A stretch of DNA of 64,000 bases, from positions 46,488-110,487 of the forward strand of contig KV424004.1 of the NCBI GenBank assembly GCA_001632435.1, in the 5' to 3' direction. This DNA comes from Calocera cornea HHB12733. Its lineage: Eukaryota > Basidiomycota > Dacrymycetes > Dacrymycetales > Dacrymycetaceae. The position numbers were made by a program, and so were the translations under genes. Below the pieces are notes generated by a model that saw only the letters and a program-made list of their open reading frames with translations, was not told where the DNA came from and searched no databases. Shown one piece after another: positions 1 through 64,000 of this stretch. How positions within the stretch are numbered: the stretch's first letter is position 1; every line of letters begins with the position of its first letter.

Positions 1-3000
1 CTCCCCCGCCCCCTCCTCCTCCTCCACCGTCGCGGCCTTCCCGGTCAACTCCGCGTCCTTGGTGGAGTTCTTTGAGGCTGGCTCCGACGGTCGGTACGAC
101 TTCACAACATCGGACCAATCCCGATGTGGCGAGATCTGGTGATTCCTCCCACGGCAATCCACCCTTCCCTCCTGATGGTGCTACTTCTCCTCCGCCTTCC
201 ATCGGGGAAGCTTCTCCTACCCAAACGCGGACATTCAACATCGACTCTGCAGAAGCGTACGATGGTCTTCCCGTTGATGATCTTGAAATCCCCTTATCTC
301 TCCCTCCCACGGTTGGCGACCTCCATCGAGCGACTGAGGCGCCCCTTCAATGCTGTTTTGACGTGCATCCAAAGGCGGGGGTCCGGGCTATATGTCTCCT
401 AATCGTCCATCTGCATTCTCGCTACGGTCTTCCTCATCTGGCCTGTTCTCAGCTGGCAACCTTGCTCTACACTGTCCTGATCTACTTCGGCGTGCTATCA
501 CCCCTGGCCGAAATGACGCAGACCTCGGCCCCGATTCGTACGCTCAACACCATGTACAAGCGCCTGCGACTGTGGGACCGTTTCGACGTCAAGACGCTGT
601 GCCCGAAGTGCTGGGCATTTGAGAGATTTGAAATCGCGCAGATGGACCCAGACTGGCTGGACGATATTGGTCTGGAAGATACCCAGAGAACCACTGACTC
701 GGAGAAGGACTTCCAGAGATACTGCCCGCGCTGCAACATGCCGCTATACTACTTGCCACCCAAATCTACCATCCCCCGTGCACTCCGGCAAGCACCTTAT
801 GACTTGCTGTCCGTCCAACTGGCAGAATTTCTCGGGCAGCCTGGTTTCGAAGACGCATGCGAGAGTTACTTGGACGATAGGCGATTCCCCGGCGTCTACT
901 CCGGGCTGCAAGATGGGTCCGTCTGGCAAGATATGCTGATGCCAGACGGTACCCGATTCTTCCCTCGAACCCGGCAGGAGGCAGCTCATCAGGATGAGCT
1001 GCGACTGGGCGTCGCCTGCTCGTGCGATTGGTTCAACCCGAATCAGTCGTCTTTCGCGGAGTCCCATTCAGCTGGCCCCCTTTCGCTTTGCATTTCAAAC
1101 CTCCCACCTGAGCTTCGGTATGTACACTGCATCTAATGCTCGCTCTCCCTGAACGTCTGTATAGATTCCGTGTGCACAACCTCGTCCTCATCGGCATACT
1201 TCCTGGGCCCAAGGAACCCACAGGAGATCAGCTACAACGTTTTCTCCGCCCCCTCGTCGACGATCTCCTTCGGCTCTGGAAAGAGGGAATCACTATCAGG
1301 ACCCCCAAGTATCCACGAGGTTAGTAGTGCCTGGTCGATGCGACTTCACAACTCACCCTTCACCAGGTCGTCGAGTACGCGTCGCCCTCCTAGCGATCAT
1401 CTGCGATCATCCTGCTTTGTGTAAGATGTGCGGTTTCGCTGACCAACGCCACAATGCTCGACCATGCACCCAGTGTGAGATCTCACGGGCCGATATGTTA
1501 ACGAAAGGCTGGGAGACCGACCATGTACCTCTCGGCGACGGGCAGCTGCACAAGCGTCGCGCTGCTCGAATGTACGCGCTTCAACAAACCAACGCGCCAG
1601 ACAGCAAGATTCAAGCCTATTTCACTCGATACGGGGCGCGGTGGACGGAATTCAGCCGTCTACCTTACTTTGACCCGGTCACAATGGGGGTAATCGACCC
1701 GATGCACACCTTCCTGCAAGGTACGTGCGGATCTGTGACACCGACATCTGCTGATGTCCAATAGGCCTTACCAAGACTCTATGGTTCAGCAATTGGGTCC
1801 AAGGTGGCAAGCAGGGAAAGAAGCTTCTTCGGGAAGGGACTGCGGCAGGCACTCGACGCGAGCTGGACGCCATCCACGACACACTAGCGATGTTTGAGAT
1901 GCCCGTATGGTACGCTCGCCTCCCAAAACAGGTGGGCGAACCCGGAGGTGGCAGCTTAACCTCGGATGAGTGGAGGTGTCTGGCTGTGCTGTACGGACCT
2001 GCAGCGGTAAGCCTGCCAGACGGTCTCTCAAGCTCCCACTAACACGCAACAGATCCCACCCGTCCTCATCGCCGCTGGGCATTCCGCCGCTGCTCGCAAC
2101 TACCTGAAGCTGGCCGCCTCGATCAAGATCTTTATGAGACGGGAGATTACCCAGGCCGAGCTGGAGCGCGCGGAGGACTTGTACAGACAGTTTCTCAGGG
2201 AGTATGTTGAGGTAAGCTTGGCGATTCGAAGTTGTGCCCGTCTAGCTTGCTAGTCGGTACAACTTCACAACTCACCTGTCGCCCGGTGCTTCCTTCGAAT
2301 CTGACCACCAATTCTGCAGATCTATGGCGCTGAGAACGTGACTCCTACTTTCCACTGGATTCTCCACATGGCGGCGCAGATTCGACGATTCGGCCCCGTT
2401 CACGGCTTTTGGACCTATCTCTTCGAGCGACTCAACAAGCTGCTGAAGGGGTTCGCTACAAATGGGCACAAGGGCGGTGCGATGGAGGTTACCTTTGCAA
2501 GGGAGCTGAAGCGGGAGATTAGCCTGTCGCGCCTGGTAAGCAGATCCTTCACCCTATCAGACTGTCTAACATCTATACAGAATCATGTACTATCGAGCCA
2601 GCGGGAAGACCCGCTGGCTCGGCTCCTCGCTAGCGAGCTGCAAAAGAGCCCTGGTGATCTGTCCCGAACTGGAACACTTGCTGCTATCGCAGCTGAAGCT
2701 CAAGATCTGGTTCAAATCCAGGGCGGCAGCCAACCTTGCCTACCCGCGGGCCGAGAGAGAAACCTCGTTCTGGAGCATGAGCTGCAACATCGTCTTCTGG
2801 ACTGGTATCGGCGAGTTCACCCCCAGCTGTCGATCTATCATCCTGGGGAGCCCACGGCGCCATGGCGGGCCAATTTTCTCAATCATCGAGGAACTTTCTA
2901 CCCCAAACTGCGGCTGGACGGCAAACGGATCCTAGCTGTGAACGAGGAGAAGAGCAGCAAGAGCGATTCTCTGGTGCTACTGCAGTATCAGCCTGGAACG

Positions 3001-3468
3001 CAGTGGGTTGGTGAGCTTTGGGCGGTTGTGAGGCATTCTCAGGAAGGTGTAACCCCCCCTGTGACATTCGCGCTCGTAGCGTGGCTGGTGCCGCTGCAGG
3101 ATACCCCTCTGCATGCAGACCTGTATCGGGATTTGTGAGTGGGTTCCCCCTTTCAGTGCTTCATGTGTACCGACTCGCAGTCGGTACACCTTCACAACTC
3201 ACGCCGACATTGCTGACAAAGATGTCCAGAAAGGAACTCGAAGTTGATTTCTGGAAGTACGATGTGTACCAAGGGCCAGACGACTTCGGCCCAGATGCTC
3301 TGGTTGCGGCAACCGACCTTTGCGGAATGGCCGCGCGATGCACGATGGAGGTGGGCGGGCGACGGATATGGATTACGACGGGCTTAAGCAAGGTACGGGC
3401 AGACAGGCACAAGCGTCTAATGTGCTCCCTCCTGACTGACTATCTACTAGAATGGGCGCTCTTTATAG
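1..3468 (+). CDS. tnp2-family transposase of element A (5' end uncertain, cut by window edge)
   Basis: Multi-exon transposase of the CACTA/tnp2 superfamily, which catalyses excision and insertion of its own element. The reading frame is open from the window edge, so the true start is not seen. Exons can be joined through introns at about 1116-1163, 1320-1366, 1722-1764, 2008-2051, 2212-2319, 2536-2580, 3135-3229 and 3392-3450, ending at TAG 3466-3468. Visible family features in order: Cys pairs CPKCW and CPRCN in the N-terminal third, a DELRLG segment, the GILPGPKEP motif, a LLAIICDHPA / C-x2-C block (CTQCE), and a C-terminal tail with ADLYRDL followed by KELEVDFWKYD. The splices keep the frame throughout and no internal stop was found, so this copy may be functional. 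Several introns carry the element-A word on the sense strand. Confidence 0.8.
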
Positions 3469-5220
3469 AGATATACTACCAAGGCAAGTGTTTCTTGTAC
3501 GTATCAGCGTCCTTGTCAGCCGCTGATCGAGTTATCGGGCAGATGATGCTGTACGCAATGATGATTGACTGGTGTAATGGGTAAGCCATAGTACGCCCCG
3601 GAAATGAAATGGCCGACTGATGAGCAAGTGGAATATTGCTAGATGTTCTTTATCGGTCGGCACGACGACACCACAGACCTTCGGTTGTGCGTCCCCTCAA
3701 AAGGGAGGCGCAGCTAGCATAGAACTCGCGATGTGGGGCGCTCGCGCGCCGAACGACGCTGGCCATCCCTGGCGACGCTTCCAGTAGGACTCGTCCCACT
3801 TGGGCAGCTGGGTTGCTGCCCAGTGGGGATCCAGCATGAAATCGAAAGGAATCACCTCCGGCATGCGATGACTGACGTTGCCCAGGTCTGCTCGAGGTTT
3901 CTCAGGTTTCTTCTGGGTCCTGGGTCTGCCTGCGCGCTGCGCCTTGAACCATTCCCAGAGCTGAGATCATGTGAGTGATTGGTGTCGCGCTTGGAGAATA
4001 TACTAACATGGATATGCATCCAAGCTGGACGCCGCATTTCCAAAGCTTCGATGCGTGTTGAGGAATCCCGCATCTGAGCCGATATGCTGCCCCTCTCGAA
4101 GAGTGCTTGCCGCCAGGCCGGCGACTGTATCCCCTCCTCATCCCCGGACCATTCCTCGCCCATCCACTCCTCGTTGACAAGCTCCAGCTCCACCAAGGTA
4201 TGATCGAGCTGATTGTCCTCGCAGAACACCTTGATTCCTTTGCGGATCTGGTCAGCGGCCTAAGTGAGGGGTAAGTACAGCTCAAATCGGCGATACGGAG
4301 AAGATGCTGACAATGTTGCGTCTTTCTCTGCGTTTGCCCTGGCGTCTGCGGAGCGCACTAGCAGCACCGTTGTCTTGGGCATCATGCACCTGCTTCTGCC
4401 AAACCGCCTTCAGTCCAGGCCACGACTTCTGTCCCAGATCGATGAGAACGTTCTCGTCGAGCCAGCGGGTACGATAGGCAGGAGGCACAACACCTTCCGC
4501 GCTCTGTCATGAGCGGTGAGTTGTGAAGTCGTAATGACAAAGAACCAGACGCTTACCATCTGAGTGCGGATTACAGCGTCCGCAGCACGCTGTTGAATTC
4601 GGAGATTCACGGTGTCGGAAAGAGTTGCTTTGAAGTCTGGGATCAAGAATGGGCCAGAGCCTGCCTCCGCATCTGGGAGCGGACCACCCGCGTTCGGCAT
4701 CGTGCGGCCGGGCGCATACCCAATAAGGCGTTGCATAGTGGTCCGCATTTCGCGCTATCATTTGTAAGTGTTGAGAGCTGCTCATGAGACAGACTGAGAC
4801 TTACCTGCAGGACTTTCTTCATCCGAAAATCTGTTTCATCAAAGCCTGCTTTCACCATCTTGGCCAACGCCCCCGCAACCCGTTTGGGATGGTTCGTGCC
4901 CTCTTCTTGGCCAGTCTTCAGAGCAGGTCTTCTCTTGCTGGGAATGCTGAGGGGAGTAAAGCGGCTGTGATCGTCCCCCTCATTGCGTGATTCATCGATG
5001 GGATCAACCGGAGGCGTTTCGGACGGTTCGTTGCTGGTGGCCGGCCTGGTTTGGGTGTCGAAAGAAGACAGTGTGCGAGGCAGGGGAAGCTGGGTTTTGG
5101 GAACGGAGCTGGGGAAGGCGGAAGGAGGGTCATTGAAGAAAGCACTGGGAGGCGGAGATGGTGTAAGAGGCGGGCTAAGAGTGGAGAAGGAAAGATAGGG
5201 TGAGTTGCGAAGTCGTACCG
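92..5220. repeat. Element-A private word GTACGACTTCACAACTCACC, six dispersed copies
   Basis: Copies at 92-109, 1341-1358, 2256-2276 and 3182-3205 on the plus strand, and at 4516-4535 and 5200-5220 on the minus strand. The last five lie inside introns, always in the sense strand of the host gene. The first lies near the ambiguous 5' end of the transposase. Intron 2212-2319 also holds a partial reverse copy. The CTCAC within the word fits a fungal branch-site pattern. Confidence 0.8.
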
Positions 5221-5443
5221 ACTGAGAGAGAGAAAGGACTAACACCATCAACGCAGGGCGAGCGCTCAACTCCTGGGTGAGGAACTTGATCCTCCGACCC
5301 CTTGCGAGATGGTCAGGCTCGCTGCTCTGGGCGTCATATACCTGGATCAAGTCACGGATCTCCTCCACAAGGTTCATCGTCACGAGGAGGCCTGGGTCGA
5401 CGGAAGGGACAGCGAACAGCGCGGGGTCGATCGAGGATTGCAT
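3697..5443 (-). CDS. Accessory protein of element A, unknown function
   Basis: Convergent partner of the transposase, read from ATG at 5443 to TGA at 3697-3699. Six exons with introns at 5175-5243, about 4741-4790, 4504-4556, about 4261-4312 and about 3967-4013 leave 1476 nt in frame (491 residues). The N-terminus is leucine-rich and helical. It is followed by a Ser/Pro-rich disordered stretch (about residues 70-140), a basic patch (RRRQGKRRERR), an acidic segment around EEWMGEEWSGDEEG, and a Trp-rich C-terminus. I recognise no domain. Position and size resemble the second gene carried by CACTA-like elements, which in En/Spm encodes the word-binding TNPA protein. That functional parallel is inference. 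Two of its introns hold the element word in the sense orientation. Confidence 0.65.
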
Positions 5444-6458
5444 GGCAGCTGGATAGACTAGGGGGAAGAGGATCGAGAGCAAGCTAGGGGATCTGCTTTA
5501 TAGTCGGGAAAGCTGGTCTTTCCGAGTATGAAGCAAGAAAAAGTAGCTAGCCTTCCGTGAGATTTTTCCGTATTCGAAAAGATAATCAAAAGCGGGCCGT
5601 GTTAGGAAGCCTTTTCTATCAATGATTGAAAAGAATCAAGAATCCATTCTAGGCCTAGGCTATACTACTACAGCATGGATCGGTCATCTATCCTAGTACT
5701 AGAAGAGGCCGTGAAAGGGTAGTTGGATGTGCAATGACTAGGTGAAGCGGGTTCACCTTCCCGACGCTCGATCAGGTGACCTTTGCGTGCCTGCCATAGC
5801 CCCCAAAAGAGACCCCTAAAACGCGGTGTCTGGGTGTGTGCGAGAGCGTTGGATCGTCGCTTCGAGCCCGTCAGGATTTGGCGATGCAGCGGCGATAGTG
5901 AATATGACGCACCGGCTCGGTAGAATGAGGTTGAGAGCCATATGCGGAGCGGCACCTTGGCAGAAATTCGACTTTGGAGGACCGGAGGTGGAAGATGGCA
6001 GTTTAGGACGATGTCTCGGTCAGAGGACTGGCTGATAACGCGCAAGACTCATGGTCCTGGCCAATCCCGCCGAATTTCCTTCCGTGGGTGCTTCTTAGGC
6101 TGGTAGAGCGGCCATATCGTGCTGCGGAAGATGGTGGAGATCGACAGCACAGTTGGTGCATGTACGTATCGTGTGTGGCATATGTTCCCCTCGACAGGAA
6201 GAGTTCCGACGACTTGGTCCGCTCCTCCCTGAGGGGTAGACCGTTATGACGGTGGGAGGAAGTCAAGTGCAAAAGAAGCTCGCTCAGCGCTTCTGGCACA
6301 GCCGCAGCGGCGTACTCGGCATTGCAGCCGCGTCATCTTTAGCAACGTGCCTCATGCCCGTCTTGCTTACTCGGTCATTAGGGTAGTGTGATTCGAAGTC
6401 AAGCGAGCACAGCCTGATGATTGGCATCCGGAGGAGGTGTCTAAAGAGGAACCAAACA
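5444..6458. other. No gene seen; right end of element A and kinase 3' flank
   Basis: About 1 kb with only short, poorly structured open frames. It should contain the undetected right terminus of element A and the 3' region of the first kinase gene. I see no RNA gene, repeat array or promoter that I can support. Confidence 0.5.
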
Positions 6459-7744
6459 CTAAGTAAGGTTAGAGCGTAACACCTCTCGCATAAAATAATA
6501 GAGGTCCCCAAGCGTGCGAACAGACGTTGGATATGTCGACGGTGGTGACACCACGGGCAAGGTGTCGTCGAAAAACAGCGAGCGAACCGGAGCGGAAGGG
6601 TCTGGATTCTCTGGGAGGAGCGACTCGTCGGGGCTAGAAGAGGACTGTACTTGAGCCAGGGAGGAGGTAGCGGGAATCTGCCCGGCAGTGATTCTTTCAA
6701 GTCTTTCGACAAGCTCTCTCGAGGTCGGTCGGTCGGTTCCATTTGCCTTCCAGCAGTCTTCCAGGATTGCCCACATATCATCGCACAGCCCCCTTTCTTC
6801 CGCCTCCCTGCCAGGATGCGCTGGCCGCTCTCCCACAATTGTGATCTTGTAAAAGACTCCGTAGGCGCTCTGGGTCTCATGAAAAGGGACACGACCGGCG
6901 TAAAGCTGGTAGACGACCATGCCGAAAGCAAAAATATCCGATGCGGGCGTAAAGGAATCGGAGGACTTCAAGCCGTAGCTCTCCGGATAGAGTCGTTCTG
7001 GCGCCATCCACCGTACATGGCTTTGCGATGGGCTGAAATCTGACTCTTCGATGCCTGGCATCCCATGCATCACAGGGGACAGACCGTAGTCGGTCAAACA
7101 CGCCTGGCCTGTTCGTTGGACCAGGATATTTGGCTACCGCGTGTCATCAGCAATCGAAGACAGCGATCTATGATTTGGCGGCATACCAGTCTCAGATCAC
7201 CATGTACGATCGCCGGCACTTGTGCATGTAGGTACTCCAGGCCACGCGCGACATCCAGCACCTGACGCTTGCAGTTAAGGACATCCATGCCTCCGTCGCG
7301 TTCGGAATGCTTACCAACGAAGCTCGAGAGTACATTGGGTATTGAGCGAGATATTTCGATATGCCAGAGTCTCCCGTCCATGGCCAGACAATGGCAATGC
7401 CAAGCTTATTCTCACAAATGCCGAAGGGTGTAAGGACATTCGGATGTCGAAGCTCTGTCCAGCGTTTCAGCTGCTTTACGAGCTCCTATACAGTGTCATG
7501 TTCATCTTGACTTATCGAGGTCACCCATGCGCACCTCGAGCCGTCCTTTCGAGATCGTCTTTGCCAGTACCCGGATCACCTTGAGCGCGACGTTTGTATC
7601 ATCGTATGATGCGAACCATACATCGCCGAATGCGTTTGGCAGTGATACCGGTAAGCTAGAGATGTTGGTGATACGAGGCATCATGTCGTCTGCACCGAGA
7701 ATATTTTGTCGGAGAAGGATATGTTCGGGGCTTTGATCGGACAT
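6459..7744 (-). CDS. K1, TKL-like protein kinase (probably active)
   Basis: First member of the minus-strand kinase array. ATG at 7744 begins MSDQSPEH; stop at 6459. Kinase landmarks in order: a glycine-loop remnant (FGDVWFAS), the beta-3 lysine in VALKVI, the hinge region WPWMDG, the catalytic loop HGDLR interrupted by an intron, then NILV, TDYGL in place of DFG, RWMAPE, and the F-helix SDIFAFGM. An Asp/Ser/Pro-rich tail of about 60 residues follows the kinase fold. The catalytic Asp (HGD) and the metal-binding Asp (DYG) are both kept, unlike in K2, K3 and K5. TKL-like kinases of this sort are expanded in Agaricomycetes; substrates are unknown. The introns at the catalytic loop and after the beta-3 strand are shared with the other copies, showing common descent. 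Confidence 0.75.
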
Positions 7745-8125
7745 GGCGAGAGGTACTTGTGCAGGTCGGCCGGTACAAAACGAAGAGGAGGGCGAACTGT
7801 TGCAAACAATGGCTGGCGCCTTTAGAATGTTTTATGTCTCAAGATATGTCCATCAGTCAGACGAAACCGGAAAAGTGATTGAGAGGAGGCATACATTCTA
7901 GCCCCAGCAAGCGATCCCGGTGGGCCATGCCGTCCGGGTCCAGATGTGAATTGATGGTTCTGCCCCGATGGGGCCGCGCAGTTTACACGAGGTCTGCGCG
8001 TGGGTACTACAGGGTGATGATGCCGTCCAGCAGGCAGTCACTCCAAAATTGATAATATGTAGTAACATACAAAACAACGAGCTACTGCATGCGATGTAAA
8101 ACATCGGCTTCAGAGAAGTGGTAGA

Positions 8126-9273
8126 TCAAAGCTTGTGCCGCAGCTCCATAGTAGACGAGTGCATATTCGACGTAGTCGCTGCTGGGATCCGTTGTGTCAG
8201 CTGAGTGGTGCTTGGCCTTTCCTCCGGACGGCTACACCAGCAATCTTGCATGATAGCCCACATTTCATCACTCAATCCTCTCTCCACAGCCTCTGCGCCC
8301 GGATGAGACGGCTGCTCTCGGGCATGCACCGCACGAGGTACCACGTATTTGTTCGTGATATGGTGAAAGGGTACCCGATCTGAGTAGAGCACATAGGCGA
8401 CCATCCCGAACGCGTATACGTCTGATGCAGGTGTAAAAGACCCGATTTGTGTCTTCCCATATTCGTTGTTAAAGATCAGCTCTGGTGCCATGAAGCGCGG
8501 GCTGCCGGTGTAACGGTCGAAATCCATCAGATGGGCGTCGGGATCTCGCAGAAAACCAGCCATTGCAAATCCGGCGACACACACTTGTCCGGATGGTCGC
8601 ACTAGGATGTTCTCCTATTGGCACTGGCATAAGAACACTCCTGCCATAGTCGGTATATCTTACCAGTAGGAGGTTACCATGCACGATCGGAGGTTGAAGC
8701 GAGTGCATATAGGCCAAAGCATGCACAACGTCGAGCACCTGCAGCGTCAATAGGTCTCGCTCAGTTTCATTGTTACAAACCAGCTTACCAGAGGAGAACG
8801 CCGTGCCTCGGGGTATATCTTCAGGTAGTCTCTTACAGTCCCATGCTCCATCCAAGGCGATACCAAAGCGACACCATGGCGGCCGCGTTCACAGACACCA
8901 TAGAGCTCGAGGAGATTTGGATGTCTCATTTGCACCCACGTTGTCAATTCGTTCATGAGACGCTCCATCTATAAGCATCTATAAGCTGAGCGCCCCAGTC
9001 GAAGCATCAGACATAGCTGCGTACTTTGTTTCGCCTCTTCTTCGCTTCTACATACGAGAAAAACCGCGCCATCGTCTTGAGTGCAACTGGTTTACCAAGC
9101 AGTGACCCCCTCCATATGTCTCCGTGCACGCCCGAGGCCAAGGGGTGCTGGACAATATTTGCTATGGTGGGGGTCAGGTCTGGCACCAAACTCGAAACCT
9201 CTTGAAGGATGTCGTTCGCGTTGCTTTGGTGCAACGGTGCTGAACTGAGGGCGCGTTCCGTAATGGTGGTCAT
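8126..9273 (-). CDS. K2, kinase-fold protein with degraded catalytic motifs (pseudokinase)
   Basis: Start ATG at 9273 (MTTITERALS), stop at 8126. The N-lobe has the glycine loop GVHGDIW and the lysine in VALKTM. The hinge is SPWMEHG. The catalytic loop reads HGN instead of HGD/HRD, and the DFG position reads AGF (VCVAGFAMAGF), so both catalytic aspartates are missing. MAPELIF and the F-helix SDVYAFGM are kept, as is the conserved C-lobe. Several introns of about 50 bp are needed. From known kinase chemistry this should be a pseudokinase, perhaps a scaffold or allosteric partner; that role is inference. It is closest to K5. Confidence 0.72.
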
Positions 9274-9349
9274 CGGGGAGTCTCCCAGTCTAAACCACAG
9301 GTATTGTCGCAGGCTATAAGGGTTGGTAACCTGATAGATTGGGTGAGCA

Positions 9350-9610
9350 CTGCGGACCTGCAGCTAGAGCGTAGGGTTAAGTATGCGCACCGGCACCCGC
9401 CTGGGCTGACTTCAATCCCCGCTTTCCCGGCACCGATGCCATATCCGCTGCCCGCTTCGTCTCGTCTAAGACTCGTGTCAACTCGTCCGATCAGCTTCCT
9501 GATTATGGTCTGTACAGTATTGATCTGGGTAACAGCGGTTTCAACGTTATGGCTGAGTTCTGAGGGGTTGCGATGAGGGGAACGGAGCAGACGAGACGCG
9601 GCTCTCACGA
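9350..9610 (-). repeat. Decayed coding segment also present at 31.0-31.27 kb
   Basis: Upstream of K2, the minus strand keeps a stretch reading like VETAVTQINTVQTIIRK then RRDEAGSGYGIGAGKAG. A diverged copy lies near 31000-31270 and reads RLEEMKPAMHTAKAAGKAG. Both probably descend from one coiled-coil coding exon that was duplicated along with the kinase unit. I do not recognise the family. Confidence 0.45.
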
Positions 9611-9807
9611 TGGGGACACGTGGGTCGTGAACTGGCTCCTCGCGCGTTCGCGCCTCCTCCCTGCTCAGTCGTAGTCTATTTCACTTTGCTTGATACCCTA
9701 CTCCTCTTCAGACATACATAACATCATGTTACACTGACTCAAGCTATTAGCACCATAAACCAGGCGGGATGACATTTATACGACAAGGCTGTTGTGCGCG
9801 ATCTCGA

Positions 9808-10911
9808 CTACGTAGAAGACCCAGTTTCCGCAGCGACTCTCTTTACTAGCTCACTGGCGTCAGGCCGTTCGCCCGCAAGGCGCCAGCAATCTTGCATGAT
9901 GGTCCACATGTCGTCGCTTAGACCACGATCGACACCTTCCAGTCCTGGACGAGCTGGACGCTCGCCAGATTTTACCACAAGAGGGACACTGTATATGTTC
10001 TGAACGTGGTAGAATGGGAACTGCTCCGCAAAGATCTCGTAGGCGACCATTCCGAACGCGTAGACGTCTGATGCAGGGGAGAAAGATTCGATCTGGGTTA
10101 GACCGCACTCGTCCGGAAAGAGCTGTTCGGGAGCCATCCATCGTGGGCTGCTGGGGTACATTTGGACGTGATCCAATAGGTCTCCCTCCGGATCCCGCAG
10201 GAAGCCAGAGACGGAAAAGCCGGCAACGCAAGCTTGACCAGACGATTTGACCAACACGTTTCCCTAAGACAATAGATAAGTGCAATCAAATGTATATAGC
10301 TACATCATACCGATCTCAGATTGCCATGTACGACTGGAGGCTGAAGGGAGTGCATATAGACCAATGCCTGTGCAATGTCGAGGACCTGTGTTCCAATCAG
10401 CTCCCATTCGTCTCTCTCCATGGAGTACTCACGAGTGGATAACGTTGTACCCCTGGGTATGCTTTCATATACTGGTTTACATCGCCATGCTCGAGCCAAG
10501 GTGATACCAGGGCAAGACCATAAGGCTCGCGCTCACTAACGCCGTATAGCTCCAGGATGTTCGGATGTTTCAATTCCGTCCATATGTTCAGCTCGTTCAT
10601 GAGACGCTGGGGCCCCACGGGTCAGAGAAAACGCGAATGCATCATCATGTTGCCGCATCACTTACGTGGTTTCTTTCCTTTTTGGCAGAGACAGACCAAG
10701 ATGTCATTGTCATAGTCTTGAGCGCAACCTTGGCGCCACGGTAGGATGCCTGCCATATGTCGCCGTGTGCGCCGCTGGCAGCCCGCACAGTCGATATATC
10801 GTTGATTAGAGCTGTCAGATTCGGCACCGACGTTTGAGCATGATCAATCTGTTCGTGTGCACTGATAGGATACTTTGAGGAGGGAAGCACAATGCTGATG
10901 ATGGCAGTCAT
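9808..10911 (-). CDS. K3, kinase-fold protein with degraded catalytic motifs (pseudokinase)
   Basis: Start ATG at 10911 (MTAIISIVLP), stop at 9808. The glycine loop is GAHGDIW and the beta-3 lysine sits in VALKTM. The helix-C/beta-4 region is LMNELNIWTELKHPN, the hinge SPWLEHG. The catalytic loop is HGN, and the DFG position is AGF (ACVAGFSVSGF). RWMAPEQ and the F-helix SDVYAFGM are retained. No frame damage is evident when introns of about 50 bp are removed. Loss of both catalytic aspartates predicts no ordinary phosphotransfer. K8 near 32.3-32.7 kb is a nearly identical copy with an internal deletion, so K3 was recently duplicated. Confidence 0.72.
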
Positions 10912-11084
10912 CGTGTGGTGGAGACGGAGAGAGGTCGCATCGATAGTTCAAATGTTTCCGCGGGTGCAAGCCAGGCGTCCCGCACGCAAAGCACGCACAG
11001 CTGCCTGATCACGACCGATGCCCTAGTTGTGCGTCTCTGGCTTTTGGTTGTGAGACTCGATTGTATCGTTGCATCGACCCCGAT

Positions 11085-11744
11085 TCACCGCATGGCGTGG
11101 ATGAGATGGGTGCTCACCAACCGCGACGGCACACGTGATTCAATGTTCAGCCCTTGATGCGATAGAAAAGGATCAGTTCCGTTCGGCGTAAACCTTGTAA
11201 AGGACCATTCCAAAGCAGTGAACAAATAAGGCAGGTGTATAAGATAGTCATGCTGAGTCGTACCACAATCGCCTGGGGAGGTGTTCTGGTGTTTTCCCGC
11301 GTGCGGAGGTGGGATACATGGTGAACAGATCCAACTTAACATAGCCCACTCGGGATCGCGCAAGAAGCCGGCAACATGAAAGCCGACAACGCAAGCTAGA
11401 CCAGACGTTCGACTAATACGTTCTCCTGGACACACAATTAGTACAGTTCACTCAGATGACGCAGCCATACAGTTTGCAGATTTCCGTGAGTAATTGGAAG
11501 GTCAAGCTAGTACGTGTATGCCAAGGCTTGTGCCACGTCGAGTAGCTGCGCAACTCAGTAAGCCCTCGCCGTACCCACACTATGCGATCCAGATCGAGGT
11601 TTGCGCGCTCGGCTCGACCGATGTTCCCGAGGCTCGTATACTGTCCGAAGTAAGAGCATGCAAGGCCCGAGCATCATGATATTCGGTGAGTAGATCGTCG
11701 TTTGTATGGATGACGGCATCGATATTTGTGGTGATGGACGTCAT
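11085..11744 (-). pseudogene. K4, decayed kinase copy
   Basis: Retains a start-like MTSITTNID at 11744, a degraded catalytic-loop segment ending HGN with a stop just upstream, and the AGFLRDPEW element of the DFG-replacement block. The N-lobe is missing and the C-lobe is frameshifted. Expression is not expected to give a folded kinase domain. Confidence 0.65.
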
Positions 11745-12088
11745 GGGGCCCGGTAGATTGCAACGATACCTTACAGGTGTTCGCCTCGCCATCCGGGGCC
11801 GCGGATTTATATCTCTCTCTCGCAAGTCACAGTCAGGTGGCTCTTTGATACCACTCAGAGCACACGGCTTCATTTGCAAATTGCCTCCTTCCCACAAACG
11901 GTGACTTCATAAGCTACAACATACATTAACATAGGAAACGACGCGCTAGTACATGAGGTCGAGAGCTTCGAGTTCACAAGACTTGCACATCCAGAGGGTG
12001 CGTGGCCGCTCCATAGTACACCAAAGCCAAGAGAGTAGCAGTTGAGGAGGCAGACGGATTTGACGTTATCTGCGGCAAGATGTTTGTG

Positions 12089-13219
12089 TTATGTCGGCTT
12101 CGAATGTACCTTCAACGCGATCGCCGTGGCGAGTGCGACACGTCGAAGCAGCACCGTGGTGCTCGGCCTCTGCTCTGGGGAGCGACACCAGCAATCCTGC
12201 ATGACAGCCCACATCGCATCACCCAATCCCCTCTCCACCGCCTTCTCTCCCGGATGAGATGGTTGCTCCCGGTTGTACAGCGCCCAAGGCACCACATAGT
12301 CATTCGCGATATGATGGAATGGTACCCGATCTGAGTAGAGCACATAGGCGACCATCCCGAAGGAGTATACGTCGGATGCAGGTGTGAAAGACTGAATCTG
12401 AGTCTTCCCATATTCCTCGGTAAAAATTAGCTCCGGTGCCATGAATCGCGGGCTGCCTGTATAGCGGTCGAAGTCTATCAAGTGGGCGTCGGGATCGCGG
12501 AGAAAACCGGCCGTCGCGAAGCCGGCGAGACAGGCTTGACCGGTCGGTCGGACGAGGATGTTCCCCTGATGACATCAGCAATGAGTACTTACACGCTCGG
12601 CATAGCGGTTGTAGCTCACCGGTAGGAGGTTACCATGCACTATCGGAGGGTGAAGGGAGTGCATGTATGCCAAGGCTTGCGCAACGTCAAGGACCTGCAG
12701 ACTCAATCAATTTCCCTCATGTTTACACTCGTGAATCAACTTACCAGCGGTGCACGTTTAGCATTGGGGTACATTTGCAGATACTCTCTTACATTCCCGA
12801 ACTCCATCCAAGGAGATACCAGGGCGAGATCATCGGGCGCGCGTTCGCAGACCCCGTAGAACTCGAGTATATTTGGATGTCTCATTTGCACCCATGTTGT
12901 CAGCTCGTTCACTAGACGCTCCACCTGTATGGTCAGCACCCCAGTCGAAGCATAAGACATGTCGGCGTACTTTGTTTCGCTCCTTCTTGGCCTCCACATA
13001 TGAGAAGAAACGCGCCATAGTTTTGAGTGCAACTGGTTTACCACTGGCAAGCAGCGATGCTCTCCATATGTCTCCGTGCACTCCAGAGGCGACCGGACGT
13101 TCAGAGATGTTGATGATGACCGGGTTCAGAGTCGGGTTTGCTGGTCGAACTGAATCGTAGGTAGCACCCATGCTGAATGAAGTAGGCTGAAGAGAGCCAT
13201 CGTGGGCACGGGAGGTCAT
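12089..13219 (-). CDS. K5, kinase-fold protein with degraded catalytic motifs (pseudokinase)
   Basis: Start ATG at 13219 (MTSRAHDGSL), stop at 12089. Order of motifs: glycine loop GVHGDIW, lysine in VALKTM, hinge SPWMEFG, catalytic loop HGN, AGF in place of DFG (ACLAGFATAGF), MAPELIF, and F-helix SDVYSFGM. It is the closest relative of K2. The shared HGN/AGF changes imply the loss happened before duplication. Introns interrupt the gene near the beta-3 strand, before the hinge and after the catalytic loop, as in K2 and K3. Confidence 0.72.
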
Positions 13220-13914
13220 TGTGTGACTGCCAGAGATGAGTGGGGTTAGTAGAGATTCGAACGTTGCGCGTCCGTCGGCGTATGCTGTGCACCCTTTCGT
13301 GGTGCGACACCGCCTCTCATGACCTCATTGCAACGGGCGGCGCTGCCAGTTACTGTGCTGTACTTACGTTCAACGTTGGTGTTCGGCCTCCGAATTCGAT
13401 GATGTTAGTCGAACTCTGCCTTTGTTGACTACCTTATTCGAGAGTTTCTACTTATGCTCCTACGATCCATTGAATTGGGTACTGCAAACGTGCACGGCTC
13501 GAGGGAGGACGATAATATCGATATTGACACGAATCAGAGTTTGCAATCGGTATTATAGTGATCACAACTGCATCCTCGGCGAGCTACCCATGGCTGCCTC
13601 CCGTCCATCATATTTCCCGCTTCGCCATCTCTGTAACTCTCTGTACGAGCTCCATTGTAACTGGCCTCTCCGCTTGTGTCTTCTTCCAACAATCCTGAGC
13701 GAGGCTCCACATTTCATCGACCAATCGACCCGAAGTCACTTCATCTTCCGGTCGAGGCGGTAGGTCGTGGGCCATGACTGCAACTAGTACTCGGTACAAG
13801 TTCGCAATATGGTAATATGGCACCTTGCCCGTATACAGCTCGAAGATCACCATTCCGAATGCAAATGTATCCACGGCCGGCGTAAACGCGGATATGTAGG
13901 TCAGCCCGTGCTCT

Positions 13915-13917
13915 GCG
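13915..13917. repeat. 3-bp target site duplication GCG of element B (left copy)
   Basis: GCG at 13915-13917 and 23453-23455 flank element B. Collapsing the two copies rebuilds the kinase frame. A 3-bp duplication is the CACTA norm. Confidence 0.75.
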
Positions 13918-14284
13918 CCACTGCGCCCTTAGAAGGTAATGATATTCAGTATGCGATTCAGCACCTTTAGCTGAGCGAAATAAGCACCCATTGTGCTGAA
14001 GATCAGCGATACTGTTGATCTAACAGTAGATAAGCTAGGGAGACATTTTCACTGTAGTTCAATAGCATAGTGAAGAATTCAGTACCCTATGCGCGCGCCG
14101 CCTTCTTGCAGGTTGTAGGGGGATCTCGTGTGGATATAAGTGCAGGTTTGTAATGGAATGAATTCGGAGGTTAACTATGGATTCACAATACATGCTTAAG
14201 CGCGGAAATTGCAGCAACTCATAGAGTGAAATGGATGTGAGTTTGAAGGCATGATGTTTCCGCAGGCATACCCAGGGAAAACCA

Positions 14285-15328
14285 CTACTCCATCTCCTCA
14301 TCCTCATCCAACAAAAGCTCGTCATTGGCCTGCTCCTCCAGGCCGTCCTCGTCCTCGTCCTCGTCCTCGTCCCGCTCCTGCCCCTGCTCCTGCCCCTGCT
14401 CCTGCCCCTGCTGCTCCTGCCCCTCGTCCGTGCTCTGCTCGCCATCCAGGTCTATGTCGATGACGTTGGTACTGTGAATCTTCGCTCTCTTCTTTGCATG
14501 TGCGCGCTTGTTCCTCATGTAGATCTTGATGAAGTCGGACGTCGCCCAATCGTCCTGGTAGCGGCCAAGAACGGGTGCTCTCTGTCGAGCCTAGCATGCA
14601 GTCAGCAACAGAAGGTGAAATGGCAAAGCGAAATGGGCGCACTAGATCATATATCTTTGCCAGCTTGCCGGCGGGTTGGAGACGAAAATCCACATTGCAG
14701 TCGAGCTGCGCCATAAGGCAGAGATCGCGAACGGTGCGCTGACAAAGTATGAGCTGGTGCTGAAGTCGTTCTGTAACAACTCACCGAAAGGTTGTTATAC
14801 TCGACCTTCATGTTTGTCATCTTCATTGCGGCCTGCAGACTGTATCCTCCGCTCTTGGGGTTACCGACGCTCCCAGCAGGACGGGGTATGACCACCTTCT
14901 TCTTTTCGGCCTTCTTCCGCTCCGCGTTTGCCTTCTTCCATTGCTGAACCTCATCTGGAAGACGGTGGTCAGCAGTGTAACGCAATTGTGCAAAGCGACT
15001 TACCTCGGAAAGCCTTCATCTGCCCTTCCAGCGCTTGGTTCTCCTTCAACAGCTTGGCATTCTCGACAGCCATGTCCTGCAGCTGGGCCGCTTTGGTTGC
15101 GGGCTTCTTGATGACCTTGTCGAGGTCTTCAGCATTATTCTCCTTGCTGGCGCGTGCAGAAGGGTTTCGAGGTCGTGTCGTTTTGCCGCCAGCTGCATCC
15201 ACGACAGTAGCAGTCTTCGTCACAGTCTTCGCAGTAGTAGTTGCTGCAGCACCTTTTGCAGTAGACTTCGTAGTAGACTTAGACGTAGGAGCAAGTGAGG
15301 CAAGAGGAGTGCGGCGGGTGGGAGGCAT
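14285..15328 (-). CDS. Accessory protein 1 of element B: basic/coiled-coil protein with acidic tail
   Basis: ATG 15328, stop 14285. Four exons, with introns of 49, 46 and 52 nt, give 897 coding nt (298 residues). Ser/Thr/Ala/Lys-rich N-terminus (residues 1-70) is followed by a probable coiled coil (AQLQDMAVENAKLLKENQ), a lysine-rich stretch (KKANAERKKAEKKK), a conserved-looking middle (GGYSLQAAMKMT and YQDDWATSDFIKIYMRNK), and a C-terminal tail of QEQG and DED repeats encoded by 14338-14425. It is divergently transcribed from the transposase with a shared spacer of about 350 bp. The third intron carries the element word. A DNA-binding or adaptor role is possible but unproven; I do not recognise a named family. 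Confidence 0.7.
14338..14425. repeat. Low-complexity coding repeat (Gln/Gly/Glu then Asp/Glu)
   Basis: Tandem hexamers in the last exon of the B1 gene encode repeated QEQG units and then an Asp-Glu run. This is an in-frame simple repeat, not an independent element. Confidence 0.85.
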
Positions 15329-15675
15329 TGGTGAACAACCGAGAGTGGGAATACGGGTCAGAGTAGAGGTCGGCGAGACTGGGATGGGGAAAGTTGTGCA
15401 ACCGCCAGACGCTAAGTTACATATAATCCACTGCATCTCCATTTTTTTTTCAGTTGCCAGGCGTTTGAGGTTTTGATTAAGCGGAGTGGGTAGAGTTTGC
15501 AGATGAGGGTGAGATCGGTGGGAATGAGCTTTTATTGGTTACCGCGCGTGCGAAGTATCAACAGAACCAAAATCGCGGGTCTTCTTTAGCACGTGATACA
15601 GGTCGCGACCGCTTAAGGACTTAGCCATTTCCACGTTGCTCTTCTTGCACAACGCACTAATCTTACTCTTCGACA
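15329..15675. promoter_or_regulatory. Divergent spacer between B1 and the element-B transposase
   Basis: About 350 bp lies between the two start codons, so it must hold both promoters. I see no clear TATA box. It contains no perfect word copy; the nearest are inside the transposase at about 15838 and 15931. Confidence 0.4.
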
Positions 15676-18564
15676 ATGCCTCGGGAGCCACCCACCCTAT
15701 GCCGCTGCGGTTGTGGCAAACTCCTGGGCTCCACACAGCAGTATAGGCATTTTCAAATGCAACTGGCAACAGCTCTCTTCGACCCTGCTCCAGCGATCAT
15801 GAACTCCCGCAGCCGGAAGCGCCGAAAAACTGGCCCAAGCGAAATGGGAGCCGATCAGCCTCCTCTCTCACCACCGGCAATTGAGCTGGCAGACGAGCCA
15901 GACCTTGCCACTGTCAACATGGATATGGCACCCATTTCGCTCTCACACAGCCTCGATCTCCCATCACCTGGCACGTCCGGCGCTCCAGAATCCCTGAAGA
16001 GATTCTCCAGAGTTTTTGATCAGCAAGTCTTGCAGAGCGATGGCTCAGCAGATGAAGACTACTCTGATGGAGCAGAGGATTCCCCCTTGAGCGATCTCTC
16101 TGGGGCCGAGGATGATACAGAAGACGTCTCAGCAGCAGATCGCCTTTTGGACGACTTCGATAGACAAGCTCGAATTGCAGCTATGGGCATGACCCCCTCC
16201 CCGATCGATCGCTTACGCCTGCAAGCATTCCATCACAAGGTCTCCTCCAACCTATCCCTTGCTCAGTACAATCAAATGCGCGATTCGTACATTGATTTCG
16301 ACCTTCCTACCCTGGCCGATTTGACAGCACGGATGGCGTTCCTGTCTGGACTTCAGCCTATGATGTATGATTGCTGCATGAACTCCTGCCTCAGCTACAC
16401 CGGTGCGCTTGCATCATATACGTGCTGCACATACTGTGGAGAAGAACGGTTTCATTCCAATGGCAAGCCTCGACGCCAGTGGGCCTACATTCCTCTCATA
16501 CCCCGACTGGTCGCCCAATACGCCAACACCGAGCGGGCAAAGCTCCTTGGTTCATACCGAGCGAATTGGGAGCCACGCGAAGGAGCGATCGACGATCTTT
16601 ACGACGGCCTCCTTTACAAGGAGCTCTGCACACGGCGTGTTACCCTCAATGGAGTGACGTACTCCCATCGATACTTTGACGAGCCCCGCGATATTGCTCT
16701 TGGCCTGTCGTTCGATGGCTTTGCTCCATTCAAGAAGCGCCGATACACAGCCTGGCCAACAGTACTGTTCAACTTTGCCCTCCCTCCCCAGGAACGCGTA
16801 CACCTCGACAATCTTCTTTGTGTTGGAACGATTCCAGGTCCCAAGCAGATGAAGGACTCGGATTCCTTCCACTTTCCTCTGGTCCAGGAGCTTGTACAGC
16901 TTGCAGAAGGAGTGCGCTGCGTTGATGCTTACAAGGACGAAGTGTTCACCCTGCGAGCATATCTCCTCCTTCTCTTTGGAGATATGCCGGCCGTTGCAAA
17001 GTTGATGAACATGAAAGGGACAAACGCCGTCAAACCTTGTCGAATGTGCGAAATCGTCGCCATATCGGGCCCAGAGAGTCACACTCTCTATGTGCCTCTG
17101 GATCGTAGTCAGTTTACCGAATTGCCTCCTGGCACACCCACACGATATGATCCCCTCCGGCTCCCAATTCGCTCGCACCAATCCATCCTCAAAGCGGCCC
17201 GATCGGTTGGGTTGGCAACCACAAATGCCGAAGCCGAACGACTTGCTCGCAACACCGGAGTGAAGGGTTCCAGCATTTGGCAAAAGCTTGACAGCGTTCA
17301 ATGGCCATGGGCTTTTCCGCTGGACTTCATGCACTTGGTATTCGAAAATGTGGTTCCTCTTCTTCTGGATCTCTGGACTGGGCAGTCTAAGCATGGAAGC
17401 GAAGACGATGATCCCTACATCTTGCCCAAGACTGTGATCTCTGCGATCTCTGAGGCCGTTGTGGCAAGCGGGGACACGCTACCCGCCGTATTTGGCCGAC
17501 GTGTTCCACATCCACTCGACAAGCGATATGAGTACACCGCCGAGGCTTGGATGATCTGGACACAGTACATTGCGCCAACTGTCTTATTCAACCGCTTTCA
17601 GCACGACACTTACTATCGGCACTTCATTCGATTTACAAGACTTGTCAACGGCTGTCTTGCCTTTTCATATGAGGCCGACTTTGTGGACGAGCTTCGACAA
17701 GAAATGGCAACATGGGTCATGGAATATGAGCGCCTATACTACCGAGGATCTCCAACACGAGTGGGCTTATGCCCGTCTACAATCCACAGTCTTCTGCATC
17801 TTGCCGATTGTATCGAGCAAGCAGGTCCAGTATGGGTGTATTGGGCGTTTGCAATGGAACGATATTGTGGCCTTCTGCAGCGTGCAGTCACTGGCCACAA
17901 CAACCCGTACCCTTCTATCGATCGCCGTACTGTGGAAATTGCACAGCTCCAGCAGCTTAAGCTGCTTCTCGATATGCCAGAACTTGGGCGCCAGAGTCGT
18001 TCCACGTCAACGAGCGAAATGGGAGCCCAGTTCGACTTCTACCCCAATTACCGCCTGCTTCCTCCTCAATCGACCATGAAGCTTTCCGGACAGCTGCGGA
18101 CCAAAGTCATTGACCACCTTGTTGAACACCACAAAATGACACGGGAGCAAGCTCGGGACTGCCTTCCAACACAGCTTCAGCAATGGGGCAAGGTCCGGCT
18201 TCTGGATGGCAGTGGTACAGTCCATGCGATTCTAGGCTTGAGAACGCCAAGCACACGAGACATGTCATTCATGCGCTATCGAGCATACGGGGCGGCTCAA
18301 GAAGAAAGATACGGACAGCTCCAGCATATTCTGGGGATCCCAATTCGCTCAGAGGAACCCGTTATCTTGGCTATTATTCGCCGCTGTCAGCCATTGCCCA
18401 GCTACTCGCTTGATCGCATTGCGTACGACACACTTGGAGCGCTGCAAGTGGTTGGTCTCGATCGGCTCGACTGCGTTGTGGGCCGCGTGCAAGACAGCCG
18501 CGGGCGTTGGACAATCATTGAGCGTGCTGAGAGTATACGGATAGGCGACGTACAGGAAGAATGA
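15676..18564 (+). CDS. tnp2-family transposase of element B (intact, single exon)
   Basis: An uninterrupted 962-residue frame begins MPREPPTLC. Features in order: an N-terminal Cys cluster (CRCGCGKLL) with a following His, typical of tnp2 proteins; a Ser/Asp/Glu-rich linker (about residues 75-155); a central domain with SFDGFAPFKKRRYTAW and GTIPGPKQMKD; a Cys motif CRMCE; and PLDFMHLVFENV in the C-terminal half. Length and motif order fit CACTA-type transposases of basidiomycetes. Copies of the element word are translated in frame: SEMGA occurs twice (near residues 54 and 780) and NWEP once. No lesions were found, so the element is potentially autonomous. Confidence 0.85.
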   Translation: MPREPPTLCRCGCGKLLGSTQQYRHFQMQLATALFDPAPAIMNSRSRKRRKTGPSEMGADQPPLSPPAIELADEPDLATVNMDMAPISLSHSLDLPSPGTSGAPESLKRFSRVFDQQVLQSDGSADEDYSDGAEDSPLSDLSGAEDDTEDVSAADRLLDDFDRQARIAAMGMTPSPIDRLRLQAFHHKVSSNLSLAQYNQMRDSYIDFDLPTLADLTARMAFLSGLQPMMYDCCMNSCLSYTGALASYTCCTYCGEERFHSNGKPRRQWAYIPLIPRLVAQYANTERAKLLGSYRANWEPREGAIDDLYDGLLYKELCTRRVTLNGVTYSHRYFDEPRDIALGLSFDGFAPFKKRRYTAWPTVLFNFALPPQERVHLDNLLCVGTIPGPKQMKDSDSFHFPLVQELVQLAEGVRCVDAYKDEVFTLRAYLLLLFGDMPAVAKLMNMKGTNAVKPCRMCEIVAISGPESHTLYVPLDRSQFTELPPGTPTRYDPLRLPIRSHQSILKAARSVGLATTNAEAERLARNTGVKGSSIWQKLDSVQWPWAFPLDFMHLVFENVVPLLLDLWTGQSKHGSEDDDPYILPKTVISAISEAVVASGDTLPAVFGRRVPHPLDKRYEYTAEAWMIWTQYIAPTVLFNRFQHDTYYRHFIRFTRLVNGCLAFSYEADFVDELRQEMATWVMEYERLYYRGSPTRVGLCPSTIHSLLHLADCIEQAGPVWVYWAFAMERYCGLLQRAVTGHNNPYPSIDRRTVEIAQLQQLKLLLDMPELGRQSRSTSTSEMGAQFDFYPNYRLLPPQSTMKLSGQLRTKVIDHLVEHHKMTREQARDCLPTQLQQWGKVRLLDGSGTVHAILGLRTPSTRDMSFMRYRAYGAAQEERYGQLQHILGIPIRSEEPVILAIIRRCQPLPSYSLDRIAYDTLGALQVVGLDRLDCVVGRVQDSRGRWTIIERAESIRIGDVQEE

Positions 18565-18802
18565 AATGGGTTCCAGTTGTATCCTGTCCGCCGCCGCAGA
18601 TAGGGAGATCGTTCTCTGCAACAATCAACCAGATCCCATCAAGTCATGTGCACGACATAAGAGATCAATGGCATCAGTCAATGGATGCACATCTGCTACT
18701 CAGGAGCAAAATAAGGACCAACAGCATTCATTCTTGACAAGCATGGTACAGAAAGACTAAGTACCAGTGGAGAAGCTGCACACAAACGGTCAACCTACGT
18801 CA

Positions 18803-21800
18803 TCACCCTAAGGTGGCCCGAGCGCCCTTCCCGCCCTTCCCGCCTTGCTTAGCCTCCTTCGCAGCCGCCTTTCCAGCCCTTTTGAGGCGCTCGTTTTCCT
18901 TTGCCATTTGCAGGAGCGGCTTGAAATCGCGCTGAGGACCGCCACCAGTGAGGTGGAGCTGTACAGCCAGCTTGGAGGGAAGCTTCTCCTCCTCGCACTC
19001 GATAATGGTGTTGCCTGGACCTTTGAAGAAGAAGCGGTGCATGAGTGGGACAACGAGGGCGTTCGCCTTGTTCTCCACACCGCGTTTGCCATCCCAGTAC
19101 GGAACCGGCACTGCATTGCGCGTTAGAATGGTGCAAGCGCACGGGGAATGAAATGGGCACCATTCTTCCAGTCTTCGTTCGCATGCAAGCACAGCCCGCC
19201 AATGTTCTTCTTCTGGCAATGGGAGCACCGGCTGGAGATTGCACGACCGCACACAGGCTCGCCTGACTTGCGGCAGCGGTCACAGCGGCAAGGACCCATC
19301 GCATACTAGGACGATATCAGAGAACGAAATGGGCACCAACCACTTGGACTCACCATGATCTGTGCGCCAGGCTGCGCCTCCTCGATTTCGCCGCCCTCAA
19401 TAAGCCACATGCCCAGCTTACAGAGGTCTGCCCAAGTGGGCTCGCCGTCTTCTTCGTCAAGGTTGAACACGGGGACATCGCCAGACTCGACCGATGGGCA
19501 GCGCAGAGACTCGGGGTTCACATCAGGCACTTGCACTTGTTTGCTGTCTCGAACGCGGAAGGTGTGTCTGATACGGTCGAGATCCACCATATCGCCGCCC
19601 TCAAGGGGATACACGCGCCTGGCCTCGTGCCGGTGAATACGTCGCTCCAGGAAGGGTTCCGTGGGATAGTTGGTGCCAGCACCAATCAGCTCACTACGAG
19701 TACGAGGGATACGATCCTGCCTGCGAAAGATGGTTTCTCCAACTTGAACGCGAATACGATCAACAACAGCAGTGGGGATGAGGCTGAGATCGATGGGCCA
19801 GTAGTCGATGTTGGCAGCGATATGCCAGTTGAGCGTGTGTTGAATGATTGGGACCTGCCAGCGCATGTACTCCACAGTTGGCATCGATTTCGCCCAGTAA
19901 CGATGAACGATTGCTGGAGTCTGTCCGAAGATGAGCAGATGGCTTCCGGCACAGGGGACGAACTTACCAAGTTGGAGTCAACGTTCAGTAACCACAACAG
20001 CAGCTTTCCGATATCACGAGTCCAGATGGCCGGTTTGCCAGTGCTGATTGGCTTGAACGCGTAATGCATTGCGTAACTGGAGTAGTAGTCCATGTTGTTG
20101 CAGTTGACCTCCTCATCGCGATGTTCTCCAGGCTGCAGAGGGGGGGTGACGTACTCGTCAGGATCTTCCATGGTCTCGATTTCGTCCTGCGCATCGTCCT
20201 CAGGTTCTCCGCCCTCCTCCTCTATCTGCCGCCTCCTGTGCGCGTTGACGTTCTTCCTGATGAAGCGCTTGGCTGCTGCTTCGATATCAGCTCGGTGCTG
20301 AGCGATTTCGGCACCATGCTGGACAAGCTGTCGGGCGCGTAGGACATATGGATTCGTCTCCGGGTCAAGGAATTCGTCGAAGTTGATGGCTCTCAATTCG
20401 TTCAGATGGTGATGGATGAGGCGGGCGCGCTCAGGGAATGGGTCGTGCAGATGTTGTACACCGCAACCTGCAAGGATTGTGCGAGACCACAGCAGATAAC
20501 ATCCTTCTGCAAGGATAGGTCCTCGCATCTCCGGCCAGTCTGGCAGCTCGTTGTCGATGATCATGCGCAAGAGCTCATTCTGTGGACTGGTCAGCCTGGA
20601 GCCATGGGTTCCCAATTCGTTCAACGCACCAGCCAGTCGCCGCGCTTCGTGTAGTTGCGGCGTAGGACAGTCGGGGTCTGCTCATGCAAGGACCAGACGC
20701 GGTTGCGAAAGAGCTCGTCGATCAGCTTTTGCGGGGTATCACAGAGTCGCACGCGGTCGGCAATGTCCCTGCAGGAATGTTCGGCTTCCTGCTGCGCTTC
20801 GTACAGGTCGATGTCTTCAACTTGCTCAGGAGGGTTTCGGGGACCACGGACAGCAAACTTTCTCTTCGATTTCGTGTTCCAAGCGTCACCCAGCCTCTTG
20901 ACAGCTACCAGGAGGAGCTCGAAGCTCGCCAGATGCACACGCATCTCCTCGTCGGACCACGACATCAACGCATTCTATGCAGCGATCAGTAAAGCGAAAT
21001 GGGAACCGTGGAGAGTGGGGGCGCACCGTGATGTCCTCTGCCCTCTCCATCCACTTTTGGATATCCTCATCCGGGACCTTGTTGTGGACATACTTCAGCT
21101 TATCGGGCGCGCTTGCAAGCAAGTCGATCAGCGCCTCCATTCGATCGTTCAGGTCGTGGTTGTATGGTTGGTGGTTGGCTGCGCCAGGCGGAGCCTGGGC
21201 AGAGTTCGGAGGAGAGACTCGGGAGCGCGGCGGGCTGGGGTGCTCATTTCGCTCGCCTGGAGCGGGGGTCGTATTATCGGGCGGAGCAGGAGATGGAGCA
21301 GGAGATGGAGCAGGAGAAGCAGCAGGAGAAGCAGCAGACGGAGACGCAGTAACTGGAAAGCGACCTGAAGGCCGAGGAAGAAGATGAGGCGGCGTATCAG
21401 AGACATGAGAGACTGAGGAGGGAGCAAGCGAGACTGGACGACCTTCTTCGTCCAAGTTGGCGATATCAGAAGGCACATTGCTGGACGGTGTACCTTCCAG
21501 CTGGAAGTCGAACTCGATCTCGGGTAGAACGACTGGTTCAGATCGGCGTCGGCGTCGGGTGCGGGTGGGTTCTTCTGATGCGCCGCCCACTCCATATTCA
21601 ATAAGCTGGTCGAGGGCATACTGGGCCTCTGCATCGTCTTCTTCATGGATGTTGGGAGGTGCAGGAGCGCGCGCCATTGCCTGGGCGTTCGCCTCCTCGC
21701 GAGACATCACTCGTTGTTCGCCGTCGCTGCGAGCAAGCAGTTGGCGTAGGCGAGACTGAGCCTGAGGAGTATCGTCGTCGCTGGATGGCTCCATCGCCCT

Positions 21801-22025
21801 TGCTCCTGCCATGAAGATGCGAGAGCGAGGAGATGGTGCCTCGGGAACGGGTTCATCGTGGTCGGTGTCAGAGGCGAAGAGGGGGTCGGGATCGGGGTCG
21901 GGAGGGGGCAGGGCAGGCCCACCAAGACCCATTGCACGAGAGATCGCGGCTTGGCGCAGGCGCTGCTGGCGCTCCTCTTCCCTCGCCCGCAGCATGGGGT
22001 CCAACGGGCGCGGGCGCGGTCCCAT
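18803..22025 (-). CDS. Accessory protein 2 of element B: large protein with Cys cluster, unknown function
   Basis: ATG 22025, stop 18803. Six exons, with introns of 52, 50, 47, 48 and 50 nt, leave 2976 nt (991 residues), exactly in frame. The N-terminal 330 residues are Arg/Asp/Pro-rich and disordered, with a Ser-Pro-Ala repeat (SPAPSPAPSPAP). The middle is helical, with segments such as ELLRMIIDNELPDWPEM. Near residue 850 lies a Cys cluster, CRCDRCRKSGEPVC followed by CSHCQKK, that could bind zinc. The C-terminus is basic (KAAAKEAKQGGKGGKG). Four of the five introns contain the element word, in either orientation. It is convergent with the transposase. By position it could be the word-binding partner, which is inference only. 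Confidence 0.65.
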
Positions 22026-23452
22026 TGAGTGTGAGCGAAGCAGGAGGATAAGGGAGGGTATGGGAGAGGATGGGATGCGCTTGGGGAGGGGAGCGGGTAT
22101 TTGTGGTGGAGACGGTGATGGTAAATGTGGACGTTGTGCAGGAGACGCGAGTCACTGTGGGCCTCATGCTAGGCGCGCGGCGAAAACAGATCCCGGGTTC
22201 CCATTTCGCTTTTCTACGCGGGCAGCAAACGAAACGAGCCACAAGTAAGTGAGTCTTAGTAATGGCATTTGATTATCTCTCTAACAACGTGCTCTAGTTG
22301 CTTCTACTACTCTATCTATGGCTGTAACTGCCAGATTAGGCTTGGTGGAGGGCGCAGCTGCCCTTTCGTGCGCTGCAATGATACTCCGGCTAGTTGGTTC
22401 CCATTTCGTCCAGGGAAAGACAGCCTATATTTGGCGGATGTCCTCATTGCGTACGGCTGGCAGAACAAGACTAATAGCAAGAAGANNNNNNNNNNNNNNN
22501 NNNNNNNNNNNNNNNNNNNNNNNNNNNNNNNNNNNNNNNNNNNNNNNNNNNNNNNNNNNNNNNNNNNNNNNNNNNNNNNNNNNNNNNNNNNNNNNNNNNN
22601 NNNNNNNNNNNNNNNNNNNNNNNNNNNNNNNNNNNNNNNNNNNNNNNNNNNNNNNNNNNNNNNNNNNNNNNNNNNNNNNNNNNNNNNNNNNNNNNNNNNN
22701 NNNNNNNNNNNNNNNNNNNNNNNNNNNNNNNNNNNNNNNNNNNNNNNNNNNNNNNNNNNNNNNNNNNNNNNNNNNNNNNNNNNNNNNNNNNNNNNNNNNN
22801 NNNNNNNNNNNNNNNNNNNNNNNNNNNNNNNNNNNNNNNNNNNNNNNNNNNNNNNNNNNNNNNNNNNNNNNNNNNNNNNNNNNNNNNNNNNNNNNNNNNN
22901 NNNNNNNNNNNNNNNNNNNNNNNNNNNNNNNNNNNNNNNNNNNNNNNNNNNNNNNNNNNNNNNNNNNNNNNNNNNNNNNNNNNNNNNNNNNNNNNNNNNN
23001 NNNNNNNNNNNNNNNNNNNNNNNNNNNNNNNNNNNNNNNNNNNNNNNNNNNNNNNNNNNNNNNNNNNNNNNNNNNNNNNNNNNNNNNNNNNNNNNNNNNN
23101 NNNNNNNNNNNNNNNNNNNNNNNNNNNNNNNNNNNNNNNNNNNNNNNNNNNNNNNNNNNNNNNNNNNNNNNNNNNNNNNNCGCATCCATGCAATATCAAT
23201 ATAACCCATTTCGCTCGTCTTGAGAGGAAACAAGACCTGGTAAGTCGAAAACATGTAGCGAGCACATTTGGCAGCCGGCCAAATAGTTGGTTCCCATTTC
23301 GCTCGACTACTAGGGACCGTACACGCGCACTTAAGGTGCGGGTCCCATGTGGGGACTGATCCGCACCCTTTCAGCAAACCCTTCTTTATCTACTGATCGC
23401 TCACGATCAACAGCTAAGCTGTTGAAGATCGGCACCCATTTCGTTCCCAGTG
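22026..23452. other. Right non-coding part of element B including an assembly gap
   Basis: Non-coding DNA to the right of the B2 gene, with at least five word copies. 22486-23180 is a run of N (695 positions), so any coding call across it would be meaningless. A 17-nt hairpin (arms CAACAGCT and AGCTGTTG around one A) lies at 23409-23425, just before the terminal word. Confidence 0.8.
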
Positions 23453-23455
23453 GCG
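23448..23455. repeat. Right terminus of element B (CAGTG) and GCG target duplication
   Basis: The element ends CCCAGTG at 23452. The second GCG target copy is 23453-23455, after which the kinase sequence resumes. Confidence 0.75.
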
Positions 23456-24137
23456 GGCATGAGCATTTCCGGAGCCTTCCAGCGCTCATTACCGATGGTG
23501 CGGCTGAGCCCCTGTGAGGCTGGGTCGTCAGGGATATCGGGCTTGGTACCCGTCAATCCAAAGTCCGCGAGAACAGCTCGGTGAGTGATGTCGACCAGGA
23601 CATTACTCTGACAATGACATTCAGTTGTCACAATGGCGCGTCCCTGAGAACATCACAAACCGCTTTCAAGTCCCCGTGAATGAGCGGAGGCTGAAAGGCA
23701 GAATGGAGATACATTAAGCCCTGGGCAATATCGCGCAGCTACCATATGGATTAGACCCCCACCATAAATCACTGCCTAGAATGCTGCCTACCAGGAGGGA
23801 GCGGGGTCGTTCTGCATTATTCTTGAGGTAGTTGATCGCATGTCCATGCTCCAGCCATGGTGCAACCATACCGAACATCCTCAAGCTGTGAGATTCGACC
23901 ATGCAGATGCCAGACAACCTCAGGATATTATCATGCTGTAACACCGCCCAGCTTATCAACTCCCGTGCAAGATGCTGTTTGGAGGATCAGCTTACCCTAT
24001 TTGAAGATGAGTGTGGAAAGAACGCAACGCACTCGATCTGCCTTCCTCTTTTCCTCCTCTGGGTCCCGGATGAGGTCTGCCAGCATAGTCTTCATGGCTA
24101 CTACTTGACCTCGATACCTTCCGGTTCATATTTCACC

Positions 24138-24142
24138 CCGGG
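24138..24142. repeat. Copia target site duplication CCGGG, left copy
   Basis: CCGGG precedes the left LTR. The matching copy at 29079-29083 follows the right LTR. Five bases is the copia standard. Confidence 0.92.
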
Positions 24143-24421
24143 TGACGGAATACCAAGAGGATACCGGACGACCTGGTACTGAGCTGTACTGGTCGGTACT
24201 GTGCTGATACTGTCCCGTATGCGATGGTACTGTCCAGGTATACCCTGGTATCCAGATGGTAGTCGATGGTAGAGCTCGGTAGCATGCAGTAGGGTATGGT
24301 AGCGTACAGGAGAGTACCGTAGAGTGGCGTAGGGTCCGGACAGATTTTGACGCGTCCCACGCCCCATGGGCTAATCCACACTCGTACAACCATCTCCCGC
24401 TCCGTCCTGCGTTCTACGCTA
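24143..24421 (+). repeat. Left LTR of copia element
   Basis: 279 bp, beginning TGACGG and ending ACGCTA, so the ends are TG...TA rather than the usual TG...CA. Internally it is built of many GGTA-containing units (GGTACTG, GGTATACC, GGTAGTC and similar). Confidence 0.93.
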
Positions 24422-24433
24422 GGTTATGAGCCC
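24422..24433 (+). other. Primer-binding site matching the initiator tRNA-Met anticodon region
   Basis: GGTTATGAGCCC directly follows the left LTR. Its complement GGGCTCATAACC is the anticodon-stem/loop sequence of eukaryotic initiator tRNA-Met. This is the half-tRNA priming mode known from Drosophila copia. Confidence 0.75.
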
Positions 24434-27400
24434 TGCTAGCTCTTCTACGATGTCTGCTATATCCGACTTCAAAGATCTGAAGATAGACCGACTCAAGGAC
24501 GATGGCTCCAACTGGACTACGTACAAGGACATCATGCTTAATGCATTCGACCGACGCATGCTGGGCAGACATGTCCGTGGCTCAGTCAAACCACCCCAGA
24601 GCTTCGTCATCCGAGACGATACCTACTACAAGGTCATCCCTACCACTACCACGACTACCAGCATGGAGCGTCAGAGCGGTACAGAGGAGTCCAGAGAGGT
24701 CGTACTGTCAGAAGATGAGGCGGACAAGCTAGAGGAGGCTTGGGAGAAATACCGAGCAAAAGAGGCATCCATCCGAGAGATTGTCTACATGACAATCAGC
24801 CCGACAACACTCATTCAAGTCAAGGATGCTCCTACGGCTCACGAACTATGGGTACAACTATCGGCTATGCACGAGAACAAAGGCTTCGACACGATATCTA
24901 CCATGCATCGACGTATGCAGGATATACGATGTAATGATGACCAGAATCCGCGCGAGACCATATCCGAGATGTACACCTACCGTGACCGATTGGCGCAAAT
25001 GGGCGATAAGGTCGATGACGAGCTATTCATTACCCGCATACGACTTGCACACCCATCCTACCGAGACGCTATCCGAGTACTGGAGAACGCAGTCCGAGCA
25101 CTGCGTCCTACCAACCCATCCGTCAAGCTCACACCGGATATGATTGTATCAGCCATCTATGAGGAGTACGACCGACGTGCTTCAGAGAAAGAGGCCGATC
25201 AGGCACAGTCCAACGCAGCACTTGCAGCCGACTCCCGATTCAAAGCGAAATCATACGGTACCAAGAAAACCAATAAGCCCAAGTCCGACAAACACTGTAC
25301 GAACTGCAACCGTGACGGACACCTTCTTGCTGATTGCTGGGCACCAGGCGGACCAAAGGAGGGCAATGCCCCCAAACACTTTCGTTTCAAGAAGTCTACG
25401 ACCGGAGCCACTGCCATATCCAACAACGGCAATGTCGCACTCACTATGACTGCCATCCAGCCTACTACTGCATCGTCCGACACAGTACCAGAGAGTACAG
25501 ACGTCTACCATGGTGTTATACTCGATTCTGGAGCAAGCATACATATATGCCCCGACCGAGCGCTGTACATCAACTACCATGCGATAGAGCCAATACCAAT
25601 CACTTCGGCCGATGGACATGCATTCCGTGCAGTTGGGCAGGGTGATGTGAAGTTGTCCTTACCAATGGGCAAAGGCAAGCCCGCAACTACCGTCACATTA
25701 CAGAAGGCACTGTACACACCGGGCACAGCCTATACCATGATATCAGTCCCTATACTCGATCGTAAGGGATTCAAGACTGTCACCGAGGACGGAGAATGCA
25801 CCGTATACACACCACGTCCCAACCGTACCATTGTTGGACGAATACCACTCAAAGACGGACTCTACCGGGTGGCTCCCGGGTACAAGATCCAGTCACCGAC
25901 TGCAGCCATATCTACTACGGCCCATTCCATGTCACTCTCAAAGGCTCATGAGATCCTCAATCACATCGGATTCTCTACAATCAAGGACATGATCGCAACA
26001 GGCGCTGTTCATGGTCTACGGATTGATCCCAGCTCTATGAGCGAGCATTGTGATACATGCATCAAGTCCAAAGCAATCCGTCTTCCATTCCCCAAAGTGA
26101 GCGAAAACATACGCTCTGACCACTATGGCGCAAAGATCAACGCAGATCTGTGGGGACCAAGCGAGGTCGAATCTCTTGGTGGAGCACGATACATGCACGT
26201 ACTTGTTGACTCATTCAGCCGTGAAGTCCGACTTGACTTCTTACCCCAGAAGTCCGATGCTCTCAAATCATACCAACACTACAGTGCTTGGGTGAAAAAG
26301 CACCGGAACGAACGCGGCATCACCATCTTTGGTTCAGACCGAGGCGGAGAGTATACCTCCAAGGAGTTTGAGGCTTACCTCAAAAAGGAAGGAACCGTTC
26401 GACACCTCACTACACACGATTCACCACAATCCAATGGTGCAGCAGAGACAATGAACCGGATTCTTGTTGCAGACATGCGAGCTATATTGGAAGCATCCGG
26501 ACTACCCAAATTTCTATGGGCCGAAGCACTCCATCATGCCGCATACATACGAAACCGGACCACTACCAGACACTTACCAAGTGGTACCACACCATATGAG
26601 GCCGCTACCGGGCATAAACCCAACCTTGCGGGCATGCTCGCTTTTGGCGCCAAAGTATGGGTGAAGAATCTGAACGCAAGCAAGCTCGAACAGCAAGCCA
26701 TTGAAGGCCGATTCCTCGGCTTCGATGAAGAATCAAAGGGTTATCGCATTTACTGGCCCGGAAAGCGAAGGGTAACAGTCGAAAGAGATATGTATCCCAC
26801 CAAAGAGGCTCTAATGTCACCGGAGACCGAGCCCGTGACAATTGAGGGAGGGAATGAAGATATCAATCCACCCAACCTCAGTACTACACCGGATTCCACC
26901 ATAGAGCACCAGACTGAGCCAGACCCGGCCATACTGCCCGAGACTCAAAACCAATCACACCGGAGTGACGGACTGATACCTGCAAATGAGAATTATGGAC
27001 GAGGCAAGCGGAATACCGGGTACACACCAGGACGATACCGTAACCTTGCTGGAGCCACTGCTGAACTGTCCGAGACCGAGCTACAGGCAATCATCGAAGA
27101 TGCCGGATTCGAAGTCAACCTACCATATGCTGAAGTTGCCGCTACCGCCAACTACGGTGGAGAACCAAATACACTGGACGAGGCACTTGCCCGACCAGAT
27201 GGTGAAGGCGAAGAATGGCGCGCAAGCGTGAAGGCCGAACTCGAACAGATTGAGAAACTCGGAACGTGGACCATTCTCGAAGCACCACCAAACGTGAACA
27301 TCGTAAGCAGTCGATACGCATTCCGGATCAAGCGAGACGAGCACGGAAACATCACAAAGTACAAGTCCAGACTTGTTGCCCGCGGATACACTCAGCGTCA

Positions 27401-28802
27401 CGGAATAGACTACCATGAGACATACGCACCAGTTGTGAAACCAACCACCCAACGAGTACTCCTGGCAATGGCTGCAATCCGAGATGACGTGATCCGACAA
27501 GCAGATGTGAAGAATGCATACCTGAATGCACCAATGACCGAGGACGTCTACATGGAATTACCGCCAAGATACGAGGAGTTCAATGAGGACTTTGCCAAAG
27601 CAAGCAGAGATCGGACCAGTAGACGCCTGGTAGCAAAGCTGAATAAAGGCCTATACGGTACTAAGCAAGGTGGACGACTCTGGTACCAGCACTTACGGAA
27701 GACATTCGAGACGCTAGGCTTCAAGGTTGCACAAGCGGATACTGCAGTGTTCTACCGAATACAGCCAGATCCGACCCAGTATGTCATTGTTGGAGTCGCT
27801 ACAGACGATTTCACCATGATATCGCCAGACGAGCAACAAATTGCTGAACTCCTATCGGATATGAACAAGCACTTCGAGCTCGTAGACCTTGGTAACATCA
27901 ACTGGCTACTTGGCATCCATATCACGCGAAATCGGAAAAAGCGTACCATTACACTCAACCAGAAGACATATATTGAGGACATTGTTGCACGTATGGGACT
28001 TGAGACCGCAGCTCCAGTGGCAACACCGATGGAAGCTGGATTGGATCTCAGTTACAACTCGCCAGCGTTATCGCCAATGGTACTCACAACAAGTCAACAC
28101 GCACAGTATCGCCTAGGACTCGGAGCTCTCATGTATGCAGCAATCATGACACGGCCGGACATACAGTACGCAACCACATACCTGTCGCAATTCCTCGAGA
28201 AACCACACACAAGCCATATGAAAGCACTCACTCGTGTTTTCCAGTACCTGAAGAGTACTGCAGAGTACGGACTAGTACTGGGTGATACCAAGTCCGACAA
28301 TAGCATCATCGGGTACTCGGATTCCGATTGGGCAAGCCAGCCCCACAGGCACTCAATAGCAGGATACGCATTCTTCCTTGGATGCGGTACGATCTCATGG
28401 AGTTCTAAAAAGCAACCAATTATCAGCCTATCAAGCACCGAGGCTGAGTATGTGGCACTCACTCATGCTACCAAGGAGTTACTGTGGCTCCGCCAGCTCA
28501 CAGCTGAACTGTTCCCATCCAACACCATACAGCACCCTACAACGCTCTATTGCGATAATCAGGGCGCTATTGTACTCTCAAAGGATGCTACGTACCATGC
28601 AAGGACGAAGCATATCGACGTCAGATTCCACTATATCCGCCAGGTCGTGAACGATAAGGCAATGCATGTCGAATACTGCCAGACAGACAGTATGATTGCA
28701 GATGTGTTCACCAAAGCACTCGGACGCACAAAACTCGAGAGGTTCACCTCCATGCTGGGTATCAGAGGCGAGCAGACCGGTATACCACTTGAGGGAGGGT
28801 GA
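24426..28802 (+). CDS. Copia gag-pol polyprotein (intact)
   Basis: A single 1458-residue frame. Domains in order: a gag region of the UBN2/copia type (residues 1-280); a CCHC zinc knuckle CTNCNRDGHLLADC (about 291-304); an aspartic protease with DSGAS (about 366); the integrase zinc region ending HCDTC (about 540) and a DDE core starting NADLWG (about 572); a reverse transcriptase with AYLNAP and the catalytic ATDDF (about 1125, where YVDD is usual); and RNase H with DSDWAS (about 1298), SSTEAEY and DNQGA. No stop or frameshift. The first ATG lies inside the primer-binding site; a second ATG at about 24450 could also serve. The stop TGA is formed by the first bases of the right LTR. Confidence 0.95.
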   Translation: MSPASSSTMSAISDFKDLKIDRLKDDGSNWTTYKDIMLNAFDRRMLGRHVRGSVKPPQSFVIRDDTYYKVIPTTTTTTSMERQSGTEESREVVLSEDEADKLEEAWEKYRAKEASIREIVYMTISPTTLIQVKDAPTAHELWVQLSAMHENKGFDTISTMHRRMQDIRCNDDQNPRETISEMYTYRDRLAQMGDKVDDELFITRIRLAHPSYRDAIRVLENAVRALRPTNPSVKLTPDMIVSAIYEEYDRRASEKEADQAQSNAALAADSRFKAKSYGTKKTNKPKSDKHCTNCNRDGHLLADCWAPGGPKEGNAPKHFRFKKSTTGATAISNNGNVALTMTAIQPTTASSDTVPESTDVYHGVILDSGASIHICPDRALYINYHAIEPIPITSADGHAFRAVGQGDVKLSLPMGKGKPATTVTLQKALYTPGTAYTMISVPILDRKGFKTVTEDGECTVYTPRPNRTIVGRIPLKDGLYRVAPGYKIQSPTAAISTTAHSMSLSKAHEILNHIGFSTIKDMIATGAVHGLRIDPSSMSEHCDTCIKSKAIRLPFPKVSENIRSDHYGAKINADLWGPSEVESLGGARYMHVLVDSFSREVRLDFLPQKSDALKSYQHYSAWVKKHRNERGITIFGSDRGGEYTSKEFEAYLKKEGTVRHLTTHDSPQSNGAAETMNRILVADMRAILEASGLPKFLWAEALHHAAYIRNRTTTRHLPSGTTPYEAATGHKPNLAGMLAFGAKVWVKNLNASKLEQQAIEGRFLGFDEESKGYRIYWPGKRRVTVERDMYPTKEALMSPETEPVTIEGGNEDINPPNLSTTPDSTIEHQTEPDPAILPETQNQSHRSDGLIPANENYGRGKRNTGYTPGRYRNLAGATAELSETELQAIIEDAGFEVNLPYAEVAATANYGGEPNTLDEALARPDGEGEEWRASVKAELEQIEKLGTWTILEAPPNVNIVSSRYAFRIKRDEHGNITKYKSRLVARGYTQRHGIDYHETYAPVVKPTTQRVLLAMAAIRDDVIRQADVKNAYLNAPMTEDVYMELPPRYEEFNEDFAKASRDRTSRRLVAKLNKGLYGTKQGGRLWYQHLRKTFETLGFKVAQADTAVFYRIQPDPTQYVIVGVATDDFTMISPDEQQIAELLSDMNKHFELVDLGNINWLLGIHITRNRKKRTITLNQKTYIEDIVARMGLETAAPVATPMEAGLDLSYNSPALSPMVLTTSQHAQYRLGLGALMYAAIMTRPDIQYATTYLSQFLEKPHTSHMKALTRVFQYLKSTAEYGLVLGDTKSDNSIIGYSDSDWASQPHRHSIAGYAFFLGCGTISWSSKKQPIISLSSTEAEYVALTHATKELLWLRQLTAELFPSNTIQHPTTLYCDNQGAIVLSKDATYHARTKHIDVRFHYIRQVVNDKAMHVEYCQTDSMIADVFTKALGRTKLERFTSMLGIRGEQTGIPLEGG
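28790..28799 (+). other. Polypurine tract of copia element
   Basis: GAGGGAGGG lies immediately before the right LTR and would prime plus-strand DNA. It is also coding sequence for the last residues of the polyprotein. Confidence 0.85.
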
Positions 28803-29078
28803 CGGAATACCAAGAGGATACCGGACGACCTGGTACTGAGCTGTACTGGTCGGTACTGTGCTGATACTGTCCCGTATGCGATGGTACTGTCCAGGTATAC
28901 CCTGGTATCCAGATGGTAGTCGATGGTAGAGCTCGGTAGCATGCAGTAGGGTATGGTAGCGTACAGGAGAGTACCGTAGAGTGGCGTAGGGTCCGGACAG
29001 ATTTTGACGCGTCCCACGCCCCATGGGCTAATCCACACTCGTACAACCATCTCCCGCTCCGTCCTGCGTTCTACGCTA
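28800..29078 (+). repeat. Right LTR of copia element
   Basis: 279 bp, read as identical to the left LTR. Its first three bases are the polyprotein stop codon. CCGGG follows at 29079-29083. Confidence 0.93.
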
Positions 29079-29345
29079 CCGGGCGCCTTTATCCACTGGC
29101 CTTGCGGACAAGTCGGTGATGTTGGCCGTCAGATCACTCAAGCCCTGCAGCGCTTTTGAGAACTGGTCTTGCAGAGTGCGAGGTAGGGAAGGGTCTAGAC
29201 TGAGATACTTAAGTTGTCAGGAGAGAAAATCCAGCGCCTCACACACAGACACTTACTGATAGGGGAGATCCGGGGCGGGAGTCTCTGTTGCTTCGGCGCT
29301 GGTGACGATTGAAAAGGCACTGCCAACTGTGTGGGCTTGAGCCAT

Positions 29346-29821
29346 GCTGATCTGCGTGTTTCGATCGCAAGTTGTAGTACCTATGCAAACCCTTCTGAAC
29401 AAGCACTAGAGCGAAATCGGGGCAGATGCGTATAGGTGCCCTGAGAACCTATCTCGATGACAATGAGGTGTGCACGCATTATCGGCGAGCGGAGGTCAGA
29501 CGGCATGGAGTGAGTAGTAGCTTCCGTGCCAGCACGTCACTTCTTTGGACCACATGAAGCTTATCCAGCGGATCGAGGGCCTTATAATGACACGCGTCCG
29601 AAGCCATAATGCTGTACAAGAGGTCAGTCTTGCATCACCGAGTTCACATGTCTCAGCTGGGAATTGGGGGCAGGAAACTGGTGGGTGCGGGTTGGCAGGT
29701 TTCCCTCCCTTGCTTTGAGTAGGTACATGATATTCGTCTGTCACAATGCCCGGCACATAGATACGTACTAAGATACTGCAATCAGGCCGTACACAGATAG
29801 CTTCGGAGCCTGGTCATGTCA
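29346..29821. other. Spacer between K6 and K7; no gene seen
   Basis: About 480 bp containing the presumed K6 promoter and K7 3' region. Only short unsupported frames are present. Confidence 0.5.
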
Positions 29822-30907
29822 TTAAGAAGCCATCTCGTTATACAGGCCTGTCACGATGCCCAGTATCTGTACTAGCTCACAGGCGTTTGGCCTCTCCGCT
29901 GTCCCGCTGCGCCAGTACGTAGTCTTGCGCAATATCCCACACATCATCCCATGGTCCTCGACTCGCACCACGGGGCCTGGATGAGGCGGGTGCTCGCCGA
30001 CCAGGACTGAACGAATGACAAGGAGTTCATCTGTGATGCGGCAGAACGCCATCCGCCCAACATAGACTTTGTAGACGACCACTTCAAACGAGTACAGCTC
30101 CGATTCAGGTGTATAAGGCCAGTCGTGCTGAGCCATAGCACAATCGCCAGGGGAGATCTGTTTCGGTGCTGTCCAGCGCGCCGAGTAGGGATAACTGGTG
30201 AACAAATTTAACTTGTCCCACTCGTGATCGCGCAAGAAGCCGGCAACAACGAAGCCTGCAACGCAAACTCGACTGGACGGTCCGACTAATACGTTTTCCT
30301 GGACACAGGGTTAAAACAGTCCACTTCTGATGACGCAGCCATACAGTTCTCAGATTTCCACGAGAAATTAGAGGTCAAGCTAGTGCATGTATGACAAGCC
30401 TTGCGCAACATCGAGCAGCCTGCGCGTCTCAGTCAGCCCTCGTCGTCCTCACACTGTGCAATTCGGATCACCAGTAAAGACCGGGGTACAGATGCCGAAC
30501 TCTAGGCGCAACCAGCACCGGGCCGTAAGGATCGTGTTCGCAAACTCCGTAGAGCTCCACGATGTTGATGTACTTCAGACGTGCCCCGAGTCTCAGCTCA
30601 TTCATCAAGCGCTACAAGGGATTTCATTAGAGCTGACACATTTACCAATAACCCCTCAACGCACTTGATCTCTCTTTCGTTAGGAAATGCAAGTTCTCGA
30701 TACCTCTCACGGTCTTGAGCGCAACTGTTGCACGCACCATGCAGCTTGCCATATGTCGCCGTGTCGCCCACGGTCAGCTCGTCTTGTAGTGATATTGATG
30801 ATGAAGCTGGTCAAATTGGATATCGAGCTTGGAAGCTGATCGAGAATATCGTACGTGCTGGATTGGCGTGTGGGTGGTTCTATGTTGCTGATGGTAACGG
30901 CGGTCAT
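29822..30907 (-). pseudogene. K7, decayed kinase copy
   Basis: Begins MTAVTISNIE at 30907. The glycine loop is still readable (RHGDIWQAAW), but the frame then breaks before the beta-3 lysine. The DFG-replacement block reads VCVAGFVVAGF, as in the pseudokinases. APE has become APK, and the F-helix is ESELYSFEV. A large C-lobe frame remains open to 29822. Multiple lesions make an active product unlikely. Confidence 0.7.
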
Positions 30908-32294
30908 CGTGAAGTCCTGCTAGCCCAGTACTGATGATCTGAGATGTACTAACAGGCCACAGTGCCTGCTATATTAGCAGCTCAGCAAGAGGTGGGATGT
31001 AACTGACATCGGGTAAGTAGCTGAGATATAAACGCATAACGCGAACGTGTGCGAACCGACATGTCGCCCATGAAGACTTGACTCCCCGCTTTCCCGGCGG
31101 CCTTCGCTGTATGCATTGCCGGCTTCATCTCTTCCAACCTACGTATCGACCGCATTCGCTCAGCCTGCTGATGATGGCCCATACAGTATCGGCCTATGAG
31201 GCAATGGCGGTTTCGGTGTCATGGCTCTGAGTTGGTGGGACGGGAGGAACTTTGTACGACGCGCGACAGAGCCGCGTCCTGAAGCGTCCTGCTTCTTGCC
31301 CGGCCTCGCCCTCCTCGCCTTCTTCCTCCTGCTGAATCACTTTCCTCGACACTCAGCCGTCCCAACGCTATTTGTGCTTCCAGCCGGTTGATCATGACGA
31401 GCCCATGCTAGCCGGCATCAGCTACTGCTAGGCTGGCGCCGAAGTTCGCACTCCGCCGCATGATGGACAGCAACAGCAAGCGATCGCGGAGGGCTGAGGC
31501 GTCTCCTGCTCTCGAACACGTCGCACAATCTCGTGCGCTTTGCATATGACATGTGGGTAGTGATCGAGCGCAATTGTGCATGAGAGTCGATCGGTGCGCT
31601 CGTTCTCCCCTTCACTTGTCCTAGTCTGCCTATGCCCTGTCTGTGAGCCGCGCTGATGTTGCAACAGAGTACCTGCCTTGGCGACGGTGCCTGTGCCACG
31701 CTGCAGATCATGCAGCTCGATCTGTCACAAGCACGTGGCATCAGGACAAGGGCACATATCGGCGAGACCGTCACGCAACCTGAGGTGCGCTCTGGTACAC
31801 GGCAGGGCTGCGACTATGTCATTCGGATGCCCGATCAGCGACGGAATCATGCGCGAACGGGATGGCAACTCGTCGACTATCTCATTCCACGTATGATCCA
31901 AGACGTTGTTGAGCAGAGGAGCGCTCGTCAGCCGCTGTTAGCCGGCTCGCGAGGCGGACTTGGGAGGGAACGGAGGGTGGTGTTGGGGCGTGCATGCTGG
32001 ACCACCCCGATAACAGAGATAGCATTGGCTCGTAACGTCTCATAAGACTTGGTCATGGTGTAACAATTCGTTACACATACACTTGCAGACCATGAGTATT
32101 ATAGTACACCGTCCCCGACTACTGCTCTGCGCGCCCATGCCGTCAAGGAAGGAGAACCGATGTGCGATGTGCGACCGCGTCATTCGTGCGGAATTGACAC
32201 AGGGGAGGTATCTGGTTTGATGAGATCTGAGACTCTCCGGACCAGCTCTGTAGCGGTCGGCCGCTCATCCCGCAATCCAATGCATATGGCTACA
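30908..32294. other. Decayed region upstream of K7
   Basis: About 1.4 kb with a diverged copy of the 9.35-9.61 kb segment at 31.0-31.27 kb. The rest shows open frames on both strands with unusual composition that I cannot assign. They may be remnants of a gene that once alternated with the kinases. Confidence 0.45.
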
Positions 32295-32670
32295 TCATAC
32301 CGATCTCAGATTGCCATGTACCACTGGAGGCTGAAGGGAGTGCATATAGACCAATGCTTGTGCAATGTCGAGAACCTGTGTTCCAATCAGCTCCCGTTCG
32401 TCTCTCTCCATGGAGTACTCACGAGTGGATAACCTTGTACCGTGGTTTCTTTCCCTTTGGCAGAGACAGACCAAGCTGTCATTGTCATAGTCTTGAGTGC
32501 AGCCTTCGCACCACCGTAGGATGCCTGCCATGTATCGCCGTGTGCACCGCTGGCAGCCTGTACGGTGGCTATAATGTCGATTAGAGCTGTCAGATTGGGC
32601 ACCAACGTTTGAACATGGGTCAATTCCGTCGTGTGTACTGATAGGATACTTTGAGGAGGGAAGCACAAGA
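32295..32670 (-). pseudogene. K8, truncated recent copy of K3
   Basis: Nearly identical to K3 but missing the middle of the domain. The N-lobe segment (AHGDTWQAS, AALKTM) is joined straight to the region reading REYSMERDERELIG and VVHGNL. The deletion joins TTGTACC to GTGGTTTC relative to K3. Element C begins within a few bases of its 5' side. Confidence 0.75.
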
Positions 32671-32677
32671 CTGAGAA

Positions 32678-32692
32678 TGCATCAGCAAAAAC
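32678..32692. repeat. Left terminal inverted repeat of element C with TGCA duplication
   Basis: TGCATCAGCAAAAAC at the left matches GTTTTTGCTGATGCA at 41244-41258. The outer TGCA is palindromic, so it is best read as a 4-bp target duplication flanking TCAGCAAAAAC; a longer inverted repeat cannot be excluded. Confidence 0.8.
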
Positions 32693-32779
32693 CGGGGTTG
32701 CGGCGCGGCGCGGCAGACGCGCTGCCGCTCGAGAAGCGGGTGTCGCAACCCCCCAAGTCTGCCGCGCGGCAGACTTGGG
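32693..32779. repeat. Left subterminal hairpins of element C, with a 28-bp perfect palindrome
   Basis: A perfect palindrome spans 32752-32779 (arm CCCAAGTCTGCCGC). Just outside it, GGGGTTGCG near 32694 pairs with CGCAACCCC near 32744. Related CCGCGCGGC-rich sequence recurs near the right end (41185-41220). Confidence 0.85.
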
Positions 32780-33190
32780 AAGAAGCGCCTGGCGTGCGCC
32801 CAGACTGGGGGTGCCGCGCCAGACGCTTCCGGAGCTCAGGGCTCTCTGGACGGATGCGGGGAGCCAGGATTGCCTGATAAGGCAATCTTGGCACCATACT
32901 AGATAGTGTAGCAGCGCCGCTGGTGCACATCATGTATATTATCAATAGATACATATTTAATAATACATTCTGCCCGATATCTGTGTGCTTGGCCCCAATC
33001 TATGCTCGCTGACAGTTGCAACTGTCACTCACCGCTGACAGTTGAAACTGTCACTCATCATCTTTCTCATTATCGAAAGCACTAGAGGGAATGCGACCCC
33101 CACGAGTCCCTTCGAGGTCCTTTGAGGTGACCCGTGCATGTGCACTGGTTCAAGGCTGAGTACTGTTTGTTGATTGAATAGCAATGTCAC

Positions 33191-34727
33191 TCACCAGGCT
33201 TGCTCAAAGATCCACACTTGAAGGGCGGCGCTTGCATTGGCCTTCTTGGACTTGAAAGCGTGCAGAGTGGCCAGATGATCTTCATACCGCCATCTCTCAA
33301 TGGAGCGCCAGTCCTTGGCCTCCAACACTCCGCTCTTCCACTCGTCCAGGGCCCATTCAACCTGTCTCAACATCGTCAGTAGAGCTTAAGACAGGCAAAC
33401 TGTCACTCACCGCCGCCGCCGAAATGGCAATCGTCTGGAACGGAACTGGGTTGTACAACGCCTTCATGGCAATGCCCAATGCATCCTTATCTCGAAACCA
33501 GACCACATTAATAACCTCAGTCAGGGCGGGAGATCGATAGATGCGGCTGGTTGGATCTGAAGCATCCTACAAACTGTCAGTGACAGTTTCGCTGACAGTT
33601 GAGAACTTACTTGGTAAAGGAAGGCCATTCCGTCCAACAACTTGTCCACGCCCTTGATAATGAGGCTCGATGCATTCTGAGCATGGGAGTCGCAACTGGA
33701 ACGCAAGCTTTCAGTCCACAATGGAGTGATGTAGTGGCTTTTGACAGCCGCCCTCGCAGCCTCAACTATCCGCGTCCGGAATTTCGAAGTAGTCTGACCC
33801 AACTGGAAGAAGCATAGTCAGTATGTGACCAAGTGGACTGGCCCACACTTACATAGGCCGTATGGGTTTGCTTCAAAGGAATATCCAGACGGTGTTCTCT
33901 CTGCGCGGTGCGCAAGGCATCCTGAATGAGCTCGCCCTTCTCGGACCCTTCAGCATAAGGGTTGAGGGCACCCAGCAGCCCCCAATACACCTTTTTAGCT
34001 TCTCCTAAGAGGGTCTGTTCAGCGGGCATATGGTTCCGAATGAGGGCTTTGCCGACAATGCGTTGAGGAGGTGTGGGTGAGGGACTACGAGGCCGTTTGC
34101 GCCCGCTGACAGTTTGGTTACTGGGTTGAACTGTCAGCAGCCATACATCAAGAAGCTTAAACACATACTCTATCGGTGTCATCACCTCTGAAGAGCTGGA
34201 GCTGGAGCCCAAGATGGGACCTGGGCGCAATGCGGCACTGTCAGCAACATGTACTGGCAGCGCTGACAGTTCAACTGTCAGCGCTGACAGTTGGCAGCGC
34301 TGACAGTACATACCCGAGTTTGTGCTTGTGCGTGGGCGCCTGGGACTCCGTTGACGAGTCAGCTTATGCTCCTGTACATTGTCAGTATCATGTTTCGGTG
34401 GAAGAGTTAGATAATTACCCGAGCAATTCTCTGGGGATTGACTGGTGACAGTTCCAGCTCCGTCTCAGATTCTTCTTCGTTAGGGGGATTGAAGTCCGGA
34501 TCATGCGCAGAGTGTGATTCTATATCACTATCTTCTCTGATATCCAGAGAAGAGGTTGCTCTGACTGGCCGACTAGGGCCGGGGACTCTGACAGTAGATG
34601 GCCGTGTTGTGCCTGCTGACAGTTTGAGTGACAGTTCTTGATACTTGCCCCAATGCTCACCAGATGTAGAGGCACGGGTCCCATACAGATTCGATATCGT
34701 CTGGGGACGATATCGGGTGTTGTACAT
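33191..34727 (-). CDS. Accessory protein of element C, DUF6532-like
   Basis: ATG 34727 (MYNTRYRPQ), probable stop 33191-33193. Introns include about 34376-34420, 34221-34313, about 34133-34180, about 33805-33855, 33567-33610 and about 33363-33411; a further 45-nt intron after residue 25 is possible. The N-terminus is basic and Ser/Pro-rich with an acidic patch (EEESETELEL). The C-terminal half carries the pattern of basidiomycete DUF6532 proteins: YRSPALTEVI, then VVWF, a central Ala-rich helix (AISAAAVEWALDEW) and WRYEDHLATL. DUF6532 has no established function but is repeatedly seen near transposons in these fungi. Exon ends are tentative, since donors and acceptors overlap the element word. 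Confidence 0.65.
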
Positions 34728-35484
34728 GATGCAAGAATGGGAGGGGGTTGGGGGGGAGCCAAATTGATGACGGAGGAGGAGGAGGGGGAAGATGCAGACT
34801 GCGCCGGGAATCAGACGGGCCTTTATGTGCCGTCTGTCTGCCATGCCGGAAAACAAACAATGGCACTGTTGCACGTGAGGAAATGATATACTCCACCCGG
34901 AAGCTGATCACATTCCAGGCTTGGCTTGCGACACATTACACGTCGCACCCATGAGATTCCATTCAAACTGTCACTCCCCAATAGGGAGCGGTCAACATGA
35001 GGTATGCCCATCTGGCAAGCTCATCCCAGCCCACAGTCAACCTCTTTGGACGGTTGGCCCTCCCAGTGAGCATTCCAGCGGATGGTACTTAGTTAATTCT
35101 ACAAACAAGCATGGCCCAGGCCACTGACAGCCCTCGCGTGTCGCGTGCCTACAGGACCCTGACCCCGCTGATGGCCCCCACTTTAAATGACGCTTCTCAG
35201 GGACCATCAATCAACAGACCCTGAGATGCATACATTACGCGCGTCATGATAGGGTTCATCTGGCGCAAACTGTCACTGACTTGATTGCCACAGTCAACAC
35301 CATTTGCATGGTACTACGCAGCAATGAGAATAGTCATTTGAGTGAATGAAAGAAGGAGAGTCTCCCTCTACAAACCATTCAAGTTTGGGTTGGCAGTAGT
35401 AGGCACGGTTGGAACTGTCAGCGAAACTGTCAGCACCTTTACCACCACCTCTAGACGTCTGCTTCACCATTGTTGTTTCGTTCT
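34728..35484. promoter_or_regulatory. Divergent spacer of element C
   Basis: 757 bp between the DUF6532-like gene and the transposase, presumably holding both promoters. It contains a GGGGG-rich stretch near 34741-34765 and word copies near 34970, 35263 and 35410-35430. No other feature is evident. Confidence 0.45.
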
Positions 35485-38463
35485 ATGGGTCACATTTCAA
35501 CTAACAACATCTGGAAGGCTAAGAAACCCTTGGGTTGCTTGTGGTGCACCAAGACTTTCGAGAGTCACTCCAATCTCAATCGGCACCTGGGAAATGCTCC
35601 GCGCTGCCGGGCGGCAGAAACACAACATCAAGCTGAAATCCTTAGTCGTCGGTCACACTTCCCAAACTGGTTGGAACCGCCCGACGTCGCGCCTGAAGAC
35701 GAGCCTCGGTGGGACAATGAAGCGAGTGACAGTTGCAGTTACAACGTTATGGACGCCCAGTGGCCCAACCACAATATGCATACAACTGTCAGCGGCGCAC
35801 CCGGCACCGCTGCACCATCCCACCCATCCCCGTCAACACACACTGTCAGCTACATTGAGGAGTTCCCAGGTGCAGCTGGAATCAAACTGTCATCAGCAGC
35901 ATGCGCCTTTCAAGAGCAGTTGGACTCATGGGGGGGGGTCGCTGACAGTTCACGTCACTATGGCGCATTTCTAACTGCCCAGGAGTGGGAGCTGGCCAAA
36001 TGGTTCAGAACCAGTGGGATCAGCAATACCAAGCTGGATGCGCTGCTTGATACGGCAGTGGTACGTGTTTAGATGCATTGTGGGACCCCAACCGTGCTAA
36101 CTGTCAGCCAGCTCAGAAACCGCGAGGGGGCCACCTTCCACAACTCCAGGTCATTATTCCAGCTGGTAGACAGCCTCCCCCAGCCACCATCATGGATTTG
36201 CAAGCGCTATTCGATTGAATCATCGATTCCGGAGAGTCCCCCCCAACAGGTGGAGATGTTTCATCGTGATCCCATTGAGGTGGTCCGGGAGCTTCTGGGC
36301 AACCCTCTCTTTGCCAATGATATGAAATATACGCCTAGAAGAGTCTATACAACCTCAGAGAAGCAAGAGCGACTATACTCTGAGATGTGGGATGGTGATT
36401 GGTGGTGGGAAACCCAGGTGGGAATATTTTGGCAAACTGTCACCCCAACTGTCACTGACAGTTTCGGACAGGAAAAGTTACCCAGTGGTGCAACCATTGC
36501 ACCCCTCTTACTGGCAAGCGACAAGACCACTCTGTCACAGTTCACCAGCAATACCAAGGCATATCCCGTCTACCTGTCTGTGGGAAACCTCAGTAAAACC
36601 CGGAGAAGAAAGCCAAACCAACATGGAATGGTTCTTGTGGCCTACCTCCCGGCCAACGGCCTCAAAGCTCTCATTCCAGATGAAAATAAGCGACGCTCTT
36701 CAGAGCGTCAGCTATTTCATGACTGTATGAGCGACCTCCTGCAGCCTCTCATTGCGGCGGGTCGGGAGGGGGTACCTATGACATGTGGCGATGGTTATGT
36801 CCGAAGAATTTTCCCCCTGTTGGCCGCCTACATTGCCGATTATCCTGAACAATGTCTCATCGGTTGCTGCAAATATGGATCTTGTCCCCGTTGCATTGCT
36901 CCTGTCACCCAGAAAGGAGAATATGAAGAGTTTCCACTCAGGAAACCATCCGACCTCGACCCGTGGCTTGGTGACAGTTCGGGTGACAGTTTGTCAGGGC
37001 AAGCCTTACACGACTACAAAACCTTCTGCAAATCCCAGCATCTGTTACCTGTAATCAGACCCTTTTGGATCAACCTTCCTCACGTCAACATCTATAATAC
37101 TTTCACCCCGGATGGGTTGCATGAGCTACATAAAGGCATCTTCAAGGATCACCTTCTCAAGTGGTGTATTGATCTTTGCGGCAAAGAAGAGCTCGACAAT
37201 CGATTCCGCTGCGTTCCACCCCATTCGGACCTCAAACACTTCAAATTGGGTGTGTCCAGTCTCAGCCAGACCACCGGAAAAGAACACAAGCACATGGAGA
37301 AGGTGTTGATTGCCCTTCTTCAGGGTTCACCTGGAACTGTCAGCGCCCAAACCCAACTGTCAGCGCGCGCCATTCTTGACTTTATCTATCTGTCACATCT
37401 CACTGCACACTCGGACACGACTCTCAGACACATGGAGCAGTCTCTGCAGCAATTTCATGCCAACAAGTCACGCGGGTTTGCGAAGACAGCCAAACCCATT
37501 GACTGGCACGGCATCCACAAACTGCACAAGCTCATGCACTACGTCCAGTCCATTCGCCAATTGGGTCCTCCAGATAACTTTGACAGTGAGCTCCCTGAGC
37601 GCTTGCATATCGACTATGCCAAGGATGGCTATCGTGCTGGAAACCGGTTGGACATCACCCACCACATGACCATATGGCTGCGCCGGTTTGAAGTGATCCA
37701 AAAGCAAACACAATTCCTTGCCTGGATCGATCAGCTCAAGAGAACTCCCACATTTGAGAACGTTCCAGCAGAGATTCCGGCCACAAACCCGCGAGAACTT
37801 GCCCGTTGGCCCCCATTCAGCAAGGTGACAGTTGGCCAACTGTCAGCCAAATTCGAAATCCCCAACATCATTCCCCTCTTGCATGAGTTCATCGACCAAC
37901 ATCTGACAGAATGCACATGGAGACCCTCAGAAGACACCCGCTTTGACTGCTATGTCAAGCTGATCAAGCAAGTCCCACCTCCTCCAGGGCTGCTGACAGT
38001 TTTGCATAATGTCATTCATTGTCGACCTGGGCGTGCAGCTTTTGGACGACAGCCTGCCAGACGACCTCAATACGATACTGTGGTGATCCAAAGCGACTCC
38101 AAGAACCGTCAGGCTGGGCTGACAGGGGTATCATTTGCCCGACTGAGATGCCTACTACAGGTGGCCTCACCCAACGATCTCCCTACTGGAGTGGTTTTTG
38201 CTTATGTTGAATGGTTCAGTGACCCCCAAGCTGCAGGCAACAAGCTCTCAGAGCTGACCAAGATGAAGCCAGGGGGAAGAAGGAGAATTGGTGAGATTAT
38301 TTATGTGGGAAGCATTGTCCGATCTTGCCACTTGATCCCCTCATTTGGACGGACAGTACCCCCATCCCTGGAGTCAACCACAGCACTGGACACTTCTAAT
38401 TCGTTTATTATCAACCCTTACATAGATCCCCATACATTCTTGGCGCTGTATAACTTTTCCTAA
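35485..38463 (+). CDS. Plavaka-type transposase of element C
   Basis: Two exons (35485-36060 and 36112-38463) give 975 residues. An N-terminal C2H2-like finger, CLWCTKTFESHSNLNRH (about residues 17-33), is followed by a Ser/Thr/Pro-rich linker. The second exon has the Plavaka hallmarks: ELLGNP, YTPRRVY, LLASDKTTLSQFTSN with YPVYLSVGN, MVLVAYLP, and a Cys block (CCKYGSCPRC), then PDGLHELHKGIFKDH and DYAKDGYRAGN in the C-terminal half. The chosen acceptor (36111) keeps the frame; the intron contains CTAACTGTCAG, fusing branch site and element word. Word copies are also translated inside the protein. No inactivating lesion seen. Confidence 0.83.
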
Positions 38464-38926
38464 TAGGATGGAGTGCAACTGTCAGTGCTGACAGTTGCGC
38501 TGACAGTTGTAGCCGAAATAGGCAAGGACCCTGACTACCCCGCAGAAGCGTCAGGGTCCTGAGCAGATTGAGTTGCATGACGCGCGTTAAGCATCTCAGG
38601 GCCCTGACGGTAATGTGAATAGTCTTTTGCCTCTGTTGTAGGGTGACAGTTGGCGACAATGAAACTGTCACCTTCCCACAAGTTTTTTTTTAAAAAATAT
38701 TTGGAGAAATAAAACACTTTTGGCTGTGTGAAATTGGTACATACAGTGCATCAGAGTCCAGCACCAATCAAGCAGGACCCTGAGTGGCAGTGATTATCCG
38801 CCTGATTCCGTGTCGCGCGACGCGCCCAACTGTCAGCAGATCTTCCAACATCTATCCCTGCGCCCTCTTTTACCACTGCTTAACGCACACCCCTCCTCAA
38901 CTCCCACTTTTCTATACCTTTTCAAC
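38464..38926. other. Spacer between transposase and JmjC-like gene of element C
   Basis: 463 bp with at least six word copies, three of them clustered at about 38475-38512. It must hold the transposase 3' end and the promoter of the next gene. Confidence 0.6.
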
Positions 38927-40821
38927 ATGTCTGCATCCCGCTCCCCTTCCCCAGTGGAGAATGACTGGTCGTGTAAGTACTTATTTTACAAACTGTCAGG
39001 TGACAGTTGGGCTGACAGTTGACAGATTTGGAACACCATTGCAGCCTTATTGTCAGCGGTGACGAATGGCTGTATACGGTCTATGTTCCAGCACCCTCCT
39101 TCCTGTCTGCAGAGCTTCCTCCTGCTGAAATGGGGCTACCTGGGGATCTGGCAACTGGAGAAGAGCCCACCGATGTCTTCATCAAGGATGACGAGGGCTG
39201 GCGCGCGTTGGGCAAGGTCTCGGGGCGCGGCTTTGAAAGATTCCCTGTGGCATCAATTGCCAAGAAGACTAGGCTGGTTCTGGGGGGGCCTTTGCCTGTC
39301 TGGCGCCCAGATGGTGCTGCTAGACAGCTGGCTAGCAAGCTGAGGAAGCAGGGGAAAGGTGAGTGACAGTTTCTAACCCTAACTGTCACCGATTCTGACT
39401 GTCACTTAGCCACACCTCCCATCACTCCCAGGAAGGCATCCAAGCGTGCCAGGAGGCCTTCCAGCAGTCCCCCTCCCGAGCCAAGCAAGAAGACGCGCGT
39501 GCGCCGTGAGCCGTCACTCAACAAGGTGCAGATGGTCGAAACTGTCACCCCTCGAACTGTCAGCGGTCGAACTGTCAGCGGTCGAAATCGTCGCTCCCCG
39601 CTCCTAGAACCGCGCGCTGACACTCCTGAGAGTGAGGAGGGGATGATCATCGATGAGGAGGAGCTCTCCAGCAATGATGAGCTGGTCAGAGTCCTCATCA
39701 ATGAGGATCTCTTCAACTATCAGCCGCAGGCTCTCCAAGATGCCGATGCTATTGCTGCCCTGGAGAAGAATGCCACTGAATATGGCAACGATTTCCTCAT
39801 CCCGCTGCGTACATACTGGGTCGAGAACTTCCCCAATGCGACGACGAATGGCTACGCCGGCGTGCTCATCCTGGAGGCCCTCATGGGTCTGGAATACAAA
39901 CTGTCAGCAGTGGTTGGGAGGCGCATTGCCGACTTCCTCTCCAACCCTGTGATGCGCCCCACGGTCGATCATGTCCTCGCCGATCTCATGGATGGGCCCA
40001 AGAGTGTGAAGGTCCAAGAGCCTCACAAGAACCATACGGGGTACAATCACCTCCGAACTGTCATTCTGTCACTGATGACACACTCTGCCGGCGACATTCC
40101 TACAAGCTCCGTGCCTGTGTTCTCAGCATTCGATATACGCTGCAACAGCCGGGATGGTCTTTCAACATGCAAGCTGCGGGTCCCACGTGACTACACTGAC
40201 AGTTGGGAAACTGTCACTCCAACGCCGCAGGAAGATGCCGAGCCTGCTTCTGTCATCACCCCGGGTGGGACTCTGTCCGATTTCCATTGGGATGCTCCTG
40301 GATGCTCCTATGGTGTAGTCCACATCGATGGTCTCAGCAATGTGAGCCCAGCCAAGCTGTGGCTGAAGGCATCGGCGACGCCTCACAACAGGGCCGTGAT
40401 GAAGGCATTTGGCCACTACAACCGCAGTTCTCAAATGTCTGCGGTTGCCATACCTTTGCTGGAGAACATTTCTTACTGGCTGGTCACCCCCCAGAACTGG
40501 GAGAAGGAGGGAGGAGCATTTGTGGAGGCGGGGGCGTTCCATTTGGTGCTGACATTCCAACTGTCAGCACATTGTACTTTCCGGGCATACAACCGCGCAG
40601 AGTGGCCGGCTATGAAGAAGTTCCTTAAATGGATCATTCACGACATTTCCAGCCAAGGTGCCATCGACAGATCGGATGAAGCAATGCTGATTGTGGAGGA
40701 TTTGAGGGTGTGGAGGGGTTTGGGCACCGGAAATGCCAAAGATGACCGATGGGTGGCCCGCCAGTTGGTCAGAGTCAAGGCTCTGGAACAGGCTGCCAAG
40801 GCTCAGGCAGAAGAGAACTAG
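38927..40821 (+). CDS. JmjC-like (putative Fe(II)/2-oxoglutarate dioxygenase) protein of element C
   Basis: Three exons (38927-38972, 39026-39358, 39410-40821) give 596 residues ending at TAG 40819-40821. A Ser/Pro/Arg-rich basic segment (about residues 125-190) precedes a helical region. From about residue 407 the pattern fits a JmjC double-stranded beta-helix: VITPGGTLSDFHWDAPG, GVVHIDGL, KLWLKASATPHN, and later AGAFHLVLTF. His419 and Asp421 would be the HxD iron ligands and His504 the distal one. JmjC proteins hydroxylate or demethylate histones and other proteins. Whether this one is active is unknown: no 2-oxoglutarate-binding residue can be assigned by eye. Both introns are largely built of the element word. 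Confidence 0.68.
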
Positions 40822-41254
40822 TAGATAGTATACCTCTTGATATGATCATACCTTTTTCTGATGAATAATACCTTTTTTGAACGCTTCAACATGTTTCCCA
40901 AGGGGTGACAGTTCAAACTGTCACCCTAACTGTCAGCACCCCTGTACCCCTCCAGTCTGGCGTTTCCAGCAGGTTTCAGACTCTGGAAGCAAGCCTCACA
41001 CTTAAAGTATTTGTTATTAAACATATTTCATTACTAGATAAACTAACTACTGGATATAAAATAATGCTACAAAAAAAAAAAACCCAGACGCTGCAGCAGC
41101 GTCCGGGGGCATGTTGAAGTGAGCGCCCGAGGACCCCTACAGGGTGCCGCGTCCAGCGCACTGCACCGCCACCGACCCTGAGCTGCCGCGCGGCGGGGGC
41201 TGCGGCGCGCGGCAGACCCTGGGAGGGTTAGCTGCCGCCTTATGTTTTTGCTGA
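40822..41254. repeat. Right subterminal region of element C
   Basis: Contains three clustered words at about 40906-40938, an A-rich run, a 17-nt hairpin at 41087-41103 (arms GACGCTGC and GCAGCGTC), GC-rich CCGCGCGGC-type repeats and the right inverted repeat at 41244-41254. Confidence 0.75.
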
Positions 41255-41487
41255 TGCAACCTGTCACGCAGGAGATTGGCCGCGCGACCATCGGAGGGAC
41301 TAACAGTTCACGGTACCCCATGCGCAAGATCAACATCAATGTGGCCAGGACGGTGGATGTAGATCAGGAGGAGATTGACATGGAGAGGGGAGGGAAGGAT
41401 GAGAGCTCGGACGTGGATGTCTTCATGAACGACAAGATGCCGCGCGAGATGTCCTATGAACATACCAACGACTCGAACGCCTTCTGA
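41255..41487 (+). pseudogene. Orphan 3' coding fragment next to element C
   Basis: An open frame running from the element edge to TGA at 41485-41487. It reads EIGRATIGGTNSSRYP and later VDVDQEEIDMERGG and SSDVDVFMNDKMP. It has the look of a real C-terminal end, acidic and non-repetitive, but its upstream part is not on the other side of element C, where kinase sequence lies. Function not recognised. Confidence 0.45.
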
Positions 41488-41748
41488 GGTCCGGACGCTC
41501 TGTCTTGCTAGTACTTTTGCGTTGTTAGGCAGTCTTGTAGGAGGTAAAACCGAGCAGCCAGTCTGCAAACATTCTTTTGTACACCGGGGGGCCATTGATG
41601 TGGCAGACTCAATGTCCCTTGGCCAGGCGCAGGGATATCTCCGCTCGGCTCCGATTGGGTGGCGAGTCACGAAATTTCTGGGCGGGACCCTTGGGAAAGT
41701 CGCCAGAGGCGCGCCTCACAGCCAAAGGGCACGACTCGACCAAGGTGC

Positions 41749-44102
41749 ATGCGCCTCCCCTTGCATAGGCACCCACGACATCTCCCATTCACCTCCAAGC
41801 GCTTTATACACTCTCAGACATCCGCTGCTGATACTGCTACTGCCAACACTCTCAAGTCCCGTAGGTATCCGACCCCGAGCATGGCTACCACTAGTGCGGT
41901 CAAGAAAGATGCGCACCCCTTCAATCGGGAGACGCTCGAGGCGCTCTTGACCAGGAGGTTTTTCTTCACGCGCGCGTTCGAGATATATGGCGGTGAGTGC
42001 CTAAAGCTGGGATATATGCGGCGGTTGTTGATGAGCGACAGGCGTCGCGGGTCTGTACGATTACGGCCCGCCCGGCTCGGCGCTCCAGGCAAACATCGTC
42101 GAGTTCTGGCGCAAGCACTTCATCATCGAGGAGGAGATGCTCGAGTTGGACACGACTATCATGACCCTCTCCGACGTCCTGAAAACGTCCGGCCACGTCG
42201 ATAAGTTTACCGACTGGATGGTCAAGGACAGCAAGACGGGTGATGTGCTCCGCGCGGACCACCTCGTTGAGGGCGTCCTCGAGGCTCGCCTGAAGGGCGA
42301 CAAGGAGGCGCGCGGCGTGAAAGCCGCCGCCGTTGTCGAGAGCGATGCGGACAAGAAGAAGAAGCGCAAGAAGGACGTCAAGAGCACGGCTGTGCAGCTC
42401 GACGACAGCGTCGTCGAGCAGTACGAGAGCATCCTCGCACAAATCGACAACTACACGGGCCCGCAGCTCGGCGAGCTCATCCGCACCCACGCCATCGTCA
42501 ACCCCGACACGGGCAACGAGGTCGGCGAACCGGTCGAGTTCAATCTCATGTTCGAGTCGTCCATCGGCCCCACGGGTCAGGTCAAGGGCTACCTCCGGCC
42601 CGAGACGGCCCAGGGCCACTTTGTCAACTTCTCCCGCCTCCTCGAGTTCAACTACGGCCGCGTCCCCTTCGCCTCCGCCCAGATCGGTAGGAGCTTCAGG
42701 AATGAGATCTCGCCCCGCGCCGGCTTGCTTCGCGTGCGCGAGTTCACGATGGCCGAGATCGAGCACTATGTGGACCCGCTCGACAAGCGTCACGCGCGCT
42801 TCGACGAGGCGAAGAACATCGTCCTCTCCCTCCTGCCCAAGGATGTGCAAGCTGCGGGCCACACGACCCTTACCAAGATGACTGTCGGCGAGGCCGTTGC
42901 CAAGGGCATCGTCGACAACGAGACGCTCGGCTACTTCCTCGGCCGCATCTACCTCTTCCTCACCGGCATCGGCATTGACCCCGCGCGCCTGCGCTTCCGC
43001 CAGCACATGCAGAACGAGATGGCGCACTACGCGGCCGACTGCTGGGACGCCGAGATCCAGTCGAGCTACGGCTGGATCGAGTGCGTTGGCTGTGCGGACC
43101 GATCCGCATACGACCTTACCGTGCACGCGAAGAAGACGGGCCAGAAGCTGGTCGTTAGGCAGGCGCTGCCAGAACCCATCGTGATCGAGAGGTGGACAGC
43201 GGAGATTGAGAAGAAGCTGTTTGGCCCCAGGTTCAAGAAGGACGCTAAGGCAGTCGAGGACGCAATCATGCTGCTGGACGAGCAGCAGCTCGTCAAGCTG
43301 AAAACGGAGCTGGCGAACGGGTACGTCAGCTCCGGAAAGAAATAGGTTCTTTGCTGATGTAGTATTAGCCCGGTACCACTGAAAATTGCCGACGGCCGGG
43401 AATTCGAGATCACGTCCGATCTTCTTACTATATCCAAGAGGGTCTTCAAGGAGACTGGTGGGTTGTGAAGGTTTCCTTGCGACACCCAGCTCACACATCC
43501 GCAGTCCGCGAGTTCACCCCCAACGTCATCGAGCCATCCTTTGGTCTCGGCCGTATCTTCTACTCCCTCCTCGAGCACTCCTTCTGGTGCAGAGAGTCCG
43601 ACGAAAACCGCGGCGTCCTCTCTCTACCCTCTGCCATCGCGCCCATCAAGGCTCTGATCGTCCCGATTAGCAACAACGAGCAATTTGCTCCGTTTGTTCG
43701 TCGGATCTGTGGGTCCTTCATGTTCGGTAGCGTCGTTCATTGGCTGACTATGTGTTGCAGCTGCTCAGCTAAGGAAGGCCGGCGTTGCATGCCGCGTCGA
43801 TGACTCGAGTGCGACCATCGGCAAGCGCTATTCCCGTAACGACGAGCTCGGCACACCGTTTGGCATCACTGTTGACTTTGCCAGTATGTGCTCTATACCG
43901 CTTATATCTTCGCTTGCTGACAGTTTGTGCAGCTGTCCAAAATGGCACCATCACACTCCGCGAGCGTGACACCACCGACCAGCGGATTGGCAAGATCGAG
44001 GAGGTCGTCGCCGTCGTGATCGATCTCATTGATGGCACGATCGACTGGGCGCAGGCATGCGAACGCGTTCCTGCATATACTGGCGTGCAGGATGTGGACT
44101 AG
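41749..44102 (+). CDS. GRS1: Glycyl-tRNA synthetase, with a likely mitochondrial leader from an upstream ATG
   Basis: Class II synthetase that charges tRNA-Gly. The cytosolic form starts at ATG 41881 ([10 protein letters not shown]), with introns at about 41993-42041, 43329-43376, 43461-43507, 43709-43760 and 43884-43932, giving 658 residues. Motifs: YDYGPPG near the N-terminus, [26 protein letters not shown] (motif 2 region), [19 protein letters not shown], and [21 protein letters not shown] (motif 3), followed by the anticodon-binding domain ([11 protein letters not shown]). There is no WHEP domain. An in-frame ATG at 41749 adds 44 residues rich in Arg/His/Ser and nearly free of acidic residues, a plausible mitochondrial import signal. 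Fungi typically make both isoforms from one GRS gene. Confidence 0.93.
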
Positions 44103-44545
44103 ATATACGCAGTGCGCGGAACGGATCTTAATGACAATCAAAAGACTGTTGAGCTGAACACGAGGCGGGAAGATTGTGAGACAGTCGGCCATCCATCCAG
44201 TCATCACGCTTCCTCCCATCACAGCTCTTTGATTGTGTACAAATCTGAAGGCTGTGATGCAACCCCGCTGTGGATCACAACTCGGATCACAACTCGCACT
44301 CAAGAGCATGTCCTTTCCTGAGCTGCGGCGTCGCCCGCCACGAGCATTGGCGCTTACCCCGTCGGGTAGCTGCAGAATCATGTTGCAACCCTTCGGCCAA
44401 CTGCGTATCAGGTGGGGCATTGAGCAGTGCGTGCGTATACGTGCCTGCCCGGGTATAAGTAGAAGGCCTGTAGTCTCCATCGAAAGTGCAAACGTCGCCT
44501 CTGCAACTAGCCGAATACACAGCCCAACGCTACCACTAACTCCCA
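44103..44545. promoter_or_regulatory. Intergenic region with TATA-like box before the secreted-protein pseudogene
   Basis: GGGTATAAGTAG near 44451 lies about 95 bp before the signal-peptide ATG and looks like a core promoter. No other gene is visible. Confidence 0.45.
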
Positions 44546-44960
44546 ATGAAGTCCTATGCGCTCCTGGTCACCGCCGCTCTTGCCGGCGTCTCGCTTGCCG
44601 ACTCTGTCTTGACGTCCTCACTCCCGCTTCTCTGGTGGTGTGCCGTACGGTTCGCACCTCGTACTGTTCCTTCCACCTCCTAACTCCCAGAGCAGAAAAA
44701 GGCCACGATAATGCTGCAGAACGGCCAGGCACCATTTTAAGTGTCTATCTTCCCAGGAGGCCAGGTCGTCGATCAACCCGTACGTATGATACCCGACGTC
44801 TAAGCCAGGGCTGAGAGCTGGTGACATGGCTCAGATTGAAGTATCTCCGACCACCTTGGCTCATCAGATAAACTAGCTGGTTAACCTAAGTGCTGAAACG
44901 TCACTGCAGGTGTTCGACACACTCACACGTACCACGCCTGGCGGATCTGTTGTCAGCACT
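44546..44960 (+). pseudogene. Decayed gene for a small secreted Kre9/KNH-like or GPI-anchored protein
   Basis: ATG 44546 opens a clean signal peptide (MKSYALLVTAALAGVSLAD). The next piece, in another frame, reads DVLTPASLVVCRTV. After an intron-like stretch, the plus strand reads LQNGQAPF, a stop, then VSIFPGGQVVDQP. The order of these pieces matches the N-terminus of small Ser/Thr-rich secreted proteins common in basidiomycetes, where that stop position is normally an aromatic residue. At least one frameshift and one stop are present. Later fragments (IEVSPTTL, VFDTLTRTTPGGS) continue the decay. The family call is from pattern memory. Confidence 0.6.
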
Positions 44961-45864
44961 TTCGAAACCAGGGATACGTAGGGGGATTTGGCATTCACCT
45001 CGCCGATAGTAGGTACACTACGACATTGCCCTGATAGTCTATGACCTGAAGGGCCGTAGGTCACAATACAAGCTGGTACTAGCACGAGCCACCTGTGAAC
45101 TCGTCAAGCGGCGGGATATAACATCTAAACAAGAGTGCGTTAGACAGCTACATGAAGCAAGCCAAGGCACGCCACAGTGTACCGCGGTAGCGAGTACAAA
45201 GGCTTTGGACGTACTGTAGCTGTATGTCGAGAACAATCGAACTACACACCTAGAATGCGATCAATCCATTTTGATGTCGCTGCCGACGGCTAGCCTCGTG
45301 TCCGCCGCTTAGCGTGCAAATAAAGAGACGATACAGTGTCAGAACATCCCCGCAACGTGGGAACCTCCCAGCACGTGAGTGGGGAGCTAGAAGATCAAGG
45401 AGCTTCCTGCGACGGTTGATCGACTTCCAGGGAGCTGTTAAAGATCAATGGGGCTCCTTTTAACAGCCTAGAGCAACGCAGAGAGCTGTGCAATCTACCA
45501 ACCGCTGTGCTCTTTGTATTGCTACATGAATGTAGAGCTGTTTTCGGCAATTGCAGCTCCAATGTTGGAAAGAAAGCCGGACGCTGTGGTACCGATCCGC
45601 AGAGGACGGATGAGAGCGAGCACAGGAAGCGTTAACAAATCCGCCTGCCCTTATTTGCCTGCGGCTAGGAGAAAACACGTCCATTGTGCAATGTATGGAG
45701 CCCCGAGACTCGAGGGTATATGCAACGCGCTGGCGAGTCCCGCCAAATGCGTCCGGCCTTCAAGCTTCAAGATTCTCTCTGCGAGATGTAATCACACACT
45801 TGAAAGGCAGTGGATGCCTGTCAAAGGCGTTAACGGTCTGGAGGGGGATGGAAATGGGGAAATC
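44961..45864. other. Intergenic region, no intact gene
   Basis: About 900 bp. A 57-codon open stretch at about 45050-45220 reads KGRRSQYKLVLARATC and may be a gene or transposon relic. A small inverted repeat (GCTGTTAAA / TTTTAACAGC) lies at about 45430-45465. Confidence 0.4.
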
Positions 45865-47662
45865 TTACACTAGTAGATTGCCGTCAAGCTCTGTTGTTGA
45901 TGGGGTAATTTCCTTGCCCATGTCGTCTGTTGCCTTCCGGAAGTCATATGCCCACAGCAAGTTCGCCATGGCCAGGAAGAGTGCATTCTGGGCGAAGTCC
46001 CTCCCTGGACAGACCCTACGACCAAACCCGAAAACCGGTGGGTCCGGGGCAGCAGGTTCCGCGAGGAATCTTTCTGGTCGAAAGGTGTCGTAGTCGGGAT
46101 AGACCTGAGCGTCTCGGCACATGTTCCTGATTCGCGTTAGCTACGAGCCGGATTGTCCCAATCACGTGGTCTTACCAAATGCTACCAAATATGTATGTTC
46201 CCTTTGGAACTACATAGCCTTTGTACTCGACATCCTAGTCCGGTTAGATCCTGCTATGTCGTTTCAGCTGGCATTCGTACCTCTGCAACCATGTGTGGCA
46301 GGCCTGGCACGGTAATGTCTCAGTCATACGGAAAAGAACTACTGGAGGTCACTCACCAACAGGAAGCACTGGCCGCCACCTGAGTGTCTCCTTCATCACG
46401 GCGCGCAGATATGGCATCTGATCTCGGCTTTCAAAGGTTGGAGCGCTACCTCCGGAGACAGAATCGATCTCGGCCTGCACCTTCCTGAACACTTCTGGGT
46501 AGAGAACCATAGCCAGTATGAACCAATGTAATGTGTATGGTGTCTGTTAGCAAATCAGTGGTCAATTTTAGGAACCATACATAATTGTTACCGTTTCTAC
46601 ACCTGCACCACTGATGTGAGGTTAGGAATGGCTAAACACAAAAAAGAGAGGAATTTACTAGAGCGCGAAAGAAGTCCAAGCGATTTCTTCGTCGGAGATC
46701 CCTTCGACTTTGTCACGCATACGCACACAGCTGGCCACAAATCCAGATTGGCTCTGCAAGTAACGGTTAATCAACACGCAGTCGTGAAGCAAGCTGGTTA
46801 GACAAACCTTTCCTCTGAGGCCCGGCTCGGCCATGTCCATCAAGAATCGCGTTCCTTCGGTAAAGTACTTCGTCCCGTATTGCTTCCACTTGCTAAGGCT
46901 CTCGGGAATAATGCCCAATGCGGGAATGAGGTTGATAATGAAAGTTGCCGGAGACATCGCGTCGCCGAGCGCTTCAACCATCTCCCACACCTTGTGGATT
47001 TTTTCGTCCGTGTTGTCCCCACCGGCATCCGAGCCGTACATTGCTCGGTATGTCAGTGTGCCGCTGAACTGGGTCAGTCGTTTTCCCAGGAGTAACGGGT
47101 CGATATGAGCCAGGTCCTTGATCAAGCTTTTCGTTTCTTCTTCATAAAGGGAGCGGTAATTCTCGGAGGCTCGAATGTTGAAGACTTCGTGAGATACGCG
47201 TCGGCATCGCCGCCAGCTAGTGCCCTAGTCAGCGGGACCAACACACCCGGAGTAGGTAGCGCACCGATCATTGTAAGGCTCGAGCGTGAAGACGATATGT
47301 CGCAGCATGTACACCGCCTAAACGTCTTCAGCGAGGTGCATAATCAACAGCTATATCCAGCCCACCATGGGAGGCGTCGGTCGGTCAGCCGTCTGCAAGC
47401 TCATCTTCTCCAGGATGTCGCCTGCAGCATCAGTCCGAGTGATGACGAGGAACTTCTGCCCCGCAGCCGAGAACATGAAAAAGCCATCGTACAGATTAGC
47501 CCACTCGTCGAACTTTCGAAAGATAAACTTGGAAGGAAGGTCCAGCGCGGAGCCGAGAATCGGCAGACCCTTCGGGCCGGGCGGGAGGCGTCGCGTCTCC
47601 CGGCTCCGGTAAAGCAGGGCAAAAGCGAGCAGCGCGGCCACCAAGAGCAGCCAGGACAGCAT
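45865..47662 (-). CDS. Cytochrome P450 monooxygenase
   Basis: ATG 47662, stop 45865. An N-terminal membrane anchor (LLLVAALLAFALLY) and proline hinge (RLPPGPKGLPILG) place it on the ER. Further along are YNDRWRRCRRVSHEVF (helix C region), the I-helix SGAGVET, KETLR (ExxR motif), FRPERF and the haem-binding loop FGFGRRVCPG, whose Cys ligates the iron. About eight introns are needed, and all can be placed with conserved frames, including very small exons such as PHMVAE. Length after splicing is about 500 residues, normal for the family. The pattern suggests a microsomal secondary-metabolism or xenobiotic P450 of the O-methylsterigmatocystin-oxidoreductase-like type; the substrate cannot be inferred. 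No redox partner or biosynthetic cluster is adjacent. Confidence 0.87.
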
Positions 47663-48255
47663 GTTTGTCTAGAGCAGTGTTGAGAGGGGAGGCAATGTCG
47701 CGTCCCGCAGTGCAGGCCAGCCCTCGCCAGCATAAGTACCGGCCCGCTTTCACGGGCACATATCAAAATAGCCTGCAGCAATTTCGAGCTGTCACCGTGC
47801 CGCGGTCATACACAGCGCCGCCTTCGAACCCGCCTGCATATCCTTTTCCGGTTGCTGAGTCTGCTGGACCCACGTAAAACGACTTGCCAAATGAGCGACC
47901 AATCGGGAGTATCCTGGAAAACGCTGGGACCACGCCCGCGGAAATGAAGGAGGAAGCTCGCGGCGCACATTAGGTGAAGGCCCGGGTAAGCAGATCGGGC
48001 GTGGCCGAATGCAGCCGTATCAGAGTGTCGCATTTTCACGCCAAGACCGCGTCTGCTGAAGAGGAATAAATAGATTGCCAGATGTGGAATAGAGAAGCTG
48101 TGCGCATGGAATGCCAAGGGCTTGACTACAGTACATGACAGCGAGCACCTAGGAGCGGAAGGTCTTGAGCGGGTCCAGATGCAAATAAGAGAAGATATGC
48201 GCGTGAAATGTCCAACCAATAGTCAAGGGCTGGATAAACTACATGATAGCGTGGG
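47663..48255. promoter_or_regulatory. P450 promoter region and DBP9 3' flank
   Basis: About 590 bp between the P450 start and the helicase stop. The half nearest the helicase contains a tandem copy of the helicase 3' end (see separate entry). No additional gene is seen. Confidence 0.5.
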
Positions 48256-48284
48256 CTAGGAACGGAAGGTCTTGAGCGGGTCCT
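48065..48284. repeat. Tandem duplication of the DBP9 3' end
   Basis: The block ending GGAAGGTCTTGAGCGGGTCC at 48264-48283 is repeated at about 48158-48177. Flanking matches (AAGGGCT..., CATGA[CT]AGCG, AGAAG..TATGCGCGTG-like) give a unit of about 107 bp. The right copy includes the real stop codon; the left lies in the 3' flank and has diverged. Confidence 0.75.
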
Positions 48285-50330
48285 TCTTCCGGCCTCCACC
48301 CCGTGCGCCGCCTCTCCCTCCCCGCCCGCCCCGGCCTCTTCCCCGACCCCGACCCCGCCCACCATCTTTTGTGAAGGGCACGAAGCCCAGCTTGTCCCTA
48401 GGCATCTCTTCGCTTCCCACGCTCGTGTCGACGGCGGCGATGCGCGGGACGAGGTAGGAGGGGATATGCTTCATATGCGCCTGGATGCGCTGCGGGTGCA
48501 GCGGCTTGTCGTGCCGCAGGTAGGCGAGGTCGAGGGGGTTGTCTTCGAAATGTGCCTGTGATCAGCTTCATCAGGGGTCTGCGCGCCTTGGGTCAGAATG
48601 CAGCGGAACGCACCTTGAGCTTCTCCGACTTGAGAATCTCCTCCTTGACCTCCTTGACCCTGGCCTCCCTGACCGCCGCGCGGGTCACAGCGCGCATGGC
48701 GTCCCCCGCACGATATCGGAAGGCGTCGACCTGCTTCTGCTCAAACTTCCACTCCTTGACGCCTCCACGATTACTCTGCTCCCTCTCGATCCGCCCGAAG
48801 ACCGCCTCGTCCTCCTTCGCCCCCTCCAGGCTGACGACGCGGTTCTTCCCCCACTGCGCGAGGGGGACGACGAAGGAGATGGCCAGTCCGGTCTTGCCCG
48901 CGCGCGCCGTGCGCCCGATCCGGTGCGTGTAAGCGCGCGCGGTGGTGGGCAGGTCAAAGTTGATCACGCACGAAACGTCGACAAAGTCGATCCCGCGCGA
49001 CACGCCGTATTCTTTGTCCGTGCGCGCTTTCGACTTGCGCTTCTTTTTGGGGGCGGGTGCGGCGCTGTCGGCGTCGCGTTTGCGCTTCAGCGTTTTTTCG
49101 GTGGTGTTGTTTTCTGCAGGTGCTTCGTCATCCGCAACGGGAGCGACCCCCTCCTCGCGTTGAGTAGAGAGCTCTGTTAACCATCAGCAGGAGCTTCTCA
49201 ACAGAATCACCACACTCACCCTCCGTCACCTCCTCCTCCACGGTCACGCCCTGCTCCGCAGTCTCCTCCTCCTCGTCATCCCCCTCTTCAACGGCGCCAC
49301 TCTCATCCGTCGCGACCACATACTCATAAACGCCGCTATTGAACTCTTGCACGATATGGAATCTGCTGTTGAGCGGCAGCTCGGCGTTGAGCACGCAGGC
49401 GCGGATCGAGAACTGCTCGAGGAAGAGCTTGAGCCTGTAGCACCTGTCGGTAGAGTTGACGAAGATGATGCATTTCCCGCGGACGAGGCGCAGCTTGAGG
49501 ATGACGTAGAGGAGGAGGAACTTGTCCTCCTCCGAGCACCAAACAGCGTACTGCGTCAGGGTGCTCGCCGCGTCGTCCGTGTCCTCGAGCGTGAGCACGG
49601 CCGGGTTGCGCAGGACGAGCCCACGCAGCTGCTCCACGTCCCGCGTCATCGTCGCGCTCATGAGGAAGGCCTGGACGCCCCGGGGCAGGTACTCGCCCGC
49701 CAGTAGCCGGCGCACGTCCGCGTCGTGCCCGTAGGAGAGGATCAGGTCCGCTTCGTCGATCACGAGCGCTTCGAGGGATGCGAAGGTAAGGAAGTGCGAA
49801 GAGAGCGCAGAGAGCGCCTTGGATGGCGTGGAGATGACTATGTCGGGCGTCTCGGTGAGGAGCGTCCTGCGCACCCCGTCTGTAAGTGTATGCAGAAGAG
49901 AGGAGTGGGGAAGGGCGTACTTGGACAGATGGGTCCCTGCAGCGATGTTAGCGACGACGACGTCGCCCTGGCAGAACTGCAGCACGCCCTCCAGAAACTT
50001 GTTGACCTGCTCCGCCAACTCCCGGGTCGGCACGAGCACCAGCCCGCGTGTGACATGCCCTTCCTGCGCCGCTCCAGCAGCGCGCTGAGCGGCCAGCACC
50101 CTCTGCACAAGCGGGAGGCAGTAGGCGGCGGTCTTGCCCGAGCCTGTGCGTGCGCGGGCGAGGATGTCGCGTCCTGAGAGGGCGAGGGGGATTGCGCGGG
50201 ATTGGATGGGCGTTGGGCGGAGGAAGGAGAGGGCTGCGAGGGCGCGGAGGAGGCGGGGGTCGAGCGGCGGGGTGAGGGAGGAAAACGTCTCTCCCGAGGA
50301 GGAGGATGCTTCGGGATGGAGGTCTGTCAT
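48256..50330 (-). CDS. DBP9: DEAD-box RNA helicase Dbp9 (DDX56 type)
   Basis: ATG 50330, stop 48256; two introns of about 45 and 58 nt leave roughly 656 residues. Helicase motifs in order: Q motif ([14 protein letters not shown]), motif [12 protein letters not shown], Ia PTRELAEQV, Ib [26 protein letters not shown], then domain 2 with [21 protein letters not shown], and motif [12 protein letters not shown]. As in other Dbp9 proteins, an acidic and basic insertion (about 120 residues) splits domain 2. The C-terminus ends in Arg-Gly repeats (RGRGRGRGG) and [10 protein letters not shown]. Dbp9 acts in the nucleolus in 27S pre-rRNA processing for the 60S subunit. It is head-to-head with ARG1. Confidence 0.93.
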
Positions 50331-50712
50331 CGTGCAGAGGGTATACAGTAGGGGGATGAGCAGAAACTGTTGAGCAGGATTGTCACGACTTTGACTGCAA
50401 ATGCGCGTTGCGGCCCTCTCAACTTTTTGCCCCCGCCTGCCCGGCACGCGGCAATACATGAGCATCACGTGGCCTCAAGGGTCTGGCCGGGCGGGTGCAG
50501 TTTTTCGGGCCTCCACGGCGTTGCATCGCACCGGGAGCGAGTAGGGCCCTGAGAAGCCACGGCGAAAAAATAGTTGGACGGTTCTTATCATCAGCAGGGC
50601 GTGACTTGGATTTGCATTCAGCATCGTGCGACCTACTTCAACTGCACATCCTTGTTTCACCCCTCCTCACCCAACACCCTACACCGATCACTCAACAATA
50701 CACGGAAATAAC
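50331..50712. promoter_or_regulatory. Divergent promoter region between DBP9 and ARG1
   Basis: 382 bp separate the two start codons, so both promoters must lie here. A pyrimidine-rich stretch at about 50650-50690, upstream of the ARG1 ATG, is typical of basidiomycete 5' leaders. No specific operator can be named. Confidence 0.45.
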
Positions 50713-52150
50713 ATGGCTCCCGCTCAGTCAAAGGGCCGCGTCCTCCTCGCCTACTCCGGCGGGCTCGGTACGCCCTCCCACAGATAACATCCCCCTTAAG
50801 ACACACTAACCCCCCACCCAATAGACACCTCCTGCATCCTCGCCTGGCTCCTCGAGCAAGGGTACGAAGTTGTGTGCTTCATGGCCGACGTCGGGCAGGA
50901 AGAGGACTTCGAGGCGGCGCGGAAGAAGGCGCTGGGCGTCGGCGCGCTCAAGTTCCACCTCGAGGACATGAAGCGCGAGTTTGTCGAGCAGCTCATCTAC
51001 CCCGCCGTCCAGGCGAACGCTATCTACGAGGGGGTGTATCTGCTGGGGACGAGCTTGGCCCGCCCGGTCATCGCCAGGGGGATGATCAGCGTCGCCGAGA
51101 AGGAGGGTTGCGAGTGCGTCCCTCTCCCGCTTGGCATGTGTTACAGAGGCTGACCCAGCCCAGCTACGTCTCCCACGGCTGCACCGGCAAGGGCAACGAC
51201 CAAGTGCGGTTCGAGCTGGCGTTCTACGGGCTCAAACCCTCCATCAAGGTGATCGCGCCGTGGCGTATCCCCGAGTTCTACACGCGCTTCGCGGGCCGCT
51301 CGGCGCTCCTCGCGTACGCCGCCGAGAAGCGTATCCCCGTGGTGCAGACGGCGTCGAAGCCCTGGTCGACGGACGAGAACCTCTTCCACATCTCGTACGA
51401 GGCCGGCATCCTCGAAGACCCCAACGTCACCCCGCCCGCGGACATGTGGAAGCTCACGACGGACCCGCTGCACGCGCCCGACGCACCCGAGCGGCTCACG
51501 ATCGAGTTCAAGACCGGGCTGCCGGTCAAGGTCGCCACCGAGGGCGGCAAGACGTACACGGACAGCGTGGAGATCTTCGTCGCGCTCAACACGCTCGCGC
51601 GCAAGCACGGCGTAGGCCGCATCGACATTGTCGAGAACCGGTTCATCGGCGTAAAGTCCCGTGGGTGCTACGAGTCCCCCGCGGCGACGATCCTGCGCCG
51701 GGCGCACATGGACCTCGAGGGCCTCACGCTCGACCGCAACGTCCGCGCGCTCAGGGACCAGTTCGTCACCGTTCAGCTGTCCAACATCCTCTACAACGGA
51801 TACTTCTTCTCCCCAGAACGCGAGTTCGTCACCTCCTGCCTCCCGGCCTCCCAGCGCACCGTCAACGGCACCGTCCGCCTCGCGCTCTACAAGGGAAACG
51901 TCATCGTCGAGGGCCGTTTCTCGGACGAGGTGCGTCCTACTTCTACCTGATATGTGCATGTACTGACCAGTCGCAGAAACTCTACGACGAGAAGGAGTCG
52001 TCGATGGACGAGCTCGGCGGCTTCGAGCCCACCGACACCTCCGGCTTCATCCGCATCGAGTCCATCCGCCTGCGCAAGTGGGGCGCCGCCAACATCCAGA
52101 AGGGCCAGGCCGGCACCGCCCCCGAGGACGTCTACGGCACCAGGGTGTAA
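50713..52150 (+). CDS. ARG1: Argininosuccinate synthase
   Basis: Four exons (50713-50767, 50825-51113, 51164-51929, 51977-52150) give 427 residues. The protein joins citrulline and aspartate with ATP in arginine biosynthesis, as a cytosolic homotetramer. The ATP pyrophosphatase loop SGGLDTSC is split by the first intron. Further hallmarks: [72 protein letters not shown] and [14 protein letters not shown]. All introns are short and in phase. The length is slightly above the usual 410-420. GC-rich third positions match the neighbouring housekeeping genes. Confidence 0.96.
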
Positions 52151-52358
52151 CCGCGCCGCTCGTTGTCGCACAAAAACGTCACCCCTCCAAGCTATTCTAG
52201 ATAGTGTATGATACATTGCGCATGCTCCGCCGCAGTTCCGCATAATGAATAGATTCTAATTCTGCACCGTGTGAAAGATGGAATGAAAGTGTATGGAATA
52301 CAGTGGTGGGATATCACGATGGCGGTGAATGTACATTGCGATAATGCGAGTTTGCTTC

Positions 52359-55300
52359 CTAGTTTTCCAGGTTCCTCAACCGAAGCTCGACCAAGAACTC
52401 CTTGTCCCGAACAGATTGTACCCAGAGCCCAATGAGATCGAACAGTCGAATCAGGAGGAGGGTCTGACATAGCGTCATCACCCAGAAGGGATATATCAAG
52501 CGGTCTGGAAGCCATGTCAGAAACCATAACCAGGTGGCTTGCAGAACTTACAAAGGACGACGGGATGTTCGCCGAAAAATCCAAGGCGAACGAGCGACCT
52601 CGCCAAGTACGCCGGAAGAACATTCGCGCCGATACCGGTTATAATGAGGGGTACGATCACAGTCTTTGTCAACCTCCAGGCTTGTGGGTTAGCCCATCCG
52701 TTGGCGCGGGCCTACAATAGTGTGAGTTGATGCCAAACAGCATATCGGCCCGCATACCTCATCGATTATTTCCATCATGGGCGCGCGTCGCAGCCTGAGT
52801 AACCGCGCCGCAATCTGGCACAGGACCACACCAGATGCCCAATTTTCCACCACGTGGAAGACGGGTGTACGAAGTGGGTGCACGACAAACTTGACGGGAA
52901 GGATGACATGAAGTTCCAGTGCGATACCGGCGAGCACCGGAAGGATGACGTAGAACGAGAACATTAGCCACGTCATCTTGAGCAGCCAGTTAAACCCTCT
53001 CATGGTACGATGCACCAAGACTGGGAGCGCGGAGAAGTTCGGCCGACGGGCGAATATGCGGTAGACGGTACGGCCAAGGTAGAAAGCGATGGCAAGAATG
53101 TGGAAACCGATCCCGTAAGAGTATCCGTCATGGACTTCACGGCCAAGCACGCGGTCCAAGACGGCTCTTCCGGTAAGTAGGGGCAGCGAAATGAACACCA
53201 CCACCCCGGCCATGCCAGACATCCATATCAGAGTGGTGAACAAGATGACTCGTCGACCAAAGTTTGGAGGCAGGTACACAACTGTGTAATCGTCTTCTGG
53301 ATTGCGCCCGTGTAGTCTGGCCTCTTCGTCTTGTCGCTCCTGGCGATCACGAGCGGAAGCATCGATTGGTTCTTCGTTGCTGTCCAAAGGAATGACCACC
53401 CGTACACGAGGGACCAGCATGATTTGATCGTTAGCGGGTACGCGGAATAGACCGCCATCGGGCTCGAGAACAACATCGGCGTCGGTTCGCCCCAGGAAGA
53501 AGCTGAAGGGGCGTGCAAACTCTTCTTCAGGGTGACGCTCGCCGAACATGTACGAGGTCAGCCTGAGCCGGGCGGACAGGTTCTTCCACAGCCTCGTGGC
53601 CAAGTCTTTCACGTAACGGCGGAGGCGAAGTTGCTTTACGGTTGCAGGCACGACGATGTGCACAAACAATAAGTCGATCGGCACTTCTGAGAGCGGTTCG
53701 CTGTCGAGGGGTCAGTATGGGCAAGTGGACGATTCCGAGATGTAACGCACTGCATATTCCATCGCAGCGGCAGGAAGCCCTGGAACGGACGGAAATGCCG
53801 CATGAACCAGATTACACTGCCAATTCCCGCAAAGACCACGAAGCAGTACATGAGCGCACTAGTCAGCAACTTTCGCAGTTGTGACGCTGCCGGTCGACCC
53901 AATATGTCCTGAATTGGAGAGTACTGTGGGTCTTGCGGATCCTTCAAAAACCAGAGTGCCCCTGGCCGCATAATTTTCCTGCAACCATCCAGCAACATGG
54001 CAAACTGGAACATGACTGTTATACAACATAAGCGGTGTATAAGTCAAGATCTGAGGATGACCTACACATGGTGCCCAGAGTCCAGTGGATGAATGTTGAG
54101 GTGATCGGCGCGTAGACCGCAAAAGCGACTCGCCTAATGATTGTAGCTTCAGGGAAGAGGGGCATTGCACACAGATCCAGCACAATGCCGCAACCTAGCG
54201 GGAAGAGAAGGAGTTCGATGACGATGAAGAACGCCACCTACAACTAAATTAGAATGGAAAGAAACAGGAACTACGCGCTTCATACCTTTACGACCAAGAG
54301 CTGTTGATGGACGGTACTACGTAGCGTCCTTGCAAAGCCCTTGATTCGCTCCTGCTTGACACTCTGCATCCATATACCGAGACCGATGGCAATGATAGAA
54401 TAGCCCAAGGTGATGGCAAACGTTCGGCTGAGGGCGGAATCCTTCTCGATGAAGCGCCTGAATTCCTTGTTGTAGGAGGACCGGAGCTCTCCTAGACGAG
54501 GCTTGACGTGGCGCACAAAGGCCCCGATCGTCGCGAAGCTTTCCTCGGCCGATGGATGGGCATCAAATGCAGAATCAAAGTAGGAAATAGCCGAAGCAGA
54601 GTAGGACTGGATCGTGGCATTCAGCCGCGGCCATACGACATTCTTGAGCAAAGACGGTGCCCCAGTGACAGGTGCTCGTCGTGGGAACACAGTTCGAGCA
54701 CCCCTGACGCAGATCCTCCACAACCCTATAGCCACTGCTCGTATCGGAGGAGGAGCAAGGACACGAGCAAGGGCGACGAAGATGGAGCGAAGGACCATCG
54801 CGATGAGGTCTACCACAGGATCCGTGAACAGACGTATGAGCTTTATGGGCAAGTTGATGATGAGGAGGGCACGGCGATGGTCGAGCTGATACATTAGATT
54901 AGCTCACGGCATGCAACATTTTTCAATAGAACTTACGGAGAGCAGTGCAGCCGATTTGCCGATGATGAACGGCAGGAAGACTGCCGCGCCGATGAACAGG
55001 TCCAATATGCACATCATCAGGGCAACATTCTGGAAAAGTTGGTGGATGGGTCCACGCATGCCCACAGCCTCCAGCGCCCCATCCATATCGTCATCGCCCA
55101 TTCCTTCTCTGCCATCTCCATCCGCAGCAGCGGCAAGGTCACCAACGTCGTTGTTGATGACAATGAGAGCTTGTGGCTCGTCCTCAACAGCTCGAGGCGG
55201 TGCTGGAGCAGGAGGAGGGGCAGGAGCCGGAGCAGGTGGCTCATCAACAGGATTGGCGACGTTGACAGTCAGGTCACGATTGGGCGGGATCAGCAAGCCA

Positions 55301-57470
55301 GGCTCCACTGCCTGTCCACCATTGACAATTCTCGTTGGTGCGTCATTGGCAGAGAAATCTGTCTCTTCGACATCACCGAAATAGTCCATATCCTCCGGCG
55401 CTCGGTAATACGCACGTCCGGGACTGTCTCCAACACGCTTCTTCCCAGTTGAGCTGATTGATCCTGACGGAGTTACATCTTCGCTGTGCCGATGTCCGGG
55501 TCGTGGAACTGGTGTGGGTAATGAAGGTGGTAGTGCCGGACGGCGGGGAGATGCTCGATTAGGAGAGAGAAGGGATGGTGACGAAATCTGTGTAGGAGCT
55601 GTAGGGGGCATGTCGAGAATGATGCGCGGGGGTGGTGCAGCCCTTTCTTTGCCTTTCTCCTGGGGTGATGGGTCGGTCTGTATCACGGCGGGTATCCTTG
55701 TCTGATCGGCACTGTCTGTTTCATGTTCATCATCGGAATCACTGCTGTTGAACAGCTGCTTGGGACTCCTCCAAGGCGTGGGAGGACGCCTGCCAGCCAT
55801 GCGGCGCGGGCGATCGGGAAAATCCTCCGCGTTAGGCTGCCTGATACGTAGTGAATCTCGCCGCTCCCTCGCAAAAGATTCTTCCGTCGAGTCATCGCCA
55901 TCTTCTCTGGTCCTCTTGATGCCTCGGTTTGGAGTATCAGAAAGAGAACCACTGACATCGGCTGCAGTTATTGTCTTGCGCCTCTTCACTTTCGGCCTGC
56001 CGTCGATGAGAACGCTAGACCAGACGCTGGAAGTCGACGCCTCCCGTAGCGAACTAGAAGACGACACGGATGCGCGGCGCTTCAACGGCGACGAAGTGCC
56101 ACCCTCTTCCTCAGCAACCTGCCAGTCGGAGGTTTCTGGCGAGTGCGACGGCAGACTGATCACTTCTGCAGGCGAGCTGTTGCTTGGCCCAGCTTCCACG
56201 TGCTCGAACGAGTACTCGGATACGGTTGCCTGACTGGTAGATGCCGGCACCAGACTTGGCATTTCCTCCCAAGGGTGCTCTTCAGATTCAGAGTCCTCGA
56301 TCATTCCTTGCGGCACAAGATAGCCACCGTCTTGCGGAGGGGCAGAGTCATCATCGAGAGGGAAGTATGTACCCAGCTCTGCCGGCTCAGGCTGTCTCGC
56401 CTCCGTTTCCAAAGAATCGAAGGGCGGCATGTCATCGGCAGGCACTTCTTCGCCAGTCTCAGTCGGCTGTTCGCGTTCATCCACCCCGACATTGTGTCCC
56501 AGCTGTGGCTCTACCTGTTCTGGTATCGGTTCCATAACAGTAGGCACCCCAACAAACTGGGGTTCTGCGAGCTCTGCAACATCGATAGGCGCAGGGTGGA
56601 GTGGCGGAACGACATCCTCGAAAACGATATGCTGGCGGGCTGCCTCGACGTGTTCGGCCTCTTCAACTTGCTGATCGCCTTCCGCAAGGGCCAAGTTCTC
56701 GGCTGGTGCGTTCTGGAAGATCCACTCTCGGAGGAGGAATAGCGAGAGAAAGAGGAGTACGATGACGGATGTGATGATCTGGCCCGTGAAGATATCGGAC
56801 GACAGCGTCCGAACTACCGGGTGAAGGCTCTTCTTCGGCAGAACGATCGACGTGCCGTTCAAAGCTTCCGTGGCATTGACGATAATTGTGCTGGTGAGAT
56901 TCAAGAGCGGCGGCTGACGTCCAGCAACAAACCAAGACCTGTGATACCATGTCAGCATATGCAATATATGCGGCTACGAACAAACGCACAGCGCATCTCC
57001 ACTCCAAAAGAAGAACCTCCATGTCCACACTGTGGAATACGGCAACATCGCCAGCCATACGATCCCAACAAGTGCACCTCTCAAAGCAAGAAGACCGACA
57101 GTCGACAGTTGCAGTGAGAAGCGTCGCAGGAATAGAATCAGGGGTAGTCGCCGTGGCATCTTTGGATCGTACACTGAACGAGCGGTCAGTGGAAGTGGCA
57201 CGTGCACAGGAAGCAGCGCACCTTTAGTGAATGCAAACTTGTGCTTGCATACATCGCATGTCGTCTTCTTGGAGTGTACGAGCCACATCGCCAGACAGTC
57301 CTGGTGGATGTACCTGATGGTGCCTGAGCACTTGCAGGGATGGAACAGCGGCTGGCTGGCATCTCCGGGTGCAGCACATATCCTACAGACATCCTCGTCT
57401 ACAGCGATAAGTCAGTAATGTGCTACTACTTGTGAACATACTAGTGCGTACCTGGATCGATGTCCATCAT
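52359..57470 (-). CDS. SSM4: Doa10/Ssm4-type RING-CH membrane ubiquitin ligase (MARCH6 orthologue)
   Basis: ATG 57470, stop 52359-52361; about nine introns leave roughly 1,500 residues. The N-terminal RING-CH domain has the C4HC3 order: VCRICAAPGD, FHPCKCSGTIRYIHQDCLAMW, CDVCKH. It is followed by transmembrane hairpins, a long Ser/Glu/Pro-rich cytosolic loop (about 56.7-55.1 kb), and many hydrophobic segments to the C-terminus (for example VAFFIVIELLLFPLG, LLTSALMYCFVVFAGIG, RVILFTTLIWMSGMAG, YPFWVMTLCQTLLLIRL). Doa10 sits in the ER and inner nuclear membrane and ubiquitinates misfolded or N-degron substrates for proteasomal degradation. The last exon keeps the conserved helical ending (RDKEFLVELRLRN). 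Splices preserve frame throughout. Confidence 0.92.
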
Positions 57471-57840
57471 GGTCGTACGAGGGGCGCGGCGCTGAGGTAA
57501 TGTGCCTACGAGTCAATACGACCCGACGCCACGAAGTCGTGGTCCAAGTAAGCTATGCCCAAGAGCTGGCTCGCAGATCCTTCTTCCTAGTGGATATAGA
57601 GGGGTGGGAGGTCGAACTAGGTGTGCAGCAGTGGGACGACCGCCGTCACGCCAAACCAGGTGCAGGCACTGACTACGAGCGCACAGGCTGCGCCCAATCA
57701 GGGATCGCGCGATCAGACTCACGCGCCTCTCGGGTGGGTGGCGAGCCACACGGAAGCAATCGTACCTGCTTGAGCCTTTTGGCGCAACGCTGCTCCTTTG
57801 CTGAACGACTGCCAAGCCTAACCTGTTTCTTTGAACCACC
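57471..57840. promoter_or_regulatory. Divergent promoter region between SSM4 and Y14
   Basis: 370 bp separate the two start codons. Nothing more specific is visible. Confidence 0.45.
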
Positions 57841-58578
57841 ATGTCCGACCACGATGATGAGATGCTGCTTGATGACGGTGAGCGCAGCTGCCGAGCTATG
57901 TGACCGCGGATACTGACTATGGTTCTCAGACCCTGGCAACATCACACGGAGAGGACGTGGCTTCCGTGGTGGTACGCGTACTTCCACAACTTTTGGCTGG
58001 ATCATTTCTGAGCCAACTTAGCAGGTACCTCTAGCGAGCTACACCGCGCCGAGCAACAGTTCGACAAGCTAGATGTGGGCACTGGGCGAGATGGTGATAC
58101 TGGCAAGGCAGCACGATGTAAGTACCGTGTTTCATTCGTTCATGGATTACGTATTCACCCGGCCCGCAGCTATAGAAGGATGGATCGTCTTTGTCACTGG
58201 TGTGCATGAGGAGGCGTCGGAGGAGGATCTGCAGGACAAGTTTGCAGACTTTGGCGAAATCAAGAACCTGCATTTGAATCTGGATCGACGAACGGGTTTC
58301 GTGAAGGCGCGCCCTTTTCCCACAAGCTCAAGTATTTTTACTAATGCTCTACTCTGCACTCACAGGGATATGCACTGGTCGAATACGAGACATACCCCGA
58401 GGCGAAGGCCGCCATCGACGCTTGCAACGGGTCGACATTACTGGAGCAAGAGATCCACTGCGACTTTGCCTTCGTGAGGGAGCCACCGAACGCGCATAGA
58501 GGCCCCATGCGAGGCGGTCGGGGTGGTGGGGGAGGTGCTCCTCGTCAACGTGGCCGGAGTGTGAGCCCAGGCCGATGA
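57841..58578 (+). CDS. Exon-junction-complex protein Y14 (RBM8A orthologue)
   Basis: Starts [12 protein letters not shown] at 57841, ends TGA 58576-58578. Five exons. A short acidic N-terminus and a Gly/Arg segment ([10 protein letters not shown]) precede a single RRM: RNP2 [10 protein letters not shown], the linker [24 protein letters not shown]1 GYALVEYE, and FAFVREPP at the end of the fold. An RGG-like tail ([16 protein letters not shown]) closes the protein. Y14 pairs with Mago in the exon junction complex, marking spliced mRNA. To keep the near-invariant [14 protein letters not shown] join, the fourth intron must begin GC rather than GT. Presence of Y14 fits an intron-rich genome. Confidence 0.9.
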
Positions 58579-58910
58579 AAACGCATCTTCCTACCGCAGA
58601 TCGCGACGGGATCGTTGGCGCACGCTCCGGCTGTGCCGTTGGTCTTCATACCGTTGCTTGGGCCGATGTACTCGTGTAAATTATTTAATGAGAACGGTTC
58701 CTGTCTCAGCAACAGTGCTGAATGCCCCGCACAGACGCTCAAGCCAACCCCCCAAAGATCGCGGGTGTGGCAAGACTTGGTTCAAAGGACGGCCACGGAA
58801 GCAAACACTACACGCGACTTCGCGTCCCTATACGGCGCCCTCCCTCACACGCTCCTTCCACCACCCACTCTTTCCCCTTTCCTCTGTTTGCCGCTCCCTC
58901 GTCATCAGAC

Positions 58911-60182
58911 ATGGCACGCTCTCGCTCGGAAGAGCATGATGACGTGGTTGCAGACTCTGAGGAGGAAGCACGCTCCCATCCTCAGCCCCAGCCCCAGCCT
59001 GCCAAAAAGACGGTGCGCCCGTCGGAAGACGAGGAGATGGCAGACGCGGACGAGGAGGAGGGCGAAGGGGACAGCGAGGAAGGGGAGTCGGAGTACGAGA
59101 TCGAGGCAATCCTCGGTCACAAGATGGGAATGTTCACTCCGGTACGCGTCCAGTTCCGGCCGTTGTGGGCTTCTCGTGGCTAACGTGCCTTGAAGGGGGA
59201 ATACGCGTACTACGTGTCGTGGAAAGGCTATCCCGCGGAAGAGAACAGCTGGGTCTCCCAGGACGACGCGGGGTATGATGGCATCTACATCTGTGGTGAT
59301 GTTTAACCTTGACACTGGTTGTAGGAATGCGATGGAGCTGATCACGGAATACTGGAAGACGCGTCCCAAGAGGGAGGTTCCCCAAAAGTCTAGCAGCGCC
59401 AAGAAACGGGGCTCTAGTGTCAGCAAGCGGGACTCCAGTGTCAGCAAACGGGACTCCAGTGTCAGCAAGCGAGAGGCTAGTGTCAAGAGAGAATCCTCTG
59501 CTGGGCGAGGCCGCAAGTCCAGTATGTTCTGCGTGCTGCTCCGTTGACAATGTCTGAGCGTTCGAACAGCCACAAGGATTGCCAGCGATGATTCCGATAT
59601 TGAAGTTCTGGACAAGGGTGAGGAGAAAACGTCTGTGACCAGGCGCCGTTCTGTTGTTACCTCTCCGAAGACTACGGGCACTGCTGCCTCGGTGAACGAT
59701 GTGGTCAGCGATGATGACGACAAACTGGTGAAGAAGGCAAAGGCAAACGGCAAGTTGATCAGGAGTGCCAAGAAGGCCAAAGAGGAGAAGGAGGACGAGG
59801 AGAGCGAGACACATGTTGGAACCGCTGTCGATGCGGATGACGATTACCCTGCTCTTCCCGACATGTCGCCCTACATGCATCAATTGAACTGGGAGCAGCT
59901 GGTTACTAGTGTCGACACAATAGAGCAACATGGAGACGGCACTCTCAGGGTGTTCCTTACACTGTGAGCGATATTACATCTCATCGTGCCCGGTGTCGCT
60001 GATATCAGAATCCCAGCGATAATGGCCAGAGATCTTCCCACGACATGTCGGTGGTACGACAGCGTTGTCCGCAGAAGGTGCGTGTTTCATCGGCCTGTCA
60101 TGAACTTTGAGCCTTACATACCTTTTTGCAGCTTATCACCTTTTTCGAGGGGCATCTCCGTTGGAGGCAGCCTCGCGCATGA
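58911..60182 (+). CDS. HP1/Swi6-type chromodomain and chromoshadow protein
   Basis: ATG 58911, TGA 60180-60182. Six exons. An acidic N-terminus (EDEEMADADEEEGEGD) leads into a chromodomain: YEIEAILGHK, then YYVSWKGYPAEENSWV, and AMELITEYW. The aromatic-cage residues (Tyr of YEIEA, Trp of SWKGY, Tyr of GYPAEENSW-type cages) appear present, predicting binding to methylated H3K9. A basic/Ser hinge has tandem SKRDSSV-like repeats (59409-59490). The chromoshadow domain begins NWEQLVTSVDTIE and ends LITFFEGHLRW, for dimerisation. HP1 proteins build heterochromatin, directly relevant to the silencing of elements such as those to the left. No damage seen. Confidence 0.9.
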
Positions 60183-60447
60183 TAGTGTGTCCCTGAACAC
60201 AGGGCATGTGCGAGTCATAGTGAAGGCTCCGTTTCCTCTTTGATACAATGTAGCTCGATGTTTCTCCGATTGCTCACTCGTGTTGCGACACTATTCACTT
60301 CATGGGATTCCGTCATGTTATGATACAAATTCGACTAGGGTATTGACAAAAAGGAGGGGAGGACGTGAAGGTCATTACATACGAAGGGGGCCGGATCGGG
60401 AACGTGACATCCATCGATCCAGCAAACGAAGTTAGACGTAAGGTCAT
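60183..60447. terminator. Convergent 3' region between HP1-like gene and repeat protein gene
   Basis: 265 bp between two facing stop codons, expected to hold both poly(A) sites. No distinct hexamer signal can be assigned. Confidence 0.4.
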
Positions 60448-63400
60448 TTACAACTCCTCGTGATATATAAGAGATGAGATACTGGAGGCAATGGATGCCA
60501 CAGAAGAGGATGCCCGTTCCGTCGCCGGTTTGGCAGTCTCAACGCCGGCAGCCGACTTGAGGGAATCCGTCGCGTGTGTGAACGCATCATCGGCGCTAGA
60601 TGCTAAGGAGTCCAGTACTGAATGGACAGAGGATGCAGCACGCTCAGAAAGTGGTTTCGCGCTCTCCACGCCGGCAGCCGACTTCACGGTCTCGGTCGCA
60701 CTCGCCAAGTTGTTGGCCACATCGGCCGCAAGGGACTCAATCACCGCAGCCACCGACAACGCACTATCGGCAGCGCGCCCCGTCAACGAGCTGACCGTCT
60801 CTGCAAGATTCTCCGGCGACGGAGTGGCGCCAACCGCTTCCATGACGACCCGTGTGCCGTAATGTACAGCTGAAGATGCTGAGTCATAGGCTGTAGCAGC
60901 GGAATCGGAAGCCTGTGATGCCAACGAAGCCGCTTGATCTGAGGCAGAGGATCCCGCAGATGAGACAGAGTCGTACGCTATCGCCGCGGCCGCCGCAGCT
61001 TTATCGTAGCCATCGGAAACAATGTCGGAAGCGCGAGCAGCAACACTGTCGTAGTGCTCCTCGAATGTCTCAGGAGTTGGAGTGCCGCCCATAGCCTTGT
61101 ATGCGGAACGTGTGGCCGAATGAGCGCTGGAGTAAAGGCTGTCCACGACGTCACCCGCCGCCGCACCAGCTCCAACAACGGCTTCTGATGCACGGGCCAC
61201 TACACTGTCATAGTGTTCCTTCAGGCTTTCAGGCTCCGGGGTACCTCCAGCAGCACTGATGATGGACCGCGTTGCGTGATGTACACCTTCGGAAGCGGCA
61301 TCCACCAGGCTCTCAACATATTCCCCAAATGCCTCGGGAGTAGGCGTTCCACCTGCCGCCTTGATGGCAGTTCGCGTTGCTTGATGCAGGGCAGAAGAAC
61401 CAGCGTCATATACACTTTCCGCCAGATTGGTCGCGTCGCCTGCAATCTCTTCGATAGCAGCAGATGCACTGGATAGGATGTCTTCCACGCGAGCTTGAAC
61501 TTCATCAGTGCTCGGAACATGGTCGCTCAGGCTGGAGGCAACGGAAGAAACCGACGCGTAAGCACTGGCGGCTCCTTTCGATGCTCGGCCGGCGAGACTA
61601 GACGCGTGTTCGGAGAAGTTTTCAGGAGTTGGAGTCCCACCAGCGGCCTTGATAATGGTCCGAGTAGCGTCGTGCACTGCATCGCCCACGACCTTGTAAG
61701 CATCCTGGGCTTGTGCCTTGGCGAAGTCGTAGTATTCTTCGGCAGTTTCTGGTGTAGGGCTTCCACCCGCCGCTTTCATTACGGTACGCGTTGCCTTGTG
61801 GATGTTCTCGTAAACATTGGACGTGGCGGCACCAAATACACTTTCCGCGACCGATGATGCTGAGCCAACGGCTGATTGAGCGCGGTCGACAAGACTGTCG
61901 TAATGCTCGTGAATGCTTTCTGGAGAAGGTGTCCCTCCAGCAGCCTTGATGACAGAGCGAGTGGCATCATGTACGACGCTATTGGCACCATCATACGCTG
62001 CTTGAGCAGCATCTGCCGCACGGCCTCGAGCATATTCGTAGAACTCCTCCGCGGTTTCGGGGGTAGGGGTACCACCTGCTGCTCTGGCGGCCGCCCGTGT
62101 CGCTTGGTGGATGTTCTCGTGGACGTTGGAAGTAGCGGCTCCGTATGCGCTCTCAACCACTGATGACGCAGATTCGTAGAAGTCTTGTGCCTTCGCCGCA
62201 ACATTTTCGACGTGCTCGTGAAGACTTTCAGCAGCAGGGGTTCCGCCAGCTGCCCTAATTACAGACCGCGTTGCGTCGTGAACAGCGCCGCTTGCTTGCT
62301 CGTACGCCGCTTGTGCTTTCTCGCCTGCTTGCGCTTTGGCGAAGTCATAGTACTCCTGGACAGTCTCAGGAGTCGGCGTCGCGCCAGCGGCCTTGCTCGC
62401 AGCCCTCGTAGCAGAATGCCAAGTACCATGAGCCTCGTCGAGGATGTCACCGGCAGCTGCTTGTGCTTCTTGGAGAGCTCGCTCGACCTCTTCTTTGCTC
62501 CTCTGGAGATAGGCATCACCCGCAGCGGGCTGTGCCATCGCTCCGGGAATGAACAAGGGAAGTTGCACCTTTTCTTCTGCAATATCAGGTGATACTAGGG
62601 GGTCGTTATCGTCGGCGCCAGAAACGGGAGCATCGGCGAAAGGATGAATCAGAGCCAAGCGTGCCTCAAAGCCCAGAAGCACATCTTGAACATGACCGGT
62701 TAACTCGGCCAGCGCTTTATAGAGTGGCGAGTCTTCAGATAAGTACATGAGATCGCGGTAGGTCTTGCTGTATTCATTGGCATCTGTTCGCAACTTAGAA
62801 TGTGCGTTGGGGTAGGTCCTCGAGCGTTCTCACCGTCCACCAAGCGATGATAACGTTTCCAATCTTGCGCAGAGACGTCCTCCAACCACGCGTACTTCGG
62901 TCCCAACTCGTTCTGTGCCTCGGAGGCAATATCCATGACGTCCTTTTCCGCCTTCTCAACCTGCATCGATTGAGTACTGAGGGTCTCGTGGATAACGAGT
63001 CCACTCACATCTGCCATGAGACCAGCCTCGGACCCCACCCACCACGTCTTTAGCCTGTCCTCCACATCACCCGCCCAACGTTCAACCTGGTTTCGGACCT
63101 TGGCCACTACGTCCTCAAGCAACTGAGTCTTTTCAGCAGCTGGACGATCCTCCGTATGAAGCTTGGTAGCGTAACTGTGGACGATTAGGCATACACATAC
63201 ATCATTTGTGAGATCTTTTCCTTACCGTTCAACGCCCGCCACAACACGGCCGACCTCCTTCTCATACTCGGCCAGATCTTTGCCCCATTCGCCCCCATTC
63301 TCTCCAAGAAGCTTGCTGCCGCTGGCAATCCGCACCCTCTCGATCTCTCTCTGCAACCGTTCCACAGCGCCCTGCCCGATCGCATGCAGCATCTCGTCCC

Positions 63401-64000
63401 ACTTGTTGTGGCTTGCCTCAATGCCTGTGCGCTTCTCTGCTAGCTCTTCGGGGCTGGGCTTCACGTACTTCTGAGGAGTGGATGTGTCCGCAGGAATCTC
63501 TGCTGGCGGCGCAGCTTGCTCGATGGGGGATGGCGGCAGCACGGTCTCAGTCCCGACGTCGCGAGGGTCATTACCGTCCGTCAGCAAGCTTGCGAACCAC
63601 GCCTCGAACTCATCCTGCACTTCCTCATCCTCAGTCTCTGGCGCAGAATCTGAAGGTGTGATCTTGGCGAGGAGATTTGCTGCCTCAGCTGCTGCTTCTT
63701 CCGGTCTGGCTTCATGAATTCCAAGCGCCTCGCGCGCCTCGTCCATCTTGGCTACAGCTGACATGCTGGCCACTGCCGCCGAGGATTGTGCCAGGGAAGC
63801 CACCAAGACTGCTTGGGACTGAGCGTGGTCGGCGACCGATGCCAATGATGCAGATGCAATGCTTATTGCCTCGCCGGCACCAACGGCTGCGGCGGCGGCC
63901 AGGTCCGCCGCAGTGGCATGGGCGGAGACGGCGGCATCGGACGCGGTCGAGGCGGCCGCTGCCGCTTTGGAGTATGCTGAAGATGCCAAAGATGCTGCCT
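60448..64000 (-). CDS. Alanine-rich protein with about ten tandem repeats (5' end outside window)
   Basis: The stop is at 60448; the frame is still open at the right edge, so the start is missing. Introns lie at about 62792-62835 and 63178-63228. The N-terminal part is Ala/Ser-rich and helical (ASTASDAAVSAHATAAD), then acidic and partly coiled coil (ERLQREIERVRIA). The C-terminal 780 residues contain about ten units, each opening with HxATR-x4-AAGGTPTPE and continuing as an Ala-rich amphipathic helix with YYDF or EHYDS. Units of about 46 and 57 residues alternate, suggesting duplication of a pair. Two further SAAGVE-AKP repeats close the protein. No signal peptide or membrane segment is visible in the part seen. 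I recognise no family; a lipid-droplet, membrane-coating or LEA-like role is only a guess. Confidence 0.75.

What the first reader, a model, noticed from the sequence alone, without database searches (positions are those of the whole stretch)
1..41254. Three unrelated transposons, each filled with its own private short word
Seen: elements A, B and C all encode tnp2-superfamily transposases, and each carries a different repeated word (A about 20 nt, B about 16 nt, C 8-10 nt) spread over the whole element and nearly absent elsewhere in the window. Known: En/Spm TNPA binds a short motif, but clustered in subterminal DNA; VANC proteins of plant VANDAL elements bind short motifs dispersed through their own element and counter its methylation. 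Inference: each element has an own-factor/own-word pair used for self-recognition, which could act in transposition, anti-silencing or RNA processing. Whole-element dispersal including exons, repeated with a new word in three elements, is not something I know described for fungal CACTA/Plavaka elements.
Basis: partly seen in the sequence, partly recalled or inferred. Interest (0 to 1): 0.9.

Follow-up and report, generated by a model that had tools for sequence, protein, structure and literature searches.

The report
Unrelated transposons sharing dispersed DNA words
In one jelly-fungus genome several families of jumping genes are each filled with their own short DNA word, and some of these words are used both by a cut-and-paste transposon and by an otherwise unrelated retrotransposon, as if one had learnt the other's address code.

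Summary
The words are real and confined to transposable elements. C (AACTGTCA): 57 of its 58 window copies lie in 32680-41256. B (AGCGAAATGGGNNCC): 19 of 23 in 13919-23452. A: 6 in the window. The genome is Calocera cornea HHB12733.

(1) Selection acts on the DNA word. In C copies 75-77% identical, 25 of 31 and 22 of 28 words are exactly kept, against about 17% of other 8-mers; codon spelling is kept inside words (24 of 25 against 313 of 528).

(2) The words are not private. C is also in a Ty3/Gypsy retrotransposon, B in a second, and a fourth word, D, in a third Gypsy plus other repeats. With words masked, C and its Gypsy share no DNA; B and its Gypsy share none. Two sister Gypsies lack all five words. 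A fifth word, E, marks another Plavaka family.

(3) In C the word clusters fit a 170-bp ladder (0 of 4000 random placements); outside the C guild support is weak.

Best reading: each word is the site of a word-specific trans-acting factor that keeps marked elements active, as VANC does in Arabidopsis, and retrotransposons evolved the word to use it. Reader and chromatin effect are inferred.

The parts
1..5482 (.). Window part of element A (tnp2 superfamily). It continues left to about C91:41724; the right end was not determined (last word ends at 5222, last ORF considered ends at 5482). Six copies of word A at 90, 1334, 2253, 3180, 4518, 5202.
1112..1321 (+). Transposase exon of element A (Transposase_21)
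   Evidence: 4.4e-7; ORF 2338-3138 gives DUF4218 at 0.0023, below cut-off
13919..23452 (.). Element B (tnp2 superfamily), CACTG...CAGTG ends, 19 copies of word B with up to 2 mismatches; holds an assembly gap at 22486-23180
15676..18564 (+). Transposase ORF of element B
   Evidence: Transposase_21 2.6e-22
19306..22025 (-). Accessory ORFs of element B, no recognised domain above cut-off
   Evidence: the 379-aa ORF has one match in the genome, itself
32680..41256 (.). Element C (Plavaka), CATCA...TGATG ends, 57 copies of word C in 31 clusters on a 170-bp ladder
32678..32692 (+). Left terminal inverted repeat of element C
41244..41258 (-). Right terminal inverted repeat of element C
33194..34464 (-). 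DUF6532 gene of element C, in several exons (candidate reader)
   Evidence: PF20149 1.7e-10 at 33360-33566; database proteins named DUF6532
35470..36072 (+). ORF upstream of the transposase with a weak C2H2 zinc finger match (below cut-off)
   Evidence: zf-C2H2 0.006
36073..38463 (+). Plavaka transposase ORF, carries 11 words
39499..40821 (+). 440-aa orphan ORF, carries 8 words; close copies only in C-word elements (candidate reader)

Best explanation
Each word is the DNA site of a word-specific factor acting in trans. Shown here: the words are confined to elements; the C and E words are kept by selection as DNA, C also inside reading frames; words occur on both strands, in LTRs and in short non-autonomous elements; the B and C words are shared, with matching fine structure, by a DNA transposon and an unrelated Gypsy retrotransposon, and word D by a third Gypsy and other repeats; in element C the clusters are placed at multiples of about 170 bp. 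Inferred: the factor is made by the DNA transposon of each guild (candidates in C: the 440-aa orphan or the DUF6532 protein). Bound along the whole element, about once per nucleosome in C, it keeps the element free of silencing chromatin or DNA methylation, as VANC does for VANDAL elements. Gypsy elements with only gag-pol have evolved the same word, at the price of changed and inserted amino acids, so that the factor protects them too.
For: Position-by-position retention of C words, 25 of 31 and 22 of 28 against 769 of 4382 and 633 of 3846 other 8-mers (C78 and C100 are one subfamily, not independent). Codon spelling kept inside words, P 8e-5, 3e-5 and 0.011. E words kept 4 of 4, 3 of 3 and 3 of 4 at 59, 59 and 75% identity against 3.3, 3.0 and 14.8% of other 8-mers. 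Word-by-locus table of 28 stretches nearly diagonal. No DNA match between C and its Gypsies once words are masked, nor between B and its Gypsy even unmasked. Motif agreement outside the collecting seed, B with CC after two free bases in both carriers. Same pair spacings, tandem 12 and divergent 10 bp, in C Plavaka, C Gypsy and C short element. Ladder in C, 0 of 4000, and in the C Gypsy, P 0.012 for 150-185 bp. Gypsy pol changed to carry words: D 28 runs, 10 insertions, 17 amino-acid changes, 1 unchanged. VANC as precedent, with a motif also in the unrelated AT9TSD1 (PMC5735166, passages).
Against: No reader was identified: no domain, no database homolog and no usable model for the 440-aa protein. 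DUF6532 accompanies Plavaka loci in general, and in B no accessory protein has a recognised domain. No methylation, nucleosome or expression data. L063 and L064 are Gypsies with long open pol frames without any of the five words, so a word is not needed for survival. Outside the C guild the ladder is weak: band P 0.21 or 0.13. The D element at C79 was not classified, so D sharing with a DNA transposon is not proven. Word A has no retrotransposon partner in what was found.
Confidence: 0.5

Rival explanations
1. The reader is a host transcription or chromatin factor, and different transposons independently acquire sites for it to secure their expression.
For: Would explain sharing across unrelated classes and the lack of a shared accessory gene.
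Against: Outside the clusters the words are no more frequent than the reversed control suggests: 28 isolated among the 100 listed places for C with a whole-genome control of 43, 17 isolated for B with control 13. Related Plavaka families use different words, which fits a factor that changes with the element better than a fixed host factor.
Confidence: 0.22
2. The words are transposase or TNPA-like binding sites that serve transposition itself.
Against: Words run through the whole element and its exons and are kept there. LTR retrotransposons, which do not use a DNA transposase, carry them.
Confidence: 0.1
3. The words spread by a mutational process (local duplication or template switching) and are not selected.
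For: Arrays with unit 12 bp in the C Gypsy and 10-42 bp in the D Gypsy look like local duplications.
Against: Retention of single words at fixed places over 23-41% DNA divergence, and codon spelling kept. Frames stay open in the D Gypsy. Local duplication may still supply the copies that selection keeps.
Confidence: 0.08
4. The words are peptide repeats (LPEP, TVSE, LSA) needed by the proteins, not DNA sites.
For: In pol of the D and C Gypsies many words read as the same peptide.
Against: Words lie on both strands, in LTRs and in short elements; non-coding words are kept, 11 of 14 and 12 of 17; codon spelling is kept.
Confidence: 0.03

Closest known systems
VANC proteins and their motifs in Arabidopsis VANDAL elements (PMC5735166 and PMC10398659, abstracts in listing and passages read)
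   Same: A short motif dense in one transposon family and rare elsewhere; related families have different motifs; effect along the whole element; one motif also found in an unrelated element, AT9TSD1.
   Different: There the motif lies mainly in non-coding DNA, in same-orientation arrays; here it is also in exons and on both strands, also in Ty3/Gypsy elements, and in C it is spaced at about 170 bp. No VANC homolog was shown here, and no demethylation was tested.
En/Spm TNPA and its subterminal sites (recalled; PMC10398659 passage mentions TnpA and demethylation of Spm)
   Same: CACTA-type relatives with a short repeated word and a possible own-element protein.
   Different: Words spread over the whole element, not only subterminal; shared with retrotransposons.
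Fungal transposons that encode a TET/JBP dioxygenase, including PlavakaB (PMC12730594, passages and sections 21, 23, 26 read)
   Same: Plavaka with CATCA...TGATG ends; transposon-borne counter-silencing is proposed; [quoted passage not shown]
   Different: No TET/JBP domain recognised in element C. In what I read of the paper there is no dispersed own-element word; the phrases 'short repeats', 'internal repeat' and 'subterminal' do not occur in its main text.

Membership tests
VANC-type sequence-specific anti-silencing | Short motif dense in the element and rare elsewhere | tested here: met
VANC-type sequence-specific anti-silencing | Motif mainly in non-coding DNA, arrays in one orientation | tested here: not met
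   19 of 57 C words in the two ORFs counted, 32 on + and 25 on -
VANC-type sequence-specific anti-silencing | Element-encoded protein binds the motif | not testable with these tools
   Candidates only: 440-aa orphan and DUF6532
VANC-type sequence-specific anti-silencing | Binding removes DNA methylation and silencing | not testable with these tools
   No methylation or expression data available
VANC-type sequence-specific anti-silencing | Host element is a VANDAL (Mutator-like) transposon | tested here: not met
   Transposases are tnp2 and Plavaka
PlavakaB | Plavaka transposase | tested here: met
   PF18759 2.4e-113
PlavakaB | Ends CATCA...TGATG | tested here: met
PlavakaB | Target site duplication of 2 or 3 bp | tested here: inconclusive
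   Flanks ...ATG and CAA... of this copy do not match (sequence); it may be lost
CACTA/tnp2 superfamily (elements A and B) | Transposase_21 domain | tested here: met
CACTA/tnp2 superfamily (element B) | CACTA-like ends with inverted repeat and target duplication | tested here: inconclusive
   CACTG...CAGTG; only 5 bp inverted; GC on both sides could be a 2-bp duplication, read by eye
Ty3/Gypsy chromovirus (L031) | Protease, RT, RNase H, integrase and chromodomain in pol | tested here: met
TET/JBP-bearing fungal transposon | TET/JBP dioxygenase gene in the element | tested here: inconclusive
   No Pfam match for the 440-aa ORF and no solved relative by sequence; an HxD-like stretch was seen by eye only

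The most novel reading that the evidence does not exclude
Transposons of this genome are organised into guilds, each defined by a dispersed DNA word read by one guild factor. Retrotransposons join a guild by rewriting their own coding sequence to carry the word, and so borrow a DNA transposon's protection; related Gypsy lineages belong to different guilds or to none. In the C guild the word is metered at nucleosome spacing, so that every nucleosome of the element carries a docking site.
Probability: 0.4. Interest if true: 0.93.

Novelty: new variant of a known kind. Interest (0 to 1): 0.86.

Why it matters
Sequence-specific anti-silencing by transposons is described in Arabidopsis. If confirmed, this would be a fungal case, would show that retrotransposons can exploit such a system, would show how an element's coding DNA can itself be a recognition code, and would allow a direct test of whether counter-silencing works nucleosome by nucleosome. 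The words are short and strong enough to be tested with one binding assay each, and could serve as addresses for guiding proteins to chosen chromatin.

Tried and rejected
Words as chance: rejected (one search used one shuffle per stretch). Words as host regulatory motifs: not enriched outside clusters. A dioxygenase identity of the 440-aa protein was suspected from an HxD-like stretch seen by eye, with the likeness to known demethylases recalled; Pfam, PDB sequence search and a single-sequence AlphaFold model (mean pLDDT 34.6) gave no support, so it stays a lead. DUF6532 as the specific C reader: weakened, because it accompanies Plavaka in general. The DUF6532 model was also poor (mean pLDDT 35.0), so no fold search was run.

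A universal 170-bp ladder: nine elements outside Plavaka C gave P 0.006 for the best period in 150-185 and 0.005 at 171, but that set held a short element related to C. Without it, and with A cut at its assembly gap, P was 0.021 or 0.007 at 171 but 0.21 or 0.13 for the band and 0.44 or 0.66 for any period (two cluster rules). I claim the ladder for the C guild only. Shuffling the order of the gaps in C91 gives P 0.13-0.58: the evidence is for preferred gap sizes, not for extra long-range phase.

Words in the tnp2 relatives L003-L007: mainly purine-rich repeats topped the lists for the stretches, but only 2.3-3.4 kb of each was held, so a word elsewhere is not excluded. L063 and L064: no enriched 12-mer clearly above one shuffle (8 and 6 against 6). 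Early I wrote in a note that L027-L029 had no word; one search corrected this.
Full report
WHAT WAS CHECKED. The window is G000:C91:46488-110487 of a 32.1-Mb assembly in 302 contigs. A database protein that matches the minus-strand gene of element C lies on a contig of 129010 bp, the length of C91, and is named for Calocera cornea HHB12733, a Dacrymycete. AACTGTCA occurs 58 times in the window with 2.08 expected from shuffles, 57 of them in element C. AGCGAAATGGGNNCC with up to 2 mismatches occurs 23 times with 1.86 expected, 19 of them in element B. The A word with up to 3 mismatches occurs 6 times with 0 expected. Element B runs from CACTG at 13919 to CAGTG at 23452, and a 99%-identical copy on contig C62 begins at the same base. 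Element C has 15-bp inverted termini at 32678-32692 and 41244-41258; CATCA...TGATG ends are described for PlavakaB in PMC12730594 (passage). Element A is only partly in the window.

CONFINEMENT. In the genome AACTGTCAGC is found 241 times against 43 for the reversed pattern. The tool listed 100 of the 241 places; by my count 28 of these are isolated and 72 lie in clusters. GCGAAATGGGNNC is found 35 times against 13; 18 lie in clusters in two tnp2 copies and one locus on C1, 17 are isolated (my count). The A core with up to 1 mismatch is found 11 times against 3, 9 of them in element A.

SELECTION ON THE WORD. Two copies of element C, on C78 and C100, are 77% and 75% identical to C over the aligned stretches. 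Of the 31 and 28 words of C inside those stretches 25 and 22 are exactly kept, against 769 of 4382 and 633 of 3846 other 8-mers; the copies have 3 and 6 words that C lacks. C78 and C100 belong to one subfamily, so these are not independent tests. The effect is present in coding DNA (14 of 17, background 0.20) and non-coding DNA (11 of 14, background 0.11) for C78, and 10 of 11 and 12 of 17 (0.19, 0.13) for C100. Inside frames, where the amino acid is unchanged, the codon is unchanged in 24 of 25 cases within words and 313 of 528 outside (P 8e-5), 26 of 27 against 311 of 526 for C100 (P 3e-5), and 22 of 24 against 210 of 311 in the orphan ORF (P 0.011). So it is the DNA word that is kept.

NOT PRIVATE. 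Two word-rich loci of the genome scan are not tnp2 or Plavaka elements. L031 (contig C1), rich in word B, carries gag and a 1290-aa pol ORF with protease, reverse transcriptase, RNase H, integrase and chromodomain. L014 (end of contig C14) and L062 (start of C172) carry gag and pol of a related Gypsy and are rich in word C; they may be two ends of one insertion, which is inference. Relatives of this pol include L065 on C153, filled with a fourth word, D = GAGGTTCAGGTA (37 copies with up to 2 mismatches against 8 for the best word of one shuffle), and L063 and L064, which carry none of the five words. D is found 100 times in the genome against 8 for the reversed control, also in a short repeated element and at the start of contig C79. 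The short D element shares 156 bp at 76% identity with the C79 element (a 70-bp match at 86% remains after masking words), so it may derive from it; the C79 element was not classified. The table of five words against 28 stretches is nearly diagonal. B and its Gypsy share no DNA at E 1e-3. C and its Gypsies share 15 and 4 short matches of at most 26 and 31 bp, and none once words are masked; L065 and the short D element share two 18-bp matches and none once masked; L065 and L066 share none. The motifs agree outside the seeds used to collect them: B in both carriers has CC after two free bases, C is followed mostly by G or C and then C, D by A. The C carriers share pair geometry: tandem words 12 bp apart and divergent words 10 bp apart in the Plavaka element, the Gypsy and the short element.

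HOW A GYPSY GOT ITS WORDS. The pol alignment shows words D, C and B at different places. Against wordless L063 the 28 word runs of D are 10 insertions, 17 with an amino-acid change and 1 unchanged; the 10 of B are 9 changes and 1 unchanged; the 5 of C in L062 are 2 insertions and 3 changes; the two frames of L014 gave 5 insertions and 4 changes, and 5 changes and 1 unchanged, but each of these frames runs partly outside pol, so they count for less. Word arrays sit as inserted peptides (LPEP, TVSE), many of them in poorly aligned linkers. The direction, words gained rather than lost, is inferred from the different words in sister lineages.

A FIFTH WORD. Three members of another Plavaka family (L027, L028, L029; 35-36% identical to the C transposase over about 590 aa) carry CCCCAAATCGAAC: 4, 3 and 3 copies of CCCAAATCGAAC with up to 1 mismatch in about 4.6 kb each, 4, 5 and 4 with up to 2. 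Of the AATCGAAC cores, 4 of 4 are kept between L027 and L029 (59% identity; other 8-mers 148 of 4538), 3 of 3 between L028 and L029 (138 of 4535), 3 of 4 between L027 and L028 (75% identity; 670 of 4538). Related Plavaka lineages therefore use different words.

SPACING. The 57 C words form 31 clusters whose positions fit a 170-bp period; none of 4000 random placements with the same exclusion did as well at any period from 100 to 300. C78 and C100 give 173 and 172 bp (P 0.0025 and 0.001 for any period; same family, not independent). The two C-Gypsy pieces give 176 bp, P 0.012 for the 150-185 band, 0.052, 0.025 and 0.011 at 170, 171 and 172, and 0.07 for any period. For the other elements see Tried and rejected: support is weak. 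A nucleosome repeat is the obvious candidate, but I had no nucleosome data, and a library search on nucleosome repeat length, fungi and basidiomycete returned no paper.

THE POSSIBLE READER. Element C has two accessory genes. One is a DUF6532 protein (PF20149, 1.7e-10 on one exon). With all 78 Plavaka and 88 DUF6532 rows merged into 31 and 63 loci, 20 of the 31 Plavaka loci have DUF6532 within 6 kb, 19 of these upstream, with 0.85 expected (rows; the Plavaka list is a lower bound, and several loci lie at contig ends). So it is a normal companion of Plavaka. The other is a 440-aa ORF without recognised domain. Copies at 79-80% occur only with C-word elements (C6, C78, C294), and four distant matches at 24-32% occur elsewhere. 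A database search found no homolog, although the same database returned 460 relatives of the transposase.

MECHANISM. Shown: confinement, selection on the DNA word (C, E), sharing across classes (B, C), shared grammar, ladder in C. Inferred: a word-specific protein binds; it comes from the DNA transposon; binding keeps the element open. The comparison with VANC rests on passages of PMC5735166 and PMC10398659: a transposon-encoded protein binds a short motif mainly in non-coding DNA, methylation is lost through the element, the motif differs between families, and the VANC6 motif is also found in AT9TSD1, an element not related to VANDAL. What differs here is the use of coding DNA, the retrotransposon carriers and the spacing. 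[quoted passage not shown] borrowing would be one way round such a lack.

NOVELTY SEARCHES. The held library (open-licence PubMed Central papers) returned nothing for short motif, transposable elements, basidiomycete, dispersed, LTR retrotransposon and DNA transposon together, nothing for LTR retrotransposon, DNA transposon, shared motif, transposable elements and convergent, 4 papers for VANDAL, retrotransposon, fungal and anti-silencing, of which I opened only PMC12730594, and one review for anti-silencing, transposable element, Gypsy, CACTA and binding motif (listing only). Plavaka with transposon gave 9 papers, DUF6532 gave 1 (listing only). PMC13297926 was seen in passages. Most subscription journals are missing, so this is no proof of absence.

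Noticed in passing
window 24140-29078: Copia element with two 282-nt direct repeats at its ends that are identical to each other and a 1458-aa ORF (RVT_2 5.3e-51): apparently a recent insertion between B and C; it carries none of the five words.
   Followed up: partly
window 8183-13090, with parts again at 30200-30372 and 32272-32679: Tandem, partly duplicated stretches at 65-95% identity; an ORF just left of them (6459-7097) looks protein-kinase-like by eye; the piece at 32272 directly adjoins the left end of element C.
   Followed up: no
G000, 31 Plavaka loci: DUF6532 is an upstream companion gene of Plavaka transposases in this genome: 20 of 31 loci within 6 kb against 0.85 expected. One paper of the held library names DUF6532.
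   Followed up: partly
contig ends of C6, C14, C78, C100, C154, C158, C229, C280: Many C-word copies end exactly where the assembly breaks, so full copies of the family are under-represented in this assembly.
   Followed up: no
G000:C50:83167 and C201:16275: Two isolated near-matches to the A core outside element A, close to the number of the reversed control.
   Followed up: no
window 59404-59485: Tandem 21-bp repeat reading CGGGACTCCAGTGTCAGCAAG inside an ordinary-gene region.
   Followed up: no
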